NCBI GenBank assembly: GCA_900318465.1
Contig: ONKQ01000002.1
Location: 1 to 64,000 of the forward strand
Length of the DNA stretch: 64,000 nt
Reading direction: 5' to 3'
DNA from: an uncultured Bacteroidales bacterium
GTDB lineage: Bacteria > Bacteroidota > Bacteroidia > Bacteroidales > F082
Shown here: positions 1 to 64,000 of the stretch, piece by piece
Layout of the letters: every line of letters starts with the position of its first letter
Position numbering within the stretch: position 1 is the stretch's first letter
The notes under the pieces: model-generated
Told to the model about the DNA's origin: nothing
Seen by the model: the letters and a program-made list of their open reading frames with translations, nothing else
Database searches by the model: none
Made by a program: the position numbers and the translations under genes

Positions 1-59
1 ACCCATAGACGCGACCTGACCTTGTCTCTTCCCTCTTCTGTTTGGCGATTGTTATTCAT
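1..59 (-). CDS. 5' end of a leftward gene, product unknown (partial)
   Basis: Reading leftward from an ATG at 57-59 there is an open frame of 19 codons (beginning MNNNRQTEEGRDKV) that runs off the window edge. A Bacteroidota-type -7 element, TATGTTTG on the minus strand, lies at 128-135, which would place a transcription start about 60 bases upstream of this ATG. The visible residues are hydrophilic and charged, with no signal peptide in the part seen. The family cannot be recognised from so little sequence. The call rests only on the promoter match plus the open frame and is tentative. Confidence 0.35.
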   Translation of the reverse strand, partial: MNNNRQTEEGRDKVRSRLW

Positions 60-127
60 TCCGTTAATTGTTTGTGGCCGTAAATATACAATTTTTCCCA
101 ATCTTTGTCGCTCCTTGTTTGACGCTG

Positions 128-135
128 CAAACATA
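128..135 (-). promoter_or_regulatory. -7 promoter element, leftward
   Basis: The minus strand reads TATGTTTG, matching the Bacteroidota -7 consensus TAnnTTTG. No good TTTG -33 box is visible at the expected distance, so this is a half-match. It would serve the partial leftward gene at 1-59. Confidence 0.35.
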
Positions 136-139
136 GGAT

Positions 140-330
140 GACGCGAAGCGGGAGAGGGTGCGAAGCCCAGAGGCACACTACAGATGTATATGATGTGTCA
201 TGCCTCCAGCACGCAGGTTGCTGTGGCTGCTCATGTGTCGTCCCCACACTATGACTGGTGTGTCGGGCCTCACACTATGGCATGTGGGGTTAATAGGATG
301 TCGTGTCTTCGACACGGGGCTGGTGCTGCA
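140..330. other. Non-coding stretch with several hairpins
   Basis: No convincing gene lies here. Visible structure: AGGCA (171-175) pairs with TGCCT (201-205); CCCCACA (242-248) pairs with TGTGGGG (283-289) around two direct copies of CACACTATG (246-254 and 271-279); and CGTGTC-TTC-GACACG forms a perfect 6-bp hairpin at 302-316. There is no T-run after any stem, so these are not typical terminators. It could be the structured 5' region of the leftward gene, a small RNA, or the remnant of a mobile element. Confidence 0.3.
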
Positions 331-360
331 CAGTAGAAACGCATTATCTAGTACTTCCGA

Positions 361-460
361 AATAAGTAGATTTAGTTTACATAATAGACTGCGAGACTCC
401 GAGTCGAACAAATACCCGAAGTCTCGTGTCCCGAAGTCTCGAAGTCAAAAGATAATGCAG
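361..460 (+). repeat. Dispersed palindromic repeat, copy 1 (shortened)
   Basis: This is one of three copies of a roughly 100-130 base intergenic element in the window (others at 6062-6190 and 53916-54044). It begins AATAAGTAGA, contains TAGTTTACATA, then left-arm GAGACT units, then a right arm made of CCCGAAGTCTCG units, and ends AAGTCAAAAGATAATGCAG. The left arm is shorter than in the other copies. As with the others, it lies just upstream of a rightward gene and in the same orientation. Confidence 0.8.
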
Positions 461-500
461 CTTTGTTTTGAACAGTTACTTATTAAAAAAAACACTAAAT

Positions 501-531
501 TTTGTTGCATTTGCAAAAATCCCTATCTTTG
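501..531 (+). promoter_or_regulatory. Bacteroidota-type promoter of the NfnAB fusion gene
   Basis: TTTG at 501-504, a 19-base spacer, then TATCTTTG at 524-531. This is a full match to the TTTG-N19-TAnnTTTG consensus. Transcription would start near 538, which excludes the upstream in-frame ATG at 502 and supports translation from 574. Confidence 0.8.
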
Positions 532-573
532 CAGAATGAATTTCCCGAAAGACTAACTCAATATTCTTATATT

Positions 574-2844
574 ATGTTTGAGATTATTCACAAAGAAACC
601 TTTGCGGCGGAAACCTACCTGATGGATGTGTATGCGCCGCGAATCGCCCATTCGGCTTTGCCGGGGCAGTTCCTTATCGTCAAGATGGAGGAAAACTCTG
701 AACGTATCCCGCTGACCATCAGCGACTACCACCGCGTCAGGGGAACGGTGACTATCGTCTTCAAGGCCATTGGCGAATCCACCAAGAAGATGGCCGAGTA
801 CAAGGAAGGCGACCGCTTTGCTGACATCGTCGGTCCTTTGGGCAAGCCCTCCGAGTTTGCCACAATGACCGCTGAGGAATTGCGCAAGCGCAGTTTCGTT
901 TTCATCGGCGGCGGCGTGGGCATCGCCCCGATTTATCCCCAAGTGAAGTGGTTGAACGACCACGGTGCCACTGCCGACTGCATCATCGGTGCGCGTACCA
1001 AGGACTTGCTGATTTTTGAAAAGGAATTGGCCGAGGTCAGTAACCTGTATGTCACTTCCGACGACGGTTCCACGGGTCGTAAAGGCTTGGTTACCGATGT
1101 GTTACGTCAACTCGTGGCCAGCGGCAAGCAGTATGACGAAGCCGTTGCCATCGGTCCTATGATCATGATGAAGTTCGCCACCAAGACCTGTGAGGAGTTG
1201 GGCATCCGCTGTACGGTGTCGCTCAACTCGATTATGGTCGATGGTACGGGCATGTGCGGAGCCTGCCGTGTGAGCATTGCCGGAAAGACCAAGTTCACCT
1301 GCATCGACGGTCCCGAGTTCCTCGGAAAGGACGTTGACTTCGACGGTGCCATGAAGCGTCAGGCCATGTATAACAATGTGGAAACGCGCAAGCAACTCGA
1401 AGCCGAGGAGAAAGCTGAAGGCCACAAGTGCCACATCGGAGGCATTTCTGAAGAAACCTTCGACAAGAAAAAGCGCGTCCCGGTGCCGGAGCAGAAACCC
1501 GAAATCCGCGCCCACAACTTTGACGAGGTTTGCTTAGGCTATTCGGCTGACATGGCCATCATGGAAGCCCAGCGTTGCCTGCATTGCAAGAACCCGCAGT
1601 GTGTGGAGCATTGCCCTGTCAATGTTGACATTCCTGGTTTTATCGCCCGTGTGGCCAAAGGCGACTTCGAGGGTGCTGCCGGCGTCATCAGTTGTGACTC
1701 GGCACTGCCTGCCGTTTGCGGTCGCGTGTGTCCGCAAGAAACGCAGTGCGAAGGTTCCTGCGTGATGGGCAAGAAGTTCGAGCCTATCGCTATCGGCAAG
1801 CTGGAACGTTTCGTCGGCGACTATGCCATCGAGCACGACCTGCATTTCAGCAGCCAATGCATCCCGAATGGTCACAAGGTGGCCATCATCGGTAGCGGAC
1901 CTTCTGGCTTGACCTGCGCAAAGGATTTGTTGTCAATGGGTTACGATGTCACTATCTTTGAAGCCTTGCATGAATTGGGCGGTGTGCTGATGTATGGCAT
2001 TCCGTCGTTCCGTCTGCCGAAAGACACTGTCGTGAAGAAAGAAGTGGAAAGCGTGCGCAAGTTGGGCGCGAAGTTCGAGAAAGATGTGGTCGTCGGTCGT
2101 ACCATTACCATCGATGAGTTGATGAAACGCGAAGGCTTTGAGGCAGTCTTTGTCGGTTCGGGAGCCGGATTCCCGATGATGATGAACGTGCCGGGCGAGA
2201 ACCTTTGCGGCGTGGTTTCGGCCAACGAATTCCTGACCCGCAACAACCTGCTCTTCGCCTACAAGGAAGGTTACGAAACTCCGAATTTCGTGGGTAAGAA
2301 AGTCGCGGTGGTCGGTGGTGGCAACGTGGCTATGGACGCTGCTCGTACCGCTTTGCGTCTTGGCTCGGAGGTGCATATCGTCTATCGCCGCTCCGAGGCT
2401 GAACTGCCTGCGAGAGTGGAGGAGGTGCATCACGCCAAGGAAGAAGGCGTCATCTTCGACCTGCTGACGGCTCCTGTCGAGGTATTAGGCGACGAAAACG
2501 GCTGGGTGAAAGGCTTCAAGTGCGTGAAATGCGAACTTGGCGAGCCTGATGCCTCTGGTCGCCGCAGCCCCGTCCCGATCAAGGATTCGGAGTTTGTCCT
2601 CGATGTCGACATGATTATCATGGCCCTTGGCACTTCACCTAACCCGCTGATTGGCAGCACGACCCGCAACCTCGACTTGAACAAGAAGGGGTGCATCGTG
2701 GCCGATGAGGTGGGCACGACCTCACGTCCTGGCATCTTCGCCGGTGGCGATGCCGTGAGCGGTGCTGCCACGGTCATCCTCGCCATGGGCGCGGGCAAGA
2801 AGTCTGCCAAGGCGATTGACGAGTATATTAAGAGCTTGCATTGA
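574..2844 (+). CDS. NfnAB-like fusion: ferredoxin-NADP reductase/DHODB-type subunit joined to GltA-type NADPH oxidoreductase
   Basis: A 756-residue cytosolic flavoprotein. The first 280 residues form an FNR/DHODB-like module with a nucleotide-binding GGGVGIAP near residue 112 and a 2Fe-2S site, Cys228, Cys231 and Cys243, with Asp223 where a fourth Cys would stand; NfnA proteins are known for such an Asp ligand. The rest is the NfnB/glutamate-synthase small-subunit module, with Cys-rich 4Fe-4S motifs near residues 335-400 (CLHCKNPQCVEHCP), an FAD site GSGPSG near 440, an NADPH site GGGNVAMDA near 581 and a C-terminal GIFAGGDAVSGAATV flavin loop. The family links ferredoxin, NADH and NADPH pools by electron bifurcation; databases often label it a dihydroorotate dehydrogenase/glutamate synthase fusion. 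The longer frame from 502 starts inside the promoter and is rejected. The precise reaction here is inferred. Confidence 0.9.
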   Translation: MFEIIHKETFAAETYLMDVYAPRIAHSALPGQFLIVKMEENSERIPLTISDYHRVRGTVTIVFKAIGESTKKMAEYKEGDRFADIVGPLGKPSEFATMTAEELRKRSFVFIGGGVGIAPIYPQVKWLNDHGATADCIIGARTKDLLIFEKELAEVSNLYVTSDDGSTGRKGLVTDVLRQLVASGKQYDEAVAIGPMIMMKFATKTCEELGIRCTVSLNSIMVDGTGMCGACRVSIAGKTKFTCIDGPEFLGKDVDFDGAMKRQAMYNNVETRKQLEAEEKAEGHKCHIGGISEETFDKKKRVPVPEQKPEIRAHNFDEVCLGYSADMAIMEAQRCLHCKNPQCVEHCPVNVDIPGFIARVAKGDFEGAAGVISCDSALPAVCGRVCPQETQCEGSCVMGKKFEPIAIGKLERFVGDYAIEHDLHFSSQCIPNGHKVAIIGSGPSGLTCAKDLLSMGYDVTIFEALHELGGVLMYGIPSFRLPKDTVVKKEVESVRKLGAKFEKDVVVGRTITIDELMKREGFEAVFVGSGAGFPMMMNVPGENLCGVVSANEFLTRNNLLFAYKEGYETPNFVGKKVAVVGGGNVAMDAARTALRLGSEVHIVYRRSEAELPARVEEVHHAKEEGVIFDLLTAPVEVLGDENGWVKGFKCVKCELGEPDASGRRSPVPIKDSEFVLDVDMIIMALGTSPNPLIGSTTRNLDLNKKGCIVADEVGTTSRPGIFAGGDAVSGAATVILAMGAGKKSAKAIDEYIKSLH

Positions 2845-2850
2845 CGTTTA

Positions 2851-2937
2851 CGTCATTGCGAGGAGGAACGACGAAGCAATCCAGACAATAGTCATTTGGC
2901 TTGATGTCTGGATTGCTTCACTGCGTTCGCAATGACG
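2851..2937. repeat. Palindromic intergenic repeat (CGTCATTGCGAG type)
   Basis: Left arm CGTCATTGCGAG...AAGCAATCCAGAC (2851-2886) and right arm GTCTGGATTGCTTC...CGCAATGACG (2906-2937) form a long imperfect hairpin. It begins six bases after the NfnAB stop and ends nine bases before the convergent gene's stop, so it may terminate both transcripts. Repeats of this sequence type are widespread in bacterial genomes. A degenerate half copy lies inside the gene at 12771. Confidence 0.8.
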
Positions 2938-2946
2938 CAAAGCGTG

Positions 2947-3246
2947 TTATTCCTTAATCTCAACATAAAACACCGTCGGGTCGTCGTCTTCCTCGAAAGA
3001 TTCGTCGGTGTAGTATTGTCTGGGCTTGTCGTCGTCTTGGAACAAAATGAGCGTCACCTTTTTAAAAGGTATGGGTTGGCCTTGCTTGCTGTATCGCTCG
3101 ATGTCGGCTTCGGTGAGGCCTTCCATGTGCATCATTTTCAACATCATGGCGAGGTCTAAGTTCACATTGAGCAAATCCTGTTTCCACTCAATGCTAATGA
3201 CCGCTGTGGTATAGAGCTTGAAATTCTTTACTTCAATCTTTTTCAT
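2947..3246 (-). CDS. Small conserved-looking cytosolic protein, function unknown
   Basis: A 99-residue protein beginning MKKIEVKNFKLYTTAVISI. It has no signal peptide or membrane segment, a Met-rich central helix (LAMMLKMMHMEG) followed by LTEADIERYSKQG, and an acidic C-terminus (EEDDDPTVFYVEIKE). The frame extends upstream to 3330, but the Met at 3246 starts the ordinary-looking protein and leaves room for a promoter shared with the divergent gene at 3347. It is convergent with the NfnAB gene across the palindromic repeat. I do not recognise the family. Confidence 0.6.
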   Translation of the reverse strand: MKKIEVKNFKLYTTAVISIEWKQDLLNVNLDLAMMLKMMHMEGLTEADIERYSKQGQPIPFKKVTLILFQDDDKPRQYYTDESFEEDDDPTVFYVEIKE

Positions 3247-3346
3247 AGTGGCTGAAATTTTCTGCAAAAATGAGAAATTTGCACGAAATTTGCATCCAAT
3301 TGCGTCGAATTTTATAATTTTGTCCATCATTTAAAACTTAATTGAA

Positions 3347-4066
3347 ATGCGTAAGAATTTGATTGTTATCATGTTGGCATTGTTTGCGATGCCTGTTTTT
3401 GCACAAACTATCGAAAGTGTGGATGTTTCCAAGTCTCCCAATGGTGTTTACAAGGCTTCAGCTGGCGATTGCAGCATCGAAGGCACGGTGGCCGATGGTA
3501 AGAAAGTCGGCACTTGGATTGAATATTACAATAGCAACACTTACCTGCCCAAACGCATCATCAACTACGTCAACGGCAAGCGCAACGGCGTGTACGTGGA
3601 GATCGACAAAACCGGCTCCATCACAAAAAAGGCTGAGTACAAGGACGATATGCTGAATGGTCAAGTCAGCGAGTGGTATCGTGGCGGACGTTTGTCGAAG
3701 CTCAATACCTATAAGGACAACGTCATGGACGGGCAACAGATTCTGTGCTACGAAAAGGGTGGCAACCTTGAGGTGTCGAATTACAAGAACGGCAAACGCG
3801 ACGGCTTGACGACCTGGTATTACGAGAACGGCCAAAAGAAGATGAGCATCGAATACAAGCAAGGCCAGTTCGACGGCAATCAGGAGACTTTTTACGAAGA
3901 CGGCTCGTTGAAGAGTGAGTCGGCTTACAAGAACGGCAAGCAGCAGGGAAAGACCAAGACTTACGCCGAAAAGCAGAAGCCGCAAGTCGACAAGAAGGAA
4001 ATCGATAGCAAGAAGGAAAAGGAAATCAAGGGGATGGAAATCAAAAAGGATGTGAAAAAGCCTTGA
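3347..4066 (+). CDS. Exported MORN_2-repeat (YwqK-like) protein
   Basis: A 239-residue protein with a signal peptide (MRKNLIVIMLALFAMPVFAQ, cleavage after about residue 20). The middle is built of MORN_2-type repeats of roughly 23 residues with the G-x-W-x-x-Y-Y / Y-x-N-G-K pattern, for example KVGTWIEYYNS, GQVSEWYRGG, GLTTWYYENGQKK and GNQETFYEDGSLKS. The tail from about residue 200 is Lys-rich and probably disordered. Such proteins are often annotated as YwqK-family antitoxins, but this one is exported and more likely an envelope protein. A -7 element TAATTTTG sits at 3315-3322 with TTTG at 3289-3292. Its TGA overlaps the TTG start of the TonB receptor (TTGA), suggesting translational coupling. 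Confidence 0.75.
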   Translation: MRKNLIVIMLALFAMPVFAQTIESVDVSKSPNGVYKASAGDCSIEGTVADGKKVGTWIEYYNSNTYLPKRIINYVNGKRNGVYVEIDKTGSITKKAEYKDDMLNGQVSEWYRGGRLSKLNTYKDNVMDGQQILCYEKGGNLEVSNYKNGKRDGLTTWYYENGQKKMSIEYKQGQFDGNQETFYEDGSLKSESAYKNGKQQGKTKTYAEKQKPQVDKKEIDSKKEKEIKGMEIKKDVKKP

Positions 4067-5991
4067 ACCGTCGCATTGGAATTATCGTACTGTTTTTTTG
4101 GGGCATGATGCTTTCGCGGCTTCATGCCCAAGACACCATTACGCTGAAGACCGTGGAGGTGAAGGCGGAGCGTGATAGGGTGGAGGCGGTCAAACCTTTG
4201 GTGACGAGGAAGTTGGATACCATCATCCTGAAGTCGAAAAGCACTGCTACGCTCTCCGACCTGCTCATCCAACACAGCCCTGTGTTCATCAAGACATACG
4301 GACCGGGCGGAGTGTCGACGGCTTCGTTTCGTGGTACAACGGCCAGCCATACCCTCGTGTTGTGGAACGGTTTCCAACTCAACGCACCCACGCTCGGGCA
4401 AGTCGACTTCAGCACCATACCCGTTTTCCTTGTCGACGACGTCAGCCTCAATTGGGGCAGCGGCACCTCGTCCAACAGCGGCGGACTGGGCGGCTCGGTC
4501 AACATCGACAACAACATCCACTTCGGCGACGGGATTCATTTGGATATCAAACGCACATTCGGCAGCTTCAAAACTTTCGGTAGTTATTATACCATGGGTT
4601 ACTATGGGAAGAAAGTTTCGTTTCGCGTGAAGACCTATCGGAACTCGTCGGAAAACGATTTCATGTATTACAACAATGCGGTGCCCGATACCAACAGGAG
4701 GTTGAAACAACGTAATGCCGATTTCGTGGATTACGGCGTCATGCCCGAAGTGAGTCTCATGCTGAAACACAGTCTTATCAGTTTTTCTTCGTGGAACCAG
4801 TGGAATGAGCGCAACTTGCCTCCCATAATGACCAACGTCAGCAACAAAAATTTTGAAGAATGGACCAAGGATAGTTTTTCGCGCAATTTCTTGTCGTTCA
4901 AGACCTTTTGGGATTCAGGAAGTCTACAGTTGAAGTCGGCGGCCTTTGTGGAAAACCAACGTTATTTCCTTGAAGTGCGCAATCCTTACACTAATGGCTT
5001 TGTGACGGGCATCAATTCCATCAACAAGGCCTTGGTGCTGCACCAAATCGCCAACCTCGAACAACATCTCTACAAAAGTTGGAACCTGAAGGCCAAACTG
5101 CAATGGGACAACGAGCGCGTTTGGTCGAACAACTATGAAGGCATGAAAAAACGCAACGTGGTCTCGGCTTACGCGGCAGTCAATGGCGAGCCTTTCAAAT
5201 ACGCCAACCTCAACCTCACGGCGCGTTACGACTGGACCGATGGCAAGCCGATGGGATTGTTCCCGACGGCGACTTTTTCGTATCAGCTGCCTTTCTTCAA
5301 GGCACTTTCCCTTACTTTGGGCTATAGCCACAACTACCGCAACCCCTCGTTGAACGACCTTTATTGGTATCCGGGTGGCAATCCCGACCTGTTGCCCGAA
5401 AACGGACGCACTGTCGACTTGGCCATCAAATTCAATAAGGAATTTGGCCCTTTCAAACTCGATTTTCGCACGGGTGGCTACCTTTCGCGGGTAAAGAACT
5501 GGATTCAGTGGAAGCCGAGTTTCTACCGTTATTGGGTGCCTGAGAATGTGGCTATGGTGTTTGCGCGAGGCATTGAGAACCATATCGATGCGTCATTTGT
5601 CAAAGGCGACTGGAAACTGAGTTTGTCGGGCAATTACGTGTTCACTGTCACCACCGATGAAAGTCCAAGGGCTGATTCACTTGGCATCAGCGGCAAGCAA
5701 CTCATCTACATCCCGCGACATCACGGCAACCTGTTTTTCAATGCCCAATGGAAGACATGGAACTTGAGTTATACGGTGGAGATGACTGGTCGGCGTAGCA
5801 CGTCGTACGGCGATGAAGAATGGCTTCCGCTGCTGCCCTATACACTGCATCACGTTGCTTTGGGCAAACAAATGAATCAATTCCGTGTTGAGCTTCGATG
5901 CAACAACCTGACTGATAAGGACTACCAAAACGTCATTTGGCGCGCCATGCCAGGAAGGAGCTTTGAGGTGATGGTGAATTACAAATATTAA
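4063..5991 (+). CDS. TonB-dependent outer-membrane receptor (BtuB/CirA-like)
   Basis: A 642-residue protein with a signal peptide ending near LSRLHAQ. An N-terminal plug region (about residues 40-150) carries LLIQHSPVFIKTYGPGG, ASFRGTTASHTLVLWNG and a GGLGGSVNI segment. The remainder shows amphipathic beta-strands with alternating aromatic residues and ends in an aromatic residue (EVMVNYKY), as expected of a 22-strand barrel. There is no SusC-type carboxypeptidase-like N-terminal domain and no SusD neighbour, so a small ligand such as a cobalamin or chelate is more likely than a glycan; the substrate is not known. The TTG start overlaps the previous stop. No ATG precedes the signal peptide, which supports the unusual start. 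Confidence 0.85.
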   Translation: MNRRIGIIVLFFWGMMLSRLHAQDTITLKTVEVKAERDRVEAVKPLVTRKLDTIILKSKSTATLSDLLIQHSPVFIKTYGPGGVSTASFRGTTASHTLVLWNGFQLNAPTLGQVDFSTIPVFLVDDVSLNWGSGTSSNSGGLGGSVNIDNNIHFGDGIHLDIKRTFGSFKTFGSYYTMGYYGKKVSFRVKTYRNSSENDFMYYNNAVPDTNRRLKQRNADFVDYGVMPEVSLMLKHSLISFSSWNQWNERNLPPIMTNVSNKNFEEWTKDSFSRNFLSFKTFWDSGSLQLKSAAFVENQRYFLEVRNPYTNGFVTGINSINKALVLHQIANLEQHLYKSWNLKAKLQWDNERVWSNNYEGMKKRNVVSAYAAVNGEPFKYANLNLTARYDWTDGKPMGLFPTATFSYQLPFFKALSLTLGYSHNYRNPSLNDLYWYPGGNPDLLPENGRTVDLAIKFNKEFGPFKLDFRTGGYLSRVKNWIQWKPSFYRYWVPENVAMVFARGIENHIDASFVKGDWKLSLSGNYVFTVTTDESPRADSLGISGKQLIYIPRHHGNLFFNAQWKTWNLSYTVEMTGRRSTSYGDEEWLPLLPYTLHHVALGKQMNQFRVELRCNNLTDKDYQNVIWRAMPGRSFEVMVNYKY

Positions 5992-6061
5992 AAAATACGT
6001 TTTTTCCACAATAATTTGTTTTCCAATCCGTTTTCCTCATAATCACGTTATATTTTTCGGC

Positions 6062-6190
6062 GATAAGTAGATGAGTAAAATTAGTTTACATATTGGACGT
6101 GAGACTTCGGGACTGCGAGACTACGAGGCATTTACTTGTCCCGAAGTCTCGAAGTCCCGTGTCCCGAAGTCAAAAGATATTACAGTTTAA
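6062..6190 (+). repeat. Dispersed palindromic repeat, copy 2
   Basis: A full-length copy. It starts GATAAGTAGATGAGTA, then TTAGTTTACATATTGGACG, a left arm of GAGACT/GGGACT units (6099-6128), a right arm TGTCCCGAAGTCTCGAAG onward (6138-6172), and the tail AAAAGATATTACAGTTTAA. The arms form a long imperfect hairpin. It lies directly upstream of the receptor gene at 6210. Its presence caused a spurious in-frame extension of that gene back to 6093. Confidence 0.85.
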
Positions 6191-6209
6191 TTTAGAACAC
6201 ATACATAAG

Positions 6210-8879
6210 ATGAAGAAATCACATTTTTTGAAGGCTTTGGGCCTGTTGATGCTAATTGTTTTTGCAGTGTTGAATGGTGAGGCTCAGCCTCCTGGCGGCA
6301 ATCGTCCCCCTGGTGGGCAGAATCCGGGTGGTCGTCCTCCATACGGTGGTGACCGTCAGTGGGGTCAAAATGACTCCAATATGCCTGCGGTAAAACAAAA
6401 GAAGAAAGTGCGTGAGGGCGACACCTTCGTTGTGGTGGGTTATTTGCGCGACTCCATCACAGGTGAGGGGCTGCCATACGTCAATGTGGCTGTACTCGAT
6501 TCGGTTGACAATGAGTTCGTTAAAGGTACAGCTACCAACATTGATGGTCGTTTCGAACTCAACAACATTCCACAAGGTCCAATGGTGCTGCGCGTGTCGG
6601 CCATCGGCTATGGCAACAAGACCGTGCCGTTCCGCGTGAGCAACAACACCGATTTGGGTGTCATCCTTATGACTGAAAATTCCACAGCCTTGAACGAGGT
6701 GACGATTACTGCCGAGAAACCACTCTACGCCATGGAGGGCGAGAAGCTGATTTACAACGTCAGCGAAGACCCATCCATCCAGACAGGTACCACCGAGGAT
6801 GCCTTGCAGAATGCGCCAGGCGTGGAGGTCGACGTGGAGGGTAACATCACCTTGCGCGGCGTGTCGAGTGTGGAAATTTGGATTAACGACAAGCCCTCGA
6901 AACTTACGGAGGAGAACCTGAAGACTTATCTCCAGACCTTGCCGGCCAACGCCATCGCACGTATCGAGACCATCACCAATCCTTCGGCCAAATACGCCAC
7001 CGATGCCGAGGCAGTCATCAACATCGTGACTTCGGCGCACATCAAGAGCAACCAGTTTGTCAGCTTTGGCGTGAATGGCTCCAACCAGCCTTTCGTTTCG
7101 CCTTGGGTGAGCTACATGTGGAAGAAGGAGAGACTGAGCATCAACCTGTTTGCTTCGGGTCGTTACAGCGACCGCAAAAGTACCACCGACGAATGGGCTT
7201 TGCAACGTCGTTTCGACTCCATTTCAAATGATTATCAAGTCACATGGGCCGACACCTCGTCGCAAAACAGCGGCAACCGTCGCTATTCAGGTAACATGTT
7301 TTTGGGAATCAACTATGAGATTGACTCCATGAGCGAGATTTCGTTTGACGCTGGCGGGTTCTACAACCGTGGCTTCAGCAATTCGTTGCGCTCGAAACAC
7401 CAGACCTATTACTATCTCGACACGGTTCCCAATTATGAGATGCTGTATATTGATACAACCAACAGCGATTCCGACGACCAATCCATCTTTAGCCATGTGG
7501 GAGTTGACTACACGAAGAAGTTCGACAACGAGGGACACAATCTCCGCATAGGACTCAATACCCGTTTCAGCCACAATGCTAACGAGCAGTGGTACAACCG
7601 ATTCTATGATGTGTACACCGACCTTGACGAGCACCGTTATCTGTTGTCGCGCAACCAAAGTTTCGGCGGCAGTCTCGATATTCGCTACAACCGACCCTAT
7701 AGCCAAGATGGTGAGTTGAGTTACGGACTCCGCGCCGACCATCAGTGGTCAGACAACACCTACAACCGATACCTTTCTGATGATGAAATCACTAAAAATG
7801 GTTTCATTACCGATACGTTAGAGGTTGACTTGCTGCGTACATACAAGTTCAAAGGTATTGAGTCGAGTGCCAATGCCGATGTCAACTGGACGCACCGTTG
7901 GGGTGGGTTCACCTTGAGTACGGGTCTTGGCTTGGGCGGTGACCGCATTGATTACGCCTACACCAACACACCTTTCTATGATGCAAACACATTGTATTTC
8001 ATGATGTTTCGCCCGTCTATCCACTTGACCTACCGCACGGAAGACATGCACAACCTAAAGATCAATTACTCCATGCGCATGTCGCATCCTGACGAAGACC
8101 AAGTTACCACTTTCCGCAGATATGGCGAAAATAGTTACTCGGTGGGCAACCCCACTGGACTGAAAAACAGCCTAACCCATAACGTGGAAGCGGGTTGGCA
8201 GAAGTATTTTGAGCGGTTTGGCAACATCGGCCTTGAGGCATACGGACGCTGGAGTACCAACGAAATCAGCTCCTTGACCGACTCGGAATATGACGAGTTT
8301 CTTGACCGTGTGGTCAGCTACTCGATGCCTTACAACATGGGTAGCTCGTGGCGTTACGGCACCTCGCTCAACATGACTTACCGCCCAACGGGTTTCTTCA
8401 ATGTGAGACTCTACGCCAATCTTTACGACTATGGCTATCACATGGAATACGACCGTGTGGATGAATTTGGCAATGTCAAGCATCAGATTGATGAGCGCGA
8501 CAAGTGGTCGTGGAGTGTGCGCGTCAATGCTTGGGCAAAGATTTTCAATCAGTTGCAGCTGACAGCATCTGCCTTCTACAACTCGCCAACCTTAAGCCTG
8601 ATGAGCGAGCGCAAAGCACGTTATTCGCTCAACATGGGCGTGCGCAGCGATTTCTTCAAGCGTAAGGTGTCGGTATTTGTCAATGTGCAGGACATCTTCA
8701 ACTGGGGTGCAACGATTGGTTCAGGCTCAAGCAACACCAACCCGTACTATCTCTCTAACAGTACGAACAAGATGCTCAACAGCCGATATATTTCAGCCGG
8801 TGTCACGTTCCGCTTCGGTAAGTTGGAGTTAGAGAAAGACGCCAAAGAAGGAGCCGACGAAACTGGCGATTCGCTGTAA
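6210..8879 (+). CDS. TonB-dependent receptor with carboxypeptidase-regulatory-like domain (OMP_b-brl_3 type)
   Basis: An 889-residue outer-membrane protein. The order is: signal peptide (MKKSHFLKALGLLMLIVF..., ending near GEAQ), a Pro/Gly-rich segment (about residues 24-60), a carboxypeptidase regulatory-like beta-sandwich with GTATNIDGRFELNNIP near 115, a plug with EDALQNAPGVEVDVEGNITL and IETITNPSAKYA, then a barrel with many aromatic-ended strands and a C-terminal VTFRFGKLEL. This matches the outer-membrane beta-barrel family PF14905; those proteins lack SusD partners and their substrates are mostly unknown. The start at 6210 gives a proper signal peptide; the upstream frame is repeat sequence. 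The upstream dispersed repeat could influence its expression. Confidence 0.85.
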   Translation: MKKSHFLKALGLLMLIVFAVLNGEAQPPGGNRPPGGQNPGGRPPYGGDRQWGQNDSNMPAVKQKKKVREGDTFVVVGYLRDSITGEGLPYVNVAVLDSVDNEFVKGTATNIDGRFELNNIPQGPMVLRVSAIGYGNKTVPFRVSNNTDLGVILMTENSTALNEVTITAEKPLYAMEGEKLIYNVSEDPSIQTGTTEDALQNAPGVEVDVEGNITLRGVSSVEIWINDKPSKLTEENLKTYLQTLPANAIARIETITNPSAKYATDAEAVINIVTSAHIKSNQFVSFGVNGSNQPFVSPWVSYMWKKERLSINLFASGRYSDRKSTTDEWALQRRFDSISNDYQVTWADTSSQNSGNRRYSGNMFLGINYEIDSMSEISFDAGGFYNRGFSNSLRSKHQTYYYLDTVPNYEMLYIDTTNSDSDDQSIFSHVGVDYTKKFDNEGHNLRIGLNTRFSHNANEQWYNRFYDVYTDLDEHRYLLSRNQSFGGSLDIRYNRPYSQDGELSYGLRADHQWSDNTYNRYLSDDEITKNGFITDTLEVDLLRTYKFKGIESSANADVNWTHRWGGFTLSTGLGLGGDRIDYAYTNTPFYDANTLYFMMFRPSIHLTYRTEDMHNLKINYSMRMSHPDEDQVTTFRRYGENSYSVGNPTGLKNSLTHNVEAGWQKYFERFGNIGLEAYGRWSTNEISSLTDSEYDEFLDRVVSYSMPYNMGSSWRYGTSLNMTYRPTGFFNVRLYANLYDYGYHMEYDRVDEFGNVKHQIDERDKWSWSVRVNAWAKIFNQLQLTASAFYNSPTLSLMSERKARYSLNMGVRSDFFKRKVSVFVNVQDIFNWGATIGSGSSNTNPYYLSNSTNKMLNSRYISAGVTFRFGKLELEKDAKEGADETGDSL

Positions 8880-8883
8880 GTCA

Positions 8884-8904
8884 ATGCAAAACGAAACAGT
8901 ATAA
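8884..8904 (+). other. Possible leader mini-ORF before the GNAT gene
   Basis: ATG CAA AAC GAA ACA GTA TAA encodes six residues (MQNETV). Its first 13 bases repeat exactly at the start of the acetyltransferase gene at 8915 (MQNEKL). It lies between the receptor stop and the next gene. It may be a duplicated start region or a tiny leader; there is no proof of translation. Confidence 0.3.
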
Positions 8905-8914
8905 AGAAACAACC

Positions 8915-9403
8915 ATGCAAAACGAAAAACTCATTATCCGTCCGGCCAAACCCGAAGAGGCGGGGCGCGTCCTTGAATTGATCAACAGGCTTGCCGTTTA
9001 TGAGAAATGCGCCAACGAAGTGGTTGCAGACGAAGCCACCTTGTATCATTCTCTTTTTGTGGAGAAATCCGCCGAAGTGGTTTTTGCCGAAGAAGACGGT
9101 GCCATCGTCGGTTTCGCTTTGTTTTTCCACAATTTCTCTACTTTTGTGGGTCGCAAGGGCTTATACCTTGAAGACTTGTTCATCATCCCTGAAAAACGCG
9201 GCTTGGGCTATGGCAAGGCCTTGCTGAAATATCTTGCACGAATTGCGGTGGAGCGCAACTGCGGACGCATGGAATGGATTTGCCTCGACTGGAACAAGCC
9301 CGCACTGGCGGTTTATCGTAGCATCGGCGCTGTGCCCATGTCGGAATGGACGGTACAGCGGTTGGATGAGGCTACTTTGAAAGCGTTTGCCGCTCAAGAG
9401 TGA
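8915..9403 (+). CDS. GNAT N-acetyltransferase, diamine/thialysine (SSAT-like) type
   Basis: A 162-residue cytosolic protein of the normal family length. The acetyl-CoA binding motif is RGLGYGKALLKYLA (about residues 94-107), preceded by GLYLEDLFIIPE, a combination typical of the spermidine/spermine and thialysine acetyltransferase subgroup. MEWICLDWNKPALAVYRSIGA forms the conserved beta-strand and helix near the C-terminus. It probably transfers acetyl groups to a diamine or lysine-like amine; the substrate is inferred from subgroup similarity only. It is convergent with the C69 dipeptidase gene, with a 10-base gap and no obvious terminator. Confidence 0.8.
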   Translation: MQNEKLIIRPAKPEEAGRVLELINRLAVYEKCANEVVADEATLYHSLFVEKSAEVVFAEEDGAIVGFALFFHNFSTFVGRKGLYLEDLFIIPEKRGLGYGKALLKYLARIAVERNCGRMEWICLDWNKPALAVYRSIGAVPMSEWTVQRLDEATLKAFAAQE

Positions 9404-9413
9404 CAATCGGCAG

Positions 9414-11114
9414 TTATCTTTCGCGTCTTTCGATGACTTTCTTCAACTTATATCGCTCGCCGGTTCCCGTGCCGATGGCATCGATGAAACGCGGGTCGTA
9501 ACCTGGTGTCTCATAGCCCCAACGGATGAACTGCCCGTCGTCACCCACACGGCGTTTTATTTGGTCGTTGTAGCGCACAATGAGGAACTTGGCCAATTTG
9601 TCCCAACGTTGCATCATCTTGTCGGCGTAGGCGATGCTCTTGCGGTTGAGGTAATCCCGTCGTTCTCCGGCCTGCATGTCCTTGATGGCCAAGAGCACAG
9701 TGTCTTGGTCGGCGAAGTAGTAGTCCTCCAACTCGTTTTGGGCTTCGCGCAGGTCGTCAATCATCATGGAATAACGTGGATAAACCATGTTGGCCACCCA
9801 GTTGTTCATCCAGAAGGCAGACTTGTCGCTGAACTCGTTGCGCGGGTTGTTTTCTGGACGGAACGGGTCAGGCACCTGTGTGATGCAGCAATAGAGTGGC
9901 ACGTAGGCCACCATGTTGGCATCGTCGCAGTTGAACCAAGTGACGCCGCCCACATCATTGGGCAGCCACGAGCGCATCTGGCAGGTCATGGTGAAACCGC
10001 TTTGTTGCGTTGCGATGGGACGTTCACGGAAATAGTTGATGCTGTCGCTGTCCATGAAGTGCATCGGCAGCGGACGGATGGGCATTCCCCATGGGCCGGC
10101 GGTCATGTCGGCGGTCATGTCCAAGGGTGTGCCTTCAAAATGGTCGCGCATATCGGCCTGCAAGTCGCGCAAAGTGAGCGGTTTGTCGGGTTTAATCCAC
10201 AGCGGGAGATGGTCGCAAACATCGAACTCGCCATTAATATAAGGTAGGTATTTGTCCATCTCCTCGTGGCTGTAGTGGTGGCGGAAGAAACTCCACACAC
10301 GGGCGTCGGCGTAGCGCACATTCTCGAAGTCTATGGGGCAGTAGGCATCGCGGAAAGAGAAGTCCTCATCCTTGCCGTTAAAATAACCCCATTCTTTTGC
10401 AAAACTGATGACATCGGAGGCATAAACACATTCTACATCCGGATTGTTGATTTTCTTGAGGTTCTTGCTGCTGATGCTGTTTTTCGACTTCTTTTCCAAA
10501 GGGAACTGGCGGATGCGGCTCAGGTTGGCGTGGGCACAGATGCAGTCGTCGGGGATGCGCAGGGCCACCCAAACGGCTCCTTTGCGGCCAGGGCCCTTGC
10601 CGATGATTTCCATAATCCAAGCTTCGTTGGGGTCGCAAACGGTGATGGTTTCGCCGCTACTGTTGTAGCCGTATTCCTCAACCAATTCAGCCATGCACTT
10701 GATGGCTTCACGGGCGGTGGCCGAGCGTTGCAAGGCTAAGCGCATCAACGAGAAATAATCCAATAGGCCTTCTTGGTTGACGAGTTCCAATCGCCCGTCG
10801 AAGGTGGTTTCGACGATGGTCACTTGCTTTTCGTTCATCAGGCCCACTACATTATAGGTATAAGGGACTTGTTTCACGAATTGGCCTTCGTGCGATGGCC
10901 CCCAGCCGCGAATGGCGATGAGTTCGCCGTCGGCGTGTTGGCCCGCCGGACTATAGAACAGCGAGCCAGAGAAACCGAAACCGTCGCAATTGTAGGTACA
11001 CATCACGCTACCATCGGCGGAGGCTTTTTTGCCTACTATTAGGTTGGTGCAGGCCCATGCCGACTCAAGGCCGAGGAAAGTCATTAGAAAGACAGTAATA
11101 GCTAATTTTTTCAT
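9414..11114 (-). CDS. Exported C69-family dipeptidase (PepD/U34)
   Basis: A 566-residue protein with a signal peptide (MKKLAITVFLMTFLGLESAW) directly followed by ACTNLIVGKKASADGS. In C69 peptidases this Cys becomes the N-terminal nucleophile after processing, so Cys22 is the likely catalytic residue. Other family landmarks are GETITVCDPNEAWIMEI, KGAVWVALRIPDD and the C-terminal GGVTWFNCDDANM. It should cleave dipeptides in the periplasm or at the cell surface. A minus-strand -7 element TACATTTG is at 11150-11157. No operon partner is evident; both neighbours are on the other strand. Confidence 0.88.
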   Translation of the reverse strand: MKKLAITVFLMTFLGLESAWACTNLIVGKKASADGSVMCTYNCDGFGFSGSLFYSPAGQHADGELIAIRGWGPSHEGQFVKQVPYTYNVVGLMNEKQVTIVETTFDGRLELVNQEGLLDYFSLMRLALQRSATAREAIKCMAELVEEYGYNSSGETITVCDPNEAWIMEIIGKGPGRKGAVWVALRIPDDCICAHANLSRIRQFPLEKKSKNSISSKNLKKINNPDVECVYASDVISFAKEWGYFNGKDEDFSFRDAYCPIDFENVRYADARVWSFFRHHYSHEEMDKYLPYINGEFDVCDHLPLWIKPDKPLTLRDLQADMRDHFEGTPLDMTADMTAGPWGMPIRPLPMHFMDSDSINYFRERPIATQQSGFTMTCQMRSWLPNDVGGVTWFNCDDANMVAYVPLYCCITQVPDPFRPENNPRNEFSDKSAFWMNNWVANMVYPRYSMMIDDLREAQNELEDYYFADQDTVLLAIKDMQAGERRDYLNRKSIAYADKMMQRWDKLAKFLIVRYNDQIKRRVGDDGQFIRWGYETPGYDPRFIDAIGTGTGERYKLKKVIERRER

Positions 11115-11284
11115 AAGTGTAAGATTTCTACATGTGTCAGATAAGAGTGCAAATGTAATTCTTTTTACATTCGTTTGCGAAAAACGGCCTAAAAATCCAA
11201 AGAAAACTATTCCATCACTGGATTCTTTTTTTCAAACGTTTCAGGAAAATGAATAATTTTGCGGCTGAAACAAATCGAAACGCT

Positions 11285-12124
11285 ATGAAATACTTCATTG
11301 TTGACGCTTTCACTGACCAGCCTTTTGGCGGCAATCCTGCGGGGGTGGTTTTGCTCGACGGAGACACTTTTCCCGAAGAACGTCTGATGCTCCAAATTGC
11401 CGCTGAGTTGCGCTATTCGGAGACGGCTTTCATCCGTCGTCATTCCGAAAAAGAGTTCACCATCCGTTATTTCACGCCTGCTGCCGAGGTGGAGTTGTGT
11501 GGCCACGCTACCATCGCCTCTTTTGCCCTTTTGCACCGCATGGGGTTGGCGTCGGGGCTTTGTCAGTGCCATACGCTGGCTGGCGATTTGCAAATAGAAG
11601 CAGGGGAGAGAGTGATGATGCAGATGGCCAAGCCGCGCATTGTCGCTACCGTTGAGGACACCGAAGCGTTATATAAAGCCCTCGGTGTGAGTGGTTATCG
11701 TCCAACGATGCCCGTGCAGATTGTCTATTCCGGCCTGCCTGATATCATGCTCCCTCTGCCTGATGTGGCCACGTTGCAAGCCTTGAAGCCTGACATGGAG
11801 GCCATCGCGGCATTGACGAAACGTTACGATGCTGTCAGTTTTCACGTTTTCGCTTTCGGCAACGACGGTTTCACAGCCCATGTGCGCGACTTCGCACCTT
11901 TGTATGGAGTGCCCGAGGAATCAGCCACAGGTACCGCCAACGCCGCCTTGACCTATTATCTGCAACAGCAGGGTTGCCTTGACTCAGAAGCGGAATGCAC
12001 GTTCCTTCAAGGCGAGGCCATGGGACGCCCATCAGTGGTGGCTACGAGTGTTCACGCCGATGGCAACATTTATGTCGGTGGCACTGCCGCCATTGTTGCA
12101 GAAGGGCGGTTGATGGTTGGTTAG
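11285..12124 (+). CDS. PhzF-family isomerase/epimerase-like protein
   Basis: A 279-residue cytosolic protein. Motifs FTDQPFGGNPAGVVLL, LRYSETAFI, FTPAAEVELCGHATIA and, in the second half, ESATGTANAALTYYL are hallmarks of the PhzF family, which shares the diaminopimelate epimerase fold; the Glu in SETAF is the position of the general acid/base in PhzF. Most bacterial members have no known substrate and need not make phenazines. No phenazine genes are nearby. The start at 11285 was chosen because the longer frame from 11249 overlaps a -7 element, TAATTTTG at 11254-11261. Confidence 0.85.
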   Translation: MKYFIVDAFTDQPFGGNPAGVVLLDGDTFPEERLMLQIAAELRYSETAFIRRHSEKEFTIRYFTPAAEVELCGHATIASFALLHRMGLASGLCQCHTLAGDLQIEAGERVMMQMAKPRIVATVEDTEALYKALGVSGYRPTMPVQIVYSGLPDIMLPLPDVATLQALKPDMEAIAALTKRYDAVSFHVFAFGNDGFTAHVRDFAPLYGVPEESATGTANAALTYYLQQQGCLDSEAECTFLQGEAMGRPSVVATSVHADGNIYVGGTAAIVAEGRLMVG

Positions 12125-12208
12125 AAAGCGAAGGAGGAATGTGATGGCTATTTTGTGCTCAAATAATTTTCTCGCATTAGCCAAAATGTTTTAATTTTGC
12201 GCAATGAA

Positions 12209-12769
12209 ATGAATCCAACTATGCAAAAGAAAGATACAAAAGCCCAATTTCATGCGGTGTTGGCGCAATGCCGAGAGCTGTTTGTCGACAAGATGAAAGA
12301 TTACGGTCCGGCATGGCGCATCCTTCGTACACCGTCAATAACCGACCAAATATTTATTAAAGTTAAGAGAATCAGGACTTTGCAAACCATTTCGGAACAT
12401 TTAGTCGATGAAGGTATAGAGCCTGAGTTCATCGGTATTGTCAACTATGCGACGATGGGTGTCATACAGCTGCAACTCGGTGTGGTCGACCAGCCAGACT
12501 TGACCATTGAGGAGGCCACGGCACTGTTCGACAAGGTCACCAACGAGGCTTACGAGTTGATGACCCGCAAGAACCACGACTATGCCGAGGCTTGGCGCGA
12601 CATGCGCGTCAGTTCCATCACTGACCTGATTATGAGCAAAGTCTTGCGCACCAAGTCTATTGAGGACCATAATGGCAAAACCCTTGTTTCTGAGGGACTT
12701 GATGCCAACTATTACGACATGATTAACTACGCAGTGTTTGCCTTGATTTTGTTAGGTGAGGAGGAATGA
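12209..12769 (+). CDS. DUF1599 protein with internal duplication
   Basis: A 186-residue cytosolic protein made of two related halves. The first has DKMKDYGPAWRILRTPSITD and a later IVNYATMGVIQL; the second has RKNHDYAEAWRDMRVSSITD and MINYAVFALILL. The repeated D-Y-x-x-A-W-R and N-Y-A patterns define DUF1599 (PF07659, also called nucleotide modification associated domain 1). The biochemical role is not established. A -7 element TAATTTTG at 12192-12199 puts the transcription start near 12206, so the alternative ATG at 12221 (MQKKDTK) is equally possible; the TTG at 12197 lies in the promoter. DUF1599 next to a DoxX-like gene and tpiA is a familiar Bacteroidales order. Confidence 0.8.
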   Translation: MNPTMQKKDTKAQFHAVLAQCRELFVDKMKDYGPAWRILRTPSITDQIFIKVKRIRTLQTISEHLVDEGIEPEFIGIVNYATMGVIQLQLGVVDQPDLTIEEATALFDKVTNEAYELMTRKNHDYAEAWRDMRVSSITDLIMSKVLRTKSIEDHNGKTLVSEGLDANYYDMINYAVFALILLGEEE

Positions 12770-12770
12770 G

Positions 12771-14051
12771 ATGAAGAAGAATATTGTCCTTTCTTGGGTC
12801 AGCATTGGCGTGGCCATTGCCTCGGCGGTTGGGATTTATTTCCTGCCGAGTTTTAGTTTGTTGTTTTTGATAGTGTTGATTGCCAATTTGTTATTGGCTG
12901 TTTTTTGTAGTTTTCCGCATTTTGGACGCGATAGCGTCGTTGCGAGCAAAGCGAAACAATCTGGAGTATTGGTAGCCTGTCGCATGTTGGTCGGTGCACT
13001 GTTTATCTTCAGCAGTTTCACCAAAGGTGTCGACCCGCTTGGGACGAAATACAAAATGCTCGATTATTTTGCCGTTTATGGCATCACTTGGCTGAACGTC
13101 ATAGCCTTGATTCTGGCCATGCTCATGATTTTGGCGGAGTTTTTGGTAGGCATTTGCTTGATAACCAATGTCTTTCCAAGGTTGGCCGTGCTTGGTGCCA
13201 CCTTATTAATGATATTCTTCACCATCACAACCCTGTTCGATGCCTTGTATGACTTGGTGCCCGATTGTGGTTGCTTTGGCACTGCGGTGAAGATGAGCAA
13301 TTGGCAGACGTTTTATAAGAACTTGGTCATTGATGCGGTGCTTATCCCGTTGATTTTGAACAATAAACAGTTGAAAAACCGCCTGACTTGGCGCGGACAA
13401 TTCGTCATCGGCTGCGTTTATGCTTTGGCTTTCATGGGATTTGAAATCTATAATTATCGTCATCTGCCAGTTGTTGATTTCATGAATTGGAAAGTTGGTA
13501 AGCAACTCAATGCCGAACCCGTTGAAGAGACCCGTATTTATCTGACTTACAGAAACAAGACGACAGGGGAGACACAGGAATACCTCTCGCCGAACTATCC
13601 TTGGAACGACTCGGTGTGGATGAGCCAATGGGAGTTTGTTGAACAACGGACAGAAGGTGGAGGCAATTATCTCGGTTTCACGGCTTTGGATGAAGACGGC
13701 AACGATGTCACCGATATGATTCTCAACACGGAGAATCTGCTGATGTTTACCTCGAATGATTTGAACGGGGTGACGAAAGAGGAATGGGAAAAAATCAGAA
13801 ATATAACGGAAACGGCTGAGAAACATGATTTTACGGTGGTTTGGACGGTGGCCAACGTGCCTGAATATGTGGAAACCTTGCGCGAGAAATATGACTTCCT
13901 CTATGAAGTTTATTTTGCTGACGAGCTGGAAATCAAGACGATTGTGCGCTTTAATCCAGGCTTGATTTGGCTTGACGATGGCTTGGTGAAAGACAAATGG
14001 AGTGCCATTGACTTTCCGCAAGGGAAAAAACTCGAAATGTTGTTTAAGTAG
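12771..14051 (+). CDS. DoxX-like/BT_3928-type membrane protein
   Basis: A 426-residue inner-membrane protein with several hydrophobic segments within the first 230 residues and a soluble C-terminal region. VGALFIFSSFTKGVDPLGTK and LVPDCGCFGTAVKMSNWQTF resemble DoxX/MauE-like proteins; the CGCFG cysteines suggest a redox or quinone-linked role, but this is inference. An AGGAGG Shine-Dalgarno sequence, rare in this phylum, lies at 12759-12764, six bases before the ATG at 12771, and fixes the start over an upstream GTG at 12756. The start is two bases after the DUF1599 stop. Residues 56-65 (VVASKAKQSG) are encoded by a degenerate copy of the palindromic repeat seen at 2851-2937. Confidence 0.8.
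   Translation: MKKNIVLSWVSIGVAIASAVGIYFLPSFSLLFLIVLIANLLLAVFCSFPHFGRDSVVASKAKQSGVLVACRMLVGALFIFSSFTKGVDPLGTKYKMLDYFAVYGITWLNVIALILAMLMILAEFLVGICLITNVFPRLAVLGATLLMIFFTITTLFDALYDLVPDCGCFGTAVKMSNWQTFYKNLVIDAVLIPLILNNKQLKNRLTWRGQFVIGCVYALAFMGFEIYNYRHLPVVDFMNWKVGKQLNAEPVEETRIYLTYRNKTTGETQEYLSPNYPWNDSVWMSQWEFVEQRTEGGGNYLGFTALDEDGNDVTDMILNTENLLMFTSNDLNGVTKEEWEKIRNITETAEKHDFTVVWTVANVPEYVETLREKYDFLYEVYFADELEIKTIVRFNPGLIWLDDGLVKDKWSAIDFPQGKKLEMLFK
12935..12966 (+). repeat. Half copy of the CGTCATTGCGAG repeat inside a coding sequence
   Basis: CGTCGTTGCGAGCAAAGCG followed by AAACAATCTGGAG matches one arm of the intergenic palindrome at 2851-2937 (CGTCATTGCGAG..GAAGCAATCCAGA) with a few changes. It is read in frame by the DoxX-like gene as VVASKAKQSG, in the loop between hydrophobic segments. 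No stop codon results. Confidence 0.65.
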
Positions 14052-14054
14052 TAT

Positions 14055-14187
14055 CACAAAACATGCAAAACTTTCAAAACAAAAGGAAAAGTAGTGGAAA
14101 GCAAGCCAATCGACTGCTTTCAGGCGGCACAAGGTTGAGTAGCCTCATTAATTCCAAAAAGGTTTTGCTTGTTTTGAGAGTTTTGTG
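14055..14187. repeat. Long-range inverted repeat filling an intergenic gap
   Basis: CACAAAAC...TTTCAAAACAA (14055-14082) near the end of the DoxX-like gene is the imperfect reverse complement of TTGTTTTGAGAGTTTTGTG (14169-14187) just before the permease start at 14193. The arms are A- or T-rich, about 85 bases apart. It could act as an attenuator, a processing signal or the ends of a tiny non-autonomous element. Confidence 0.4.
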
Positions 14188-14192
14188 AGGAA

Positions 14193-15260
14193 ATGGGAGC
14201 ATACATCACACGAAAACTTCTATATGGAATCGCGGTGCTTTGGGGTGTCGCAACCTTGGTGTTTTTCTTGTTCAACATATTGCCTGGCGACCCGGCCCAG
14301 ATGATGTTGGGACAAAGGGCCGACAAGGAGTCGGTGGATGCTATTCGTGAGGAATTGGGACTTAACCAAAGCCTTGGGAAACAATACGTTGACTACTTGA
14401 ATGACTTGGTTCCCGTTTCGTTTTACGATGTCTCAAACGGCACCCAGAAACTCGAAAAACTCGGTCATTATGCCACGATAACCACCATTGGGACGACCGC
14501 TATCGTGCTGAAAGGCCCATATTTGCGGATGTCGTACCAAAGCAAGCGTCGAGTGTCCGACATCTTGGGTGAGGCTTTCCCCAATACTTTGCTTTTGGCT
14601 TTCGTTTCCATCTCCATTGCGATGCTTCTTGGCTTGGTCATAGGCATACTGACAGCGGTGTTCAACACCAAGTTTCTCAATAAGTTGACATTGTTTGTCA
14701 CCACGATAGGAATGTCGTTGCCCTCGTTTTTTGCCGCTATCCTGATGGCATGGATTTTCGGTTTTTTGTTGGAACACTATACGGGCTTGAGCATGACGGG
14801 TAGCCTTTATACCGTCGATGAGTATGGTAGGGGAGAGTTCTTAAGTTTGCACAACCTCATTTTGCCTGCCTTGACCCTCGGTATGAGGCCATTGGCCGTG
14901 GTGACCGAACTGACGCGCACTTCCTTGTTGGAAGCCATGTCGATGGATTATGTGCGGACGGCGCGGGCCAAAGGTCTGAAACCTTGGCGGGTTATTTGTG
15001 TTCATGCCCTTCGTAACGCCTTGAATCCAGTGGTGACGGCGGTTTCGGGCTGGTTTGCCTCCCTGCTTGCGGGTGCGGTGTTCGTGGAGTACGTTTTCGA
15101 TTGGAAGGGCATCGGTGTGGTGGTGGTCGATGCGTTAGATAAATATGATTTTCCGGTTATCATGGGTGCGGTGTTGTTCATCGCGGTCATGCTGATCATC
15201 GTCAATATCATTGTGGACATCATTTATGGGATTATTGACCCGAGGGTGAGGATTAGTTGA
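14193..15260 (+). CDS. ABC transporter permease, DppB/OppB type
   Basis: A 355-residue inner-membrane protein. The N-terminal YITRKLLYGIAVLWGVATLV segment and LFNILPGDPAQMMLG are typical of the DppB/OppB family. Six membrane segments are visible, and the cytoplasmic EAA-like loop SMDYVRTARAKGLKPWRVIC (about residues 250-270) contacts the ATPase subunits. It should move peptides or nickel-type ligands, but no second permease, binding protein or ATPase is adjacent. In Bacteroidota these subunits are often scattered. Its stop codon lies inside a tandem repeat of TTGAGAG / TTGAAAG units. Confidence 0.85.
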   Translation: MGAYITRKLLYGIAVLWGVATLVFFLFNILPGDPAQMMLGQRADKESVDAIREELGLNQSLGKQYVDYLNDLVPVSFYDVSNGTQKLEKLGHYATITTIGTTAIVLKGPYLRMSYQSKRRVSDILGEAFPNTLLLAFVSISIAMLLGLVIGILTAVFNTKFLNKLTLFVTTIGMSLPSFFAAILMAWIFGFLLEHYTGLSMTGSLYTVDEYGRGEFLSLHNLILPALTLGMRPLAVVTELTRTSLLEAMSMDYVRTARAKGLKPWRVICVHALRNALNPVVTAVSGWFASLLAGAVFVEYVFDWKGIGVVVVDALDKYDFPVIMGAVLFIAVMLIIVNIIVDIIYGIIDPRVRIS

Positions 15261-15294
15261 GAGTTGAAAGTTGAGAGTTGAAAGTTGAGAGTTG
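15255..15294 (+). repeat. Tandem repeat AGTTGAGAGTTGAA
   Basis: Alternating GTTGAGA and GTTGAAA units, about 40 bases. The first unit contains the TGA stop of the permease gene (15258-15260). The reverse-complement form of the same repeat is at 38146-38179. Confidence 0.8.
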
Positions 15295-15317
15295 TTTGGT
15301 GCCACGATGTTTTAGCC

Positions 15318-15400
15318 AATTTTGAATCTTAAATTTTGAATTTTAAATCTTAAATCTTGAATCTTAAATCTTGAATTTTGAATTTTAAATCTTGAATCTT
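15318..15400 (+). repeat. Low-complexity tandem repeat AATTTTGAATCTTAAAT
   Basis: About eight imperfect units built from AATTTTGAA, TTAAATC and TTGAATC fill the gap before the thioesterase gene. The last unit, AATCTTGG, supplies the TTG start codon at 15399. A shorter relative lies at 17163-17199. Confidence 0.8.
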
Positions 15401-16163
15401 GGATAAAATCGGAACATACGAATTCATGGCAGAGCCGTTCCACTGCGACTTTTCGGGACGGTTGTTTTTGGGACATCTTGGAAACCAAATGCTTAATGCG
15501 GCTGATTTCCACTCTACCGACCGTGGTTTTGGGATGAAGTACCTGATGGGCATACAACGCTCGTGGGTGCTGTCGCGCTTGGCCATCGAAGTGGAGGAGA
15601 TGCCTTCCCAATATGAGCATTTTACGGTGGAGACTTGGGTGGAAAGTGCGATGAGGTTCTTCACCAGCCGTAATTTCTGCGTGTCGGACAGTAAGGGTCG
15701 GATTTATGGCTATGGTCGCTCCATTTGGGCGATGATTGACACGGAAACGCGCCAACCTACCGATATTTACGACATCGACGACGGAGCCATCAAAAACTGG
15801 ATTGTGACCGACAAGCTGTGCCCGATCGAGAGAAGCAGCCGAGTGAGGATGGGCGAAGGTGCGGAATTGGTCAGGACCATCGACGTCAATTACAACGACA
15901 TCGACATCAACGGGCATGTCAATTCGGTGAAATACATCGAGCATGTGCTTGATTTGTGGGACATTGCATGGTATCGTGAACATCGGCTCAAGCGTTTTGA
16001 GATTGCATACGTGGCCGAAGCCCACCAAGGCGACAAACTGAACTTCTATCGAGAACAAACGGCTGAGAATGAATGTTGTATCCGTTTGGTGAAGACGGAG
16101 AAGAGCACAAATTCTGAAACGGAGGTATGCCGCAGCAAAGTGCTTTTTGAAGTTGCAAGTTGA
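15399..16163 (+). CDS. Acyl-ACP thioesterase
   Basis: A 254-residue cytosolic protein with two hot-dog domains (acyl-ACP thioesterase family PF01643). The first half has FHCDFSGRLFLGHLGNQML and STDRGFGM; the second half carries DVNYNDIDINGHVNSVKYIE, with the Asn and His of the catalytic set (DxNxHVNN-like). It should release fatty acids from acyl carrier protein. The TTG start at 15399 is preferred because homologues keep the GTYEFMAEPFH segment that precedes the first ATG at 15426; a start there would remove it. The start codon lies in a low-complexity repeat. Confidence 0.82.
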   Translation: MDKIGTYEFMAEPFHCDFSGRLFLGHLGNQMLNAADFHSTDRGFGMKYLMGIQRSWVLSRLAIEVEEMPSQYEHFTVETWVESAMRFFTSRNFCVSDSKGRIYGYGRSIWAMIDTETRQPTDIYDIDDGAIKNWIVTDKLCPIERSSRVRMGEGAELVRTIDVNYNDIDINGHVNSVKYIEHVLDLWDIAWYREHRLKRFEIAYVAEAHQGDKLNFYREQTAENECCIRLVKTEKSTNSETEVCRSKVLFEVAS

Positions 16164-16173
16164 TTTGAAGGAA

Positions 16174-17127
16174 ATGAAGAAATGGCTCGTTATATGGTTT
16201 TGTCTGATGTCCTTGTTTGCCAAGGCACAGCTTATCGCATGTCGGGATGTCGTTCCTGACAACTATGATTTTTGGCTCTATCTGCCAGAGGATTATGCGA
16301 CGGCTGCTGAAAAAAAGCCAGTGGTTCTTTTCCTTCATGGCCGAAGTCTTTGTGGCGATGATTTGGAGCTGGTTCGGCAATATGGTTGCATCAATGCATT
16401 GATGAGAGGCAGGGAAATTGATGCGATTGTCGTAGCCCCGCAGTCCAAAACGGCATGGAAACCGGAGAAACTGATGATGTTATATGATTGGTTGAAAGCC
16501 AATTATCGCGTGGATACCAACCGCTTTTACGTCCTCGGCATGAGTATGGGCGGTTTCGGGACGTTGGACTTCGTGGCGACTTATCCCAACCAAGTGGCGG
16601 CGGCAATGGCGATGTGTGGCGGGTCAACGATGAAGTCGCTTTGTGGCCTGACGGAAGTGCCCTTGTGGATTATTCACGGCAAAGCAGACATGGCGGTTCC
16701 CGTCAATCGGTCGGAGAGGGTTGTCGATTCCATGTGTCAATGCGGCGATACCAGCCGGCTCCTTTTCGATAAACTTGACAAAGTGGACCATACCGCTCTT
16801 GCAAGGGTTTTCTATTTGAGGCAGACCTACGAATGGCTGTTTTCCCATGCTTTGACGGATTCTTTGCGTCCTGTGGACAAGGATTTTTCCGTGTCAAGGG
16901 CCTTGCTCTACACCGCTTACGACGACCTTCCCAATAAGTCTGATATTAAAGTTGTTGATTTGCAGAGCTATAAAAACAGCAAGAAAGTGTATTATGTGGT
17001 CAAGAAAGGCGACACTTTGCACTCGATTGCTGTGGAGAACAACACAACGGTGTCAATTTTATGCAAGCTGAATAAATGCAAGAAAGACACAAAACTTTGG
17101 CCAGGACGAAAGATTCGAGTCAAATAA
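16174..17127 (+). CDS. Exported alpha/beta-hydrolase (esterase) with C-terminal LysM domain
   Basis: A 317-residue protein. A signal peptide (MKKWLVIWFCLMSLFAKAQ) is followed by an alpha/beta-hydrolase domain with PVVLFLHGRSLCGDDL (oxyanion region), the nucleophile motif GMSMGGFGTLDF, the acid near HGKADMAVPV and the His in DKVDHTALARV. The last 45 residues (YYVVKKGDTLHSIAVENN to WPGRKIRVK) form a LysM domain, which usually binds peptidoglycan or chitin-like glycans. A wall-bound esterase or peptidase role is inferred. The frame opens at 16147 with TTG, but the ATG at 16174 starts the signal peptide. It overlaps neither neighbour and follows the thioesterase by 10 bases. Confidence 0.82.
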   Translation: MKKWLVIWFCLMSLFAKAQLIACRDVVPDNYDFWLYLPEDYATAAEKKPVVLFLHGRSLCGDDLELVRQYGCINALMRGREIDAIVVAPQSKTAWKPEKLMMLYDWLKANYRVDTNRFYVLGMSMGGFGTLDFVATYPNQVAAAMAMCGGSTMKSLCGLTEVPLWIIHGKADMAVPVNRSERVVDSMCQCGDTSRLLFDKLDKVDHTALARVFYLRQTYEWLFSHALTDSLRPVDKDFSVSRALLYTAYDDLPNKSDIKVVDLQSYKNSKKVYYVVKKGDTLHSIAVENNTTVSILCKLNKCKKDTKLWPGRKIRVK

Positions 17128-17131
17128 TTCG

Positions 17132-17139
17132 TAATTTTG
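17132..17139 (+). promoter_or_regulatory. -7 promoter element upstream of tpiA
   Basis: TAATTTTG matches the Bacteroidota -7 consensus. No TTTG is visible at the usual distance upstream. It lies about 70 bases before the tpiA start, so it would give a leader that contains the repeat at 17163-17199. Confidence 0.4.
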
Positions 17140-17162
17140 TCACTCTATAGGAATGCCCAATA

Positions 17163-17199
17163 TGAAATCTGAAATCTTTGAATTTTAAATCTTTAAATC
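17163..17199 (+). repeat. Low-complexity repeat in the tpiA leader
   Basis: Units GAAATCT, GAATTTTAAATCT and TTAAATC, related to the larger array at 15318-15400. It ends ten bases before the tpiA ATG. Confidence 0.65.
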
Positions 17200-17208
17200 A
17201 ATATTGTT

Positions 17209-17988
17209 ATGAGAAGCAAAATCGTTGCAGGAAACTGGAAAATGAACCTCACTTTTGATGAGGCGCAAACTTTGGTCGACGACATCCTCGACCGCCTTGA
17301 TGAACAGGAAGAGATGAACTGCGAAGTCATCATCTGCCCGCCGTATCCCTATCTTGAGTTGCTCACCGACTTTGAATTTGACGAGCAGCGTTTCAACGTG
17401 GGTGCACAGAATTGCAGTGCCTACGATAAAGGCGCCTACACAGGTGATGTTTCGGCCAAGATGCTGAAATCCATCGATGTGGATTATTGCATCATCGGTC
17501 ACAGCGAGAGAAGGAAATACTTCGGCGAGACCAATGAGGTGTTGGCTGAGAAGATCAATCGCGTGATTGAAAACAACATTTCTCCCATCTATTGCGTCGG
17601 TGAGGTGTTGGAGGAGCGCGAGGCCGGTCGTCATTTCGATGTGGTGCGTGAGCAGTTGGAAAAAGGTTTGTTCCACTTGGACGGTGATGCCATTTACGAT
17701 GCCATTATCGCCTACGAACCCGTTTGGGCAATCGGTACGGGAAAGACCGCCACGCCGGAACAAGCTCAAGAGATGCATGCCTTCATCCGTGGCTTGGTGA
17801 AAGAGCATTACGACGAGGCCACAGCCGATGAAATCCGTATCCTTTACGGCGGAAGCTGCAATGCAAAGAACGCTACTGAACTGTTTTCGCAGCCCGATGT
17901 GGACGGCGGCCTGATTGGTGGCGCTTCGCTCAAGGCTGACGATTTCGTCTCCATCTGCGTCCAAGCGTCTCAAATCGGCATGGACTGA
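17209..17988 (+). CDS. tpiA: Triosephosphate isomerase
   Basis: A 259-residue cytosolic TIM-barrel enzyme interconverting dihydroxyacetone phosphate and glyceraldehyde 3-phosphate. Key landmarks are GNWKMN near the N-terminus with the catalytic Lys, IGHSERRKYFGE with the catalytic His, AYEPVWAIGTGKTATPEQAQ with the catalytic Glu and the flexible loop, and ILYGGSCNAKNA for phosphate binding. Length is normal. Its TGA overlaps the ATG of prmA (TGATG), so the two are likely co-translated. Confidence 0.97.
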   Translation: MRSKIVAGNWKMNLTFDEAQTLVDDILDRLDEQEEMNCEVIICPPYPYLELLTDFEFDEQRFNVGAQNCSAYDKGAYTGDVSAKMLKSIDVDYCIIGHSERRKYFGETNEVLAEKINRVIENNISPIYCVGEVLEEREAGRHFDVVREQLEKGLFHLDGDAIYDAIIAYEPVWAIGTGKTATPEQAQEMHAFIRGLVKEHYDEATADEIRILYGGSCNAKNATELFSQPDVDGGLIGGASLKADDFVSICVQASQIGMD

Positions 17989-18818
17989 TGAAGACCTTGG
18001 AATACACTTTTTCAGTGCCTTCATCCGACATCCAACATGATATGTTGATCACGATGCTGGCCGATATGGGTTTTGACTCGTTCATGGACGATGATTTTGG
18101 CTTAAAGGCTTATCGTTCAGCAGAATGTCGTGATGATTTGGCAGTTGAAGGGTTGTTGGCAGAACCTGCATTTTTTGGCATTCAACTCTTGAATGTGGCC
18201 GAAATGCCCGACAAAGACTGGAACGAGTTGTGGGAAGCCTCATACCAGCCGGTGGTGGTCAACGAGCGTTGTCGCGTGAGGGCGCCGTTCCATGAACCTG
18301 ATTCTCGTTTCGAGTTCGACTTGGTCATTGAACCAAAGATGTCTTTCGGCACTGCTAACCATGAAACTACATCGCAAATCATTTCCTTGATGTTGGAAAC
18401 TGACTTTCAGGGGAAAGATGTGCTCGATATGGGTAGTGGTACAGCGGTGTTGGCGATTTTGGCCAAAAAACTGGGCGCAAGACATACTGTGGCCATTGAC
18501 AACGACGAATGGGCATACCGTAACGCATTTACCAACTGTGAGTTGAACGGAGTTACTGACATCGAAATCATTTTGGGTGACGCCTCTGCCATCAAGGGTA
18601 GTTTCGATGTGGTGTTGGCCAATATCAACCGCAATATCTTGCTTCGCGATATGCACCATTATGTGGCTGCGATGAATCCTAGTGCACATATCTTTTTCAG
18701 TGGGTTTTATACCGAAGATTTGGAAAGCATCAAAGCGGAAGCCGAGCGATTGGGCTTGCGCTATTGCCGCCATTTGAGCCGCAACAATTGGGTTGCGGTT
18801 GAGTTTGTGAAGAATTGA
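17988..18818 (+). CDS. prmA: Ribosomal protein L11 methyltransferase
   Basis: A 276-residue class I SAM-dependent methyltransferase. The SAM-binding motif is DMGSGTAVLAILAKKLGA (about residues 145-162), followed by the acidic AIDND, and LANINRNILLRDM is the PrmA-specific catalytic loop. The N-terminal 100 residues form the L11-binding domain seen in the family. It trimethylates ribosomal protein L11. Translation is probably coupled to tpiA through the overlapping stop and start. The large exported protein gene follows 16 bases later and may be in the same transcript. Confidence 0.92.
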   Translation: MKTLEYTFSVPSSDIQHDMLITMLADMGFDSFMDDDFGLKAYRSAECRDDLAVEGLLAEPAFFGIQLLNVAEMPDKDWNELWEASYQPVVVNERCRVRAPFHEPDSRFEFDLVIEPKMSFGTANHETTSQIISLMLETDFQGKDVLDMGSGTAVLAILAKKLGARHTVAIDNDEWAYRNAFTNCELNGVTDIEIILGDASAIKGSFDVVLANINRNILLRDMHHYVAAMNPSAHIFFSGFYTEDLESIKAEAERLGLRYCRHLSRNNWVAVEFVKN

Positions 18819-18834
18819 TAAATCATTGAACGAC

Positions 18835-21800
18835 ATGAAGAAAGGAATCCTTCTTACCGCACTGCTTCTACTGACGGGAATGACCGTAGTTAGGGCGCAA
18901 GCGTTTTTTTCGACCGACAAGACCGCGTTTTTCGACGAGTTGTCGGCCTATCTGAATACGGGCACCTCAAAGCAAGAACGCGACGAGGCCGCCGAGATGA
19001 TGGGCAACCTCGCTGACGTGTGGAATACTTATTACACGGGACAAGACGCGGCCACCGTGATTCGTCTGTGTGAGCTGTTTCATGCAAAGAGTGGGGCGCG
19101 AGCATACTCCAATGTATTCAATTTCACGGAGTTGGTGCTTCGCGTGCCTATTTGCGGATTGTCGTATCAGGACGTGTCCAATTGGTTGGCTTACACCGAT
19201 GCGAAGGCCCAAAATTCAATGAACGGCATGGAGAAATACCTTGCCTCATGTCGGGGGATTTTTGTCGAAAAGACGTTGTCTTCGAAAGGCAACTCGAAAT
19301 GGACGCTGAAAGAGGCCAAGATTGGGTTCCCTTCCAAAGATGAGTTTCGACTGACGGCCAATGGCAACTTGTCGTTGGTTTCGCAGAAAGACGAGTCGAT
19401 GCTCAAGCAGACCCACGGCACTTTTTTCCTTGACAACAACCGTTGGGAGGGCAGCGGGGGAAGTGCCGACTGGTCGAGGTTTGACATATCGCCAGAAAAG
19501 GCGTATGTTACGCTACCTGAGCATTATACGTTGAATTTGAGCCATTCCGAATATGCTATCGACTCGGTGCTTTTTTACGACAAGCAGTATTTTAAGGAGG
19601 CTATTCTGGGGCGTTTCGAGGACAAGGTTTTGGTGAACGCGCCAAACGAAAAGACGATGTTTCCACGAGTGCGGTCGTATCGCTCCGACTACGTGATTCC
19701 AAACATTCTGAAAAACATTGATTTTGAGGGCGGTATCGGCATGATGGGCAATCAGGTCGATGTGTTTGGCGGTGTGGAGAACAAGGCTGTTTTCAGGTTT
19801 CGGCAGGGAAGCGAGGAGATTGTTCGCGTTGAAGCCCAGCGTTTTGTGATGTCGATGGAGGAATTGTTGGTTTCTGACCACGTTTCGATGCGTGTCTACC
19901 TGAACGACACGACCGAGATGGGCATCGTCTCCGATTCCATCTATCACAACGATTTGGGGTTCCGCTACAACAACCAAAACCGCACGATGATGATTTATCG
20001 CTCGGAAAAGGATTATGGCGATGCGCCTTTCCATGACTATTTTCACGGCGTTGACATTTTCGTTGAGGCCATGTATTGGAACATTGATGGTAATGTGGTG
20101 GATTTCAGGCGAATGGAAGGCGTCAATCCGCGAAGCGAAGGTGAGTTGATGAGCGTCAACTATTTCCGTAACGATGACTTTGAGATGCTGCGAGGCCTTG
20201 ACGGGACTCATCCCATGATCAGGCTTGAGAAGTTCCTGAAAAGCAACTATGGCGACAATCCCAATTTCTTTTATGTTGTCGATTTTGCCGCTTATCTACA
20301 ATTCCCTATCGAGCAGGTGATTTCCATGCTATTGCGCTTGCAGTCAGAGGGTTATATCGAGTATTATGCCGACAACAAAACCGCTTTGGTCTTGCCTCGT
20401 TTCTATGATGTGATTGAGTCGTCGCGAGAGAACATCGACTATGATGTGATTGCTTTCCATACGGTCACGACTGGCCGTCAGCCCAACGTGCGCTTGGATT
20501 TAAACACCAACGACTTGCTTGTGTTTGGCATCACTTCCGAGATTAATGGCGTAGAAGCTTCGGCCATTTCCTTGAGCGATCGCAAGCATGTGGTCATCGT
20601 TCCCGACAACGGGCGCATCACCTTGAAGCGCAACCATGATTTCAGTTTTTCCGGCGGAATCCTCGCGGGTATGTTTGAGTTTTTCACCAAGGATAGTGAG
20701 TTCAATTATGAGGATTTCACCATCAACATGAACAAGATTGACTCGTTGCGTTTCTATGCTCGCGATGGCCGTCAAATCATTCCTATTGATGGTACCCTTG
20801 AACGGTTGAAAGGCCGCTTGGAGATTGACCGAGGTGACAACAAGTCAAGCCGTTACAACACGCCGGAATACCCGATTTTCCATAGTGATGCCGAGGGCTT
20901 CAAGTTCTATCGCAAAATCAACGGAGGCGTGTTCCATCCGGGTAGTGTCGACTCGGTGATGACTTCCGACGACCTCAAAGGCAAGTTCTATTACAGCCTC
21001 TATCCTTTTGTGATTGACAGTCTTAACGACCTCTCTATGCGTAAGGTACGCTTCGAAGGCGAGCTGGTTTCGGCGGATATTTTGCCCAAAATTGTTGAGC
21101 CGCTTGTGGTGATGGACGACTACAGTTTGGGTTTTGATCATCAGATTGGCCAGAATGAAACCGAGTCCTATCCCATGTATGGCGATTTGGGTAGGCTCCA
21201 CAACACGGTTCATCTCTCGTCGAGCGGGTTTTTCGGTAATGGTCAATTGGACTATCAGACCGCCACGATTAATTCAGACGTTTTCCTGATTTACATGGAC
21301 TCTGTTACGGCAATCACCAACCAATTCAAGATGGTGCCAAGGGCCGATGGCACGATGTATCCGACGGCCAACGCCAATGCGCTTCGAATGAAGTGGGACG
21401 TGCGCAAGCCTGAACTGACCACAGAAACCATCGACAACCCAATCTGCCTGTATGGAGACACGTATTTTTCAGGAAAGACCACATTGACGCCAGAGGGCTA
21501 TTCAGCCGACGGGCAGCTTAAGTATGGCCTCACTGAGTTTGATTCTGACCATTTTGCGTTTGATGCACGAACCTTTGTGGCCGACTCAGCTGATTTTATG
21601 CTCTATTCCGCTGATACTTCAACTGTTGCATTCTCGGCAACCAACTATCGCGCCAATATGGATTTCGATGCTGAGAAGGTGACATACGACTACCTCGACC
21701 AGAGGAGTAACCTTGACTTCCCGATGAACCAATACATCTGTTTGCTCAAGGAGGCCGAGTGGGATATGGCCACCAACAGCTTGCATGTCTACAACCCTGT

Positions 21801-23406
21801 AGAATCCTTCGGCGACTATGCCAACGCCACTACGCATGAGGAACTTTTGGCTATCCATAGCAACGCATCCAAGTTCATTTCGTTGGTTCCTGGCCAGGAC
21901 TCGTTGCAGTTCTACAGCATGAGTGCCGAATACGATATGACCAACTACGTCATTCATGCCCACGACGTGAAAATCATCCGTGTGGCTGATGCAGCGGTGT
22001 TTCCTTACACCCACGATGTCGACATTGATGCCGAATCGAAGTTGGAGCCAGTGAGGGGCGATCTTTTGGCCGACACGCTTAATGCCTATTATCTCTATAA
22101 GGATGCCGTGGTCAACATTCATGGCCGCAATTATTACGAGGCGCAAGGCGTTTGGGACTATACCAATGCCGAAGGCGTGAGCATCCCGATTCAAATGGAC
22201 ACGATTGTGCCGGTGCAAGGCGTGACGCACGGTTATGCCAATATTGAAGCAGCATCGGAGTTTAAGTTGAGCAATCAGTTCGGTTTTCATGGCCGGTTGA
22301 CTTTGGATGCCACCGAACAGTTGGGCTATTTCGACGGAAAGTATACCATGTTGGGCTTTGAGGAGCCTGCGTCCTTTGATACCACAGCCTCCCTTAAACG
22401 TGGGTTTGTTTCGGCAACCCATATCAATCCTGCTTCCATCCGCATTCCCATTGATATGAATCGCATCCGCGAGGAGGAACCAAATATGTGCAATGGCCTC
22501 TATTATGAGTTGGCTATTGATGGCGGCTTTTTCGGAGCCTTCCTCACGCCGCGTGAGGGGAGAGCCAATACCGATGAGGCGTTTCCTGCCAATGGAATCC
22601 TGTGGTTTGATGCTGACAGCCTGCGTTTTGAGGTGACCGACACCACACAATTCGATACAAGGCTCCAGCTTGATTCACGCGGTGTCATTACGGGTCACGG
22701 CACGACCGACTTGGGCTTCGACACGCCTTTGGTCAAGTTTGCCGTGCATGGCGACTATACGCAATATCCCAATGACAGCCTCACGTTGCAAGGTATCAAT
22801 GTGCTCAACGTTCCCGTGTTCGACGACAAGGCGATGGAAGCCATGGCCGAGGTTTACGCCAATGCGGTGGGTATGTCCATCGACCTGACGCAGACCAATT
22901 ATCTGCCCTATTTCCGTTCAGAGAACAATGCGGAGAAGACCGAGGAGTTGCAGCACAACATTGAGCTTTCAGGTGGCTACCCTGAGATGCGGTCTTCCGA
23001 TTTCTATAGTCAGACCATCGTCATTCCCGACTTGAAAATGGTTTGGAACGACCAGCTTCGTGCCTTCATTTCGGTGGGGAAAATCGGTTTGGGCAATTTT
23101 GGCAACCACATTGTGAACAAATATGTCGATGGCTATGTAATGTTTGACCGTCGTTTGGGCAACATCACGTATTTCTTCCAAAACGACATGTTTTTGACAT
23201 ACATTAATTACAACTGCGGTGATGGGCAGTTCCAAGTGCATTGCACTTACTCAGACATCAACCAACGCTTGTCGGAGATGAAGGAAAAGAATCGTACCCG
23301 TTCCAACAAGGAAGGAAAATTCCAATATGTAGCGGTGCCTTACGAGTCGATGCTCGATTTCCTCAACCGTTTGAAATATGCTGGCATCAGCAATGGGGGA
23401 TTCTGA
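18835..23406 (+). CDS. Very large exported protein, function unknown
   Basis: A 1523-residue protein with a clear signal peptide (MKKGILLTALLLLTGMTVVRAQ). The N-terminal 100 residues look helical; the rest is predominantly beta, with many short strands separated by acidic turns and recurrent patterns such as DSVLFYDKQYF, RVYLNDTTEMGIVSDS, DSLRFYARDGRQI and DSLQFYSMSAEYD. There is no C-terminal barrel signature and no type IX sorting domain. An amidst-membrane or periplasmic scaffold, perhaps of the kind used in lipid or LPS handling, is possible but speculative. I do not recognise a Pfam family. The ATG at 18835 is chosen over a TTG at 18826. It lies between prmA and dnaN. Confidence 0.7.
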   Translation: MKKGILLTALLLLTGMTVVRAQAFFSTDKTAFFDELSAYLNTGTSKQERDEAAEMMGNLADVWNTYYTGQDAATVIRLCELFHAKSGARAYSNVFNFTELVLRVPICGLSYQDVSNWLAYTDAKAQNSMNGMEKYLASCRGIFVEKTLSSKGNSKWTLKEAKIGFPSKDEFRLTANGNLSLVSQKDESMLKQTHGTFFLDNNRWEGSGGSADWSRFDISPEKAYVTLPEHYTLNLSHSEYAIDSVLFYDKQYFKEAILGRFEDKVLVNAPNEKTMFPRVRSYRSDYVIPNILKNIDFEGGIGMMGNQVDVFGGVENKAVFRFRQGSEEIVRVEAQRFVMSMEELLVSDHVSMRVYLNDTTEMGIVSDSIYHNDLGFRYNNQNRTMMIYRSEKDYGDAPFHDYFHGVDIFVEAMYWNIDGNVVDFRRMEGVNPRSEGELMSVNYFRNDDFEMLRGLDGTHPMIRLEKFLKSNYGDNPNFFYVVDFAAYLQFPIEQVISMLLRLQSEGYIEYYADNKTALVLPRFYDVIESSRENIDYDVIAFHTVTTGRQPNVRLDLNTNDLLVFGITSEINGVEASAISLSDRKHVVIVPDNGRITLKRNHDFSFSGGILAGMFEFFTKDSEFNYEDFTINMNKIDSLRFYARDGRQIIPIDGTLERLKGRLEIDRGDNKSSRYNTPEYPIFHSDAEGFKFYRKINGGVFHPGSVDSVMTSDDLKGKFYYSLYPFVIDSLNDLSMRKVRFEGELVSADILPKIVEPLVVMDDYSLGFDHQIGQNETESYPMYGDLGRLHNTVHLSSSGFFGNGQLDYQTATINSDVFLIYMDSVTAITNQFKMVPRADGTMYPTANANALRMKWDVRKPELTTETIDNPICLYGDTYFSGKTTLTPEGYSADGQLKYGLTEFDSDHFAFDARTFVADSADFMLYSADTSTVAFSATNYRANMDFDAEKVTYDYLDQRSNLDFPMNQYICLLKEAEWDMATNSLHVYNPVESFGDYANATTHEELLAIHSNASKFISLVPGQDSLQFYSMSAEYDMTNYVIHAHDVKIIRVADAAVFPYTHDVDIDAESKLEPVRGDLLADTLNAYYLYKDAVVNIHGRNYYEAQGVWDYTNAEGVSIPIQMDTIVPVQGVTHGYANIEAASEFKLSNQFGFHGRLTLDATEQLGYFDGKYTMLGFEEPASFDTTASLKRGFVSATHINPASIRIPIDMNRIREEEPNMCNGLYYELAIDGGFFGAFLTPREGRANTDEAFPANGILWFDADSLRFEVTDTTQFDTRLQLDSRGVITGHGTTDLGFDTPLVKFAVHGDYTQYPNDSLTLQGINVLNVPVFDDKAMEAMAEVYANAVGMSIDLTQTNYLPYFRSENNAEKTEELQHNIELSGGYPEMRSSDFYSQTIVIPDLKMVWNDQLRAFISVGKIGLGNFGNHIVNKYVDGYVMFDRRLGNITYFFQNDMFLTYINYNCGDGQFQVHCTYSDINQRLSEMKEKNRTRSNKEGKFQYVAVPYESMLDFLNRLKYAGISNGGF

Positions 23407-23500
23407 AATTTCACTTTTTTTCGATAAAATATGTTGACGTGTTGCAAATATTCGTAATTTTACAACCTCAAAATTTGAATGATAAATAATACATAATACG

Positions 23501-24625
23501 ATGAAATTCATAGTATCAAGCATCAAATTGTTGAAGAGCCTGCAAGCCTTGAGCGGTGTCATCGGCTCGAAAAACACTCTACCCATCTTGGACGACTTTC
23601 TGTTCCATTTAGACGAGAACCAGCTGAAAATCACCTCGTCGGATCTTGACGTGACCATGACCGTTAGCCTTGTTCCCGAAATGGTGGAAGGCACTGGCGA
23701 AGTGACCATTCCGGCCCGCCTGCTTCTTGAAATCATGAAGAACTTCCCCGATGTGCCGATTACCGTGTCGGTCGACAACAACACCTTGGCTGTGGAGTTG
23801 ATTGCAGGCGAAGGTCGCTATAAACTGGCAGGCCATAAGAGCGATGAGTTCCCGCAGTTGCCAGTGATGGCCGAGACCTCGGTTTGGGAGATTCCTGCCA
23901 ATGTTTTGGCCACAGGTTTTGAGAAGACCGTCTTTGCTACTGGAATGGATGAGATTCGTCCCATCATGTCGGGTGTGCTGATGGAGATGACGGAGAACTT
24001 CCTCACCTTTGTCGCAACCGATGCCCATAAATTGGTGCGTTATCGCCGAACCGATGTCAAGTCGGATGTGGTGGCCTCGTTCATCATGCCGAAGAAGCCT
24101 ATTAATCAGTTGAAGAGCATCCTTGCGACGCTTGCCGACGAGCCTGTGCGCATTGAGTTCAACAAGACCAATGCTTCATACGTGTTCGGCGACTACCAGC
24201 TGATTTGCCGTCTCATTGAAGGCCGCTATCCCAACTACGATGCCGTCATTCCGAAACAGAACCCCAACCACCTGACCATCGACCGCCAGATGTTCTTGTC
24301 GGCCATCCGTCGTGTGGCAGTGTTCTCCAGCAAGGCAACCCATCAGGTGCGTTTCCGCATTGCAGGACAGGAACTTACTCTTACCGCCGAAGACATCGAT
24401 TTCTACAACGAAGCCAAGGAACGTCTCTCGTGCAGCTACGAGGGCGACGACATGGAAATCGGCTTCAACTCGCGCTTCCTGCAAGAGATGCTCGGCAACT
24501 TCGACTCTGAGACCATCAAGATCGACATGTCGGCTCCCAACCGCGCGGGCATCATCACCCCCGTCGACAACGAAAATGAGTCTGAAGACCTGCTGATGCT
24601 GCTCATGCCGGTGATGTTGAACTAA
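23501..24625 (+). CDS. dnaN: DNA polymerase III beta sliding clamp
   Basis: A 374-residue cytosolic protein of normal length with the three-domain clamp layout. Landmarks: MKFIVSSIKLLKSLQALSGV, NTLPILDDFLFHL, MDEIRPIMSGVLMEM, the region TDAHKLVRYRR, GRYPNYDAVIP and the C-terminal LLMLLMPVML. It forms a ring that tethers DNA polymerase to DNA and recruits repair proteins. A weak -7 element (TAATTTTA, 23455-23462) lies upstream and a strong hairpin terminator follows at 24651. It is not next to dnaA in this window. Confidence 0.97.
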   Translation: MKFIVSSIKLLKSLQALSGVIGSKNTLPILDDFLFHLDENQLKITSSDLDVTMTVSLVPEMVEGTGEVTIPARLLLEIMKNFPDVPITVSVDNNTLAVELIAGEGRYKLAGHKSDEFPQLPVMAETSVWEIPANVLATGFEKTVFATGMDEIRPIMSGVLMEMTENFLTFVATDAHKLVRYRRTDVKSDVVASFIMPKKPINQLKSILATLADEPVRIEFNKTNASYVFGDYQLICRLIEGRYPNYDAVIPKQNPNHLTIDRQMFLSAIRRVAVFSSKATHQVRFRIAGQELTLTAEDIDFYNEAKERLSCSYEGDDMEIGFNSRFLQEMLGNFDSETIKIDMSAPNRAGIITPVDNENESEDLLMLLMPVMLN

Positions 24626-24650
24626 GTAATAAGGGAATAGGCTATTATGA

Positions 24651-24680
24651 AAAACCAGCGGAAATCTCCGCTGGTTTTTT
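24651..24680 (+). terminator. Rho-independent terminator after dnaN
   Basis: AACCAGCGGA (24653-24662) pairs perfectly with TCCGCTGGTT (24667-24676) with a four-base loop and is followed by a T-run. A-residues precede the stem, so it can also work for the convergent leftward gene at 24721. Confidence 0.9.
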
Positions 24681-24720
24681 AATTCCTATTATTTTATTCT
24701 GCGATTTCTGAATGAAATCA

Positions 24721-25503
24721 TCACTTCACTTCAACAGTCGTAGTTCCAACAATGGTTACCGGGATGCTCATGCCTTGCTCGTTGAGAGTCATGGAGATAT
24801 TGGACTTCGTGCTGCTGTTTGTCGTCAGGCCTGTATTCGGATTGATGCTTGCTGTGCCAGTATAGGTGCCTGTCACATCCGTTGATTCAACACTTCCAGT
24901 GATATTGACATCGACGCTTTTCTTTGAGATGGCAGTAACGGTGTAGGTCATGTTGGAATTGATTTCTGTGCCACCTACTTCCTGTTTCTTATTGAATGTC
25001 CAAGTGCTGCCTACGGTCAGTTCCTCTTCGGGAAGTTCAACGATGGCTGCACCCAATTGGCTCATTTCAAGTTCAATAGAGTCAACGATATGGCCTAAAG
25101 CATTGTAAGTGATGTTGGTCGGCTTTTTGATGTGTTTCTCTATCTCTTGGGTTTGTCCTGCAAGCATGGGGCTGGTCTTTTCGGGATGATCGGAATCGTA
25201 TTCCATCTTCATGCCCATAGATGACATGGTCATCTTGATGGCTTCGATTTGTGTTTCGAAGGTGGCTTGGTTAGCAGTGACCTCTTTTGCTGTAAAGGTC
25301 TGTCTGGTTTCCATGTTTTGGGATTGGTTCATGGTTTGTCCCTGCACTTCCATCATCATCATCATGTTTGCTTTTGTGGTGATGGTGTAGGTTTTGTCTT
25401 GTTGCGGACGGAGCCTAAGTGTTACGCCGTCCTTGGCCACGAATGAAAGCATTGCCAATCCGATGAAGACCAGCAACATAGGGGTAAGGTGTTTCTTTTT
25501 CAT
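24721..25503 (-). CDS. Exported DUF6263-like protein
   Basis: A 260-residue protein with an N-terminal hydrophobic signal segment (MKKKHLTPMLLVFIGLAMLSFV). The mature part has a Met-rich run (ANMMMMMEVQGQTMNQSQNM), then beta-rich sequence with EELTVGSTWTFNKKQEVGG and a C-terminal TYTGTASINPNTGLTTNSST. The pattern of a property conserved around GSTW and an oriented final beta-sheet fits DUF6263, a family of unknown function. A minus-strand -7 element TACTTTTG lies at 25562-25569. It is a single-gene unit, convergent with dnaN. Confidence 0.65.
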   Translation of the reverse strand: MKKKHLTPMLLVFIGLAMLSFVAKDGVTLRLRPQQDKTYTITTKANMMMMMEVQGQTMNQSQNMETRQTFTAKEVTANQATFETQIEAIKMTMSSMGMKMEYDSDHPEKTSPMLAGQTQEIEKHIKKPTNITYNALGHIVDSIELEMSQLGAAIVELPEEELTVGSTWTFNKKQEVGGTEINSNMTYTVTAISKKSVDVNITGSVESTDVTGTYTGTASINPNTGLTTNSSTKSNISMTLNEQGMSIPVTIVGTTTVEVK

Positions 25504-25607
25504 TGCTTTGAATTTTTGTTGATGATTAGTTAGTTTGATGATTCATATTAATTATTAGGTGCAAAAGTACCAAAAAATATCATTCTATGGATGGAAAAAT
25601 TGCTTGT

Positions 25608-25655
25608 TTTGACAATGCGCAACCATAGACCCCCCAAAATCTTTGACAATGCGCA
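25608..25655 (+). repeat. Two direct copies of TTTGACAATGCGCA
   Basis: Identical 14-base copies at 25608-25621 and 25642-25655, 34 bases apart start to start. The spacing equals that of the three-copy iteron array further downstream at 25793-25880. Confidence 0.7.
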
Positions 25656-25663
25656 GGGATGAC

Positions 25664-25735
25664 GCAAAAAAAAGCCGCCCCAATCGGAGCGGCTCGTTGT
25701 TCTAAATTATTCTGCGGATTCTGCGTGAGAAAAAT
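25664..25735 (-). terminator. Orphan leftward terminator-like repeat (copy of the pckA 3' region)
   Basis: On the minus strand, AGCCGC (25689-25694) pairs with GCGGCT (25673-25678) and is followed by eight T residues, a good terminator. The block up to 25735, including CAATCGGAG, CTCGTTGTTCT and TTCTGCGGATTCTGCGTGA, is repeated at 27251-27320 downstream of pckA. No leftward gene ends here; the nearest to the right is pckA, 1.6 kb away beyond the ATPase gene. Confidence 0.6.
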
Positions 25736-25792
25736 CAAAAATCTGGCTCATTAGCACTGTGGTTTCTGTTTTTTTTGTTTCTTTGCAGCCGG

Positions 25793-25880
25793 TTATCCCT
25801 TGAAAAGGTGTATGGAAATGGTAAACTTATCCCTTGAAAAGGTGTATAGAACGGGTTGCTTTATCCCTTGAAAAGGTGCA
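25793..25880 (+). repeat. Iteron array 1 (three copies, 34-base period)
   Basis: TTATCCCTTGAAAAGGTGTA starts at 25793, 25827 and 25861, exactly 34 bases apart; the third copy ends GCA instead of GTA. The core CCTT-GA-AAGG is a small palindrome. The array stops 14 bases before the ATPase start at 25895. A period near three DNA turns suggests a protein bound on one face. The same layout precedes the ATPase at 48167. Confidence 0.9.
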
Positions 25881-25894
25881 AAATATTGAAAATC

Positions 25895-27244
25895 ATGAAG
25901 AGAAAAATCTATCAGGAACTGTTGAAATGGAAAAACGAAAAGCAAGGCAAGACGGCATTGTTGCTTGAAGGTGCGAGGCGCATCGGGAAGAGCTATATTG
26001 TCGAAGCCTTTGGAAAAAATGAATACAAGTCGTATATCCTCGTGGATTTCAATGACATAGATGAGGAATTGTTGAACATTTTTGAGCATTATTTGTCGAA
26101 TCGCGATGAGTTTTTCCTTCGTCTTTCCCTATATTTCGGTGTGAAGCTTTACCCTCGCGAATCGCTCATCATTTTCGATGAGGTGCAGCAATATCCCAAG
26201 GCACGTGCAGCCATCAAATACCTTGTGCAAGATGGCAGATTCGATTATATTGAGACGGGCTCGCTGATTTCCATCAAGAAAAATGTGACGGATATTGTGA
26301 TTCCTTCCGAGGAGCAGCGGATAGAGATGTTCCCCATGGATTTCGAAGAGTTTCTTTGGGCTTTGGGTGACGATATGGCTATGGACTTTGTCAGGCGGCA
26401 ATTTGAGAGGCTTGAGCCATTGGGAGCATTGCACCGCAAAGTGATGGACTATTTGCGCCAATACATGATAGTCGGTGGAATGCCCCAAGCCGTTCAGGCC
26501 TTTGTTGACACTAAGGACTTTGATGCGGTGGACGAAATCAAACGAGGCATTTTGAGGCTTTACCGAAATGACATTGGGAAATACGCCACCAAAGCGGAAA
26601 CAAGAGTGACCAGCATTTTCGATGAGATACCCGCCCAACTGCAACAGCACGAGAAGAAGTTCCGGCTTTCGGCCTTGAGGTCGGGAGCAAGGATGCGGGA
26701 TTATGAAGACGCTTTTTTCTGGCTCGATGATGCTTGTGTGGTCAACTTGTGCTACAATACGACCGCTCCTAATATTGGGTTGAGGCTTAATCGCGAGCGC
26801 ACCACCTTAAAATGTTATTTTGGTGATACAGGTTTACTCATTTCCCACGCTTTTGATGAGCGTATCATCGCCAAGGAGCAATTGTATAGAAAGTTGATGC
26901 TCAATAAATTGGAAATCAACAAAGGAATGTTGGTGGAAAATCTGGTGGCACAAATGTTAAGGGTTGCAGGGCACAAGTTGTATTTTTATTCCAATCCCGA
27001 CCGGAAAGTGGCCGAAAATCGTATGGAAATAGATTTTTTGATACCAAAGCTACAACTTACTAACCGACACAACATTTGCCCGATAGAAGTGAAATCGACC
27101 AACCGTTACACAACCACTTCTTTGGAGAAATTCCGTATCAAATTTGCCGAACAGTCAACAACGCCCTACGTTTTGCACACTTCTGATGTGAAGGTGAATA
27201 ATGGTATTGTTTTTCTTCCGCTTTATATGACTCCGTTGTTATAA
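25895..27244 (+). CDS. AAA_14/DUF4143-type ATPase with C-terminal PD-(D/E)XK-like region
   Basis: A 449-residue cytosolic protein. Walker A is GARRIGKS (about residues 26-33), Walker B is LIIFDEVQ (near 95), followed by a sensor-like YIETGSLIS. The middle has EMFPMDFEEFLWALG and the family motif YMIVGGMPQAV. The C-terminal part shows RMEIDFLIPK and ICPIEVKS, a plausible PD-(D/E)XK nuclease core. The ATG at 25895 is chosen because an upstream start at 25856 lies within the third iteron. These genes are frequent accessory genes in Bacteroidota; no function is firmly established. It is flanked by two copies of the pckA 3' repeat, which suggests insertion. Confidence 0.85.
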   Translation: MKRKIYQELLKWKNEKQGKTALLLEGARRIGKSYIVEAFGKNEYKSYILVDFNDIDEELLNIFEHYLSNRDEFFLRLSLYFGVKLYPRESLIIFDEVQQYPKARAAIKYLVQDGRFDYIETGSLISIKKNVTDIVIPSEEQRIEMFPMDFEEFLWALGDDMAMDFVRRQFERLEPLGALHRKVMDYLRQYMIVGGMPQAVQAFVDTKDFDAVDEIKRGILRLYRNDIGKYATKAETRVTSIFDEIPAQLQQHEKKFRLSALRSGARMRDYEDAFFWLDDACVVNLCYNTTAPNIGLRLNRERTTLKCYFGDTGLLISHAFDERIIAKEQLYRKLMLNKLEINKGMLVENLVAQMLRVAGHKLYFYSNPDRKVAENRMEIDFLIPKLQLTNRHNICPIEVKSTNRYTTTSLEKFRIKFAEQSTTPYVLHTSDVKVNNGIVFLPLYMTPLL

Positions 27245-27250
27245 CACAAA

Positions 27251-27320
27251 ACGAGCCACCCCAATCGGAGCAGCTCGTTGTTCTCACAGTTCTGCGTTTT
27301 CAGCGGATTCTGCGTGAAAA
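27251..27320 (-). terminator. pckA 3' hairpin and dispersed 3' repeat
   Basis: On the minus strand ACGAGC (27273-27278) pairs with GCTCGT (27251-27256), followed by TTTGTGTT. The T-run is poorer than at the orphan copy (25664-25735). The adjoining TTCAGCGGATTCTGCGTGA also matches that copy, and a degenerate version (TTATTCTGCGATTTCTG) lies after the stop of the gene at 24721, so the box recurs at leftward gene ends. Confidence 0.6.
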
Positions 27321-27323
27321 AAA

Positions 27324-28955
27324 TCACAATTTCGGGCCAGCGGCCACCAAAGCCTTGCCAGCGTCATTCGTCGTGAACTTCTCGAAGTTCTTGATGAAGC
27401 GCGAGGAGAGGTCCTTGGCCTTTTCTTCCCATGCGCTCTTGTCGGCGTAGGTGTCGCGCGGGTCGAGGATGTTCGGGTCGACGCCGGGCAATGCGGTCGG
27501 CACCTCGAAGTTGAAGTACGGGATCATCTTGGTCGGAGCCTTTTCGATGCTGCCATCAAGGATGGCGTCGATGATGCCGCGTGTGTCGCGGATGCTGATG
27601 CGTTTACCCGTGCCGTTCCAGCCGGTGTTCACCAAGTAAGCCTTGGCACCGCTCTGTTCCATACGCTTCACGAGTTCTTCGGCGTACTTGGTCGGGTGCA
27701 GTTCGAGGAAGGCTTGGCCGAAGCAGGCGCTGAAGGTCGGCGTAGGCTCGGTGATGCCGCGCTCGGTGCCGGCCAACTTGGCCGTGAAGCCGCTCAAGAA
27801 GTAGTATTTGCACTGTTCGGGCGTCAGGATGCTGACGGGAGGCAGCACACCGAAAGCGTCGGCACTGAGGAAGATGACGTTCTTGGCGGCGGGACCCGAC
27901 GAAACGGGACGCACGTTCTTCACAATCTTTTCGATGTGTTCGATGGGGTAGGAGACGCGGGTGTTCTCGGTCACGCTCTTATCCTTGAAGTCAATCTTGC
28001 CGTTAGCATCGACGGTGACGTTCTCCAACAAAGCATCGCGCTTGATGGCGTTGTAGATGTCGGGCTCGCTTTCCTTGTCTAAGTTGATGACCTTGGCGTA
28101 GCAGCCGCCTTCGAAGTTGAACACGCCTTCATCGTCCCAGCCGTGCTCGTCATCGCCGATGAGCAAACGTTTCGGGTCGGTCGAAAGGGTGGTCTTGCCC
28201 GTGCCGCTCAAGCCGAAGAAGATGGCGGTGTTTTCGCCCTTCATGTCGGTGTTGGCGGAGCAGTGCATGGCGGCGATGCCTTGCAGCGGCAGGTAGTAGT
28301 TCATCATCGAGAACATGCCTTTCTTCATCTCGCCACCGTACCAGGTGTTCAGAATCACTTGTTCGCGGCTGCTGACGTTGAAAGCCACGCAAGTGTCGCT
28401 GTTCAGGCCGAGTTCCTTGTAGTTTTCGACCTTGGCTTTCGAGGCGGTGTAGACGGTGAAGTTGGGCTTGAAGTCGGCCAGTTCCTCAGCCGTGGGCTTG
28501 ATGAACATGTTGAGCACGAAATGGGCCTGCCATGCCACTTCCATGATGAAACGGACGGCCATGCGGGTGTCCTTGTTGGCACCGCAGAAGGCATCCACCA
28601 CATAAAGGTTCTTGCCGCTTAACTGTTTCTTGGCCAAGTCTTTCACTTGTGCCCACACTTCTTCGCTCATCGGGTGGTTGTCGTTCTTATAGCCTTCGGT
28701 GGTCCACCAAACGGTGTCCTTCGACTTGGCGTCCATCACGATGTATTTGTCCTTGGGCGAGCGGCCGGTGTAGATGCCCGTCATCACGTTGACGGCGTTG
28801 AGTTCGGTCAAAACGCCTTTGTCGTAACCCGTCAGGGCGGGGTTCATCTCGTCCTTGAAGAGTTGTTCGTAGCTCGGGTTATAATAAATTTCCTTTGCGC
28901 CGTTGATGCCGTATTGGGCCAACGCGGCTTTGATTTCTTCGATGTTTTTTGCCAT
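27324..28955 (-). CDS. pckA: Phosphoenolpyruvate carboxykinase (ATP)
   Basis: A 543-residue cytosolic enzyme interconverting oxaloacetate plus ATP with phosphoenolpyruvate, CO2 and ADP. Signatures: [14 protein letters not shown] (substrate site), [19 protein letters not shown], the kinase P-loop [16 protein letters not shown] and the metal site [10 protein letters not shown], then ENTRVSYPI. Length is normal. In anaerobic Bacteroidales it often runs in the CO2-fixing, ATP-forming direction towards succinate. Codon use is strongly biased to G/C third positions, as expected of a highly expressed gene. Only 41 bases separate it from the DUF2442 stop upstream. Confidence 0.97.
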
Positions 28956-28996
28956 ATTCTGTTTGTTTAAATGATGATTAGATTTCGTTTAATTGT

Positions 28997-29254
28997 TTAT
29001 GCCACAATGCTTTGTTCATAAAGGTATTCAGGTGCGATGTCGATAGTGCCATGCAACCATGTGACCGTCCAACCGTCAAGGTCAAAGTGGTCGAAAACGG
29101 CTTTGTCGCGTAAAGGGGCAAAAATGGGGTATTGGTCGATTAGTGGTTCACAATCAAAAACCCGTTGGCTACCGTCGTTGAAGGTCAGTGCAAGTCTGAA
29201 TCCTTCAAGATTTCTCGCAGATGTTACCCATTTCAGTTCATTGGAGGCTTTCAT
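28997..29254 (-). CDS. DUF2442 protein, likely partner of DUF4160
   Basis: An 85-residue cytosolic protein. GFRLALTFNDGSQRVFDCEPL and the C-terminal DIAPEYLYEQ are characteristic of DUF2442. It starts two bases after the stop of the DUF4160 gene. The DUF4160/DUF2442 pair is common and has been proposed as a toxin-antitoxin-like module. Which protein is toxic, if either, is not known from sequence. Confidence 0.82.
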   Translation of the reverse strand: MKASNELKWVTSARNLEGFRLALTFNDGSQRVFDCEPLIDQYPIFAPLRDKAVFDHFDLDGWTVTWLHGTIDIAPEYLYEQSIVA

Positions 29255-29256
29255 GA

Positions 29257-29520
29257 TTAGTCTAATGGTTGAATGCTTGATGGAGATGTGCCTTTCTCCA
29301 ATTTATACCAGTTTTCCATCAGTTCTTCTTTGTGAAGGTCAAGCCAATCGTAAACAAGTTTCAAAGCTCGTCTTGGCATTTCTCCTGTAACCTTACCTGT
29401 CAGAATGTCAATGGAAGCGCGATATTCGTTGTATCTCACATGGAAATGTGGCGGGTTGTGGTCGGGGAAATACATCGTTATGACGATGCCATAGAAGTTG
29501 CTGATTTCTGGCATGGGCAC
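29257..29520 (-). CDS. DUF4160 protein
   Basis: An 87-residue cytosolic protein. MPEISNFYGIVITMYFPDHN followed by PPHFHVRYNEYRASI is the standard DUF4160 start, and the Leu-rich helix ALKLVYDWLDLHKEEL follows. A minus-strand -7 element TACTTTTG at 29532-29539 lies 12 bases upstream. It is the first gene of a two-gene unit with DUF2442. Confidence 0.85.
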   Translation of the reverse strand: MPMPEISNFYGIVITMYFPDHNPPHFHVRYNEYRASIDILTGKVTGEMPRRALKLVYDWLDLHKEELMENWYKLEKGTSPSSIQPLD

Positions 29521-29578
29521 ATTATTTTCTGCAAAAGTAGGGAATTATTTCATTATGGTGAAAAGAAAAAGGGATTTT

Positions 29579-30058
29579 TTAGAAAATCCGCCTGTAAACA
29601 TGACATTCCGGCGACTCCCCCCGTAAATCCAAATAATCCTGATGGTAATCCTCGGCGGGATAGAAGATCATGGTTTGTCGAATCTGGGTGGCGGGATGAT
29701 AGCCCATCTGCGTCAGTTCGCCAAAAACTTTTATGGCTGTGTCGCGTTCCTCAGTATTGTTGAACCAAATGGCGGAAAGGTATTGCGTTCCGATGTCGAT
29801 GCCTTGTCCGTCGGCTTGCTCAAAATTGTGGATTTCAAAGAAATAGCGCACCAAGGCTTCGTAGGAAACCTGCTCGGGGTCGTATTCCACTTCGATGGTC
29901 TCCAAATGCCCAGTCATACCCGTTTTCACTTGCTTGTAACTTGGGTTCTCGATTTCGCCGCCCATGAATCCGACGGTGGTTTTCGTCACGCCTTTGAGCC
30001 GCTTGAAGTAATACTCCACGCCCCAAAAGCAACCTGCTGAGAAATAGGCTTTTTTCAT
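29579..30058 (-). CDS. msrA: Peptide methionine sulfoxide reductase A
   Basis: A 159-residue protein that reduces methionine-S-sulfoxide. The active-site motif GCFWGVEYYF is at residues 9-18, with Cys10 as the nucleophile. Further markers are VGFMGGEIENPSYKQV, the TGHLETIEVEYDP block and YHQDYL. No MsrB domain is fused. It has no signal peptide, so it acts in the cytosol. Its ATG overlaps the lipoprotein stop by four bases, so it is probably the last gene of the operon led by the C10 protease. Confidence 0.93.
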   Translation of the reverse strand: MKKAYFSAGCFWGVEYYFKRLKGVTKTTVGFMGGEIENPSYKQVKTGMTGHLETIEVEYDPEQVSYEALVRYFFEIHNFEQADGQGIDIGTQYLSAIWFNNTEERDTAIKVFGELTQMGYHPATQIRQTMIFYPAEDYHQDYLDLRGESPECHVYRRIF

Positions 30059-30693
30059 TTTTGTTTTTCCTTTTTCATTAAAGAGATACCTTGTCTGATA
30101 CTATCTTCACGCTGTTCTTGATTCATAGCAAAGCCCATGTGAATTTGTCTTACAATCTGGTCTTTGTCAATGTAAAACTTGGTCGGGCTTCCAGTGAGGT
30201 TCATCCGTAAGGCATCCTTTTGATCGATGATGAATATATTGTTGTAACTGCCTTGAAGACTCTTGGCATAGTCAAACGCTTCTCCAGGTGCTGAATCCTC
30301 AGCATCTTCAATGAGGCACAGAATGTCAATGCCAGCAAGCTCATCCTTCATGTTGCTAATGGTCATAGGTAACTCTTTTTCAACCTCTTCCTTCCCAAAT
30401 CCACAATGGGTGTCAGTGAAAACGAGGATGGTTTCTCTTTTTAGCCATTTTTTGATTTTCACGCTTTTCCCATCAAGACTTTTCACTTGAATATCAGGGA
30501 TTTCCTTGCCCATCGTATTGTTGTACCAATCCATCATGATCTTTCTATCGAGTTCTCGGCTCTCTTTTTCAGTAAGGCTAGTGACTCCCTCGTAATACTT
30601 TTCGTAATCTACAGGAATGATGTAATTGTTTGTCCTATTGCATGAAGCGAAGGCTAATACCAAAAAGGTTAAACAAAGGCAAATCTTTTTCAT
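30055..30693 (-). CDS. Lipoprotein with thioredoxin-like fold, single cysteine
   Basis: A 212-residue protein with a lipoprotein signal (MKKICLCLTFLVLAFASC, lipid Cys18). After a charged linker the sequence IPDIQVKSLDGKSVKIKKWL and ILVFTDTHCGFGKEEVEKEL resembles AhpC/TlpA-type thioredoxin-like proteins, and GSPTKFYIDKDQIVRQIHMG matches the cis-Pro region. Only one Cys is present where a CxxC would be, so a classical disulfide reductase function is unlikely. It sits between the C10 protease and msrA, with a 4-base overlap with the latter. Confidence 0.7.
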   Translation of the reverse strand: MKKICLCLTFLVLAFASCNRTNNYIIPVDYEKYYEGVTSLTEKESRELDRKIMMDWYNNTMGKEIPDIQVKSLDGKSVKIKKWLKRETILVFTDTHCGFGKEEVEKELPMTISNMKDELAGIDILCLIEDAEDSAPGEAFDYAKSLQGSYNNIFIIDQKDALRMNLTGSPTKFYIDKDQIVRQIHMGFAMNQEQREDSIRQGISLMKKEKQK

Positions 30694-30697
30694 GGCA

Positions 30698-33349
30698 CTA
30701 TTCTTTGATTATCTTGGTAACGGCTTCCATTCCGTTTTTATTGCTGACAATCAGGAAATAAACCCCTTTTTCGAGGCAGCTCAAGTCGATGGTTTCAATT
30801 TTTCCGGCGGTCATAACCATTTGCCCCAAAAGGTTGCGAATTTCCACTTTATTAATATCTGTGGCATCAATATGCAACGTGCCAGTCGTCGGGTTAGGCC
30901 AAACTTTGACGGTGCTTTCTGAGGTCTCCGTCACGCTTTCTAATATCATCAAAGTGAGGCCGATGACACTGTCGCAGTCTTGTCCTTCGAGGACGTAAGT
31001 ATAGTAGCCAGGCTCGGTCAAAGGGTGGCTGAAGAACCAATAAGGGCTTTGGCTTTCATAAAGTGCATCCTCAATTTTAGTGAGCGAGGCACAGCTTTCG
31101 TAGGCGCCAATCTCGACGCGACCTTTCTGGATGCGGGGATTGCCTGCGATGTCGATGCTGCCCAAGCCTGTGGTGTTGGGTTTGCCCGCGTTGAGGCAGA
31201 TGCTGCGCGACTTCAGGCTCCAGTTCTCGTTGTGGTAATCGGCTCCTGCACCTTCAGCTGGATGATTGAAGCGGACAAAACCACCAGGCTCCTGACCATT
31301 GTTTTCGGAAGGCAGGTCGATGATTTCTGTACCGTCCATACCGCCTTGCACGGCGCAATATTCATAGTCGCTCACGCCCTCGGTTTGGCTCGGCTGACCG
31401 TTGGCCATGTTGCCCCAAAGGATGCAGTTGTAGTATTTGTTGTGTCTTTCTTCGTGGTAGATGCCGCCGATGCTCTCCGTGGCGAGGTTCATCACGATGT
31501 CGCAGTTGTAGGCTGTGAACTTGCCTCGGGCATACATGCCTCCGGCACTTTGCGCCGAGTTGTTGCTGAGGATGCAGTTTTTGAGCGTCGGCTCCGTATT
31601 ATTATAAAGGTAGATGCCGCCGCCTTTGGTCGAGGCGCGGTTGTTACTGATGCGGCAGTTGGTGTAGTCGGCACCGATGCGGTCGCACACGCCGCCGCCC
31701 ATCGAAGCGGTGTTGTCGGTGATGCGGCAGTTGTTCAACGTGACATGTGCCGTGCCGCCGGTCGAATTGATGTAAACGCCGCCGCCATACATGCTTGCCT
31801 CGTTGTTGATAATGTTGCAGTTGTTGAGGGTGACGTAATTGTTCAGATAGGCTCCCGCACCGCTGCCCACATTGCCGTTTTGGAGGGTGAAGCCGTCCCA
31901 AACAGCCATCGAAGTCGAAGTGAAGGCTTGGTCTTGCATCAACACACGTCTTGCATTTTGACCGTCGAGAATGGTGGTGTTTTTCTCGAAGTCACGCTGT
32001 GAGAGGTCGAAATCGGGAGCTTCGTTGCCCTCAAAGCCGCCATATATGCGGTTGCTCTTCGAGATGTAGAACGCGCCTTCCGTGTCGGTGGTGTCGCCGT
32101 AATAAGTGCCGGCCTTCACCCAAACCTTGGTGCCGCCGCCGCTCGAAAGGGCAGAAGCGAATTGGAGTTTATTGGTGGCGTTGTCCCACGAGGAGCCGTC
32201 ACCAGCACCATCCTCACTGACGTAGATGATACCATTGTCGTCGGCCTGGATGCTGACAGGGTAGAGGTTCATCACCACGGCCTGACCCTCGTTGAAGCCG
32301 TTCACGTCGTAGGTGGAATAGAAGCCGTCGCCGCTGCCGCTCCACCCGAAGTTGAAGTGCATCAGGTCGTTATTGTCGTATCCGTCGCAAACAAAGGCGT
32401 GACCGCTATCGCCGTTGGCACCGGAATAATAAATCGGATGCGACAGGTCGAGTTCGGCCTTCAGCATGGCTATCCAAGCCTCATTGGTGTAAGTGCTTTT
32501 TTGGCGGTATTTTGCGCCGCAATAACCAAAATATGAGCGCATAGCAGTTTCCACATCCATCGATTGCGCACCGCTGCCCGAAGCGGAATAGTTCATGTTG
32601 ACGCTCACGCCGCAGTGGTACATCAATGTGGCGACGGCATCGTTGTGGCTCCAAACTTCATTGGGCATTTGCTCCCAATGGTAGGTGGTGGCGGCAAAGT
32701 TGGCACTTTGCTCACCGTATTGGTTGTGGACATAACTGTGTGATCCAAAGCCCGTTGTGGGGTAATCCCAATATTTCATCACCTGAGCCATAGCGCAAGC
32801 CACGCAGCCAGCGTAGACATGTCCGCAAGGGCCGCCCCACCAGCCGCCGCCCGAAGTGGCCGGACAATATTCATTGTAATAACAATCCTGATTCCAGCGC
32901 GTTTCTACCATCGGGTCGACCGACCTTTCGCTTTTGGCAGAGAAAACGCCTTGTGCAGCTTCATTCCATTGTCGTTGGATGTCTGCCTCGGGTGCGATGT
33001 TGTTGTCAATTGTGAAATCAATCATTTCGGAATAATGCTGAAGCCATGACGTGAAGTTTTCAGGAGCATCGGCTAAATCGGGGAAATTGCTTTCGTCAGA
33101 CCAACCCAATACGGGCGGCAAGACGGTATTGTTTGAAATGATGACAAAGCCTTGTGTGCCAATGTTGTATACGAAAACACCATCGGACGAAACCAAATTC
33201 AAGTCTTGGCTTTTGAAAGTGGTTCTGGTTTCGGCGAAGGCTTTGGCGGTTTTATGTGCCCATGCCTCGTCGACCGTCTTGAACGTTTGTGCGAAAGTTG
33301 GTGAAAGCGTGGTGAAAACCAGCAATAAAACGAGTGCTATTTTTTTCAT
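30698..33349 (-). CDS. Type IX-secreted C10 (streptopain-like) protease with beta-helix region
   Basis: An 883-residue secreted protein. Order: signal peptide (residues 1-20), a propeptide-like inhibitor domain with YNIGTQGFVIISNN, then the C10 peptidase domain with GCVACAMAQVMKYWDYP (catalytic Cys near 180), SGHAFVCDGYD (catalytic His) and HFNFGWSGSGDG. Residues of about 450-650 hold repeats such as LNNCNIINNEASMYGGGVYI, typical of right-handed parallel beta-helices. The last 75 residues (VKVWPNPTTGTLHI to TKIIKE) form a type IX sorting domain. A -7 element TATTTTTG is at 33366-33373 on the minus strand. The protease-plus-beta-helix combination is unusual. Confidence 0.88.
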   Translation of the reverse strand: MKKIALVLLLVFTTLSPTFAQTFKTVDEAWAHKTAKAFAETRTTFKSQDLNLVSSDGVFVYNIGTQGFVIISNNTVLPPVLGWSDESNFPDLADAPENFTSWLQHYSEMIDFTIDNNIAPEADIQRQWNEAAQGVFSAKSERSVDPMVETRWNQDCYYNEYCPATSGGGWWGGPCGHVYAGCVACAMAQVMKYWDYPTTGFGSHSYVHNQYGEQSANFAATTYHWEQMPNEVWSHNDAVATLMYHCGVSVNMNYSASGSGAQSMDVETAMRSYFGYCGAKYRQKSTYTNEAWIAMLKAELDLSHPIYYSGANGDSGHAFVCDGYDNNDLMHFNFGWSGSGDGFYSTYDVNGFNEGQAVVMNLYPVSIQADDNGIIYVSEDGAGDGSSWDNATNKLQFASALSSGGGTKVWVKAGTYYGDTTDTEGAFYISKSNRIYGGFEGNEAPDFDLSQRDFEKNTTILDGQNARRVLMQDQAFTSTSMAVWDGFTLQNGNVGSGAGAYLNNYVTLNNCNIINNEASMYGGGVYINSTGGTAHVTLNNCRITDNTASMGGGVCDRIGADYTNCRISNNRASTKGGGIYLYNNTEPTLKNCILSNNSAQSAGGMYARGKFTAYNCDIVMNLATESIGGIYHEERHNKYYNCILWGNMANGQPSQTEGVSDYEYCAVQGGMDGTEIIDLPSENNGQEPGGFVRFNHPAEGAGADYHNENWSLKSRSICLNAGKPNTTGLGSIDIAGNPRIQKGRVEIGAYESCASLTKIEDALYESQSPYWFFSHPLTEPGYYTYVLEGQDCDSVIGLTLMILESVTETSESTVKVWPNPTTGTLHIDATDINKVEIRNLLGQMVMTAGKIETIDLSCLEKGVYFLIVSNKNGMEAVTKIIKE

Positions 33350-33512
33350 ACGATGAAATTTTTCGCAAAAATAAGAACTTGTTTCGGATTATTTTGGAAA
33401 AGTTTTTGTTTTGTACAACAAATCTACATGTTCTTCACTTTTCACCGATTTTCACCAGCCGTCTTTTAATTCGTGTTTTTTCCGTAAATTTGCACCCCAA
33501 AATCATTGTGTT

Positions 33513-35786
33513 ATGTCCGAACTCCCCGAACTATTCTCCGACCTTGCCCTGATTCTCGTCACGGCGGGTGTTACTACAGTGCTTTTCAAATGGTTGAAGC
33601 AGCCCTTGGTGTTGGGCTATATCATCGCTGGCCTGCTCATCGGGCCTTATTTCCCGTGGTTTCCTATCGTCCGCGACCACGAAAGTGTGGAGATTTGGAG
33701 CGAAATCGGCATGGTGTTCCTGCTGTTTGCCATCGGATTGGAGTTCAGTTTCAAGAAATTGAAGAAACAGGCTGGCACTGTGGGCATTACCGCACTTACG
33801 GAATTGGTTTCCATGTGCTTCATCGGCTATTTGTTGGGCAAGGTCATGGGTTGGTCGCAGATGGACAGCATTTTCTTGGGTGCCATGCTTTCCATGTCGT
33901 CGACGACCATCATCGCCAAGGCTTTCGAGGACTTGAAGATGAAAGGGGAGAAGTTCACGGGCAGTGTCATTGGTGTTTTGGTGGTTGAGGACTTGGCCGC
34001 CATTCTCATGATGGTCATACTTTCCACCATGTCGGTGAGTGCGGCATTGGATGGCAAAGAGTTGATGATGAGCGTGTTGAAACTTGTTTTCTTCCTATTG
34101 GTTTGGTATGTGGGCGGTGTGTTTCTCATCCCCACCATCCTGAAATGGGCACGCAAGTTCATGTCGGAGGAAACGCTGACGGTGTTCTCTGTGGGCCTGT
34201 GCTTCTTCATGGTTTGGTTGGCCAACAAAGCTGGTTTCTCGTCGGCCTTGGGCGCCTTCATCATGGGTTCCATCTTAGCAGAAACGCTTGAGGCAGAGAT
34301 GATTCACAAACTCACTACACCCATCAAGAACCTGTTCGGTGCGGTGTTTTTCGTTTCGGTCGGTATGATGGTCAACCCGCAGGTTTTAGTCGATTTTTGG
34401 TGGCAGATTTTGGTCATTACCATCGTGGTGGTAGTGCTGAAATCGGTGAGTTCGGGCGTGGGCATGTTGCTTGCGGGTGACAATCTCCACAATTCAGTGC
34501 GGGCTGGCATGTGTTTCGGGCAAATCGGCGAGTTTTCGTTCATCATCGCCACGGTGGGCATGAGTTTCGGCGTCATCGATGATTTCCTTTATCCCATCAT
34601 CGTTTCGGTGTCCATCATCACCACCTTCCTCACACCTTATATGATTAAGGCCGGCGAGCCGATGTTCCATTGGATTGAACGGAAAGTGCCCGAAAGTTGG
34701 ACGAGTTTCTTCGCGAACAAGGAAAAAAGCATCAAGGAAAAGAGCGGCAACACCGTTACGATGCGTACTTTTGTCTTGAACCAACTTAAAACTGCCATAC
34801 TTTACGCGGCCATTCTCCTTGCCCTGACTTTGGTGTTTTTCTCTGTTTATACCCCGATAGAAAACCATCAGATTCGTCCATACTTAGATATTATCGCGTT
34901 GGCAATCAGTCTGTTGATTACTTCACCTTTCCTTTGGGCCTTGGGCTTCAAGCACGACTTGGATGCCGAAACCGAGAAGATGGTCAAGACGAACAAGGCC
35001 AACCGCCGGATGGTGTGGATTTTGTATGCCGTGCGTTTCGTCGCCACATGGTTCATCACCTCTTATATCTTCAGGCATTTCCTCGACGACGACTTTTGGA
35101 GGACCATCAACGTGCAAATGGATGATGTCATCATGGCCATTGTAGCGTCGTTGGCTTTCCTGTTGTTGCTCAGGGGATTAAGCCCGGCAATGAAGTGGTA
35201 TGAACGCATCGAGAGACGTTTCCTCGAAAACATGAACAAGCGCGAGTCGATGAACTCGTTTATAGTCCCAGAGGTGCTTCAAGAGAATTTCGCCCTGGCG
35301 AAAATGCCTTTGAGTCCCCAAAGCCACTATGCAGGCCTTCGCATCCGCGACTGCGATTTCCGCAGCAGCTATAATGCAAGCGTGGTGAGCGTTGATCGTG
35401 CCGACGAGATTATCGACCTGCCAAAGAAGGATTTGATGCTGTTTCCTTCGGACGAAATCACCTTCATCGGCACCGAGGAGCAATTGGCTCGACTGAAGCC
35501 TTTGGTGGAGGTGGAGGACGATGTACTCATCAAGGAACGACCTCACAGCAACGTTGATATTCACAAGATTGTGTTGGACGAAGGCAATCGCTTCGTTGGT
35601 GTTACCCTGCGTGAATCGGATTTCCGCAATGCTTACACTGCGATGGTGATTGCCATCGAGCGCGACGATAACTTCATGCTGAACCCCGATGCCTCGACCC
35701 TTTTCCAAAAAGGCGACACGGTTTGGTATGTGGCCTCCGAGGAGAAGGCGCAGGAGTTGGTCAGATGCATGATGGCCAAACAATAA
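33513..35786 (+). CDS. CPA2-family cation:proton antiporter with RCK_C domains (paralogue 1)
   Basis: A 757-residue inner-membrane protein. The membrane part of about 12-13 helices contains VLGYIIAGLLIGPYFPWFP, FLLFAIGLEFSFKKL, the paired-acid region VLVVEDLAAILMM and SSALGAFIMGSILAETLEAE, all typical of KefB/KefC-type exchangers. The soluble end holds two TrkA_C-like blocks (LRIRDCDFRSSYNASVVSV and TLRESDFRNAYTAMVIAIE) that may bind nucleotides. The start at 33513 follows a -7 element TAAATTTG at 33485-33492; the longer frame from 33411 crosses that promoter. It is the first of two tandem paralogues. Confidence 0.88.
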   Translation: MSELPELFSDLALILVTAGVTTVLFKWLKQPLVLGYIIAGLLIGPYFPWFPIVRDHESVEIWSEIGMVFLLFAIGLEFSFKKLKKQAGTVGITALTELVSMCFIGYLLGKVMGWSQMDSIFLGAMLSMSSTTIIAKAFEDLKMKGEKFTGSVIGVLVVEDLAAILMMVILSTMSVSAALDGKELMMSVLKLVFFLLVWYVGGVFLIPTILKWARKFMSEETLTVFSVGLCFFMVWLANKAGFSSALGAFIMGSILAETLEAEMIHKLTTPIKNLFGAVFFVSVGMMVNPQVLVDFWWQILVITIVVVVLKSVSSGVGMLLAGDNLHNSVRAGMCFGQIGEFSFIIATVGMSFGVIDDFLYPIIVSVSIITTFLTPYMIKAGEPMFHWIERKVPESWTSFFANKEKSIKEKSGNTVTMRTFVLNQLKTAILYAAILLALTLVFFSVYTPIENHQIRPYLDIIALAISLLITSPFLWALGFKHDLDAETEKMVKTNKANRRMVWILYAVRFVATWFITSYIFRHFLDDDFWRTINVQMDDVIMAIVASLAFLLLLRGLSPAMKWYERIERRFLENMNKRESMNSFIVPEVLQENFALAKMPLSPQSHYAGLRIRDCDFRSSYNASVVSVDRADEIIDLPKKDLMLFPSDEITFIGTEEQLARLKPLVEVEDDVLIKERPHSNVDIHKIVLDEGNRFVGVTLRESDFRNAYTAMVIAIERDDNFMLNPDASTLFQKGDTVWYVASEEKAQELVRCMMAKQ

Positions 35787-35798
35787 TTCGCAAAAGCG

Positions 35799-35830
35799 TT
35801 TGGTTTTTGTTGGTTTAGTTTGTAATTTTG
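35799..35830 (+). promoter_or_regulatory. Promoter of the second antiporter gene
   Basis: TTTG at 35799-35802, a 20-base gap, then TAATTTTG at 35823-35830. It lies 26 bases before the ATG, giving the second paralogue its own promoter. Confidence 0.7.
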
Positions 35831-35855
35831 CAAACCAATAAGCAACCCACATTTT

Positions 35856-38147
35856 ATGGAAAACCTACCTGCATTATTTTCCGACCTTGCCCTGATATTA
35901 GTCACTGCGGGTCTTACTACCGTCATTTTCAAATGGTTAAAACAGCCTGTCGTGTTGGGCTACATCATCGCGGGCTTCCTCATCGGGCCGAATTTCGATT
36001 GGTTTCCTGTCATCAAGGACCACACGAGCGTGGAAACATGGAGCGAAATCGGCATGGTGTTCATGCTATTCGGCATAGGTTTGGAATTTAGTTTCAAGAA
36101 GTTGAAGAAAGTGGGCGGCACGGTCGGTATTACTGCGCTTACTGAATTGGTGACGATGTGCGTGGTCGGATTTTTGCTCGGCAAGGCTTTGGGTTGGACG
36201 CAAATGGACTGCATTTTCCTCGGCGCGATGCTCTCGATTTCTTCGACAACGATTATCGCTAAAGCCTTCGACGACATGAAGTTGAACCGCGAGAAGTTCA
36301 GTGGCAATGTCATTGGTGAATTGGTGGTGGAAGACCTTGAGGCTGTCTTGCTGATGGTGATTCTCTCGACTTTGGCAGTCAGCAAGAGTTTCGATGGTAT
36401 GCAGTTGGTTTCCAGTATGTTGAAATTAGGATTCTTCCTGTTGGTTTGGTTCGTGGGCGGCATTTTTTTGGTTCCAACCGTATTGCGTTGGGCCAGAAAA
36501 TTCATGTCGGAGGAAACGCTGACGGTGTTTTCAGTAGGATTGTGCTTTATGATGGTCGTGTTGGCCAACTTAGCGGGCTTTTCATCGGCTTTGGGTGCCT
36601 TCATCATGGGTTCCATTTTAGCCGAAACGCTTGAGGCTGAGGCGATTCACAAACTGACCACTCCCATCAAAAACCTGTTTGGTGCCATCTTTTTCGTGTC
36701 GGTCGGTATGATGGTCGACCCGCAGATTTTGGTCAATTATTGGTGGCAGATTCTCATTGTGACCTTGGTGTTGCTCATTTTCAAGCCGTTGAGCAACGTC
36801 ATCGGTCGTTTGATAGCGGGTTTGGGCTTGAAACAAGCCATGCAAGGTGGTTTCTGTTTCAGCCAAATCGGTGAGTTTTCGTTCATAATCGCCACTTTAG
36901 GCCTCAATTACGGCGTCATCGACGAGTTCCTTTACCCCATCATCGTTTCGGTGTCCATCATCACCACTTTCATCACGCCTTACGCCATCAAATCAGCTGT
37001 GCCGAGTTACCAATGGGTGACGAAGCATTTTCCTGAAGGTTGGCTTAACCGCTTGGAAAACAGTGATTCAGGTATCAAGGTGAAGAGCGGCAAGAAGGTC
37101 AACATGGGCAGTTTCCTGGCGCGGCAATTCAAGAACATCATCATTTATTTGGCCATCATCATTGCGGTGATTTTGATTGGATTTTTCGCCAGTTCGTTCA
37201 TTATGAAATATGTGCCACGACCATGGAGTTCGGCCATTGGCACTGCCTTGAGTCTGGTTTTGGTTTCGCCGTTCCTTTGGGCAATGGGTTTCAAGCACAC
37301 CTTGGCCGATACAACCCATAAGTTGATGGAAGTCAGCAAGTTCAACAAGTCGTTGATTCGCTTTGTCTTTGTGTTGCGGTTTGTGATTGTGGCGGTTATT
37401 TCCTACAGCGTGATTCAACATTTCCTAAACAATTTGTTCTGGGAAAGACTAAATGTCGGAAGTCCGTGGTATCATTGGATAAACATCGGTTTTGCGCTGG
37501 TTTTCACTGTGTTGCTGCGTGTATTGAGTCCTGCCATGAAATTCTATAAACACATTGAAGATCGTTTTCTCGACAACCTCAACAAGCGGCAGCAGATGCA
37601 GGTGTTTTCCATCCCTGAGATTTTACAGGAAAACTGCCATTTGCAGAAGATGACGCTTAGCCCCGACAGCGATTATTCTGGTAAGTTGATCAAGGATACC
37701 GATTTCCGCGACAACTACAACGTGAGCGTGGTGAGTGTGGAGCGTGGCAAACAACTTTTCGAGTTGCCGAAGTCTGATTTTCAACTGTTTCCGTATGACA
37801 AGATTACGTTTGTGGGACACGAGGACCATTTGCGGCTGCTGTTGTCGAAGGTGGAGGTTTTTGACGAGCAACTGATTCAGGAACACGAAGATAGCGAGGT
37901 TGATTTGTATAAGGTTGAAGTGCGTCCCCAAAGTCCATACGTCGGTGTGGCCTTGATGGATTCAGGCTTGGCCGAAAAACTTGATGCTATGGTCATCGCC
38001 ATCGAGCGCGACGGGCATTTCATCCTTAACCCATCGGCGCGTATTACCTTCCAACCCGCTGATTTGGTGTGGTTTGTGGCACAAAAAGACAAAGCCGAAT
38101 TCCTGATGAACTACAATCCCGACACAATTCCCAACACTCAACCTTAA
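35856..38147 (+). CDS. CPA2-family cation:proton antiporter with RCK_C domains (paralogue 2)
   Basis: A 763-residue protein closely similar to its neighbour throughout, e.g. VLGYIIAGFLIGPNFDWFP, FMLFGIGLEFSFKKL and SSALGAFIMGSILAETLEAE. A clear difference is ELVVEDLEAVLLM, with a Glu where the first copy has Ala. The C-terminal RCK_C-like blocks are also kept (LIKDTDFRDNYNVSVVSVE). The pair arose by tandem duplication; the ions carried (K+ or Na+) cannot be told. Its TAA stop directly touches a CAACTTTCAACTCTC repeat. Confidence 0.88.
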   Translation: MENLPALFSDLALILVTAGLTTVIFKWLKQPVVLGYIIAGFLIGPNFDWFPVIKDHTSVETWSEIGMVFMLFGIGLEFSFKKLKKVGGTVGITALTELVTMCVVGFLLGKALGWTQMDCIFLGAMLSISSTTIIAKAFDDMKLNREKFSGNVIGELVVEDLEAVLLMVILSTLAVSKSFDGMQLVSSMLKLGFFLLVWFVGGIFLVPTVLRWARKFMSEETLTVFSVGLCFMMVVLANLAGFSSALGAFIMGSILAETLEAEAIHKLTTPIKNLFGAIFFVSVGMMVDPQILVNYWWQILIVTLVLLIFKPLSNVIGRLIAGLGLKQAMQGGFCFSQIGEFSFIIATLGLNYGVIDEFLYPIIVSVSIITTFITPYAIKSAVPSYQWVTKHFPEGWLNRLENSDSGIKVKSGKKVNMGSFLARQFKNIIIYLAIIIAVILIGFFASSFIMKYVPRPWSSAIGTALSLVLVSPFLWAMGFKHTLADTTHKLMEVSKFNKSLIRFVFVLRFVIVAVISYSVIQHFLNNLFWERLNVGSPWYHWINIGFALVFTVLLRVLSPAMKFYKHIEDRFLDNLNKRQQMQVFSIPEILQENCHLQKMTLSPDSDYSGKLIKDTDFRDNYNVSVVSVERGKQLFELPKSDFQLFPYDKITFVGHEDHLRLLLSKVEVFDEQLIQEHEDSEVDLYKVEVRPQSPYVGVALMDSGLAEKLDAMVIAIERDGHFILNPSARITFQPADLVWFVAQKDKAEFLMNYNPDTIPNTQP

Positions 38148-38179
38148 ACTTTCAACTTTCAACTCTCAACTCTCAACTA
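38146..38179 (-). repeat. Tandem repeat AACTTTCAACTCTC
   Basis: Five units of the reverse-complement form of the repeat at 15255-15294. It starts at the antiporter stop codon and ends three bases before the topB ATG, filling almost the whole gap. Confidence 0.8.
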
Positions 38180-38182
38180 AAA

Positions 38183-40186
38183 ATGATAGTCTGTATCGCC
38201 GAAAAGCCAAGCGTCGCTCGCGACATCGCCAAAGTGCTGGGAGCCAACACTTCACGCGAGGGCTATATGGAAGGCAACGGCTATCAAGTGACGTGGACTT
38301 TTGGCCATCTTTGCACGCTGAAAGAGCCTCACGACTACACTGAACAATGGAAGGCTTGGGCACTGAGCCGCCTGCCGATGATTCCGCAACGCTTTGGCAT
38401 TAAGTTGATTGCGGACAAAGGCGTTGAGAAACAGTTCAAGACCATCGAATCTTTGTTCCAGAAAGCCGATGAAATCGTGAACTGCGGCGATGCTGGTCAG
38501 GAGGGCGAACTCATCCAGCGTTGGGTGATGCAGAAGGCCGCCGTGAAGTGCCCCGTGAAACGCCTTTGGATTTCCTCTTTGACCGAAGAATCCATCCGCG
38601 AAGGCTTCAAGAATTTGAAAGACCAATCTGATTATCAGTCGCTTTACGAAGCTGGACTTAGTCGTGCCATCGGCGACTGGCTCTTGGGTATGAACGCTAC
38701 GCGGCTTTACACCTTGAAATACGGCCAAAACCGACAAGTGTTGTCCATCGGACGAGTGCAAACGCCCACTTTGGCACTGATTGTCAACCGTTACCACGAA
38801 ATCGTAAACTTCAAGCCGGAGGCCTATTGGGTGCTTTCAACCATCTATCGCGACACGACTTTCACCGCCACCAAAGGCAAATACGGTTCCGTTGAGGACG
38901 GCCAAAAGGATTTGCAAAGCATTGAAGGAAAAGAGTTTACCGTGACCGACATTTCGACCAAGAAAGGTACTGAAGCCCCGCCGAGGCTCTACGATTTGAC
39001 CTCTTTGCAGGTGGAATGTAATAAAAAATACAACCTTTCCGCCGACCAAACCTTGCAGACCATACAAAGCCTATACGAGAAGAAATACACCACCTATCCG
39101 CGTGTGGACACTACCTATCTGAGCGACGACATTTATCCAAAATGCCCTGACATTTTGGCCAAATTGACTAATTACGCCGACTTGACTTCACCTTTGGCAG
39201 GCAAGAAACTGCCCAAAAGCAAGAAGGTGTTCGACAACAGCAAAGTCACCGACCACCACGCCATCATCCCGACGGGTGTGGTGCCACAAGGCTTGTCGTT
39301 TGCTGAGGAGAAGGTATATGATGAAGTCTGTCGTCATTTCATCGCCGTGTTCTATCCTGATTGTCAGTTTGCTACAACCACGGTATTGGGCAAAGTGGAG
39401 GAGGTGGAGTTCAAGACATCGGGCAAGCAGATTTTGGTGCCGGGATGGCGTGAGGTCATCAAACCGATGAAGCAAGAAGAGGAGAAGAAAGAAGGGCAGG
39501 AGGACGAGGAGAAGACTTTGCCCATTTTTGCCAAAGGCGAGCACGGACCGCATCAGCCGCAATTGGCCGAAAAATGGACTTCGCCACCGAAACCTTACAC
39601 CGAAGCCACTTTGCTCCGCACGATGGAAACCGCTGGCAAACTCGTTGACGATGAATCCCTCCGCGAGGTGATGAAAGAGAACGGCATCGGGCGACCCTCA
39701 ACGAGAGCGGCCATCATCGAAACGCTGTTCAAGCGCAACTATATCAAGAAGATACGCAAAAGCCTCGAACCCACTCCCACTGGCATCGAACTTATTGGAC
39801 TCATTCGTGAAGACCTCCTGAAAAGTGCCGAACTGACAGGCATTTGGGAAAAGAAACTCCGTGAAATAGAACAACATAAATACGAAGCCCGACAGTTTTT
39901 GGACGAACTAAAGCAAATGGTCACCGAAATTGTCACGACCGTGATGATGGACAATAGCAACCGTCGCGTGGCTGCCGTGGTGGAGGAGAAACCCAAGAAG
40001 GCAGCATCCAAGAAATCCGCGACACCCAAGCCAAAAAAGCCCAAAACAACTTCAGCCGAACCCAATTCCGATGCCATCATCGGGCAGGTGTGTCCGCTGT
40101 GCGGAAAAGGTCATGTCATCAAAGGAAAGACGGCCTACGGTTGCTCCGAGTGGCGGAATGGGTGCGGGTGGCGGCAGGGGTTTTAG
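38183..40186 (+). CDS. topB: DNA topoisomerase III (type IA)
   Basis: A 667-residue enzyme that relaxes and decatenates DNA. The TOPRIM domain begins MIVCIAEKPSVARDIAKVLG and contains NCGDAGQEGELI (metal-binding acids). The active-site Tyr lies in YTTYPRVDTTYLSDDIY; GLSRAIGDWLLGMNATRLY and ENGIGRPSTRAAIIETL are other family motifs. A Lys/Pro-rich linker leads to a C-terminal zinc-ribbon with CPLCGKG and CSEWRNGCGW. The start at 38183 is chosen because the longer frame from 38069 reads through the intergenic repeat. It lacks a proper terminator; the palindrome at 40244-40278 may serve. Confidence 0.95.
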   Translation: MIVCIAEKPSVARDIAKVLGANTSREGYMEGNGYQVTWTFGHLCTLKEPHDYTEQWKAWALSRLPMIPQRFGIKLIADKGVEKQFKTIESLFQKADEIVNCGDAGQEGELIQRWVMQKAAVKCPVKRLWISSLTEESIREGFKNLKDQSDYQSLYEAGLSRAIGDWLLGMNATRLYTLKYGQNRQVLSIGRVQTPTLALIVNRYHEIVNFKPEAYWVLSTIYRDTTFTATKGKYGSVEDGQKDLQSIEGKEFTVTDISTKKGTEAPPRLYDLTSLQVECNKKYNLSADQTLQTIQSLYEKKYTTYPRVDTTYLSDDIYPKCPDILAKLTNYADLTSPLAGKKLPKSKKVFDNSKVTDHHAIIPTGVVPQGLSFAEEKVYDEVCRHFIAVFYPDCQFATTTVLGKVEEVEFKTSGKQILVPGWREVIKPMKQEEEKKEGQEDEEKTLPIFAKGEHGPHQPQLAEKWTSPPKPYTEATLLRTMETAGKLVDDESLREVMKENGIGRPSTRAAIIETLFKRNYIKKIRKSLEPTPTGIELIGLIREDLLKSAELTGIWEKKLREIEQHKYEARQFLDELKQMVTEIVTTVMMDNSNRRVAAVVEEKPKKAASKKSATPKPKKPKTTSAEPNSDAIIGQVCPLCGKGHVIKGKTAYGCSEWRNGCGWRQGF

Positions 40187-40243
40187 TTCCAAGACCCCAT
40201 TTTTACCAAAATTTGCTTTTCCCAAATAAAAATGCAGATAATT

Positions 40244-40278
40244 ATACTTTTTCTCTGTTTTTTTTCAAGAAAAAGTAT
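40244..40278. repeat. Perfect A/T-rich palindrome before an ATPase gene
   Basis: ATACTTTTTCT (40244-40254) and AGAAAAAGTAT (40268-40278) are exact reverse complements with a 13-base loop. Outer sequences AAATAAA and TTTATTT extend the symmetry. It may be the topB terminator or a binding site for the ATPase gene that starts at 40326. Confidence 0.55.
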
Positions 40279-40296
40279 GTTTATTTGCAATTTTTG

Positions 40297-40304
40297 TATT
40301 TTTG
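40297..40304 (+). promoter_or_regulatory. -7 promoter element of the ATPase gene at 40326
   Basis: TATTTTTG matches TAnnTTTG and lies 22 bases before the ATG. A TATG at 40276-40279 stands at the -33 distance, a weak match. Confidence 0.4.
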
Positions 40305-40325
40305 TGCCAGCTAAGAATATGAATA

Positions 40326-41771
40326 ATGGAACAGAGAAAAATAATCGGGCGTGAAAAGGAGATGGCAGAGTTGCAAAGATGCTTGGAATCCGACCGTTCG
40401 GAATTGGTCATTGTTTATGGCAGAAGGCGTGTAGGCAAGACTTTTCTTGTGGATGAATTCTTTGGCGAGAAGTTTGATTTCACCTATGTCGGCGGACACA
40501 ATCTATCAGGACGCCAACAACTGCGCAATTTCACCAAGGCTTTGGCCGAAGCCAAAAACGAGCGTGTCAGAAGTGATGAGGTCAAAGACTGGTTTGATGC
40601 CTTTGACATGCTTGAGGAACATCTTGCCGGTTTGCCTTCTGACAGGAAAAAGGTTGTGTTCATCGATGAGATGCCGTGGATTGACACGCCAAAGTCAAGT
40701 TTCGTGCAGGCATTTGAGAATTTCTGGAACGGCTGGGCTGCTCGCCGTCGTGATATATTGTTCATTGCCAGCGGTTCGGCCACGTCTTGGATGGTTGACA
40801 AACTTGTTGAGAACCAAGGAGGACTTCATGCCCGAATCACGAGCCATGTTTATTTGAAGCCTTTCACGCTAAATGAAACAGAGCAGTATCTCAAAAGCAT
40901 GAATTGCCCGTGGGACAGGTTCCAGACATTGCAGTGCTACATGTTTTTTGGTGGCATTCCTTTCTACCTAAGTCTGATTGACCCAAATCAGAGCCTCGCG
41001 CAGAATGTGGATCGGCTTTGCTTCGCCCGCAATGGCGAACTTCGTCTTGAGTTTGACGAATTGTATAGCGCGCTGTTTGCCCATGCCGACAATTATATTG
41101 CCATTGCGAAACTTTTGTCCGAACATCGCAATGGTATGACTTTTAGTGATTTGGCTAAAAAGTCAGGAATAGACGGCATTCGGTTGACAAAGATTCTTGA
41201 AAATTTGGAACGTTGCGACTTCGTGATGCGTTTCCGTTACTATGGGAAAAAAAGCCAAGACCGCATCTATAGACTTACGGATTTTTACACCTTGTTCTAT
41301 TACAAATATATAGAGCCGAATAAGGACTCGTATGATGAGCAATGGTGGAGCCACCACCTTGATTCACGAAGTGTGGAAGTATGGCAAGGACTGACTTTTG
41401 AACTTTTGTGTCTCATGCATACACGTCAGATTCGGGAAGCATTGGGCATAGGTGGGGTGGCAACAGAGGTGTCGGCATGGTTTGACAAGGCTGAAAAGAA
41501 AGAGGGTGAACATGGCTCACAGATAGACTTGATTATCGAAAGGGCCGACAGAATCATACATCTTTGTGAAATGAAATTCAGCAAGGTGCCTTTCCGCATC
41601 AATTCCGACTATGAGTTGAAACTGAGAGACCGTATGGGGCTGTTCCGCGAGAAAACCAGAAGCACCAAAACCTTGGTAAACACTTTTGTAACCACTTTTG
41701 GCGTTGCCGACGGCAAACATTCAAGCATCGTGAATAGCGAGGTGACGATGGACGAGTTGTTTAAACCTTGA
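40326..41771 (+). CDS. AAA ATPase with DUF234/PD-(D/E)XK-like C-terminus
   Basis: A 481-residue cytosolic protein. IIGREKEMAELQRCL leads to Walker A GRRRVGKT (about residues 32-39); Walker B is VVFIDEMPW (near 115), and FIASGSATSWM resembles sensor 1. A winged-helix-like stretch (MTFSDLAKKSGIDGIRLTKI) follows, then a DUF234-type C-terminal domain with GSQIDLIIERADRIIHLCEMKFS, where Asp, Glu and Lys fit a PD-(D/E)XK core. Members are frequent accessory genes in Bacteroidota and archaea with no settled role. It has no iterons upstream, unlike the genes at 25895 and 48167, but has a perfect palindrome. Confidence 0.83.
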   Translation: MEQRKIIGREKEMAELQRCLESDRSELVIVYGRRRVGKTFLVDEFFGEKFDFTYVGGHNLSGRQQLRNFTKALAEAKNERVRSDEVKDWFDAFDMLEEHLAGLPSDRKKVVFIDEMPWIDTPKSSFVQAFENFWNGWAARRRDILFIASGSATSWMVDKLVENQGGLHARITSHVYLKPFTLNETEQYLKSMNCPWDRFQTLQCYMFFGGIPFYLSLIDPNQSLAQNVDRLCFARNGELRLEFDELYSALFAHADNYIAIAKLLSEHRNGMTFSDLAKKSGIDGIRLTKILENLERCDFVMRFRYYGKKSQDRIYRLTDFYTLFYYKYIEPNKDSYDEQWWSHHLDSRSVEVWQGLTFELLCLMHTRQIREALGIGGVATEVSAWFDKAEKKEGEHGSQIDLIIERADRIIHLCEMKFSKVPFRINSDYELKLRDRMGLFREKTRSTKTLVNTFVTTFGVADGKHSSIVNSEVTMDELFKP

Positions 41772-41775
41772 TGTA

Positions 41776-42969
41776 TTATTCAATCTCCAACGTCTTCCTG
41801 CAAATCTCAATCTCTTCGGGGTCGCCGGTGTATTTGCCGTGGTCGTCGCTGAGTTTGACCACCTTTTTCCAGTTGCGTTTCTCGGTAATTTTGGCTGCAG
41901 TCAGTTTCACGACGATGTTCATCGGTTTCACGTTGTCGATATCGCAGGTGAGGTGGGTGCCGATACCGTAGGAGTCTTGCATCCGCCCATTCACGGCCTC
42001 GTGGATAGCGATGGCCTCGCTGACATTCAGGCCGTTACTGAAAATGATGGACTTCTGCTCCGGGTTGATGCCGAGTTCCTTGTATTTCGCGATGATTTCC
42101 TCCAAAGCCTCAATGTTATCGCCGCTATCGACGCGCAAGCCGTCAAACAATTTGGCGTGTAATGTGGTGAAATTCTGGAAGAAAGCTTTGCGCGTGTAGG
42201 TGTCGTAGAGGAATACGCCGAGGCTACCAGCATACACCTCCTGCCAATAGTCCATGGCGAGGTAGTTGGCTTCATTGTAGCCGTAAAGCGAGCAGGTCTC
42301 AATGAACTGGTGGCTCATGGTGCCGATGGGGGTGAGGTCGTATTTCATGGCCAACAGGACATTACTTGTGCCCACGAAACAAGTTTTGGTAAACTGTTTT
42401 TGCGCCTCGATAAACGATTGTATCACCCTGTCCTGATGCTCAAAGGAGAAACGGCGGCGCGTACCGAAGTCACTGAACTTCACGCCATTACCGATTAATC
42501 GGATGCCCTTGTCGTAGGATTTCTTGTATTCCTTTTCGGCATCGTAATGCTCAAATTCGCCTTTCAGTTCGTGCATCAGTTCTGAAACGGTTGCCAAGAT
42601 GGGCATCTCCCAAAAAACGGTGCGCCATAGCAAGCCTGTGACGGTGATATGCAAGTGACCCTCAGCGTCTTGGCTCACTTCGACCTCGTTGGGGCGCATG
42701 TGGAAGCCTCTCAAAAAGGTGAAGAACCATAGCGGGAAATAATAGCATTTCCGTTTCATGAAATGCACTTCATCATCGGTGATTTTGAGGTTGCCGTAAA
42801 GGTCGAATTGCTCCCGCAACTTTTCGGCGAAACCTTCGGGATAGACCGTGTTGTTGCGGTCGACGAAGGTGTATTGTCCAATGGCGCGTGGGAACTTTTG
42901 CAGGTAGGCATAGCACACGCTGAAGGTGTATAGGTCGTTGTCTAACAGGCTGTTGATGATTTGTCTCAT
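41776..42969 (-). CDS. pncB: Nicotinate phosphoribosyltransferase
   Basis: A 397-residue cytosolic enzyme that makes nicotinate mononucleotide from nicotinate and PRPP in NAD salvage. MRQIINSLLDNDLYTFSVCY at the N-terminus, KFSDFGTRRRFSFEHQDRVI (substrate and phosphate site, near residue 185), FVGTSNVLLAMKYDL, GLRVDSGDN and the C-terminal VKLSDDHGKYTGDPEE are family hallmarks. Length is normal. It is convergent with the ATPase gene at 40326, with only four bases between the stops. Confidence 0.95.
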   Translation of the reverse strand: MRQIINSLLDNDLYTFSVCYAYLQKFPRAIGQYTFVDRNNTVYPEGFAEKLREQFDLYGNLKITDDEVHFMKRKCYYFPLWFFTFLRGFHMRPNEVEVSQDAEGHLHITVTGLLWRTVFWEMPILATVSELMHELKGEFEHYDAEKEYKKSYDKGIRLIGNGVKFSDFGTRRRFSFEHQDRVIQSFIEAQKQFTKTCFVGTSNVLLAMKYDLTPIGTMSHQFIETCSLYGYNEANYLAMDYWQEVYAGSLGVFLYDTYTRKAFFQNFTTLHAKLFDGLRVDSGDNIEALEEIIAKYKELGINPEQKSIIFSNGLNVSEAIAIHEAVNGRMQDSYGIGTHLTCDIDNVKPMNIVVKLTAAKITEKRNWKKVVKLSDDHGKYTGDPEEIEICRKTLEIE

Positions 42970-42985
42970 GGTGGTTTGTTTTTGG

Positions 42986-43016
42986 GCTGTTAGCTGTTAG
43001 CAATTAGCTGTTAGCT
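42986..43016 (-). repeat. Tandem repeat GCTGTTAGCTATTAGC type, block A
   Basis: GCTGTTA-GCTGTTA-GCAATTA-GCTGTTA-GCT, seven-base units, 17 bases upstream of pncB. A sister block lies at 43116-43138 on the other side of the same gap. Confidence 0.75.
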
Positions 43017-43115
43017 TGCTTTAACTGAGCTTTTAGCCGATTCTGTTAATGTAATGTTTCAATTAGTTTGTTTAACATGGCTTTTATATCATTAATCTCT
43101 TTGTTGAGTTGTTGA

Positions 43116-43138
43116 AATAGCTAATAGCTAAAAGCCAA
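43116..43138 (-). repeat. Tandem repeat GCTATTAGCTATT type, block B
   Basis: AATAGCTAATAGCTAAAAGCC directly next to the stop codon (43139-43141) of the leftward DUF47 gene. The units are the reverse complement of block A, so the two could pair in a transcript. Confidence 0.7.
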
Positions 43139-43789
43139 TTACAACTTACTTATTATGCTCCTAATCTTATCCGATATATACTTCACCGAATTGGTCGTGT
43201 TTTCAAGCACTTGCACGAGGTCTTTCCGCTTGATGATTTCAGTGAGGCTGTAGTTTTGTTGGAATAGTTTGCTGATATAACTGCCGTAAAGCACATCGTT
43301 TTCGTTTTCCAACGACTTGATTTCGTGGCACAAACGGACGATTTCCTTGCCTTTGGCAGTGGTCATTTCGGGCAGGTCGGCGATGATGTTGCTAAGGTTT
43401 TCGGCGGCAAACATGATATTGTCGGCCATCGTGGTAAGGTCTTCGTCAACGTCAGTGAAGCGGCGCGTGAGGATGATGTTGGCCGTGTCGTCGATGTGGT
43501 CGAGGAAGGTATCCATCATTTCGGCGAGTTCATGAACGTCTTCGCGCTCAAAAGGTGTCAAAACGGTGGCAAAAAGTTGGCTGTAGAAGTCGCGAAGCAC
43601 TTGGTCGCCCTCGGTCTCGCAGGTCTTGATGTCCTTTTTCAAGGCCTCAAGTTGCTGCAAGTCAGTCTCTGTGAGCATCTTACGCAAAAGTTTTGAAGCT
43701 TTGTCGATGTATTCCGCCTGTTTTTGGTAGAGCGGGAAGAACTTGGTCTCCTTGGGGACGAAAAACTGAAAGAAACTGTTGAGGCTCAT
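43139..43789 (-). CDS. DUF47/PhoU-like phosphate transport accessory protein (downstream copy)
   Basis: A 216-residue helical cytosolic protein. FFQFFVPKETKFFPLYQKQA and the DUF47 motif TPFEREDVHELAEMMDTFLD (about residues 80-100) identify the family, which is related to PhoU and often encoded beside PiT transporters. It starts four bases after the PiT stop and is the third gene of the operon that begins at 45511. It is a paralogue of that first gene. It presumably tunes transporter activity. Confidence 0.88.
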   Translation of the reverse strand: MSLNSFFQFFVPKETKFFPLYQKQAEYIDKASKLLRKMLTETDLQQLEALKKDIKTCETEGDQVLRDFYSQLFATVLTPFEREDVHELAEMMDTFLDHIDDTANIILTRRFTDVDEDLTTMADNIMFAAENLSNIIADLPEMTTAKGKEIVRLCHEIKSLENENDVLYGSYISKLFQQNYSLTEIIKRKDLVQVLENTTNSVKYISDKIRSIISKL

Positions 43790-43793
43790 GGCG

Positions 43794-44864
43794 TTACTTG
43801 ACTAAGAGGTTAAACAACAGGTTCAGGATGCCACTGATGACGAGAGGCACGGGAATGGTCAAAATCCACGAAAGGACGATGCGCTTGGCCGTGACCCATT
43901 TCACGGATTTCACACCGTCGGTGAGGCCCACGCCAATGACGCCGCCCGTGATGGTATGTGTAGTACTTACAGGAATACCCATGAACGAAGTGGCAATCAA
44001 TGTGGTAGCACCGGCAAATTCGGCTGAAAAACCTCTAATGGGAGTGATTTTCGCCAAACCGCCGCCCATGGTCTTGATGACGTTCTTACCGCCAATCAAA
44101 ATACCCAACGACATGATGATATAGCACACAACAGCCAGAATGTCAGGGATATGGAAGCCTTGACTGCTGTCGTAGAAATTGCCGATGAAACTTTGCATCT
44201 CAGGACTGACACCTTGCGTGGTAAACACGCTGGCCATCAAAACGGCGATGATTCCCATAGTTTTGGGCGCGTCGTTTGAGCCGTGGCCGATGCAGAAAGC
44301 CGCCGTCGAGAAATGTTGCATGATTTTGAAAATCTTGTCGACCTTTTTGCGAGGGCTTTTCTTGAAAATCCTCAGCAAAAGGCACTCAAGGAAGAAGCCC
44401 AAAAACAGACCGATGAGCGGTGATAACACAATGAAAGCCAATGTGATAATGATTGGTTGCATGTGCAGTACGCCGCTGCCGTTGACGAACCATGCCGCCC
44501 CGATGATGCCCCCTATAAGGGCGTGCGAGGTAGAGATGGGCATACCGCTTTTGGTGCAAACTGCCACCCAAATGGCCGCCCCAACGAGAGCAGATAATAT
44601 AAGGTAGGGGTCGATGACGTTTTGGTCGGCAAAGTTGGCCATGGTGTTGCCCACCGCAAATTGCTGATGTAGCACCAATCGGATGAGGAAGAAGGCGGCA
44701 AACTCCCAAAACGAAGCCCAAATGATGGCCTGAATCGGAGTCATTACCTTGGTGGCGATGATGGTCGAGATGGAGTTGGCCGCGTCGTTCATGCCGTTCA
44801 GGAAGGTGAAGACGAAGGCAAGGATGATGGAAAAGATGATGGCTATGGTCAGGAGGTTCATCAC
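43794..44864 (-). CDS. Inorganic phosphate transporter, PiT family
   Basis: A 356-residue inner-membrane protein with about ten helices. The duplicated PiT signature appears as FTFLNGMNDAANSISTIIAT near residue 20 and as AFCIGHGSNDAPKTMGIIAV near 195. GMPISTSHALIGGIIGAAW and GIPVSTTHTITGGVIGVG are the second repeated motif. It imports phosphate by ion symport. Its first four bases overlap the stop of the upstream DUF47 gene. Confidence 0.93.
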   Translation of the reverse strand: MMNLLTIAIIFSIILAFVFTFLNGMNDAANSISTIIATKVMTPIQAIIWASFWEFAAFFLIRLVLHQQFAVGNTMANFADQNVIDPYLILSALVGAAIWVAVCTKSGMPISTSHALIGGIIGAAWFVNGSGVLHMQPIIITLAFIVLSPLIGLFLGFFLECLLLRIFKKSPRKKVDKIFKIMQHFSTAAFCIGHGSNDAPKTMGIIAVLMASVFTTQGVSPEMQSFIGNFYDSSQGFHIPDILAVVCYIIMSLGILIGGKNVIKTMGGGLAKITPIRGFSAEFAGATTLIATSFMGIPVSTTHTITGGVIGVGLTDGVKSVKWVTAKRIVLSWILTIPVPLVISGILNLLFNLLVK

Positions 44865-45511
44865 GATTCTTTTATGATAATACTTTTAACGGTGCTGGTC
44901 ACCTCCTTGGCGCGGTCGGTGGTGTCTTCCACAGCTTGGGCTATCTCCTTGTATTTCAGCAGTTCAATCTCGTCGTGTTCGTTGCTGAAAAGGTAGGATA
45001 TGTAGTCGCCGTAGATGTCGTCGACGGCATGTTCGATGAGGGTGACTTTCTGGCACAAGTCGCTGATTTGCTGATGATTCTTCCCGAGATCGTCCAAGAG
45101 TCCGAAGATTTGCATCATTAGGCTGGCGTCCTCATGGATGTTGTCGATGATCTCCTTGATTTGCTTGTCGATTTTCTTGGGGTTGTACATCAGGATGGTT
45201 TTGGCCGAATGGTTGATGAAGTCGAGGAATTTGTCCAAGTCCATGGCCAAGGCGTTCATGTCCTCGCGGTCGAAGGGCGTGACAAAAGCCTCGTTCAGTT
45301 CGATGTAGAACTCGCGCAGCAGTTCGTCGCCGGTGGTCTCCTGTTTTTTAATCATTCGGGTGAGCAGTTTGCGCTCCTCGGGGTCGTCGCTCTTGACGAG
45401 TTCCTTGAGGTATTTGGCCGCAATTTGTGCAGTCTCAGCCTGTTTTGCGTATGTGGGGAAGAAATGCTTCTCGCGGCTGCTTCCTCTGGTGAAAAGGTTG
45501 TTCAGTGCCAT
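44861..45511 (-). CDS. DUF47/PhoU-like phosphate transport accessory protein (upstream copy)
   Basis: A 216-residue protein. FTRGSSREKHFFPTYAKQAE and VTPFDREDMNALAMDLDKFL identify DUF47. It is the first gene of a three-gene unit, DUF47 - PiT - DUF47, and overlaps the transporter start by four bases. It differs from the downstream DUF47 through most of its sequence, so the two are old paralogues that could act as a heteromer or in different phosphate states. Confidence 0.88.
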   Translation of the reverse strand: MALNNLFTRGSSREKHFFPTYAKQAETAQIAAKYLKELVKSDDPEERKLLTRMIKKQETTGDELLREFYIELNEAFVTPFDREDMNALAMDLDKFLDFINHSAKTILMYNPKKIDKQIKEIIDNIHEDASLMMQIFGLLDDLGKNHQQISDLCQKVTLIEHAVDDIYGDYISYLFSNEHDEIELLKYKEIAQAVEDTTDRAKEVTSTVKSIIIKES

Positions 45512-45608
45512 TATCGAGATGGGTTTGAATTTTGGGGCAAAGTTAGGGAATTATGGAATTGGAAATACGTTTTTTTCAGGAAATGGTACTCAAAACACGA
45601 TAAATTCC

Positions 45609-45616
45609 TATTTTTG
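45609..45616 (+). promoter_or_regulatory. -7 promoter element of the DUF262 gene
   Basis: TATTTTTG, a good match to TAnnTTTG, 39 bases before the ATG at 45655. No -33 TTTG at the usual distance. Confidence 0.45.
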
Positions 45617-45654
45617 CCATATCAAATGTCAAAGACTTTATAAATAATACGTTC

Positions 45655-47802
45655 ATGGCAGTAGAATCACACGATAAAAAACTGGACGATCTTTTGAAGA
45701 TGGTTGAGGAGGGCAAAGCCCAGTTACCGGATTTTCAACGCAGTTGGGTTTGGGACAATACCAAGATTTGCAAACTCATTGAAAGTATCACATCTGGATA
45801 CCCTATGGGTGCTGCAATGTTTTTGGCAAATGGTAGTGGACAAATAAGATTTAAATATCGTAAGTTCGAAGGCGTAGAGAATACCAATGATGTAGTACCT
45901 GAGTGGTTGGTACTTGATGGTCAACAGCGGCTTACCACTTTGTATCAGGTGCTGAAAAGCAAAAATGCGACCACCACCCGCATGGAAACCAATCGCGATG
46001 TCACCGTTAAGCGGTATTACTACCTTGACATCAAGAAATGTCTTGACCCCAATGCTGACCGACTTGATGCGATTATCTCTGTGTCGGAGAAGAAACAGCT
46101 GACATCTGACATTGGCCGTACGGTGACACTCGACATTTCGACTCGGGAAAAAGAATTTGAGAATCTGATGTTTCCCTTGAATATCACGTTTTCTACGCCT
46201 GATGTCATGAACTGGATGATGCAGTTGCACAATTATTATGGTCAAAATCTTGAGGTTATATCTCTTTTTCAAGACTTCTATACAAAAGTTTTGTTGTTGG
46301 TGCAGTCTTATACGATGCCTGTAATCCAACTCGACAAAGATACACCAAAAGAAGCCGTCTGTCAAATATTTGAAAATGTGAATACTGGCGGCGTTCCGCT
46401 CACTGTGTTTGAATTGGTAACAGCCACCTTTGCCGCAGATGGACATTTGTTGCGTCCAGACTGGGAAGAAATTAAGAAAACTTTCTCAAATAAAAAGAAC
46501 GGAGAACTACTTCGCGACATTACGGGTGCCAATTTCCTTGCCGCAATGACATTGATGGTTTCATACTATAAACGTGTTGCCTCGGGTGATGATGAACGAG
46601 TAGCTGTAACTTGTAAAAAACGCGATATACTTCGTCTTGATTTGGTAGATTATAAGAAGTACCATGATGATCTCGTAAAAGGTTTCTGTGATGCTGCCGA
46701 CTTTTTGGTTCACCAGGGCATTTTTAGGTCAAGAGACCTCCCGTATTCATCGCAACTGATACCATTGGCTGCAATTTATGCTTATGACAATGCCAATAAC
46801 AAGCTGCTCAATCTTGGAACGAACCAGGAATTGTTAGCCAAATGGTATTGGTGTGGTGTAATGGGCGAGATGTATGGAGGGGCTAATGAAGCTCGTTTTG
46901 CTCTTGATATTGTTGGCATTTTCCGCTGGATGAGCGGAAAGGAAATGCCTGATACAGTGTATCGCTCAAACATTCAGCCCACACGTTTGCTCACCATGCA
47001 AACCAGAAATAGTGCCGCATATAAAGGCATTATGGCACTGATTATACAGGACTGTCCTCTTGACTTCATGACTGGCAACAGTATGAATATTGCATCATAC
47101 ATCGACGAAGAGGCCGACATTCATCACATCTTTCCCCAAACTTATTGTGAAAAGTTAGGACTTCCAAAAAACAAATGGAATTCTGTAATCAACAAAACTC
47201 CTATCTATGCTACAACAAACCGTTCAATCGGTGGACATGCACCCAGCATTTATATCGGCACAATGGCCAACAAAGGTCTAAGCCAGCAAATGATTCATGA
47301 TGCAATAGTATCACACAAAATCAACTACGACTATCTCGCTGCTGACGATTTCGACAATTATTTCATCGACCGAGCAAAGCAGTTGCTTGACCGTATCGAA
47401 AAGGCTACTGGCAAAGCAATTTCTGGACGAGAGAGTGGGGAGACTATTAGAGAGTATGGGGTAGCACTATCTGGTAATATTGATGCAGTAAAAAACCAAG
47501 AAAAACAAGAATCAATTGAAGACTTACTAAAAGTTCGTCAGTTTATTGACACTCATGAGTGGCATTTTGCCAAAACGATGCCAGAGATTCCGCATTGGTA
47601 TTGCTTGTTGAGGGACAAAAACGATGTTGAGGAATTCCGTTGGTTCGCCGCTCATATACGCAAATACAGCAAACCAGGTCAATTCTATGGACGGACATAC
47701 TACTATTACTATTTCGAAGATTATAAGTATTGGTGGATGGACGACACCGTTGAGGAGTGCGACCTCATCAATCGGGATAAGGTTAATGGTAGATTCGAAT
47801 AA
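45655..47802 (+). CDS. DUF262 (GmrSD-like) protein with HNH-type motif
   Basis: A 715-residue cytosolic protein. The N-terminal DUF262 domain has LPDFQRSWVWDNTKICKLI, YPMGAAMFLANG and the catalytic-type loop LVLDGQQRLTTLYQVL (about residues 84-99), related to the nucleotide-hydrolysing GmrS/ParB fold. Farther on, EADIHHIFPQTYCEKLGLP (near residue 490) is a His-Asn-His-like motif as in DUF1524/GmrD. The C-terminal 150 residues are unassigned. GmrSD-type enzymes cut modified phage DNA, so a type IV-like restriction role is plausible but unproven. It stands alone without a methylase. The gene is visibly richer in A+T than its neighbours, a sign of transfer. Confidence 0.82.
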   Translation: MAVESHDKKLDDLLKMVEEGKAQLPDFQRSWVWDNTKICKLIESITSGYPMGAAMFLANGSGQIRFKYRKFEGVENTNDVVPEWLVLDGQQRLTTLYQVLKSKNATTTRMETNRDVTVKRYYYLDIKKCLDPNADRLDAIISVSEKKQLTSDIGRTVTLDISTREKEFENLMFPLNITFSTPDVMNWMMQLHNYYGQNLEVISLFQDFYTKVLLLVQSYTMPVIQLDKDTPKEAVCQIFENVNTGGVPLTVFELVTATFAADGHLLRPDWEEIKKTFSNKKNGELLRDITGANFLAAMTLMVSYYKRVASGDDERVAVTCKKRDILRLDLVDYKKYHDDLVKGFCDAADFLVHQGIFRSRDLPYSSQLIPLAAIYAYDNANNKLLNLGTNQELLAKWYWCGVMGEMYGGANEARFALDIVGIFRWMSGKEMPDTVYRSNIQPTRLLTMQTRNSAAYKGIMALIIQDCPLDFMTGNSMNIASYIDEEADIHHIFPQTYCEKLGLPKNKWNSVINKTPIYATTNRSIGGHAPSIYIGTMANKGLSQQMIHDAIVSHKINYDYLAADDFDNYFIDRAKQLLDRIEKATGKAISGRESGETIREYGVALSGNIDAVKNQEKQESIEDLLKVRQFIDTHEWHFAKTMPEIPHWYCLLRDKNDVEEFRWFAAHIRKYSKPGQFYGRTYYYYYFEDYKYWWMDDTVEECDLINRDKVNGRFE

Positions 47803-48050
47803 ATTTGAATTTCATAACTGGGCAAAAACTTCAATTTTTTTTCAAGTTTTTACTAATCTTGTCCATTGGCGTACAAGGGATAAGGTGCCCCCGTGACCAT
47901 CCAAAGTATGACTGGATTGTTTTGTGTTCCCCACAATACGGGGGTGCAAAAGTAGAGAATAATAGGATAGGAATCGTGTTTTTTTCCTGAAAAGGGAATG
48001 TGATTGTGAATATGGTAGTCTAAGAAGATGTCAAAAGATTTGGTTTAACA
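47803..48050. other. Gene-free gap with hairpins and a leftward -7 element
   Basis: No gene is supported. AAAAACTT (near 47824) and AAGTTTTT (near 47843) form an A/T hairpin that may end the DUF262 transcript. CCCCCGT (near 47889) can pair with ACGGGGG (near 47938). On the minus strand TACTTTTG at 47947-47954 is a consensus -7 element whose transcript of about 115 bases would end at the A/T hairpin. It may be a small RNA or what remains of a lost leftward gene. The rest is A+T-rich. Confidence 0.35.
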
Positions 48051-48052
48051 GC

Positions 48053-48138
48053 TATTCCCTCATAAAATTGTAATTTTTTGAAAATATTCCCTCATAAAAT
48101 TGTAATATTTTTGTGATATTCCCTCATAAAATTGTAAT
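48053..48138 (+). repeat. Iteron array 2 (three identical copies, 32-base period)
   Basis: TATTCCCTCATAAAATTGTA starts at 48053, 48085 and 48117, exactly 32 bases apart, with all copies identical over 22 bases. The array ends 28 bases before the ATPase ATG at 48167. Aligned without gaps to the 20-base iteron of array 1, 13 positions agree (T--TCCCT---AAA--TGTA). Confidence 0.92.
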
Positions 48139-48166
48139 TTTGCAGCGAAATTGAAATGTAAACATC

Positions 48167-49465
48167 ATGGAAAGAGCGATTTATGCCCAATTGTTGGAAT
48201 GGAAAGACCTTCCTGACCGTAAGCCGTTAATACTTCTCGGGGCACGTCAAGTGGGAAAGACCTATATTTTGAAGCAGTTCGGTGAACGCGAATTCGGAAA
48301 TATGGTCTATGTCAACTGTCATAATAATGCATTTATGGAGAACCTGTTCACCGATTTCGACATCAACCGAATTGTTTATCAAATCGGTGTCCATACGGGG
48401 CAGAAAATCACTCCAGGAAAGACATTGTTGGTTCTTGACGAGATTCAGGAAATCCACAACGGCATTGCCAGTTTGAAGTATTTTTGCGAGGACTTGCGAA
48501 TGCTTCATGTGGCTGTGGCAGGTTCGTTGCTTGGCATTTCACTGAAAGAAGACGAGTCTTTTCCAGTTGGTAAAGTGAACACACTGAGGATGTTTCCCAT
48601 GACTTTCTCCGAATTTCTTCTCGCTTCGGGGAGGGAAGCACTTGCCGAGGCTATTGACAACCTCGACTATGGAACCATGCGTCTGTTAGATAACGAATGT
48701 ACGGAAAGATTGCGCCAGTATTTTTTCACCGGCGGAATGCCAGAGGCAGTGTCTAAATGGCTGCAAACCCTTGACCCAAAGGCGGTTCGGAAAGTACACA
48801 ATGAAATCCTTGAGGCTTATTATTTGGATTTCTCCAAGCATACAAAGACTATGGTCAGGCATATCCGCATGGTTTGGGACAGCATTCCGGCGCAGCTGGC
48901 CAAAGAGAACAAGAAGTTCATTTTTGGTTTGGTCAAGAAAGGGGCGAGGGCAGCGCAATTTGAGGAGGCTCTGCAATGGCTTCTTGATGCGGGGTTGCTT
49001 ATCCGCGTGAACCGCTGCAATGTGCCACGCCAACCTTTGAAGTTCTACGCTGACTCGTCGGCCTTCAAGATTTATCTTTTGGATTGCGGACTTTTGGCCA
49101 CGCTTTGCGAAGCAGAACCAGCCGATATTCTGTTGGGCAGCAAGGCTTTCGTCGAGTTCAAGGGGGCTTTTGCCGAGAATTTTGTATTGCAGCAATTGAC
49201 CGCCAAAATGAGCCATTCCGTTTATTATTACAGCAAGGACAACTCCACGCAAGAGGTTGATTTTCTTGTTCAAACATCAGAACGGGTTGTTCCCGTTGAG
49301 GTGAAAGCGGAAGAAAACGTCAAGTCGAAATCACTTTCCACTTTCATCAATGAGGAATTTAAGGAGTTGCACCTGAAAGGTTTGCGGTTCAGCATGAAAC
49401 CTTACATCGACCAAGGTTGGATGGAGAATGTTCCGCTTTATGCTGCTGAGGCGTATTTTGGGTAA
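48167..49465 (+). CDS. AAA_14/DUF4143-type ATPase with iterons upstream
   Basis: A 432-residue cytosolic protein. IYAQLLEWKDLPDRKPLILL leads to Walker A GARQVGKT (about residues 25-32); Walker B is LLVLDEIQE (near 87), and AVAGSLLGISL follows as sensor-like sequence. FTGGMPEAVSKWLQ is the DUF4143-family motif, and the C-terminus has QEVDFLVQTSERVVPVEVKAE, a PD-(D/E)XK-like Asp...Glu-x-Lys. It is a distant relative of the gene at 25895 with the same domain order. Both have three iterons immediately upstream. It is convergent with the agmatinase-family gene nine bases away. Confidence 0.87.
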   Translation: MERAIYAQLLEWKDLPDRKPLILLGARQVGKTYILKQFGEREFGNMVYVNCHNNAFMENLFTDFDINRIVYQIGVHTGQKITPGKTLLVLDEIQEIHNGIASLKYFCEDLRMLHVAVAGSLLGISLKEDESFPVGKVNTLRMFPMTFSEFLLASGREALAEAIDNLDYGTMRLLDNECTERLRQYFFTGGMPEAVSKWLQTLDPKAVRKVHNEILEAYYLDFSKHTKTMVRHIRMVWDSIPAQLAKENKKFIFGLVKKGARAAQFEEALQWLLDAGLLIRVNRCNVPRQPLKFYADSSAFKIYLLDCGLLATLCEAEPADILLGSKAFVEFKGAFAENFVLQQLTAKMSHSVYYYSKDNSTQEVDFLVQTSERVVPVEVKAEENVKSKSLSTFINEEFKELHLKGLRFSMKPYIDQGWMENVPLYAAEAYFG

Positions 49466-49474
49466 AGACCGACT

Positions 49475-50506
49475 CTATCTCGCCGCCACCCCACACAAAT
49501 GGAATAAAACTCTCGCCCCAACGTTGCCATCCCAATCGCCGCCATCGGGCGAGGGGGAGACCTCGCAAAGGTCGAAGCCAATGATGGTTTTGCCAGCCTC
49601 GCGGATGCGGTTGAGTAGGTACATCAGTTCCTCGTACTCCATGCCGCCCGGCACTGGTGTGCCTGTGTTGGGACAAAGTTTCGGGTCCAAAGCGTCAATG
49701 TCGATGGAGAGATAGACTTTTTCGGGCAAGGCCGCAATCATCTCATCCACAATGTCTTTCCATGTTTCGCCTTCATACATGCGTCGGCGGCAATCGCGGT
49801 CGAAGAAGACCTTGATGCGCTCGGGTTGGCTCTCGGCCAAGGCCTTTTCCTGATGGCAGTAGTCGCGGATGCCGACTTGCACCAATTTTTTCACATTGCT
49901 GAATTTCAGCGTGTTGAAGAAGATGGAAGCATGTGAGTATTTGAATCCCTCGAAAGCCTCGCGCAGGTCGCAGTGGGCGTCGGCGTGGAGGATGCCGTAT
50001 TCCTCACCTATATTATTAAGGTATTGATGATAGGCCAAAGGGCAACTGTGGTCGCCGCCCAAAAGCCCCACAACCTTGCCTTGCTGTTTCCAATAGGCGA
50101 TGCGCTCGCGCAGCCAATCGTTTTTCTTCTCCGTGGCAGCCTCAATACGAGCGTAAAGTTCTTCGTATTTCTCTGGTTCTTCGTCGATTGTGCCTTCATA
50201 CAGGGCGTTGATGATGTCCTCGCTCAGTGGAGCCATCTCATCGTGCAGTTCGCGGAGTTCCTTCGGAAATTCGTCCATCCAAATGCCTTTTTGCCAAAGG
50301 TCGGGGTAGTCGTGATGGCAAAGGTCGACTTGCAAAGAGGCCTCCATGATGGTGGCTGGTCCGTCAACGGTGCCCCGGTTGTAGCTGGTTGTGAGTTCCC
50401 ATTCCACGGGTATGATGATGATTTGCGCCTCTTCGGCGGAACAAGGCAGCCCATAAATGCCTGAATTGGCAACGGCTGCGGCATTGGGGTCGAAAATGTT
50501 TTGCAT
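49475..50506 (-). CDS. Ureohydrolase (agmatinase/formimidoylglutamase-like)
   Basis: A 343-residue cytosolic enzyme. The manganese-binding motifs of the arginase superfamily are present: GLLGGDHSCPL, ILHADAHCDLREAF and LSIDIDALDP, plus CEVSPSPDGGDWDGN at the C-terminus. It should hydrolyse a guanidino or formimidoyl compound to urea or formamide; agmatine is the usual annotation in Bacteroidales, but the substrate is not proven. An insertion of about 30 residues (EEPEKYEELYARIEAATEKK) precedes the first metal motif. A minus-strand -7 element TATTTTTG lies at 50526-50533. Confidence 0.88.
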   Translation of the reverse strand: MQNIFDPNAAAVANSGIYGLPCSAEEAQIIIIPVEWELTTSYNRGTVDGPATIMEASLQVDLCHHDYPDLWQKGIWMDEFPKELRELHDEMAPLSEDIINALYEGTIDEEPEKYEELYARIEAATEKKNDWLRERIAYWKQQGKVVGLLGGDHSCPLAYHQYLNNIGEEYGILHADAHCDLREAFEGFKYSHASIFFNTLKFSNVKKLVQVGIRDYCHQEKALAESQPERIKVFFDRDCRRRMYEGETWKDIVDEMIAALPEKVYLSIDIDALDPKLCPNTGTPVPGGMEYEELMYLLNRIREAGKTIIGFDLCEVSPSPDGGDWDGNVGARVLFHLCGVAAR

Positions 50507-50581
50507 GTGTTGAAGAATTTGCGGACAAAAATAAGTAAAAAACCGATTTAATTTCTACTTTTGCGCCCAAAATCATTCAGG

Positions 50582-51403
50582 ATGGACCTCTTTTCGTGCC
50601 TTTCGCCCTTCGTTTTTTGCAGCTTTGCCTCGGGCAGTAGCGGCAATTGCTATTATGTTGGCCGGCAGGAAGAGGGACTGCTTGTCGACGTGGGCATTAC
50701 TGCGAAACAGTTGAAAGAGAAAATGTTGAAGCAGGACTTGACGTTGAAAAACATCAAGGCTATCCTCGTCACACACGACCATATCGACCATGTGTTGGGC
50801 TTGGAAGGCTTTACCAGAGACTGTCCCATTCCAATTTACGCACACTCCGACTGCTTGCAGGGTCTTGTTGAGGGTAAGTCGACCAAGAATCTTGACCACA
50901 CCATGTTCCACGAGATTGAACCATTGCAGCCATTTGAGTTGCTGGGTATCACCATCGAAGCTTTCCCTGTGATGCACGATGGTAGGGGAGCGATGGGTTA
51001 TCATTTTGAATGTGAGGGTCATACGCTGACAATCGCCACGGATATCGGCATGTTGGACAAGGTTGTGAAGGAGCAAATCAAGCGGTCTGACAACCTTGTT
51101 ATCGAGGCCAACTATGATGTGGAAATGTTGGAGAGCGGTTCGTATCCTTATATTCTCAAACAGCGCATTTCGGGTCCGTTTGGCCATTTGAGCAATGTGG
51201 AATCGGCGCGTTTTTTGGCCGAGATTTACCATCCTGGCATCAAAAACATCATGCTTTGTCATCTCAGCGAGAACAACAATACACCTGAGCGAGCCATGCA
51301 ATGCTTGTATGAGCAGTTCCAAAAACATCATGTCCGCCCCGATGTGAATACGACCATCTTCCCGTTGCCACGACATAAATCGACGGGTTTCATTTATCTG
51401 TGA
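50582..51403 (+). CDS. MBL-fold metallohydrolase, YycJ/WalJ-like
   Basis: A 273-residue cytosolic protein. FCSFASGSSGNCYYVG is the typical YycJ start, followed by LLVDVGITAKQLKEKM, the metal-binding THDHIDHVLGLEGF (HxHxDH), VMHDGRGAMGYHF and ATDIGMLDK. YycJ-type proteins are thought to be DNA exonucleases or mismatch-repair-linked nucleases. The ATG at 50582 is preferred because a TTG at 50561 lies inside the -7 element TACTTTTG (50556-50563). It is divergent from the agmatinase-family gene. Confidence 0.88.
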   Translation: MDLFSCLSPFVFCSFASGSSGNCYYVGRQEEGLLVDVGITAKQLKEKMLKQDLTLKNIKAILVTHDHIDHVLGLEGFTRDCPIPIYAHSDCLQGLVEGKSTKNLDHTMFHEIEPLQPFELLGITIEAFPVMHDGRGAMGYHFECEGHTLTIATDIGMLDKVVKEQIKRSDNLVIEANYDVEMLESGSYPYILKQRISGPFGHLSNVESARFLAEIYHPGIKNIMLCHLSENNNTPERAMQCLYEQFQKHHVRPDVNTTIFPLPRHKSTGFIYL

Positions 51404-51571
51404 CTTCCACACTTTTCCACGACTTTTCCGATTTTACCCAAGATTCCACAAATTTCCACACTTTTTGATGATTTGAATTTGTTTTATAATTATTTGATAA
51501 TCAAATTTTTAGATTTTATTTATAAATTAGGTATGAAATTTGCTATGATTTTTGCAAAATTTAGAATTTAT

Positions 51572-52453
51572 ATGAAAATCAATCTGTCAGTTATTGTTTT
51601 GTTGCTCGTGGCTGTGGCTACCTCATGCAATGTGGAACGTTCCGAGAAGTATCAGACTCTTTTGGCCGAGCGTGATTCGCTTTATACCGAAGTCGTGGCT
51701 GCAAAAGGCGGTTTCGACAAGGCACTTACCACCATCAATGAGATTGAGAATGCCCTTGAATCGGTGCGCGCCCAAGAAAACATTATCATGATGGATAATC
51801 AGGAAGGCAACACCAACAAGGCCGTTTCGGAGATTAACGCCATCCAGCAGACATTGCAGGAAAACCGCAACAAGATTGCCGACCTTGAGAAGCAGTTGGC
51901 CAGCCAAGGCGCCCAGTCGAAGGCCTTGAACCAGACTGTCAAACGTTTGAAGAAACAACTTGAGGAGAAAGACACTTACATCAATTCGCTGAAAGACGAA
52001 CTGCAACAGAGCCGTCAACAAATTGCGGATTTGAACACGCAAGTGTCTGACTTGAACGAGAATATCGAAAACCTGAATGAAAACATAGACGTTCTCAACG
52101 TGCGGAACGCTGCCCAACAAGCCACCATCGAGAATCAGGATGCGGCTCTTAACACGGTTTGGGTTTGCATTGCAACCGCTCAAGTCCTGAAGGAAAAGGG
52201 TATCATCAAGGGAGGTTTGTTCCAGGCCAATGAAATCAACACGCAAGGCTTCAACCAGAGCCAGTTCATGCAGTCCGACAAGCGCGAGTTGGCCAACATC
52301 CCGTTGAATACCAAAAAAGCGACGCTCATTACCACACACCCAGAAGGCAGTTATGAGATCGTTGATTCGGATGAAGGCTCAAAGGTGTTGAGAATTAAGG
52401 ATAAGGATGCCTTCTGGAGCATTTCAAAGTATTTGGTAGTTTCCATCAAATAA
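51572..52453 (+). CDS. Lipoprotein with long coiled coil
   Basis: A 293-residue protein. The signal peptide ends in a lipobox (VAVATSC, lipid Cys19). Residues of about 25-195 form a nearly unbroken coiled coil (LEKQLASQGAQSKALNQTV, LKDELQQSRQQIADLNTQV, IENLNENIDVLNV). The C-terminal 90 residues are globular, with NTVWVCIATAQVLKEKGIIK and ATLITTHPEGSYEIVDSDEG. The family resembles other Bacteroidota lipoproteins annotated as Cbp1 or septum-type proteins; the role is unknown. The longer frame from 51473 has no sensible start. The upstream 150 bases are very A+T-rich. Confidence 0.72.
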   Translation: MKINLSVIVLLLVAVATSCNVERSEKYQTLLAERDSLYTEVVAAKGGFDKALTTINEIENALESVRAQENIIMMDNQEGNTNKAVSEINAIQQTLQENRNKIADLEKQLASQGAQSKALNQTVKRLKKQLEEKDTYINSLKDELQQSRQQIADLNTQVSDLNENIENLNENIDVLNVRNAAQQATIENQDAALNTVWVCIATAQVLKEKGIIKGGLFQANEINTQGFNQSQFMQSDKRELANIPLNTKKATLITTHPEGSYEIVDSDEGSKVLRIKDKDAFWSISKYLVVSIK

Positions 52454-52496
52454 TTCCGTTAATGCGGAATCTGCTCGTTTTCAATTTTTTTCAAAA

Positions 52497-52530
52497 ATGC
52501 CTCGCTACGCCTGTGGTGAGGCTTTTTTTT
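52497..52530 (+). terminator. Terminator after the coiled-coil lipoprotein gene
   Basis: GCCTCGCTAC (52499-52508) pairs with GTGGTGAGGC (52513-52522), including G-T pairs, with a four-base loop and eight T residues afterwards. A second small hairpin, ATTCCG/CGGAAT (52453-52470), lies between it and the stop codon. Confidence 0.85.
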
Positions 52531-52541
52531 GTGCGTTTTTG

Positions 52542-52572
52542 TTTGTGCCCATTAAAAAAATATCTACTTTTG
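52542..52572 (+). promoter_or_regulatory. Promoter of the sigma-54 response regulator gene
   Basis: TTTG at 52542-52545, exactly 19 bases, then TACTTTTG at 52565-52572. The ATG is at 52577, so the mRNA leader would be very short or absent. Confidence 0.8.
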
Positions 52573-52576
52573 TGGC

Positions 52577-53911
52577 ATGAAAACGAGAATTTTGGTTGTT
52601 GAAGACGATGCTGCATTCGGCACGATGATGCAGACGTGGCTGAAGAAAAACGGCTATGATGCTGTATTGGCCTCGCGTTACGAACAGGCAAAAATCGAGA
52701 TTTCAGCTCAGCCTTTCAACTTGATTATCACCGATTTGCGCCTTCCTGATGGTGACGGTATCCTGTTGATGACTTGGGTGCGCGAGAAGATGAGGAGCAC
52801 GGTGCCCATCATCGTGATGACGGGATATGCTGAGGTGCAGACCGCTGTTTCGGCGATGAAGCTCGGCGCCTTCGACTACCTGAAGAAACCCATCAATCCC
52901 AGCGTGTTGGAAGAGAAAATTGTGGCGGCACTTGAGTCGTCGGAAGAGGAGTCGGCTGAGACCTTCATGCCAGCCAAGAAACAGTGGGTGAGGGGAAATA
53001 GTCGGGCCATCCAGAAACTATACAAGCATGTGGAGTTGGTCGCCCCGACCAAGTTCTCTGTCCTTATCCTCGGTGAGAGCGGCACGGGCAAGGAATACAT
53101 CGCCCGCATGATCCACGACCTGAGCCAATACAAGGACGGCCCCTTCGTTCCGGTTGATTGTGGTAGTCTTTCCAAAGAGTTGGCTCCCAGCGAGTTGTTT
53201 GGTCATCTGAAAGGCTCGTTCACTTCGGCCATTGCCGACAAGAAAGGCGTTTTCGAGCAAGCCAAGGGTGGCACGGTGTTTCTTGACGAGGTGGGCAATC
53301 TGCCTTACGAGGTGCAGATGCAACTGCTTCGGGCCTTGCAGGAACAGAAAGTGCGTCCGGTAGGTTCAGCCACTGATATCAATGTGGATGTGCGCATACT
53401 TGCCGCCACCAATGAGGATTTGGAACACGCCATAGAAGAGGGGCGTTTCCGTCAGGATTTGTTCCATCGTATCAACGAGTTTGCCATTGAGGTGCCGCCG
53501 TTGCGCGACCGCCTTGAGGATTTCGACGAGTTTATGGCGTTCTTCATCCGTCAGGCTAATGAGGAGTTGGGAAAGAATGTGAAAGGCATCACCCCTGAGG
53601 CGTCGGAACAATTGAAGAAACAACGTTGGAACGGCAATTTGCGTGAGTTGCGCAATGTGGTGCGCCGTTGTGTGCTTTTTGCCGACGGCGAGAACATTGA
53701 CTTGGACGATTTGCCGGTTTTCACCATGCCTGTAAAGAAATCCTCGAATGAAGCCGTCGATGATTGGGCCTTGCGTCCCGACCACGAAAAGGAACAGATT
53801 GTTGCGGCACTGCAAAAGGCACGTGGCAACAAGACCGTGGCAGCCAAACTCTTGCAAATCGACCGCAAGACCTTGTATAACAAGATGCACCTTTATGGGA
53901 TTGAGCTGTGA
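52577..53911 (+). CDS. NtrC-family sigma-54-dependent response regulator
   Basis: A 444-residue cytosolic regulator. Receiver domain (about residues 1-115) with the phospho-acceptor Asp53 in LIITDLRLPDG and the conserved Lys in LKKPINPSVL. The AAA+ domain follows: Walker A GESGTGKE near residue 166, GGTVFLDEVGNLP (Walker B), ILAATNEDLEHAI, and ELRNVVRRCVLFA. The sigma-54 contact loop, usually GAFTGA, reads GSFTSA at residues 213-218. The C-terminal Fis-type helix-turn-helix is RGNKTVAAKLLQIDRKTLYN. The likely partner is the hybrid kinase at 59785-62232, the only kinase in the window. Confidence 0.9.
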   Translation: MKTRILVVEDDAAFGTMMQTWLKKNGYDAVLASRYEQAKIEISAQPFNLIITDLRLPDGDGILLMTWVREKMRSTVPIIVMTGYAEVQTAVSAMKLGAFDYLKKPINPSVLEEKIVAALESSEEESAETFMPAKKQWVRGNSRAIQKLYKHVELVAPTKFSVLILGESGTGKEYIARMIHDLSQYKDGPFVPVDCGSLSKELAPSELFGHLKGSFTSAIADKKGVFEQAKGGTVFLDEVGNLPYEVQMQLLRALQEQKVRPVGSATDINVDVRILAATNEDLEHAIEEGRFRQDLFHRINEFAIEVPPLRDRLEDFDEFMAFFIRQANEELGKNVKGITPEASEQLKKQRWNGNLRELRNVVRRCVLFADGENIDLDDLPVFTMPVKKSSNEAVDDWALRPDHEKEQIVAALQKARGNKTVAAKLLQIDRKTLYNKMHLYGIEL

Positions 53912-53915
53912 TTTG

Positions 53916-54044
53916 GATAAGTAGATGAGTAGCAAAAGTTTACATATTGGACACGAGACTACGAGACTGCGGGACTACGAGGTATTGGCTTGTCTCGAAG
54001 TCTCGAAGTCCCGTGTCCCGAAGTCAAAAGATAATGCAGTTTAA
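53916..54044 (+). repeat. Dispersed palindromic repeat, copy 3
   Basis: A full-length copy: GATAAGTAGATGAGTAGCAA, then GTTTACATATTGGACACGAG, a left arm of GAGACTACGAGACTGC units (about 53952-53981), a right arm TGTCTCGAAGTCTCGAAGTC onward (about 53990-54025), and AAAAGATAATGCAGTTTAA. It lies four bases after the regulator stop and 12 bases before the next rightward gene. The arms form an imperfect hairpin with several G-T pairs. Confidence 0.85.
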
Positions 54045-54056
54045 ATAAATAACGTC

Positions 54057-55640
54057 ATGGGTACTTATATCAATATCGGAAATGTTGGATTTCAAAGCGT
54101 AAGGAATGGAGAATTTGTTGACAAGTCAGGTCTTGTTGCTATTGTCAACAATTCACTTTTCACCGAGCGACGTTTCAGTTGTGTTTCGCGCAGCCGTCGT
54201 TTCGGCAAGTCGGTGGCGGCCAAGATGTTGTGCGCCTACTATGACCACTCATGCGATTCTCGCGCCCTATTTGCCGACCTTGAGATTGCCTCCGACCCAT
54301 CGTTTGAGAAGCATTTGAACAAGTACCCTGTCATTTTCCTTGACCTTACAAGTTTCATTTCCGAAAAGAACGACAACAGCATAGTGGACAAGATGGATGC
54401 TGCTTTGCTGGCTGATGTCGGCAAGGCGTATCCTGACATTAAGGCGGAAGATGGCGACAGGCTGATGGACTATCTGCTTCGGGTGAGTGAAGCCAAGGGC
54501 GAACAGTTCATTTTTGTCATAGACGAATGGGATGCCATCTGCCGCGAGTTCGCGCCCGGCACTGAGGTCATGGATCGCTATGTCGGTTGGCTGAGGAGGA
54601 TGTTCAAGAGCCAAGACGCGGTTCGCGTATTTGCCGGAGTCTACATGACGGGTATCCTGCCCATCAAGAAGTATAAGACGCAATCGGCTATGAACAACTT
54701 CATCGAGTATTCGATGGTGGAGCCAAGGAAAATGGCTTCTTATTTTGGTTTCACTAAAGACGAAGTGAAGGCCTTGGCCGAAAAGCATGGAATGGACTTC
54801 GATGAGTTGGAGAAATGGTATGACGGCTATCAGATAGGCGATGACCAGTCTATTTTCAATCCCAACTCGGTGATGCAAGCCGTCGATTCAGGACGTTGCC
54901 GTAGTTTTTGGGCCTCAACTGCCTCCTACGATACCGTGGCGCATTACATCCAAATGAACTACGAAGGGCTGAAGGACGATGTGGTGCGAATGCTGGCGGG
55001 TGAACGTTGTGCCGTTGACCCCACCGGATTCCAAAACGACATGTCGGTCATCCAATCGAAGGATGATGTGCTGACGGTGCTTATCCACTTGGGTTACCTG
55101 TCCTACGACTGGAAAGAGAGCGAGTGTTACATTCCCAACAAGGAGGTGGCGGGCGAGATGGTCAATGCCGTCAAGTTGAACAATTGGAGCCATGTCGCCA
55201 ATGCCATCGAAAAGTCGAAGCAGTTGCTGCGCGCTACGATTGAAGGCAATGAAGAGGCTGTGGCTCGAGGTGTTGACGTGGCTCACGACGAGAACACGAG
55301 CATCCTGAGCTACAACGACGAGAACTCGTTGGCCTGTGTGCTGAGCATCGCCTACTATTACGCATCCAACGACTACATCATCCACCGTGAGCTGGCATCG
55401 GGCAAGGGCTTTGCAGATTTGGTGCTCATCCCGCGCAAAAACGTCGCTTCACCTGCCATTGTCATAGAACTGAAATACGACAAGGCCGTGAACACCGCTA
55501 TCGAACAAATCAAGCAAAGGCAATACCCCGCCAAGGTCTCGCAATACACTGACAACCTGTTGCTCGTGGGCATCACCTACGAGCGCGACACCAAACAACA
55601 CAGGTGCTGCATTGAGAGGGTTGGTGTAAAGTTAGAATGA
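54057..55640 (+). CDS. AAA-ATPase-like / PD-(D/E)XK nuclease family protein (PF09820-PF08011 type)
   Basis: A 527-residue cytosolic protein. YINIGNVGFQSVRNGEFVDK and SRSRRFGKSVAAKMLCAYY (P-loop-like, about residues 44-62) mark the AAA-ATPase-like domain; IFVIDEWDAICREF is its Walker B, and VYMTGILPIKKYKTQSAMN follows. The C-terminal PDDEXK_9 domain has ASGKGFADLVLIPRKNVASP and AIVIELKYDKAVNTAIEQIK, with Asp...Glu-x-Lys catalytic residues. This family is amplified in many Bacteroidota genomes; the role is unknown. The dispersed repeat is directly upstream. Confidence 0.85.
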   Translation: MGTYINIGNVGFQSVRNGEFVDKSGLVAIVNNSLFTERRFSCVSRSRRFGKSVAAKMLCAYYDHSCDSRALFADLEIASDPSFEKHLNKYPVIFLDLTSFISEKNDNSIVDKMDAALLADVGKAYPDIKAEDGDRLMDYLLRVSEAKGEQFIFVIDEWDAICREFAPGTEVMDRYVGWLRRMFKSQDAVRVFAGVYMTGILPIKKYKTQSAMNNFIEYSMVEPRKMASYFGFTKDEVKALAEKHGMDFDELEKWYDGYQIGDDQSIFNPNSVMQAVDSGRCRSFWASTASYDTVAHYIQMNYEGLKDDVVRMLAGERCAVDPTGFQNDMSVIQSKDDVLTVLIHLGYLSYDWKESECYIPNKEVAGEMVNAVKLNNWSHVANAIEKSKQLLRATIEGNEEAVARGVDVAHDENTSILSYNDENSLACVLSIAYYYASNDYIIHRELASGKGFADLVLIPRKNVASPAIVIELKYDKAVNTAIEQIKQRQYPAKVSQYTDNLLLVGITYERDTKQHRCCIERVGVKLE

Positions 55641-55669
55641 AAAAAGCACTTTAAGTTGGAAATTATCTT

Positions 55670-55677
55670 TATATTTG
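55670..55677 (+). promoter_or_regulatory. -7 promoter element for the structured RNA / leader
   Basis: TATATTTG matches TAnnTTTG. It gives a predicted start near 55684. A clear -33 TTTG is absent. Confidence 0.5.
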
Positions 55678-55683
55678 CAAACG

Positions 55684-55932
55684 ATAAACGAAAGTCTAAC
55701 CAAACAATTATCGAATGAATAAAGCGCATTAGGCGCATCTAACAGAATACGAAATAATTACAGATAGCACTTGTTGCTGTTCTTGAAACCCATTTACCAC
55801 TTTTTCCCTTTTGGGACACCTATCAAGGACAAGTTACAAAATGCCGTGCTGCACGGCGTGGAATAACTTGTTAGATAGGTGGGCGTGGTAACCCGGGTTT
55901 CGAGCAAGAAATGGATTCCACGCTTTTTTTGT
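55684..55932 (+). ncRNA. Candidate structured RNA (6S-like rod or attenuator leader)
   Basis: A gene-free stretch that folds by eye into one long rod of nested stems: CTTGAAACCC (55782-55791) with GGGTTTCGAG (55895-55904); TTACCAC (55794-55800) with GTGGTAA (55885-55891); CACCTATC (55817-55824) with GATAGGTG (55874-55881); ACAAGTTA (55829-55836) with TAACTTGT (55864-55871); and a terminal GCCGTG-CTG-CACGGC (55843-55857). A small TCCC/GGGA hairpin bulges out at 55805-55816. It ends in CCACGC plus seven T residues, and GCGTGGAAT (55857-55865) can alternatively pair with ATTCCACGC (55915-55923). A -7 element lies upstream. It may be a free small RNA such as 6S, or an attenuator for the secreted protein gene starting at 55975. 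Confidence 0.6.
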
Positions 55933-55974
55933 CAATAGAAAACATAAAATAAGTATAACTAAAAAAATAACACT

Positions 55975-58900
55975 ATGAAAAAGAGGATTTTACAAGTGAA
56001 ATGGACGAAAAGAATCATCTTGATTGCCCTGCTGCTTGCTGGGGCGGGAATGATGAATGTGTATGCAAATGAATCAACTGCATCCAATGTATCTTATTCT
56101 ATTGTATGTGATTGGCCTATTCATGGGAATGGGTCTGGAAGTATCGCTGCCAATGTTACTTCAGCAAATGCAGGTGACCTAATAACTCTTACCGCTTCTC
56201 CATCGACTAATTGCGGTTTTATTTCGGTAGAGAATTGGATTGTTACTGATGGGAACAATAATTCTATCATTGTTACTCCAGATGTCGATGATCCTAACAG
56301 GGGTACTTTCATTATGCCAGCCAGCAATGTAACAGTTACGGCATCGTTTTTTAGGAGTTTCCTGCTCTTTGCAATATTTGAAGATTATATGACCTCTGAG
56401 GAAAGGGTTCCAAAAAGAGAGCATAATACAGGTACTTTTTATTATGACAACGTAGAGAGTCTTCAATTACCACATTATGAAGATCTTTGGAATAAAACAT
56501 GGTATTATGGAGGTAATATGTATAGAACAGATGGTTATATATTTTTAGCTCAAAATGAGAAAGAGGGCTTTCAGTTATTTTTCCGTGAGCAGGACAAGGA
56601 ACGAAATCTAAGAATTGAGGTCGAACCGTTTTTGAATTCTCAAGGTGAAGAATTGCAGCATTCGGTTTATTGGGAGGAATTTTTCTGGGTTGAAAATGTT
56701 TGGGGGCCAGGTGAGATTATTAATGATATGGACTCGTTGGCAGAAGCACTGGTTCCTTATAATGGTGAAACCCACAAGACATCGGTAGGTCATAATAAGG
56801 TATTCTTTATCGAACTAGAGTCTACAAAAAACCAAACTCCAGGTTATTATGTCTCTACCATTACCGCTTACGATGGAAATGAAGTTTTAGCTACTCGAAC
56901 GATTCATGCCAAGATTTGGAATTTTGCTTTGCCAGAAAATCATTATTCGGATGTGGTAATGGGGCTTTATAATTGCAATTCAAGTTATAAGGGTACAAGT
57001 AGTTTATTCAGATTGAATGGTATCAATGTGGATGCACAGGGGAATATTGCAGAAAGTGATTTACCCGCTGCCAAACAAATATTGGATGGTTATCACGAGT
57101 GTTTGCTCGAACATGGTGTGAGCACATTCGAAATTCCCCGTTGGAAGATGGCTGATGACCCCAAAGCCGCAGAACTGATAATGGCTGACCCTCGCCGTAG
57201 AGTATTCGCTGTACCGGTGAACCCAACGGACGCAACTTACTTTAATGGAAGTGGATTCACTCCTTATGCACAAGAGGTTATTGCCAACTATAAGAATTTA
57301 GCTTATGACAATCCTTTCTTGAGAGACAAAGCTTATTTCTATCTTATGGATGAAATATCTGCGAATGAAGGGACTGAGGCTTCATTGAGTGCGATATCAA
57401 ACAACCTTGCCACTTTATGGCCATGCTATCATGCTGTGGTGACTTTTAATGAAGAAAATGGTGGCTATAGCGAAAAAATTTCCATTTTGGAAGGGAAAAC
57501 GGACATTCTATGCCCTAATCAGGGATTGTTTGATCCGTATCCAGCAGGTGTGCAATCCGAGCAATATGCTCTAAAACAATCAAATTTTGAAGATTTCATT
57601 GACCGAGAGAATCATCCAGACCGTTTTCGTACTTGGCGCTACGAGGTTGATGGTCAAAGTGGAAGTACGCAATGCTGGATTAGTAGATTGGCAGTGCCTG
57701 GCATAATGCGGCGTATTGTCTTTTGGCAACAGTATCGTATGAACAGTGATGGATGGCTGCAATGGAATTGCGCCTATTTGCCAAATGATTGGACAAAAAA
57801 GAAGTTGTATGCTAATGGTGATGCGAAAGTGAACGGTGATGGAGTATTACTATATCCTGGAACAATGTTCGGGCAAAGTGCCGAAACACCAATTGTTTCC
57901 TTACGTCTCAAACAGCTTTATGCAGGCATTGAGGACTACGATTATCTCCGATTGGCTAAAGAATTTCTTTCCGAAAGTGCTGTCGATGATACATACGAGT
58001 TACATTATTTAAATACTACCGTAGATTGTCGTTTTTTGAATAGATTAGCCCCTTATGGTTATTATAGAGGATATACGAGTATAGAATTGCATCGGGCTCG
58101 ATACAAATTAGGTGAGCGTTTAAGTGCCGCCAACACCGAGCACGATTGGGGCGAATGGCAAACCGCCGTGCTTCCCGATGAAACCCACAATGGCTTGGAA
58201 ATCCGTGCTTGCTCGCATTGCGGCACTCAGGAAAGTCGCCCGAAGACTTATTCTTCCCTGTACCGTTTCGTGGGAACGGAAAACAACCAATGGGCGAACC
58301 TCAACAACTGGGCCAACAATCCCGAAACACTTCCCGCACCTGGTGAAGCCGTGGTCATTGCCCATGATTGCGAAATCAAGAGCAATACAACCCAGTTTTA
58401 TGTCGTTGTGAATGACGGATTCAGCTTGACCATTAATGACGGATTCACGCTTACTTCACAGCGTATCACTACAGAGGGGAATGCTCAAGTAATCGTTGAG
58501 GACGGTGCACAACTCAAAACCATGAGCGAGGGCGTTCAGGCCACGGTGAAGAAAAACATCGCACCTCATAACGGCACTGGTGGATGGTATTTCGTTTCCA
58601 CCTCTCTTGCCTCGGATGTCGTGCCCAGCACGAGCAACAATATCGTTTCTTCCACGGCAGGCAATTACGACCTTTATTTGTTCGACCAAAGCGAAAACCT
58701 TGAATGGCGCAACTACAAGGTTCATGGTTTCAACCTCGAAAACGGCAAAGGCTATCTCTATGCCAATAGCGATGAGGATGTGAGCCTCGAATTTGCGGGT
58801 ACGACCAACGGAAATGCTGAAAAGGGGTTCGGACTTGTCTACGATGCCAATGCGGAGTTTGCCGGCTGGAACTTGGTGGGCAATCCTTATCCATGCAATG

Positions 58901-59697
58901 TCTATGCTGACAAGAGTTATTACGTATTGGATGAGAGTGGCTCCGTCATTGAACCGAATACGGTTTCAAGCAGCATAGCCATCGCCCCCTGTACGGGCAT
59001 TATGGTGAAGGCTGAAACCACCGATGAAACGGTCACTTTCAGTAAGACTGCTCCTGAAACGCAAGGCCAAAACAAAGGCTCATTGCAAATTGCAGTGGCG
59101 CGAGCTAACACACGCGACAACTCCATTCAGGACAAGGCCATCGTGAGCTTCAATGCGGGTGATGAGTTGGAAAAGTTCTTCTTTAATGAGGACAATGCGA
59201 AACTTTACATTCCGCAAGGCAACAGGGACTTTGCCATTGCCTGCTCTGAAAAATCGGGCGAAATGCCGCTTAACTTCAAGGCCGTGAAGGATGGCATCTA
59301 CACCCTTTCGGTGAATCCAGACAATGTGGATTTGGATTACCTGCACCTTATTGATAACCTTACAGGCGTGGATGTGGATCTGCTGCAAACGCCTGCATAT
59401 AGTTTCACGGCCAAAACGACTGACTACACATCGCGTTTCCGCTTGGTGTTTTTCGCCAACGACGCTTCCTCAGACCCAGCATCCGATGCGCCTTTTGCTT
59501 TCATCAGCAATGGGAACATCATCGTTTTTGGCGCGGAGGATGGTGCTGTGTTGCAGATTGTAGATGTGTTGGGGCGCGTGTTGATTAGTAGAGATGCGGC
59601 CCGCATTGTTTCTACCAATGAGATGGCACAGGGCGTGTATGTCTTGCGTTTGGTTGAGGGCGAGAATGTTAGGACGCAGAAAATCGCCATTAAATAA
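55975..59697 (+). CDS. Type IX-secreted GH123/DUF4091-like glycoside hydrolase
   Basis: A 1240-residue secreted protein. Order: signal peptide (ending near NVYANE), a bacterial-repeat (PF18998-like) domain at about 40-125 (GDLITLTASPSTNCGFISV, FIMPASNVTVTASF), a beta-sandwich region, then a DUF4091/GH123-like catalytic part. AYFYLMDEISANEG near residue 455 could hold the Asp-Glu pair of GH123, and LRLKQLYAGIEDYDYLRLAK (near 645) is the typical DUF4091 end. GH123 enzymes remove N-acetylgalactosamine, so a host-glycan role is possible. From about residue 715 come a Cys-containing linker (ACSHCGTQ), beta-rich modules and a type IX sorting domain (ending RTQKIAIK). The first 700 codons are A+T-richer than the rest. 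Confidence 0.78.
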   Translation: MKKRILQVKWTKRIILIALLLAGAGMMNVYANESTASNVSYSIVCDWPIHGNGSGSIAANVTSANAGDLITLTASPSTNCGFISVENWIVTDGNNNSIIVTPDVDDPNRGTFIMPASNVTVTASFFRSFLLFAIFEDYMTSEERVPKREHNTGTFYYDNVESLQLPHYEDLWNKTWYYGGNMYRTDGYIFLAQNEKEGFQLFFREQDKERNLRIEVEPFLNSQGEELQHSVYWEEFFWVENVWGPGEIINDMDSLAEALVPYNGETHKTSVGHNKVFFIELESTKNQTPGYYVSTITAYDGNEVLATRTIHAKIWNFALPENHYSDVVMGLYNCNSSYKGTSSLFRLNGINVDAQGNIAESDLPAAKQILDGYHECLLEHGVSTFEIPRWKMADDPKAAELIMADPRRRVFAVPVNPTDATYFNGSGFTPYAQEVIANYKNLAYDNPFLRDKAYFYLMDEISANEGTEASLSAISNNLATLWPCYHAVVTFNEENGGYSEKISILEGKTDILCPNQGLFDPYPAGVQSEQYALKQSNFEDFIDRENHPDRFRTWRYEVDGQSGSTQCWISRLAVPGIMRRIVFWQQYRMNSDGWLQWNCAYLPNDWTKKKLYANGDAKVNGDGVLLYPGTMFGQSAETPIVSLRLKQLYAGIEDYDYLRLAKEFLSESAVDDTYELHYLNTTVDCRFLNRLAPYGYYRGYTSIELHRARYKLGERLSAANTEHDWGEWQTAVLPDETHNGLEIRACSHCGTQESRPKTYSSLYRFVGTENNQWANLNNWANNPETLPAPGEAVVIAHDCEIKSNTTQFYVVVNDGFSLTINDGFTLTSQRITTEGNAQVIVEDGAQLKTMSEGVQATVKKNIAPHNGTGGWYFVSTSLASDVVPSTSNNIVSSTAGNYDLYLFDQSENLEWRNYKVHGFNLENGKGYLYANSDEDVSLEFAGTTNGNAEKGFGLVYDANAEFAGWNLVGNPYPCNVYADKSYYVLDESGSVIEPNTVSSSIAIAPCTGIMVKAETTDETVTFSKTAPETQGQNKGSLQIAVARANTRDNSIQDKAIVSFNAGDELEKFFFNEDNAKLYIPQGNRDFAIACSEKSGEMPLNFKAVKDGIYTLSVNPDNVDLDYLHLIDNLTGVDVDLLQTPAYSFTAKTTDYTSRFRLVFFANDASSDPASDAPFAFISNGNIIVFGAEDGAVLQIVDVLGRVLISRDAARIVSTNEMAQGVYVLRLVEGENVRTQKIAIK

Positions 59698-59784
59698 TTT
59701 CGATCTGTAGGGGCGAACCTATGTGTCCGCCTTATACAAAGCAATTTCATTGTAGGGCTGTCACACCGAGGCGGCCCTACAATC

Positions 59785-62232
59785 TTATCCAATCCCATAT
59801 TTCTCCGCCAGCAAGTCCATTAGTTCGTCGGCTTGGGTCATGAATTGTTGCGCGTCGTCTTTCCAATGGCGGTAATGCTTTTCTTTCTTGCCTTGACCGC
59901 GTAAGGTGTTCATCTTTGCAAGAAAAGTCGTATCGCGCTCCAATTGGGTGAACATGGGCAGCATCTTGTGGCAAAGGTCTTGTGCTTCAACGTATTTCGA
60001 CTCTTCAATGCAAGTGTTCATCAACACCATGTCCTCAGCAGTCGACTGGGTGAAAACAGTCAGCACTTGGCGGATGGCTTCTTCATCGTCACCCATCATT
60101 TGGCAAAAAGCGGGAAAATCGTCGGCGAAAACGCAATGGCTTTCTGTGTTCTCGCCATCGGTGGCAACGTTTCCGAACATGGTTTCCAACTCTTTCATAT
60201 TGAAGGGTTTCTGCAAGAATCCGTCGAAGCCTTCGGCCTTGGCTTTCTCGGTGGTGTATTCGATGCGGCCTGTCATCAGAATGACGGGTTTTTCAGGGTC
60301 GATTTCCTTGAAAAGCTTTAGGATGCCGTTGCCGGTCATGGCACCCATCTCGCGGTCAGTGAGGATATAATCGTAGTCGGCGAGTTGCGCTGCGGCACTT
60401 TCTATGTCGCTTTTTGAACGGCAAGGAATGGCTTGGTGGCCCAAACGCTGTAACATGTTGCCTACCACGCTCAACAAAGTGTTGTCGTCGTCGATGACTA
60501 AAATATTGAGGCTCTTGTTTTTGTCCTTCTCATCCGACTCGTTCTCCTTTGAGTTTTGCACCACCTCAACAGGAAGCCTAACCTCAAAATGAGAGCCTTT
60601 CCCAACTTCTGACTCGATGCCGATTTCGCCGCCGAGAAGGTCGACAAGACCCTTTACCACCGTCATGCCGTAGCCTGTGCCTTCAGCAAACTGGTTGTAG
60701 CTCTCGATGCGCACAAAAGGCTTGAACACTTCCTCGCGTTGGTCTTCGGGGATGCCCACTCCGGTGTCGATGATGTCGAAGACCACGAGGTTGCGCCCCA
60801 ATCGCGCCTTGAAGGTCACGCTGCCTTCCAATGTATATTTAATGCCGTTGGAAATTAGATTGGTCAATATCTGTCTGATTTTCAGCTTGTCGGAATTGAG
60901 GATAGTGTCGGCATCAATGTTGTTTTCAAAGTTGAATTGCAGGTTCTTGTGTTGGGCAATGGGCGCGAACATTTCTGCGATTTCGGCACATAGTTGACCG
61001 ATGTCGAAGGTTTCCTTGCTCACCTGTAGCTTGCCTTGTTCGAGGCTTGAGTATTCCAAAAGGTTGTTCAAAAGGTTGAGGATATGGTCGGCGGATTGCT
61101 GTATCGAGTTGATTTCCTTCTCGTTGTCGGTCTTGTCCATAAGTTCGACATGTCCCATGATGGAGCTTAGAGGCGCCTTGATGTCATGGCTGACCGAAAG
61201 CAGCAACTTGTGGCGACTTTCCATGATTTCCTCCGTCATTCTCTTGGCTTCCTCAGCGGCTCGTCTGGCTCGATAGCCTTTGTTTACATCGCTGATAATC
61301 AGGATAATGAAGATGATGATTAAGAACAAGGTGCCTGCTCCGATGAACATGGAAGTCCTCAGGTTTTCGTGTATCATCGCCTCGCTTTTCTCGATTTCGG
61401 TGATGGTGGAGTCGAGGATTTCTTCGTTGAGGCGTATTAATAAGGAGGAAATTTGTTCGGAGAGTTGGTTGTCGGCTTTGACGAGTTCCTGTGTCTTTTT
61501 CTCGTAGGCCTTGATCTTGTTCCAATACTCGGTTTTGGCCTTGTTGGACAGTATTCGCAGGTCGGCGAGGATGTTGACCGTGTCGGGACGTTGATGTTGG
61601 ATGTGGAGTGTGTCGGTGCGCTCAATGCTGATATGGACGATGCTATCTTCCTCAGTAGGAGGACTGAACACATTGCCGACACGCCGCCAGAAGCCTTTCT
61701 TCTCGTTTTTCGGCACACGGATGATGGTGTCTTTCGAGACGGTGGTCACGACAATCTCTTCTTCGGGTTGGGGCGGCACGTAATCGTCGATGGTGCGGTC
61801 AAATTCAGCCAAGGGGTTGAAGTCGTGGAACTGACGCGACAGTTCATTGCTGAGGCGTCCTTTGCTTTGGACAAGCCTTTCAATCTCGGCAATCATCATC
61901 TTGTTTTCCTCGCTGATTTCAAACAGCATGAGAGAGTCGGCCTGCGCCTTGAGTTCTTTGCGGTAGGCGTTGAACTCACGCTTGTATTTGGCCTGTTCGG
62001 TGAATGCGTACAGGTTGGCGGCGTTTTGGGCACCGTGTACGTTCATGGTGAATTGGTTGACCCAGTTGAGTGCTTCGTGCTGCGAGTTGATGTTGGAGCG
62101 TTGGTTCTCGATGGACTTGCGCAAGTCGGAAATGTAATAATACAAGGCAGCACAAAGCGCCATGACAAAGAGGTAAGTGATAACCACTTCCCAACTTGTG
62201 CGACGCTCGTATCTGTGATTTTGCTTTGCCAT
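59785..62232 (-). CDS. Hybrid sensor histidine kinase with receiver and Hpt domains
   Basis: An 815-residue inner-membrane protein. Membrane segment 1 (VVITYLFVMALCAALYYYI, about residues 15-33), a 280-residue periplasmic domain with helical, coiled-coil stretches, membrane segment 2 (FIGAGTLFLIIIFIILIISD), then HisKA with LSVSHDIKAPLSSIMGHVEL (phospho-His near 347). The ATPase domain has DKLKIRQILTNLISNGIKY and VFDIIDTGVGIPED; the receiver has VIDDDN and the Asp in YILTDREMG near 626; the Hpt domain at the end has EAQDLCHKMLPMF with His near 754. It likely feeds the regulator at 52577. The -7 element TATCTTTG (62240-62247, minus strand) is so close to the ATG that the mRNA may be nearly leaderless. 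Confidence 0.9.
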   Translation of the reverse strand: MAKQNHRYERRTSWEVVITYLFVMALCAALYYYISDLRKSIENQRSNINSQHEALNWVNQFTMNVHGAQNAANLYAFTEQAKYKREFNAYRKELKAQADSLMLFEISEENKMMIAEIERLVQSKGRLSNELSRQFHDFNPLAEFDRTIDDYVPPQPEEEIVVTTVSKDTIIRVPKNEKKGFWRRVGNVFSPPTEEDSIVHISIERTDTLHIQHQRPDTVNILADLRILSNKAKTEYWNKIKAYEKKTQELVKADNQLSEQISSLLIRLNEEILDSTITEIEKSEAMIHENLRTSMFIGAGTLFLIIIFIILIISDVNKGYRARRAAEEAKRMTEEIMESRHKLLLSVSHDIKAPLSSIMGHVELMDKTDNEKEINSIQQSADHILNLLNNLLEYSSLEQGKLQVSKETFDIGQLCAEIAEMFAPIAQHKNLQFNFENNIDADTILNSDKLKIRQILTNLISNGIKYTLEGSVTFKARLGRNLVVFDIIDTGVGIPEDQREEVFKPFVRIESYNQFAEGTGYGMTVVKGLVDLLGGEIGIESEVGKGSHFEVRLPVEVVQNSKENESDEKDKNKSLNILVIDDDNTLLSVVGNMLQRLGHQAIPCRSKSDIESAAAQLADYDYILTDREMGAMTGNGILKLFKEIDPEKPVILMTGRIEYTTEKAKAEGFDGFLQKPFNMKELETMFGNVATDGENTESHCVFADDFPAFCQMMGDDEEAIRQVLTVFTQSTAEDMVLMNTCIEESKYVEAQDLCHKMLPMFTQLERDTTFLAKMNTLRGQGKKEKHYRHWKDDAQQFMTQADELMDLLAEKYGIG

Positions 62233-62260
62233 GATGGTGCAAAGATATATCTTTTTTTCC

Positions 62261-62268
62261 TAATTTTG
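62261..62268 (+). promoter_or_regulatory. -7 promoter element of recQ
   Basis: TAATTTTG on the plus strand, 15 bases before the recQ ATG. It lies back to back with the minus-strand -7 element of the kinase gene at 62240-62247, forming a divergent promoter pair. Confidence 0.5.
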
Positions 62269-62282
62269 CTTGTCGAATTATT

Positions 62283-64000
62283 ATGTCAGAGCAAACCCGT
62301 TCCATATTGCAACGCTATTGGGGGTATCCCAATTTCCGCCCGCTTCAGGAGGATATCGTCGATTCGGTGATGGCGGGAAAAGACACGTTGGCTTTGCTGC
62401 CCACGGGAGGCGGCAAGAGCATTTGTTTCCAGGTGCCAGCGATGGCGATGGAGGGCTTGTGCTTGGTCATCACGCCGCTCATTGCTTTGATGAAGGATCA
62501 GGTGGCGCATTTGGTCGAAAAAGGTATAGCGGCAGCGGCTATCTATTCGGGTATGCATCCTGATGAGTTGGAATTGGCTTACAATCAGGCAGCCTACGGT
62601 CGGTTGAAGTTTTTGTATGTTTCGCCAGAACGTCTTCAAACTGAACAGTTTATCGAAACCGTAAAACGCATGAAAGTGTGCCTTTTGGCTGTTGACGAGT
62701 CGCATTGCATCTCGCAGTGGGGCTATGACTTCCGCCCGCCGTATCTGAAGATTGCAGAGATTCGTCCATATATGCTGAAGACACCCGTTTTGGCCCTAAC
62801 CGCAACAGCGACTGCCAAAGTGGTTGATGATATTCAGTTGCGTCTTGGTTTCAAGGAGAAAAACGTGTTCCAAAGCAGCTTTGAGCGTAAGAACTTGACT
62901 TATAATGTGCTTCATGAGGCTGATAAATACGGTGTGCTGCGCCGTAAGTTGGAAGCTATGAAGGAGGGAAGTGCCATCGTTTATGTGCGAAACCGGAAAC
63001 GTACCCAAGTCATTTCCGACTGGCTCAATTCGGTGGGCATCGCGGCTACGTTTTATCACGCAGGTTTGGACGCCCGGATGCGCGACGAGCGCCAAGAGCT
63101 TTGGATGAAGGGCAGGGTGAAGGTCATAGCGGCCACCAATGCTTTCGGCATGGGCATCGACAAGCCGGATGTGCGTTTGGTCATCCACATGGACTTGCCC
63201 GACAGCATCGAGGCGTATTTCCAAGAGGCGGGGCGTGCGGGCCGCGATTTGAAGCCTTCCGAAGCCTTTCTTCTTGTTTCGCCTGCCGACATCAAACAGT
63301 TGCAAGAGAATCTGGCGCAGTCGTTCCCCGAACTTGAACGCATCAAATTGATTTACAATGCCTTGGGAAACTATTTCAACATCCCTGTCGGTGCAGGTGC
63401 CAATGTGTCGTATCCGCTGATTCTCAAGGATTTTGCCGATAGGTACGGTTTCTCGATAATTGAAGTGTTCCATACGTTAAAAATTTTGGAGAGAGAGGGC
63501 TTTCTTGTGCTCTCCGACAGTTTCGATGAACCTTCGAAAGTGATGATAAAAGCCTCACGGGATGAGCTTTATGGATTTCAAGTCAACAACCCTCAATTTG
63601 GTGAATTGATTAAGTACATGTTGCGCAGTTTGCCTGGAGTGCTGACCGATTTTGTCAAAATTAATGAGGATACCGTTGCCAAGAGAATCGGTTTGTCGGT
63701 GGAGAAAGTGGTGGAGCAGCTGAAAAAATTGGAGAGTTTTCATTTCCTTTCCTACGCCCAGCGTCACGATAAACCCCAAGTGCTTTTTCTTTCAGAATTT
63801 GTTGACACAAAGCATTTTAACTTGTCAAAAGAGTATTATTATGACCGCAAGCGGGATGCCGAGGAACGTGTGAAGGCGATGATTGGCTTTGTGGAAAACG
63901 ATGAGGAATGTCGAAGCGTTCAGCTGTTGCGCTATTTCAACGAGAAGAAATCGAAACCTTGTGGCTATTGTGATGTTTGCCTGAGCAATGCGTCAACAAA
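62283..64000 (+). CDS. recQ: ATP-dependent DNA helicase RecQ (3' end outside the window)
   Basis: A partial frame of 572 codons without a stop. MSEQTRSILQRYWGYPNFRP and the helicase motifs are clear: LLPTGGGKSICFQVPA (motif I), TPLIALMKDQV (Ia), LLAVDESHCISQWGYDFRP (motif II, DESH instead of DEAH, and motif 0/aromatic loop), LALTATAT (III), VYVRNRKRTQ (IV), AATNAFGMGIDKPDVR (V) and YFQEAGRAGRD (VI). Near the window edge, KPCGYCDVC is part of the RecQ zinc-binding Cys set. The function is unwinding DNA in recombination repair. An HRDC domain may lie beyond the edge. Confidence 0.95.
   Translation, partial: MSEQTRSILQRYWGYPNFRPLQEDIVDSVMAGKDTLALLPTGGGKSICFQVPAMAMEGLCLVITPLIALMKDQVAHLVEKGIAAAAIYSGMHPDELELAYNQAAYGRLKFLYVSPERLQTEQFIETVKRMKVCLLAVDESHCISQWGYDFRPPYLKIAEIRPYMLKTPVLALTATATAKVVDDIQLRLGFKEKNVFQSSFERKNLTYNVLHEADKYGVLRRKLEAMKEGSAIVYVRNRKRTQVISDWLNSVGIAATFYHAGLDARMRDERQELWMKGRVKVIAATNAFGMGIDKPDVRLVIHMDLPDSIEAYFQEAGRAGRDLKPSEAFLLVSPADIKQLQENLAQSFPELERIKLIYNALGNYFNIPVGAGANVSYPLILKDFADRYGFSIIEVFHTLKILEREGFLVLSDSFDEPSKVMIKASRDELYGFQVNNPQFGELIKYMLRSLPGVLTDFVKINEDTVAKRIGLSVEKVVEQLKKLESFHFLSYAQRHDKPQVLFLSEFVDTKHFNLSKEYYYDRKRDAEERVKAMIGFVENDEECRSVQLLRYFNEKKSKPCGYCDVCLSNAST

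Follow-up and report, generated by a model that had tools for sequence, protein, structure and literature searches.

Three-copy arrays of direct repeats precede most genes of the DUF4143 ATPase family in an uncultured Bacteroidales genome. The same array-gene arrangement occurs in many bacteria and each set of repeats travels with its own gene, which suggests, on the basis of sequence comparison, that each protein controls itself by reading its own repeats. The arrangement was noticed at two genes, at 25895 and 48167, in a stretch of 64,000 nucleotides (the window; Table 1). The presence of arrays at 37 of the 49 DUF4143 genes in the genome makes this observation part of a larger pattern.

Table 1. 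Arrays, genes, and flanking features in the window.
Feature	Position	Strand	Basis
Solo two-copy array, without own ATPase gene, close to the array of paralogue L048	25607..25660	-	sequence comparison
First module, left flank: copy of a ~76-bp direct duplication	25661..25736	.	single copy in G031 (L282)
Three direct repeats TTATCCCTTGAAAAGGTGTA, period 34	25793..25880	+	sequence match
AAA_14 + DUF4143 gene, 449 aa, PDC-S01 type	25895..27244	+	Pfam, PADLOC
First module, right flank: copy of the ~76-bp direct duplication	27241..27316	.	single copy in G031 (L282)
Three direct repeats TATTCCCTCATAAAATTGTA, period 32	48053..48136	+	sequence match
Putative Bacteroidota promoter: -33 TTTG (48110-48113), 21-bp spacer, -7 TAATTTTG (48135-48142)	48110..48142	+	sequence, phase test
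AAA_14 + DUF4143 gene, 432 aa	48167..49465	+	Pfam, PADLOC, 61-homologue alignment, structure model

Both arrays that the initial annotation placed before the ATPase genes are confirmed by sequence. In the first array, TTATCCCTTGAAAAGGTGTA is exact at 25793 and 25827, and the copy at 25861 carries one mismatch (a TGCA end); the copies are spaced 34/34. In the second array, TATTCCCTCATAAAATTGTA is exact at 48053, 48085, and 48117, spaced 32/32. Each gene is thereby accompanied by at least three direct repeats at a helical period, the arrangement of an iteron-type autoregulated gene. The periods of 34 and 32 bp stand for the window; in the family at large, 32–33 bp is the most frequent period and 34 bp marks the upper end, a minor correction. 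The agreement of the two 20-mers at 13 positions also held up: with at most two mismatches, the shared pattern occurs at 9 places in the window against 1.54 expected, and 0 of 100 shuffles reach 9. Six of these nine places are the reported array copies. Across the genome, 13 places match the pattern with one mismatch at most. A reversed-pattern control gives 9, so that the pattern alone is not rare genome-wide; it is the arrays that are rare. The seven genome places beyond the reported copies are three on C63, upstream of the DUF4143 gene L022, one on C49, upstream of L031, and one each on C65, C72, and C93; the genome search has no DUF4143 match near those on C65 and C72.

AAA_14 and DUF4143 are the only Pfam domains of the two window proteins, and neither has a transposase or integrase domain. 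PADLOC assigns both to PDC-S01, with profile matches that cover most or all of the protein (best E-values 3e-112 and 4.4e-168), as it does the seven further homologues tested. In the 48167 protein, the Walker residues G30, K31, D91, and E92 (Walker A and B are intact) and the nuclease motif E337, D365, E378, and K380, which we take to be the catalytic residues from the PD-(D/E)XK superfamily motif, are invariant in 61 aligned homologues. The predicted fold of this protein (pLDDT 92) is nearest to DNA-bound Orc1/Cdc6 initiators, with the complexes 2v1u and 2qby as the best PDB matches at a low global TM-score (0.29). Two comparisons give dN 0.084 against dS 1.47 and 0.025 against 0.95, values by which the genes are evidently under purifying selection. 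The defence function suggested earlier is in keeping with a protein family that is a listed defence candidate (PDC-S01), the anti-phage activity itself being predicted. According to PMC12988326, PDC-S01 joins an ATPase to a domain of the PD-(D/E)XK superfamily and ranks fourth in frequency among prokaryotic defences, and most candidates of this kind still await validation.

The upstream search for three direct repeats that the initial annotation proposed finds an array at 37/49 DUF4143 genes of the genome and at 14/135 control genes (every second of 269), where an array is one that beats 30 single-base shuffles. At a fixed cut-off the counts are 30/49 and 3/135, and an earlier, cruder count gave 27/49 and 7/269. 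One control 'array', at L077 (~17.2 kb), was counted twice in the cruder count and consists, by eye, of in-frame coding repeats; it is kept in the counts. At six loci of Fic genes, used as a control family, there is no array of at least three copies and one flanking repeat; at L298 the frame was probably missed. Elsewhere, arrays are present at 18 of the 24 genus homologues and 42 of the 65 named loci examined, that is, those with a recognised gene and enough upstream DNA among 29 genus loci (L080-L107, L249) and 80 named loci. The period is 32 or 33 in 41 of the 42 named-locus arrays. Related arrays also occur in other phyla. The near-duplicates L138, L139, and L143 (of L080, L082, and L087) are kept in the array counts and left out of the promoter-phase test below; L143 is a Bacteroidales locus that one tally groups under other phyla.

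The period follows the protein clade. It is 32–34 bp in 17/19 genes of the clade of the window genes and 23 bp in 7/7 genes of a second clade, and the period labels cluster on the protein tree (0/500 shuffles as low, for both the 33- and the 23-bp groups). Outside the two array clades, 11/23 genes have no array. Among the 25 best-scoring scorable DUF4143 genes of the phylum (L109-L137, where four further loci have no recognised gene), which are mostly of the GPRQSGKT type, an array occurs in one, a GARQTGK-type gene. In the window's own genome, the GPRQSGK-type genes L009 and L014 share a 22-bp array. The possibility raised at the outset that homologous genes lack arrays therefore holds for part of DUF4143 (24/25 of the phylum-best genes). 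By its distribution, the array is a trait of subfamilies within DUF4143 and not of the whole family.

The repeat sequence differs from gene to gene within the genome, and paralogues have their own, private arrays. For 27 of 37 array units, there is no other match with at most two mismatches in ~0.62 Mb of the genome (in partly overlapping stretches). As for the other units, L009 and L014 share theirs, that of L040 matches one copy of L042's, and seven have scattered single matches. A half-site, RAAAAnTGT, is matched with at most one mismatch by 58/84 arrays of 31–34 bp (55/81 once the near-duplicates are left out), against a mean of 4.7 and a maximum of 9 in 200 shuffles of the columns and 21/84 for the reversed motif; it is absent in 26/84. 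Iteron and protein had been expected to diverge together, and they do (Mantel rho 0.19, p 0.002, 500 permutations, n = 51, rows >90% identical dropped). Protein identity is followed more closely by the core and the 3' side of the repeat (rho 0.41) than by its variable half. Over the 8 bases that precede the core, identity is 0.69–0.73 above 60% protein identity and 0.32–0.34 below 50%. In a regional correlation, no protein region stands out as the repeat reader; the best short segment lies in the nuclease part.

Bacteroidota promoters have a -33/-7 consensus. At the 48167 gene, the third repeat lies inside the spacer of the predicted promoter, and its TGTA gives the TA of the -7 box. Of 36 Bacteroidota arrays tested, 24 have the predicted -7 box and the half-site overlapping in a constant register (mean 7.3 and maximum 15 over 2000 permutations), a count in which TGTA itself supplies two box bases and the rows are related by descent. 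Twelve of the 36 main-class arrays are out of phase. Three of the 39 arrays entered, that of the 25895 gene among them, have no canonical box. Simple occlusion does not fit the 23-bp clade, where the three best copies end 65–136 bp ahead of the ATG and the -7 box lies downstream of them.

In relatives elsewhere, homology spans the first repeat to the gene end, and the flanks differ. For example, among seven distinct relatives of the 48167 gene, homology starts at 48054-48074 in six and at 48044 in one, and ends at 49441-49464 in all. The nearest relative of the 25895 gene, in G058, is homologous over 25770-27244 only. Five relatives of L030 align from 728-735, of which four end at 2153-2156 and one at 2069. 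These limits bear out the compact iteron-plus-ATPase module proposed initially, and the ATPase gene is the only one in the transferred unit. Such alignments show the array and the gene to be conserved and transferred together. The array is also matched to the protein subfamily and, in most of the tested arrays of the 31–34-bp class, in phase with the predicted promoter.

It is probable that each module has a single gene whose product, an Orc/Cdc6-like ATPase with a PD-(D/E)XK nuclease motif (PDC-S01), binds the array in front of that gene, most likely as its own repressor. Copies of the protein would line up along one face of the DNA, each on an asymmetric repeat, with the common half-site AAAAnTGT recognised by a conserved part of the protein and the remaining bases by a variable part. 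Because one repeat sits on the -7/-10 element, binding may exclude RNA polymerase and thereby hold the ATPase-nuclease at a low level. Foreign DNA, or a change driven by ATP or damage, might for instance release the protein, and the ATPase-nuclease would then be induced as a defence enzyme. Private repeats could let dozens of related modules coexist in one cell without cross-regulation.

It is quite unlikely that the array is instead the binding site of another regulator, such as a host factor. RptR, a separate repressor that acts on three direct repeats and rules defence loci, is described as such a case (PMC12255303), but the arrays considered here differ between paralogues in one genome, follow the protein across species, and belong to a unit without a second gene. 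An action of the repeats as RNA, either a leader structure or a small RNA, would suit the 15/55 arrays in which the last predicted promoter box is inside or upstream of the array; in 38/55, however, this box is downstream, so that the array would be outside the transcript there. The two window arrays have no stable fold (z -0.9 and -0.3, not beyond shuffles), on which ground an RNA element was discarded as highly improbable. Finally, AT-rich spacers and the 14/135 controls that also beat their shuffles could point to chance or low-complexity repeats of AT-rich intergenic DNA. This explanation is contradicted by the shuffles of the window pattern, by the control counts at either cut-off, and by the conservation of the arrays in relatives, and its probability is negligible.

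The self-repressing module resembles several known systems. The PADLOC candidate PDC-S01 (AAA_14/DUF4143, COG1373) has the same profiles and the same ATPase plus PD-(D/E)XK architecture as the window proteins. The passages of PMC12988326 on PDC-S01 make no mention of a cis array, whereas it is the array that defines the module here, in two subfamilies. In our searches of the open-licence literature, we found no description of the PDC-S01 mechanism or of ATPases with upstream repeats. The RptR-controlled defence island, as outlined in PMC12255303, has a separate small repressor and a 6-bp palindromic site. Here, in contrast, the ATPase is the only gene and the sites are asymmetric and ~20 bp long. 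Archaeal Orc1/Cdc6 initiators, the best structural neighbours, are AAA+ proteins bound to origin DNA. Their genes adjoin their own binding sites, and they are not known to have a nuclease domain; the modules described here, by comparison, are dispersed in chromosomes. Plasmid iterons are phased direct repeats beside the gene of an autorepressing Rep protein. The likeness lies in phased ~20-bp direct repeats beside the gene of the presumed binder, but Pfam finds no replication protein here. A private, promoter-embedded, phased array for each protein suggests specific DNA recognition, and a recognition code could be read from dozens of naturally diverged protein-site pairs. PDC-S01 is reported among the most frequent predicted prokaryotic defence genes (PMC12988326), and the array offers a first DNA target for it.

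Mobility had also been raised for the module, and the part of this idea that stands is the transfer of array and gene as a unit. A selfish mobile element, whose ends are the array and the 3' end and whose array-bound ATPase-nuclease inserts copies beside gene ends with long (~28–205 bp) target duplications, is rather unlikely. A direct repeat of at least 25 bp lies across the gene in 15/45 own modules and in 7/266 controls, and its downstream copy starts at most 60 bp from the stop in 13 modules and 4 controls. The 76-bp copies flanking the first window module are 77% identical, and G031 has an empty site with a single copy. Similarly, the secA 3' end occurs once in G018, G030, and G050 and twice (90% identical) around L030 in G000, and in G058 one copy of a 62-bp repeat (95%) shortly precedes the array and the other immediately follows the stop. 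Internally deleted copies retain the array and the 3' end, and in G018 and G048 the PEPCK site is taken up by another DUF4143 module. Against this, three of the 15 flanking repeats (L011, L013, and L048) are promoter or array copies and not target, several others are terminator-like hairpins, the 48167 site has no flanking duplication, and the proteins have no Pfam transposase or integrase domain. Among homologues elsewhere, 9/84 have a flanking repeat, five of them near the stop, and three of these five are array copies. The secA site in G048 and G022 has an unrelated gene with SLFN_AlbA_2 and HATPase_c_4 (Pfam on the G048 copy) between the target copies. The duplication is therefore not special to the DUF4143 family, and it was dropped as proof of self-mobility.

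A search with the G058 module and its flanks finds the target gene in many genomes and no matched downstream side. In a search for a module-free version of the Bacteroides plasmid, none of the 45 records listed contains most of both flanks without the module; H127 contains two short pieces around other genes. The plasmid copy of the module has no flanking repeat. It is possible, but unlikely, that the modules form a very large family of self-contained one-gene mobile elements in which the phased array is both operator and left end, read by an Orc-like ATPase-nuclease that would repress itself and copy or insert the module next to the ends of genes, duplicating long stretches of the target and giving dozens of mutually insulated copies per chromosome. 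The module ends are nearly constant among relatives of 48167 and L030. Homologues occur in 60 plasmid records and 13 phage records, and 8 of the 13 phage matches cover at least 80% of the query.

Both window modules, with genes at 25895 and 48167, encode proteins with AAA_14 and DUF4143 domains (Pfam) and with PADLOC matches to PDC-S01, a candidate defence family. The triple repeats lie where the initial annotation had placed them, at 34 and 32 bp. The 3.67-Mb genome, probably that of a rumen Bacteroidales to judge by how its closest relatives are named, has 49 DUF4143 genes at 49 places; across 60 sampled genomes of the genus, one query has from 0 to at least 29 matches per genome. Reading 260 bp upstream, most of the 49 genes have their own array, each of different sequence. 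By fixed rules, with the first ATG taken as start, arrays are counted in 27/49 DUF4143 genes versus 7/269 control genes (five with period 21, and two that are both sides of one place). A second count, made on revised gene starts, in which the upstream region must beat 30 single-base shuffles of itself, gives 37/49 versus 14/135. With the threshold set at 13 conserved columns, the count is 30/49 versus 3/135.

Features of the modules and of the sites compared
Feature	Position	Basis or context
Three direct repeats, period 34 bp	before gene at 25895	sequence
Three direct repeats, period 32 bp	before gene at 48167	sequence
PhoU_div gene	44861-45511	one side of 48167 module site; arginase gene on other
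AlbA_2/HATPase_c_4-type gene	L327 662-2383; L330 1070-2815	secA 3' end, between copies

On a tree of 48 paralogues, none of 500 label shuffles needs as few changes as the observed placement of the 33-bp and 23-bp periods. In the window genes' clade 18 of the 19 genes pass the second count, 17 of them at 32-34 bp; paralogue L026 passes weakly with period 21, and L048, with two repeat copies, is the sole gene that does not pass. Arrays of period 23 bp occur in 7/7 genes of the clade with a WCGKTTT-like Walker A region and, by eye, similar arrays occur in members of this clade from other genera (e.g., loci L346, L348, and L350). Outside both clades 12/23 genes pass, and two GPRQSGKT-type genes of the same genome (L009 and L014) have one array common to both. 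Among the best-scoring DUF4143 genes of the phylum, drawn from 198 genomes and mostly of the GPRQSGKT type, one of the 25 scored has an array. The array is thus a trait of subfamilies and not of the entire DUF4143 family. The initial annotation had named a lack of upstream arrays in homologous ATPase genes of related genomes as refuting its proposal, and this is what 24 of those 25 best-scoring genes show.

An alignment of the window genes' clade found 80 named loci, 65 of them examinable. Arrays are present in 42, at 32 or 33 bp in 41, and these loci include Spirochaetes, Clostridia, Bacilli, and the archaeon Methanocalculus. Over all sources, the half-site RAAAAnTGT occurs with at most one mismatch in 58 of the 84 arrays of period 31-34, as in TATTCCCTCATAAAATTGTA (window), AAAGTCGTCAGAAAAAGTGTCAA (L035), and TGCAAAAGTGTGAT (L186). 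The register was picked to fit this motif, hence the weight of the control: shuffled columns give a mean of 4.7 (maximum 9 in 200), and the reversed motif matches 21/84. The putative site is therefore probably bipartite, made of one half that is common and one that varies. Repeat and protein were expected to have diverged together, and across 51 arrays similarity in the 8 bases before the core does track identity between the proteins (Mantel rho 0.19, p 0.002, 500 permutations). Pairs whose proteins are more than 60% identical have 0.69-0.73 identity in these bases; the figure falls to 0.45 for proteins at 50-60% and to 0.32-0.34 below 50%. For the core and 3' side the correlation with protein identity is stronger (rho 0.41), which is evidence against the plainest form of the idea that specificity lies in the variable half alone. 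No protein region stood out in correlation with repeat divergence in the 51 arrays.

At the 48167 gene, a TTTG and a TAATTTTG that fit the consensus of the Bacteroidota -33/-7 promoter flank the third repeat, whose TGTA provides the TA of the putative -7 box. The box has the same phase to one repeat as at 48167 in 24 of the 36 Bacteroidota arrays of period 31-34 with a box (permutations: mean 7.3, maximum 15 in 2000); three further arrays of this class, the 25895 gene's among them, have none. Of the 49 DUF4143 genes, 47 have such a box no more than 150 bp from the start; of the 269 controls, 109 do. In some arrays of other phyla (L151, L176, L177, and L179) a TATAAT-like box comes immediately after the core, and in others it does not, a comparison made with no control. 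Unlike the 48167-type overlap, arrays of the 23-bp clade lie upstream of the box. Because the putative operators sit on the polymerase's own contact points, repression would best explain the overlapping arrangement.

What is transferred is the array together with its gene. Seven distinct genus relatives of the 48167 gene (64-81% DNA identity) match from the first repeat to 49441-49464, starting at 48054-48074 in six and at 48044 in L086, with no match beyond the module ends; an eighth, L140, aligns in parts of the gene only. An 87% relative of the 25895 gene has homology limited to 25770-27244. For paralogue L030, five relatives start at 728-735, four ending at 2153-2156 and one at 2069, and more distant ones align within the gene only. 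Module sites in other genomes have different content or are empty. The PhoU_div-arginase interval holds nothing in several genomes (e.g., G030, G042, G044, and G050), an EamA gene 9 bp away from the arginase gene in G048, and in G018 the same module with most of the gene deleted. Where G018 and G048 carry the EamA gene, the window has a GmrSD-type gene (region 45655-47912), and a 55-bp piece at 47858-47912 matches the EamA gene and looks like a remnant. Shortened modules retain the array together with the gene's start codon and end in G018, G024, G056, and G030, and less fully in G022. The array and first 18-35 gene bases are kept in L219, L330, L335, L336, and L337, the deletions beginning that far past the start codon, and their starting point differs little among four kinds.

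Flanking direct repeats of at least 25 bp accompany 15/45 own modules versus 7/266 controls; in three (L011, L013, and L048) the repeated sequence is that of the array or promoter, and several others resemble terminator hairpins. Of a ~76-bp sequence at the 25895 gene, G031 has one copy and the window two (77% identical). The piece duplicated around L030, the secA 3' end (SEC-C motif; 167 bp, 90% identical), occurs once in G018, G030, and G050. At the secA site of G048 and G022 the AlbA_2/HATPase_c_4-type gene (Pfam on the G048 copy) sits between the copies, so such duplication reflects a tendency of these sites or of the transfer of single genes and is no proof of DUF4143-module activity. G057 has two secA-piece copies at the same spacing. 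In the 3' part of the AlbA_2/HATPase_c_4-type gene there are in-frame repeats. Directly past its stop codon L048 carries a second copy of the array, and L013, L097, and L098 likewise repeat the upstream array or promoter region there. A two-copy solo array (TTTGACAATGCGCA, 34-bp spacing; window 25607-25660, minus strand) has no ATPase gene of its own and resembles the L048 array.

The nearest structures to the protein model (pLDDT 92) are archaeal Orc1 and Cdc6/Orc1 bound to DNA, followed by ORC, clamp-loader, STAND, and TnsC ATPases, at low global TM-scores of about 0.3. The stretch 230-304 (helix-helix-strand-strand) looks like a candidate winged helix. Neither the Walker residues nor the nuclease motif vary across 61 homologues, and the module genes are under purifying selection.

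PDC-S01 is a known candidate defence gene (PMC12988326, PMC13356809), and RptR is a repressor that acts through three direct repeats at a defence promoter (PMC12255303). RptR, as described there, is separate from what it controls, whereas here the array belongs to the PDC-S01 gene itself. We found neither such a cis array nor such autoregulation of this family described in the literature searched, and the window modules are filed as putative autoregulated genes with an iteron-like operator. Plasmids from many human-gut strains of Bacteroides, Parabacteroides, and Phocaeicola carry a nearly identical DUF4143 region (L302). Its plasmid-borne gene is a possible tractable test case, and 24 plasmid records hold at least 80% of the region.
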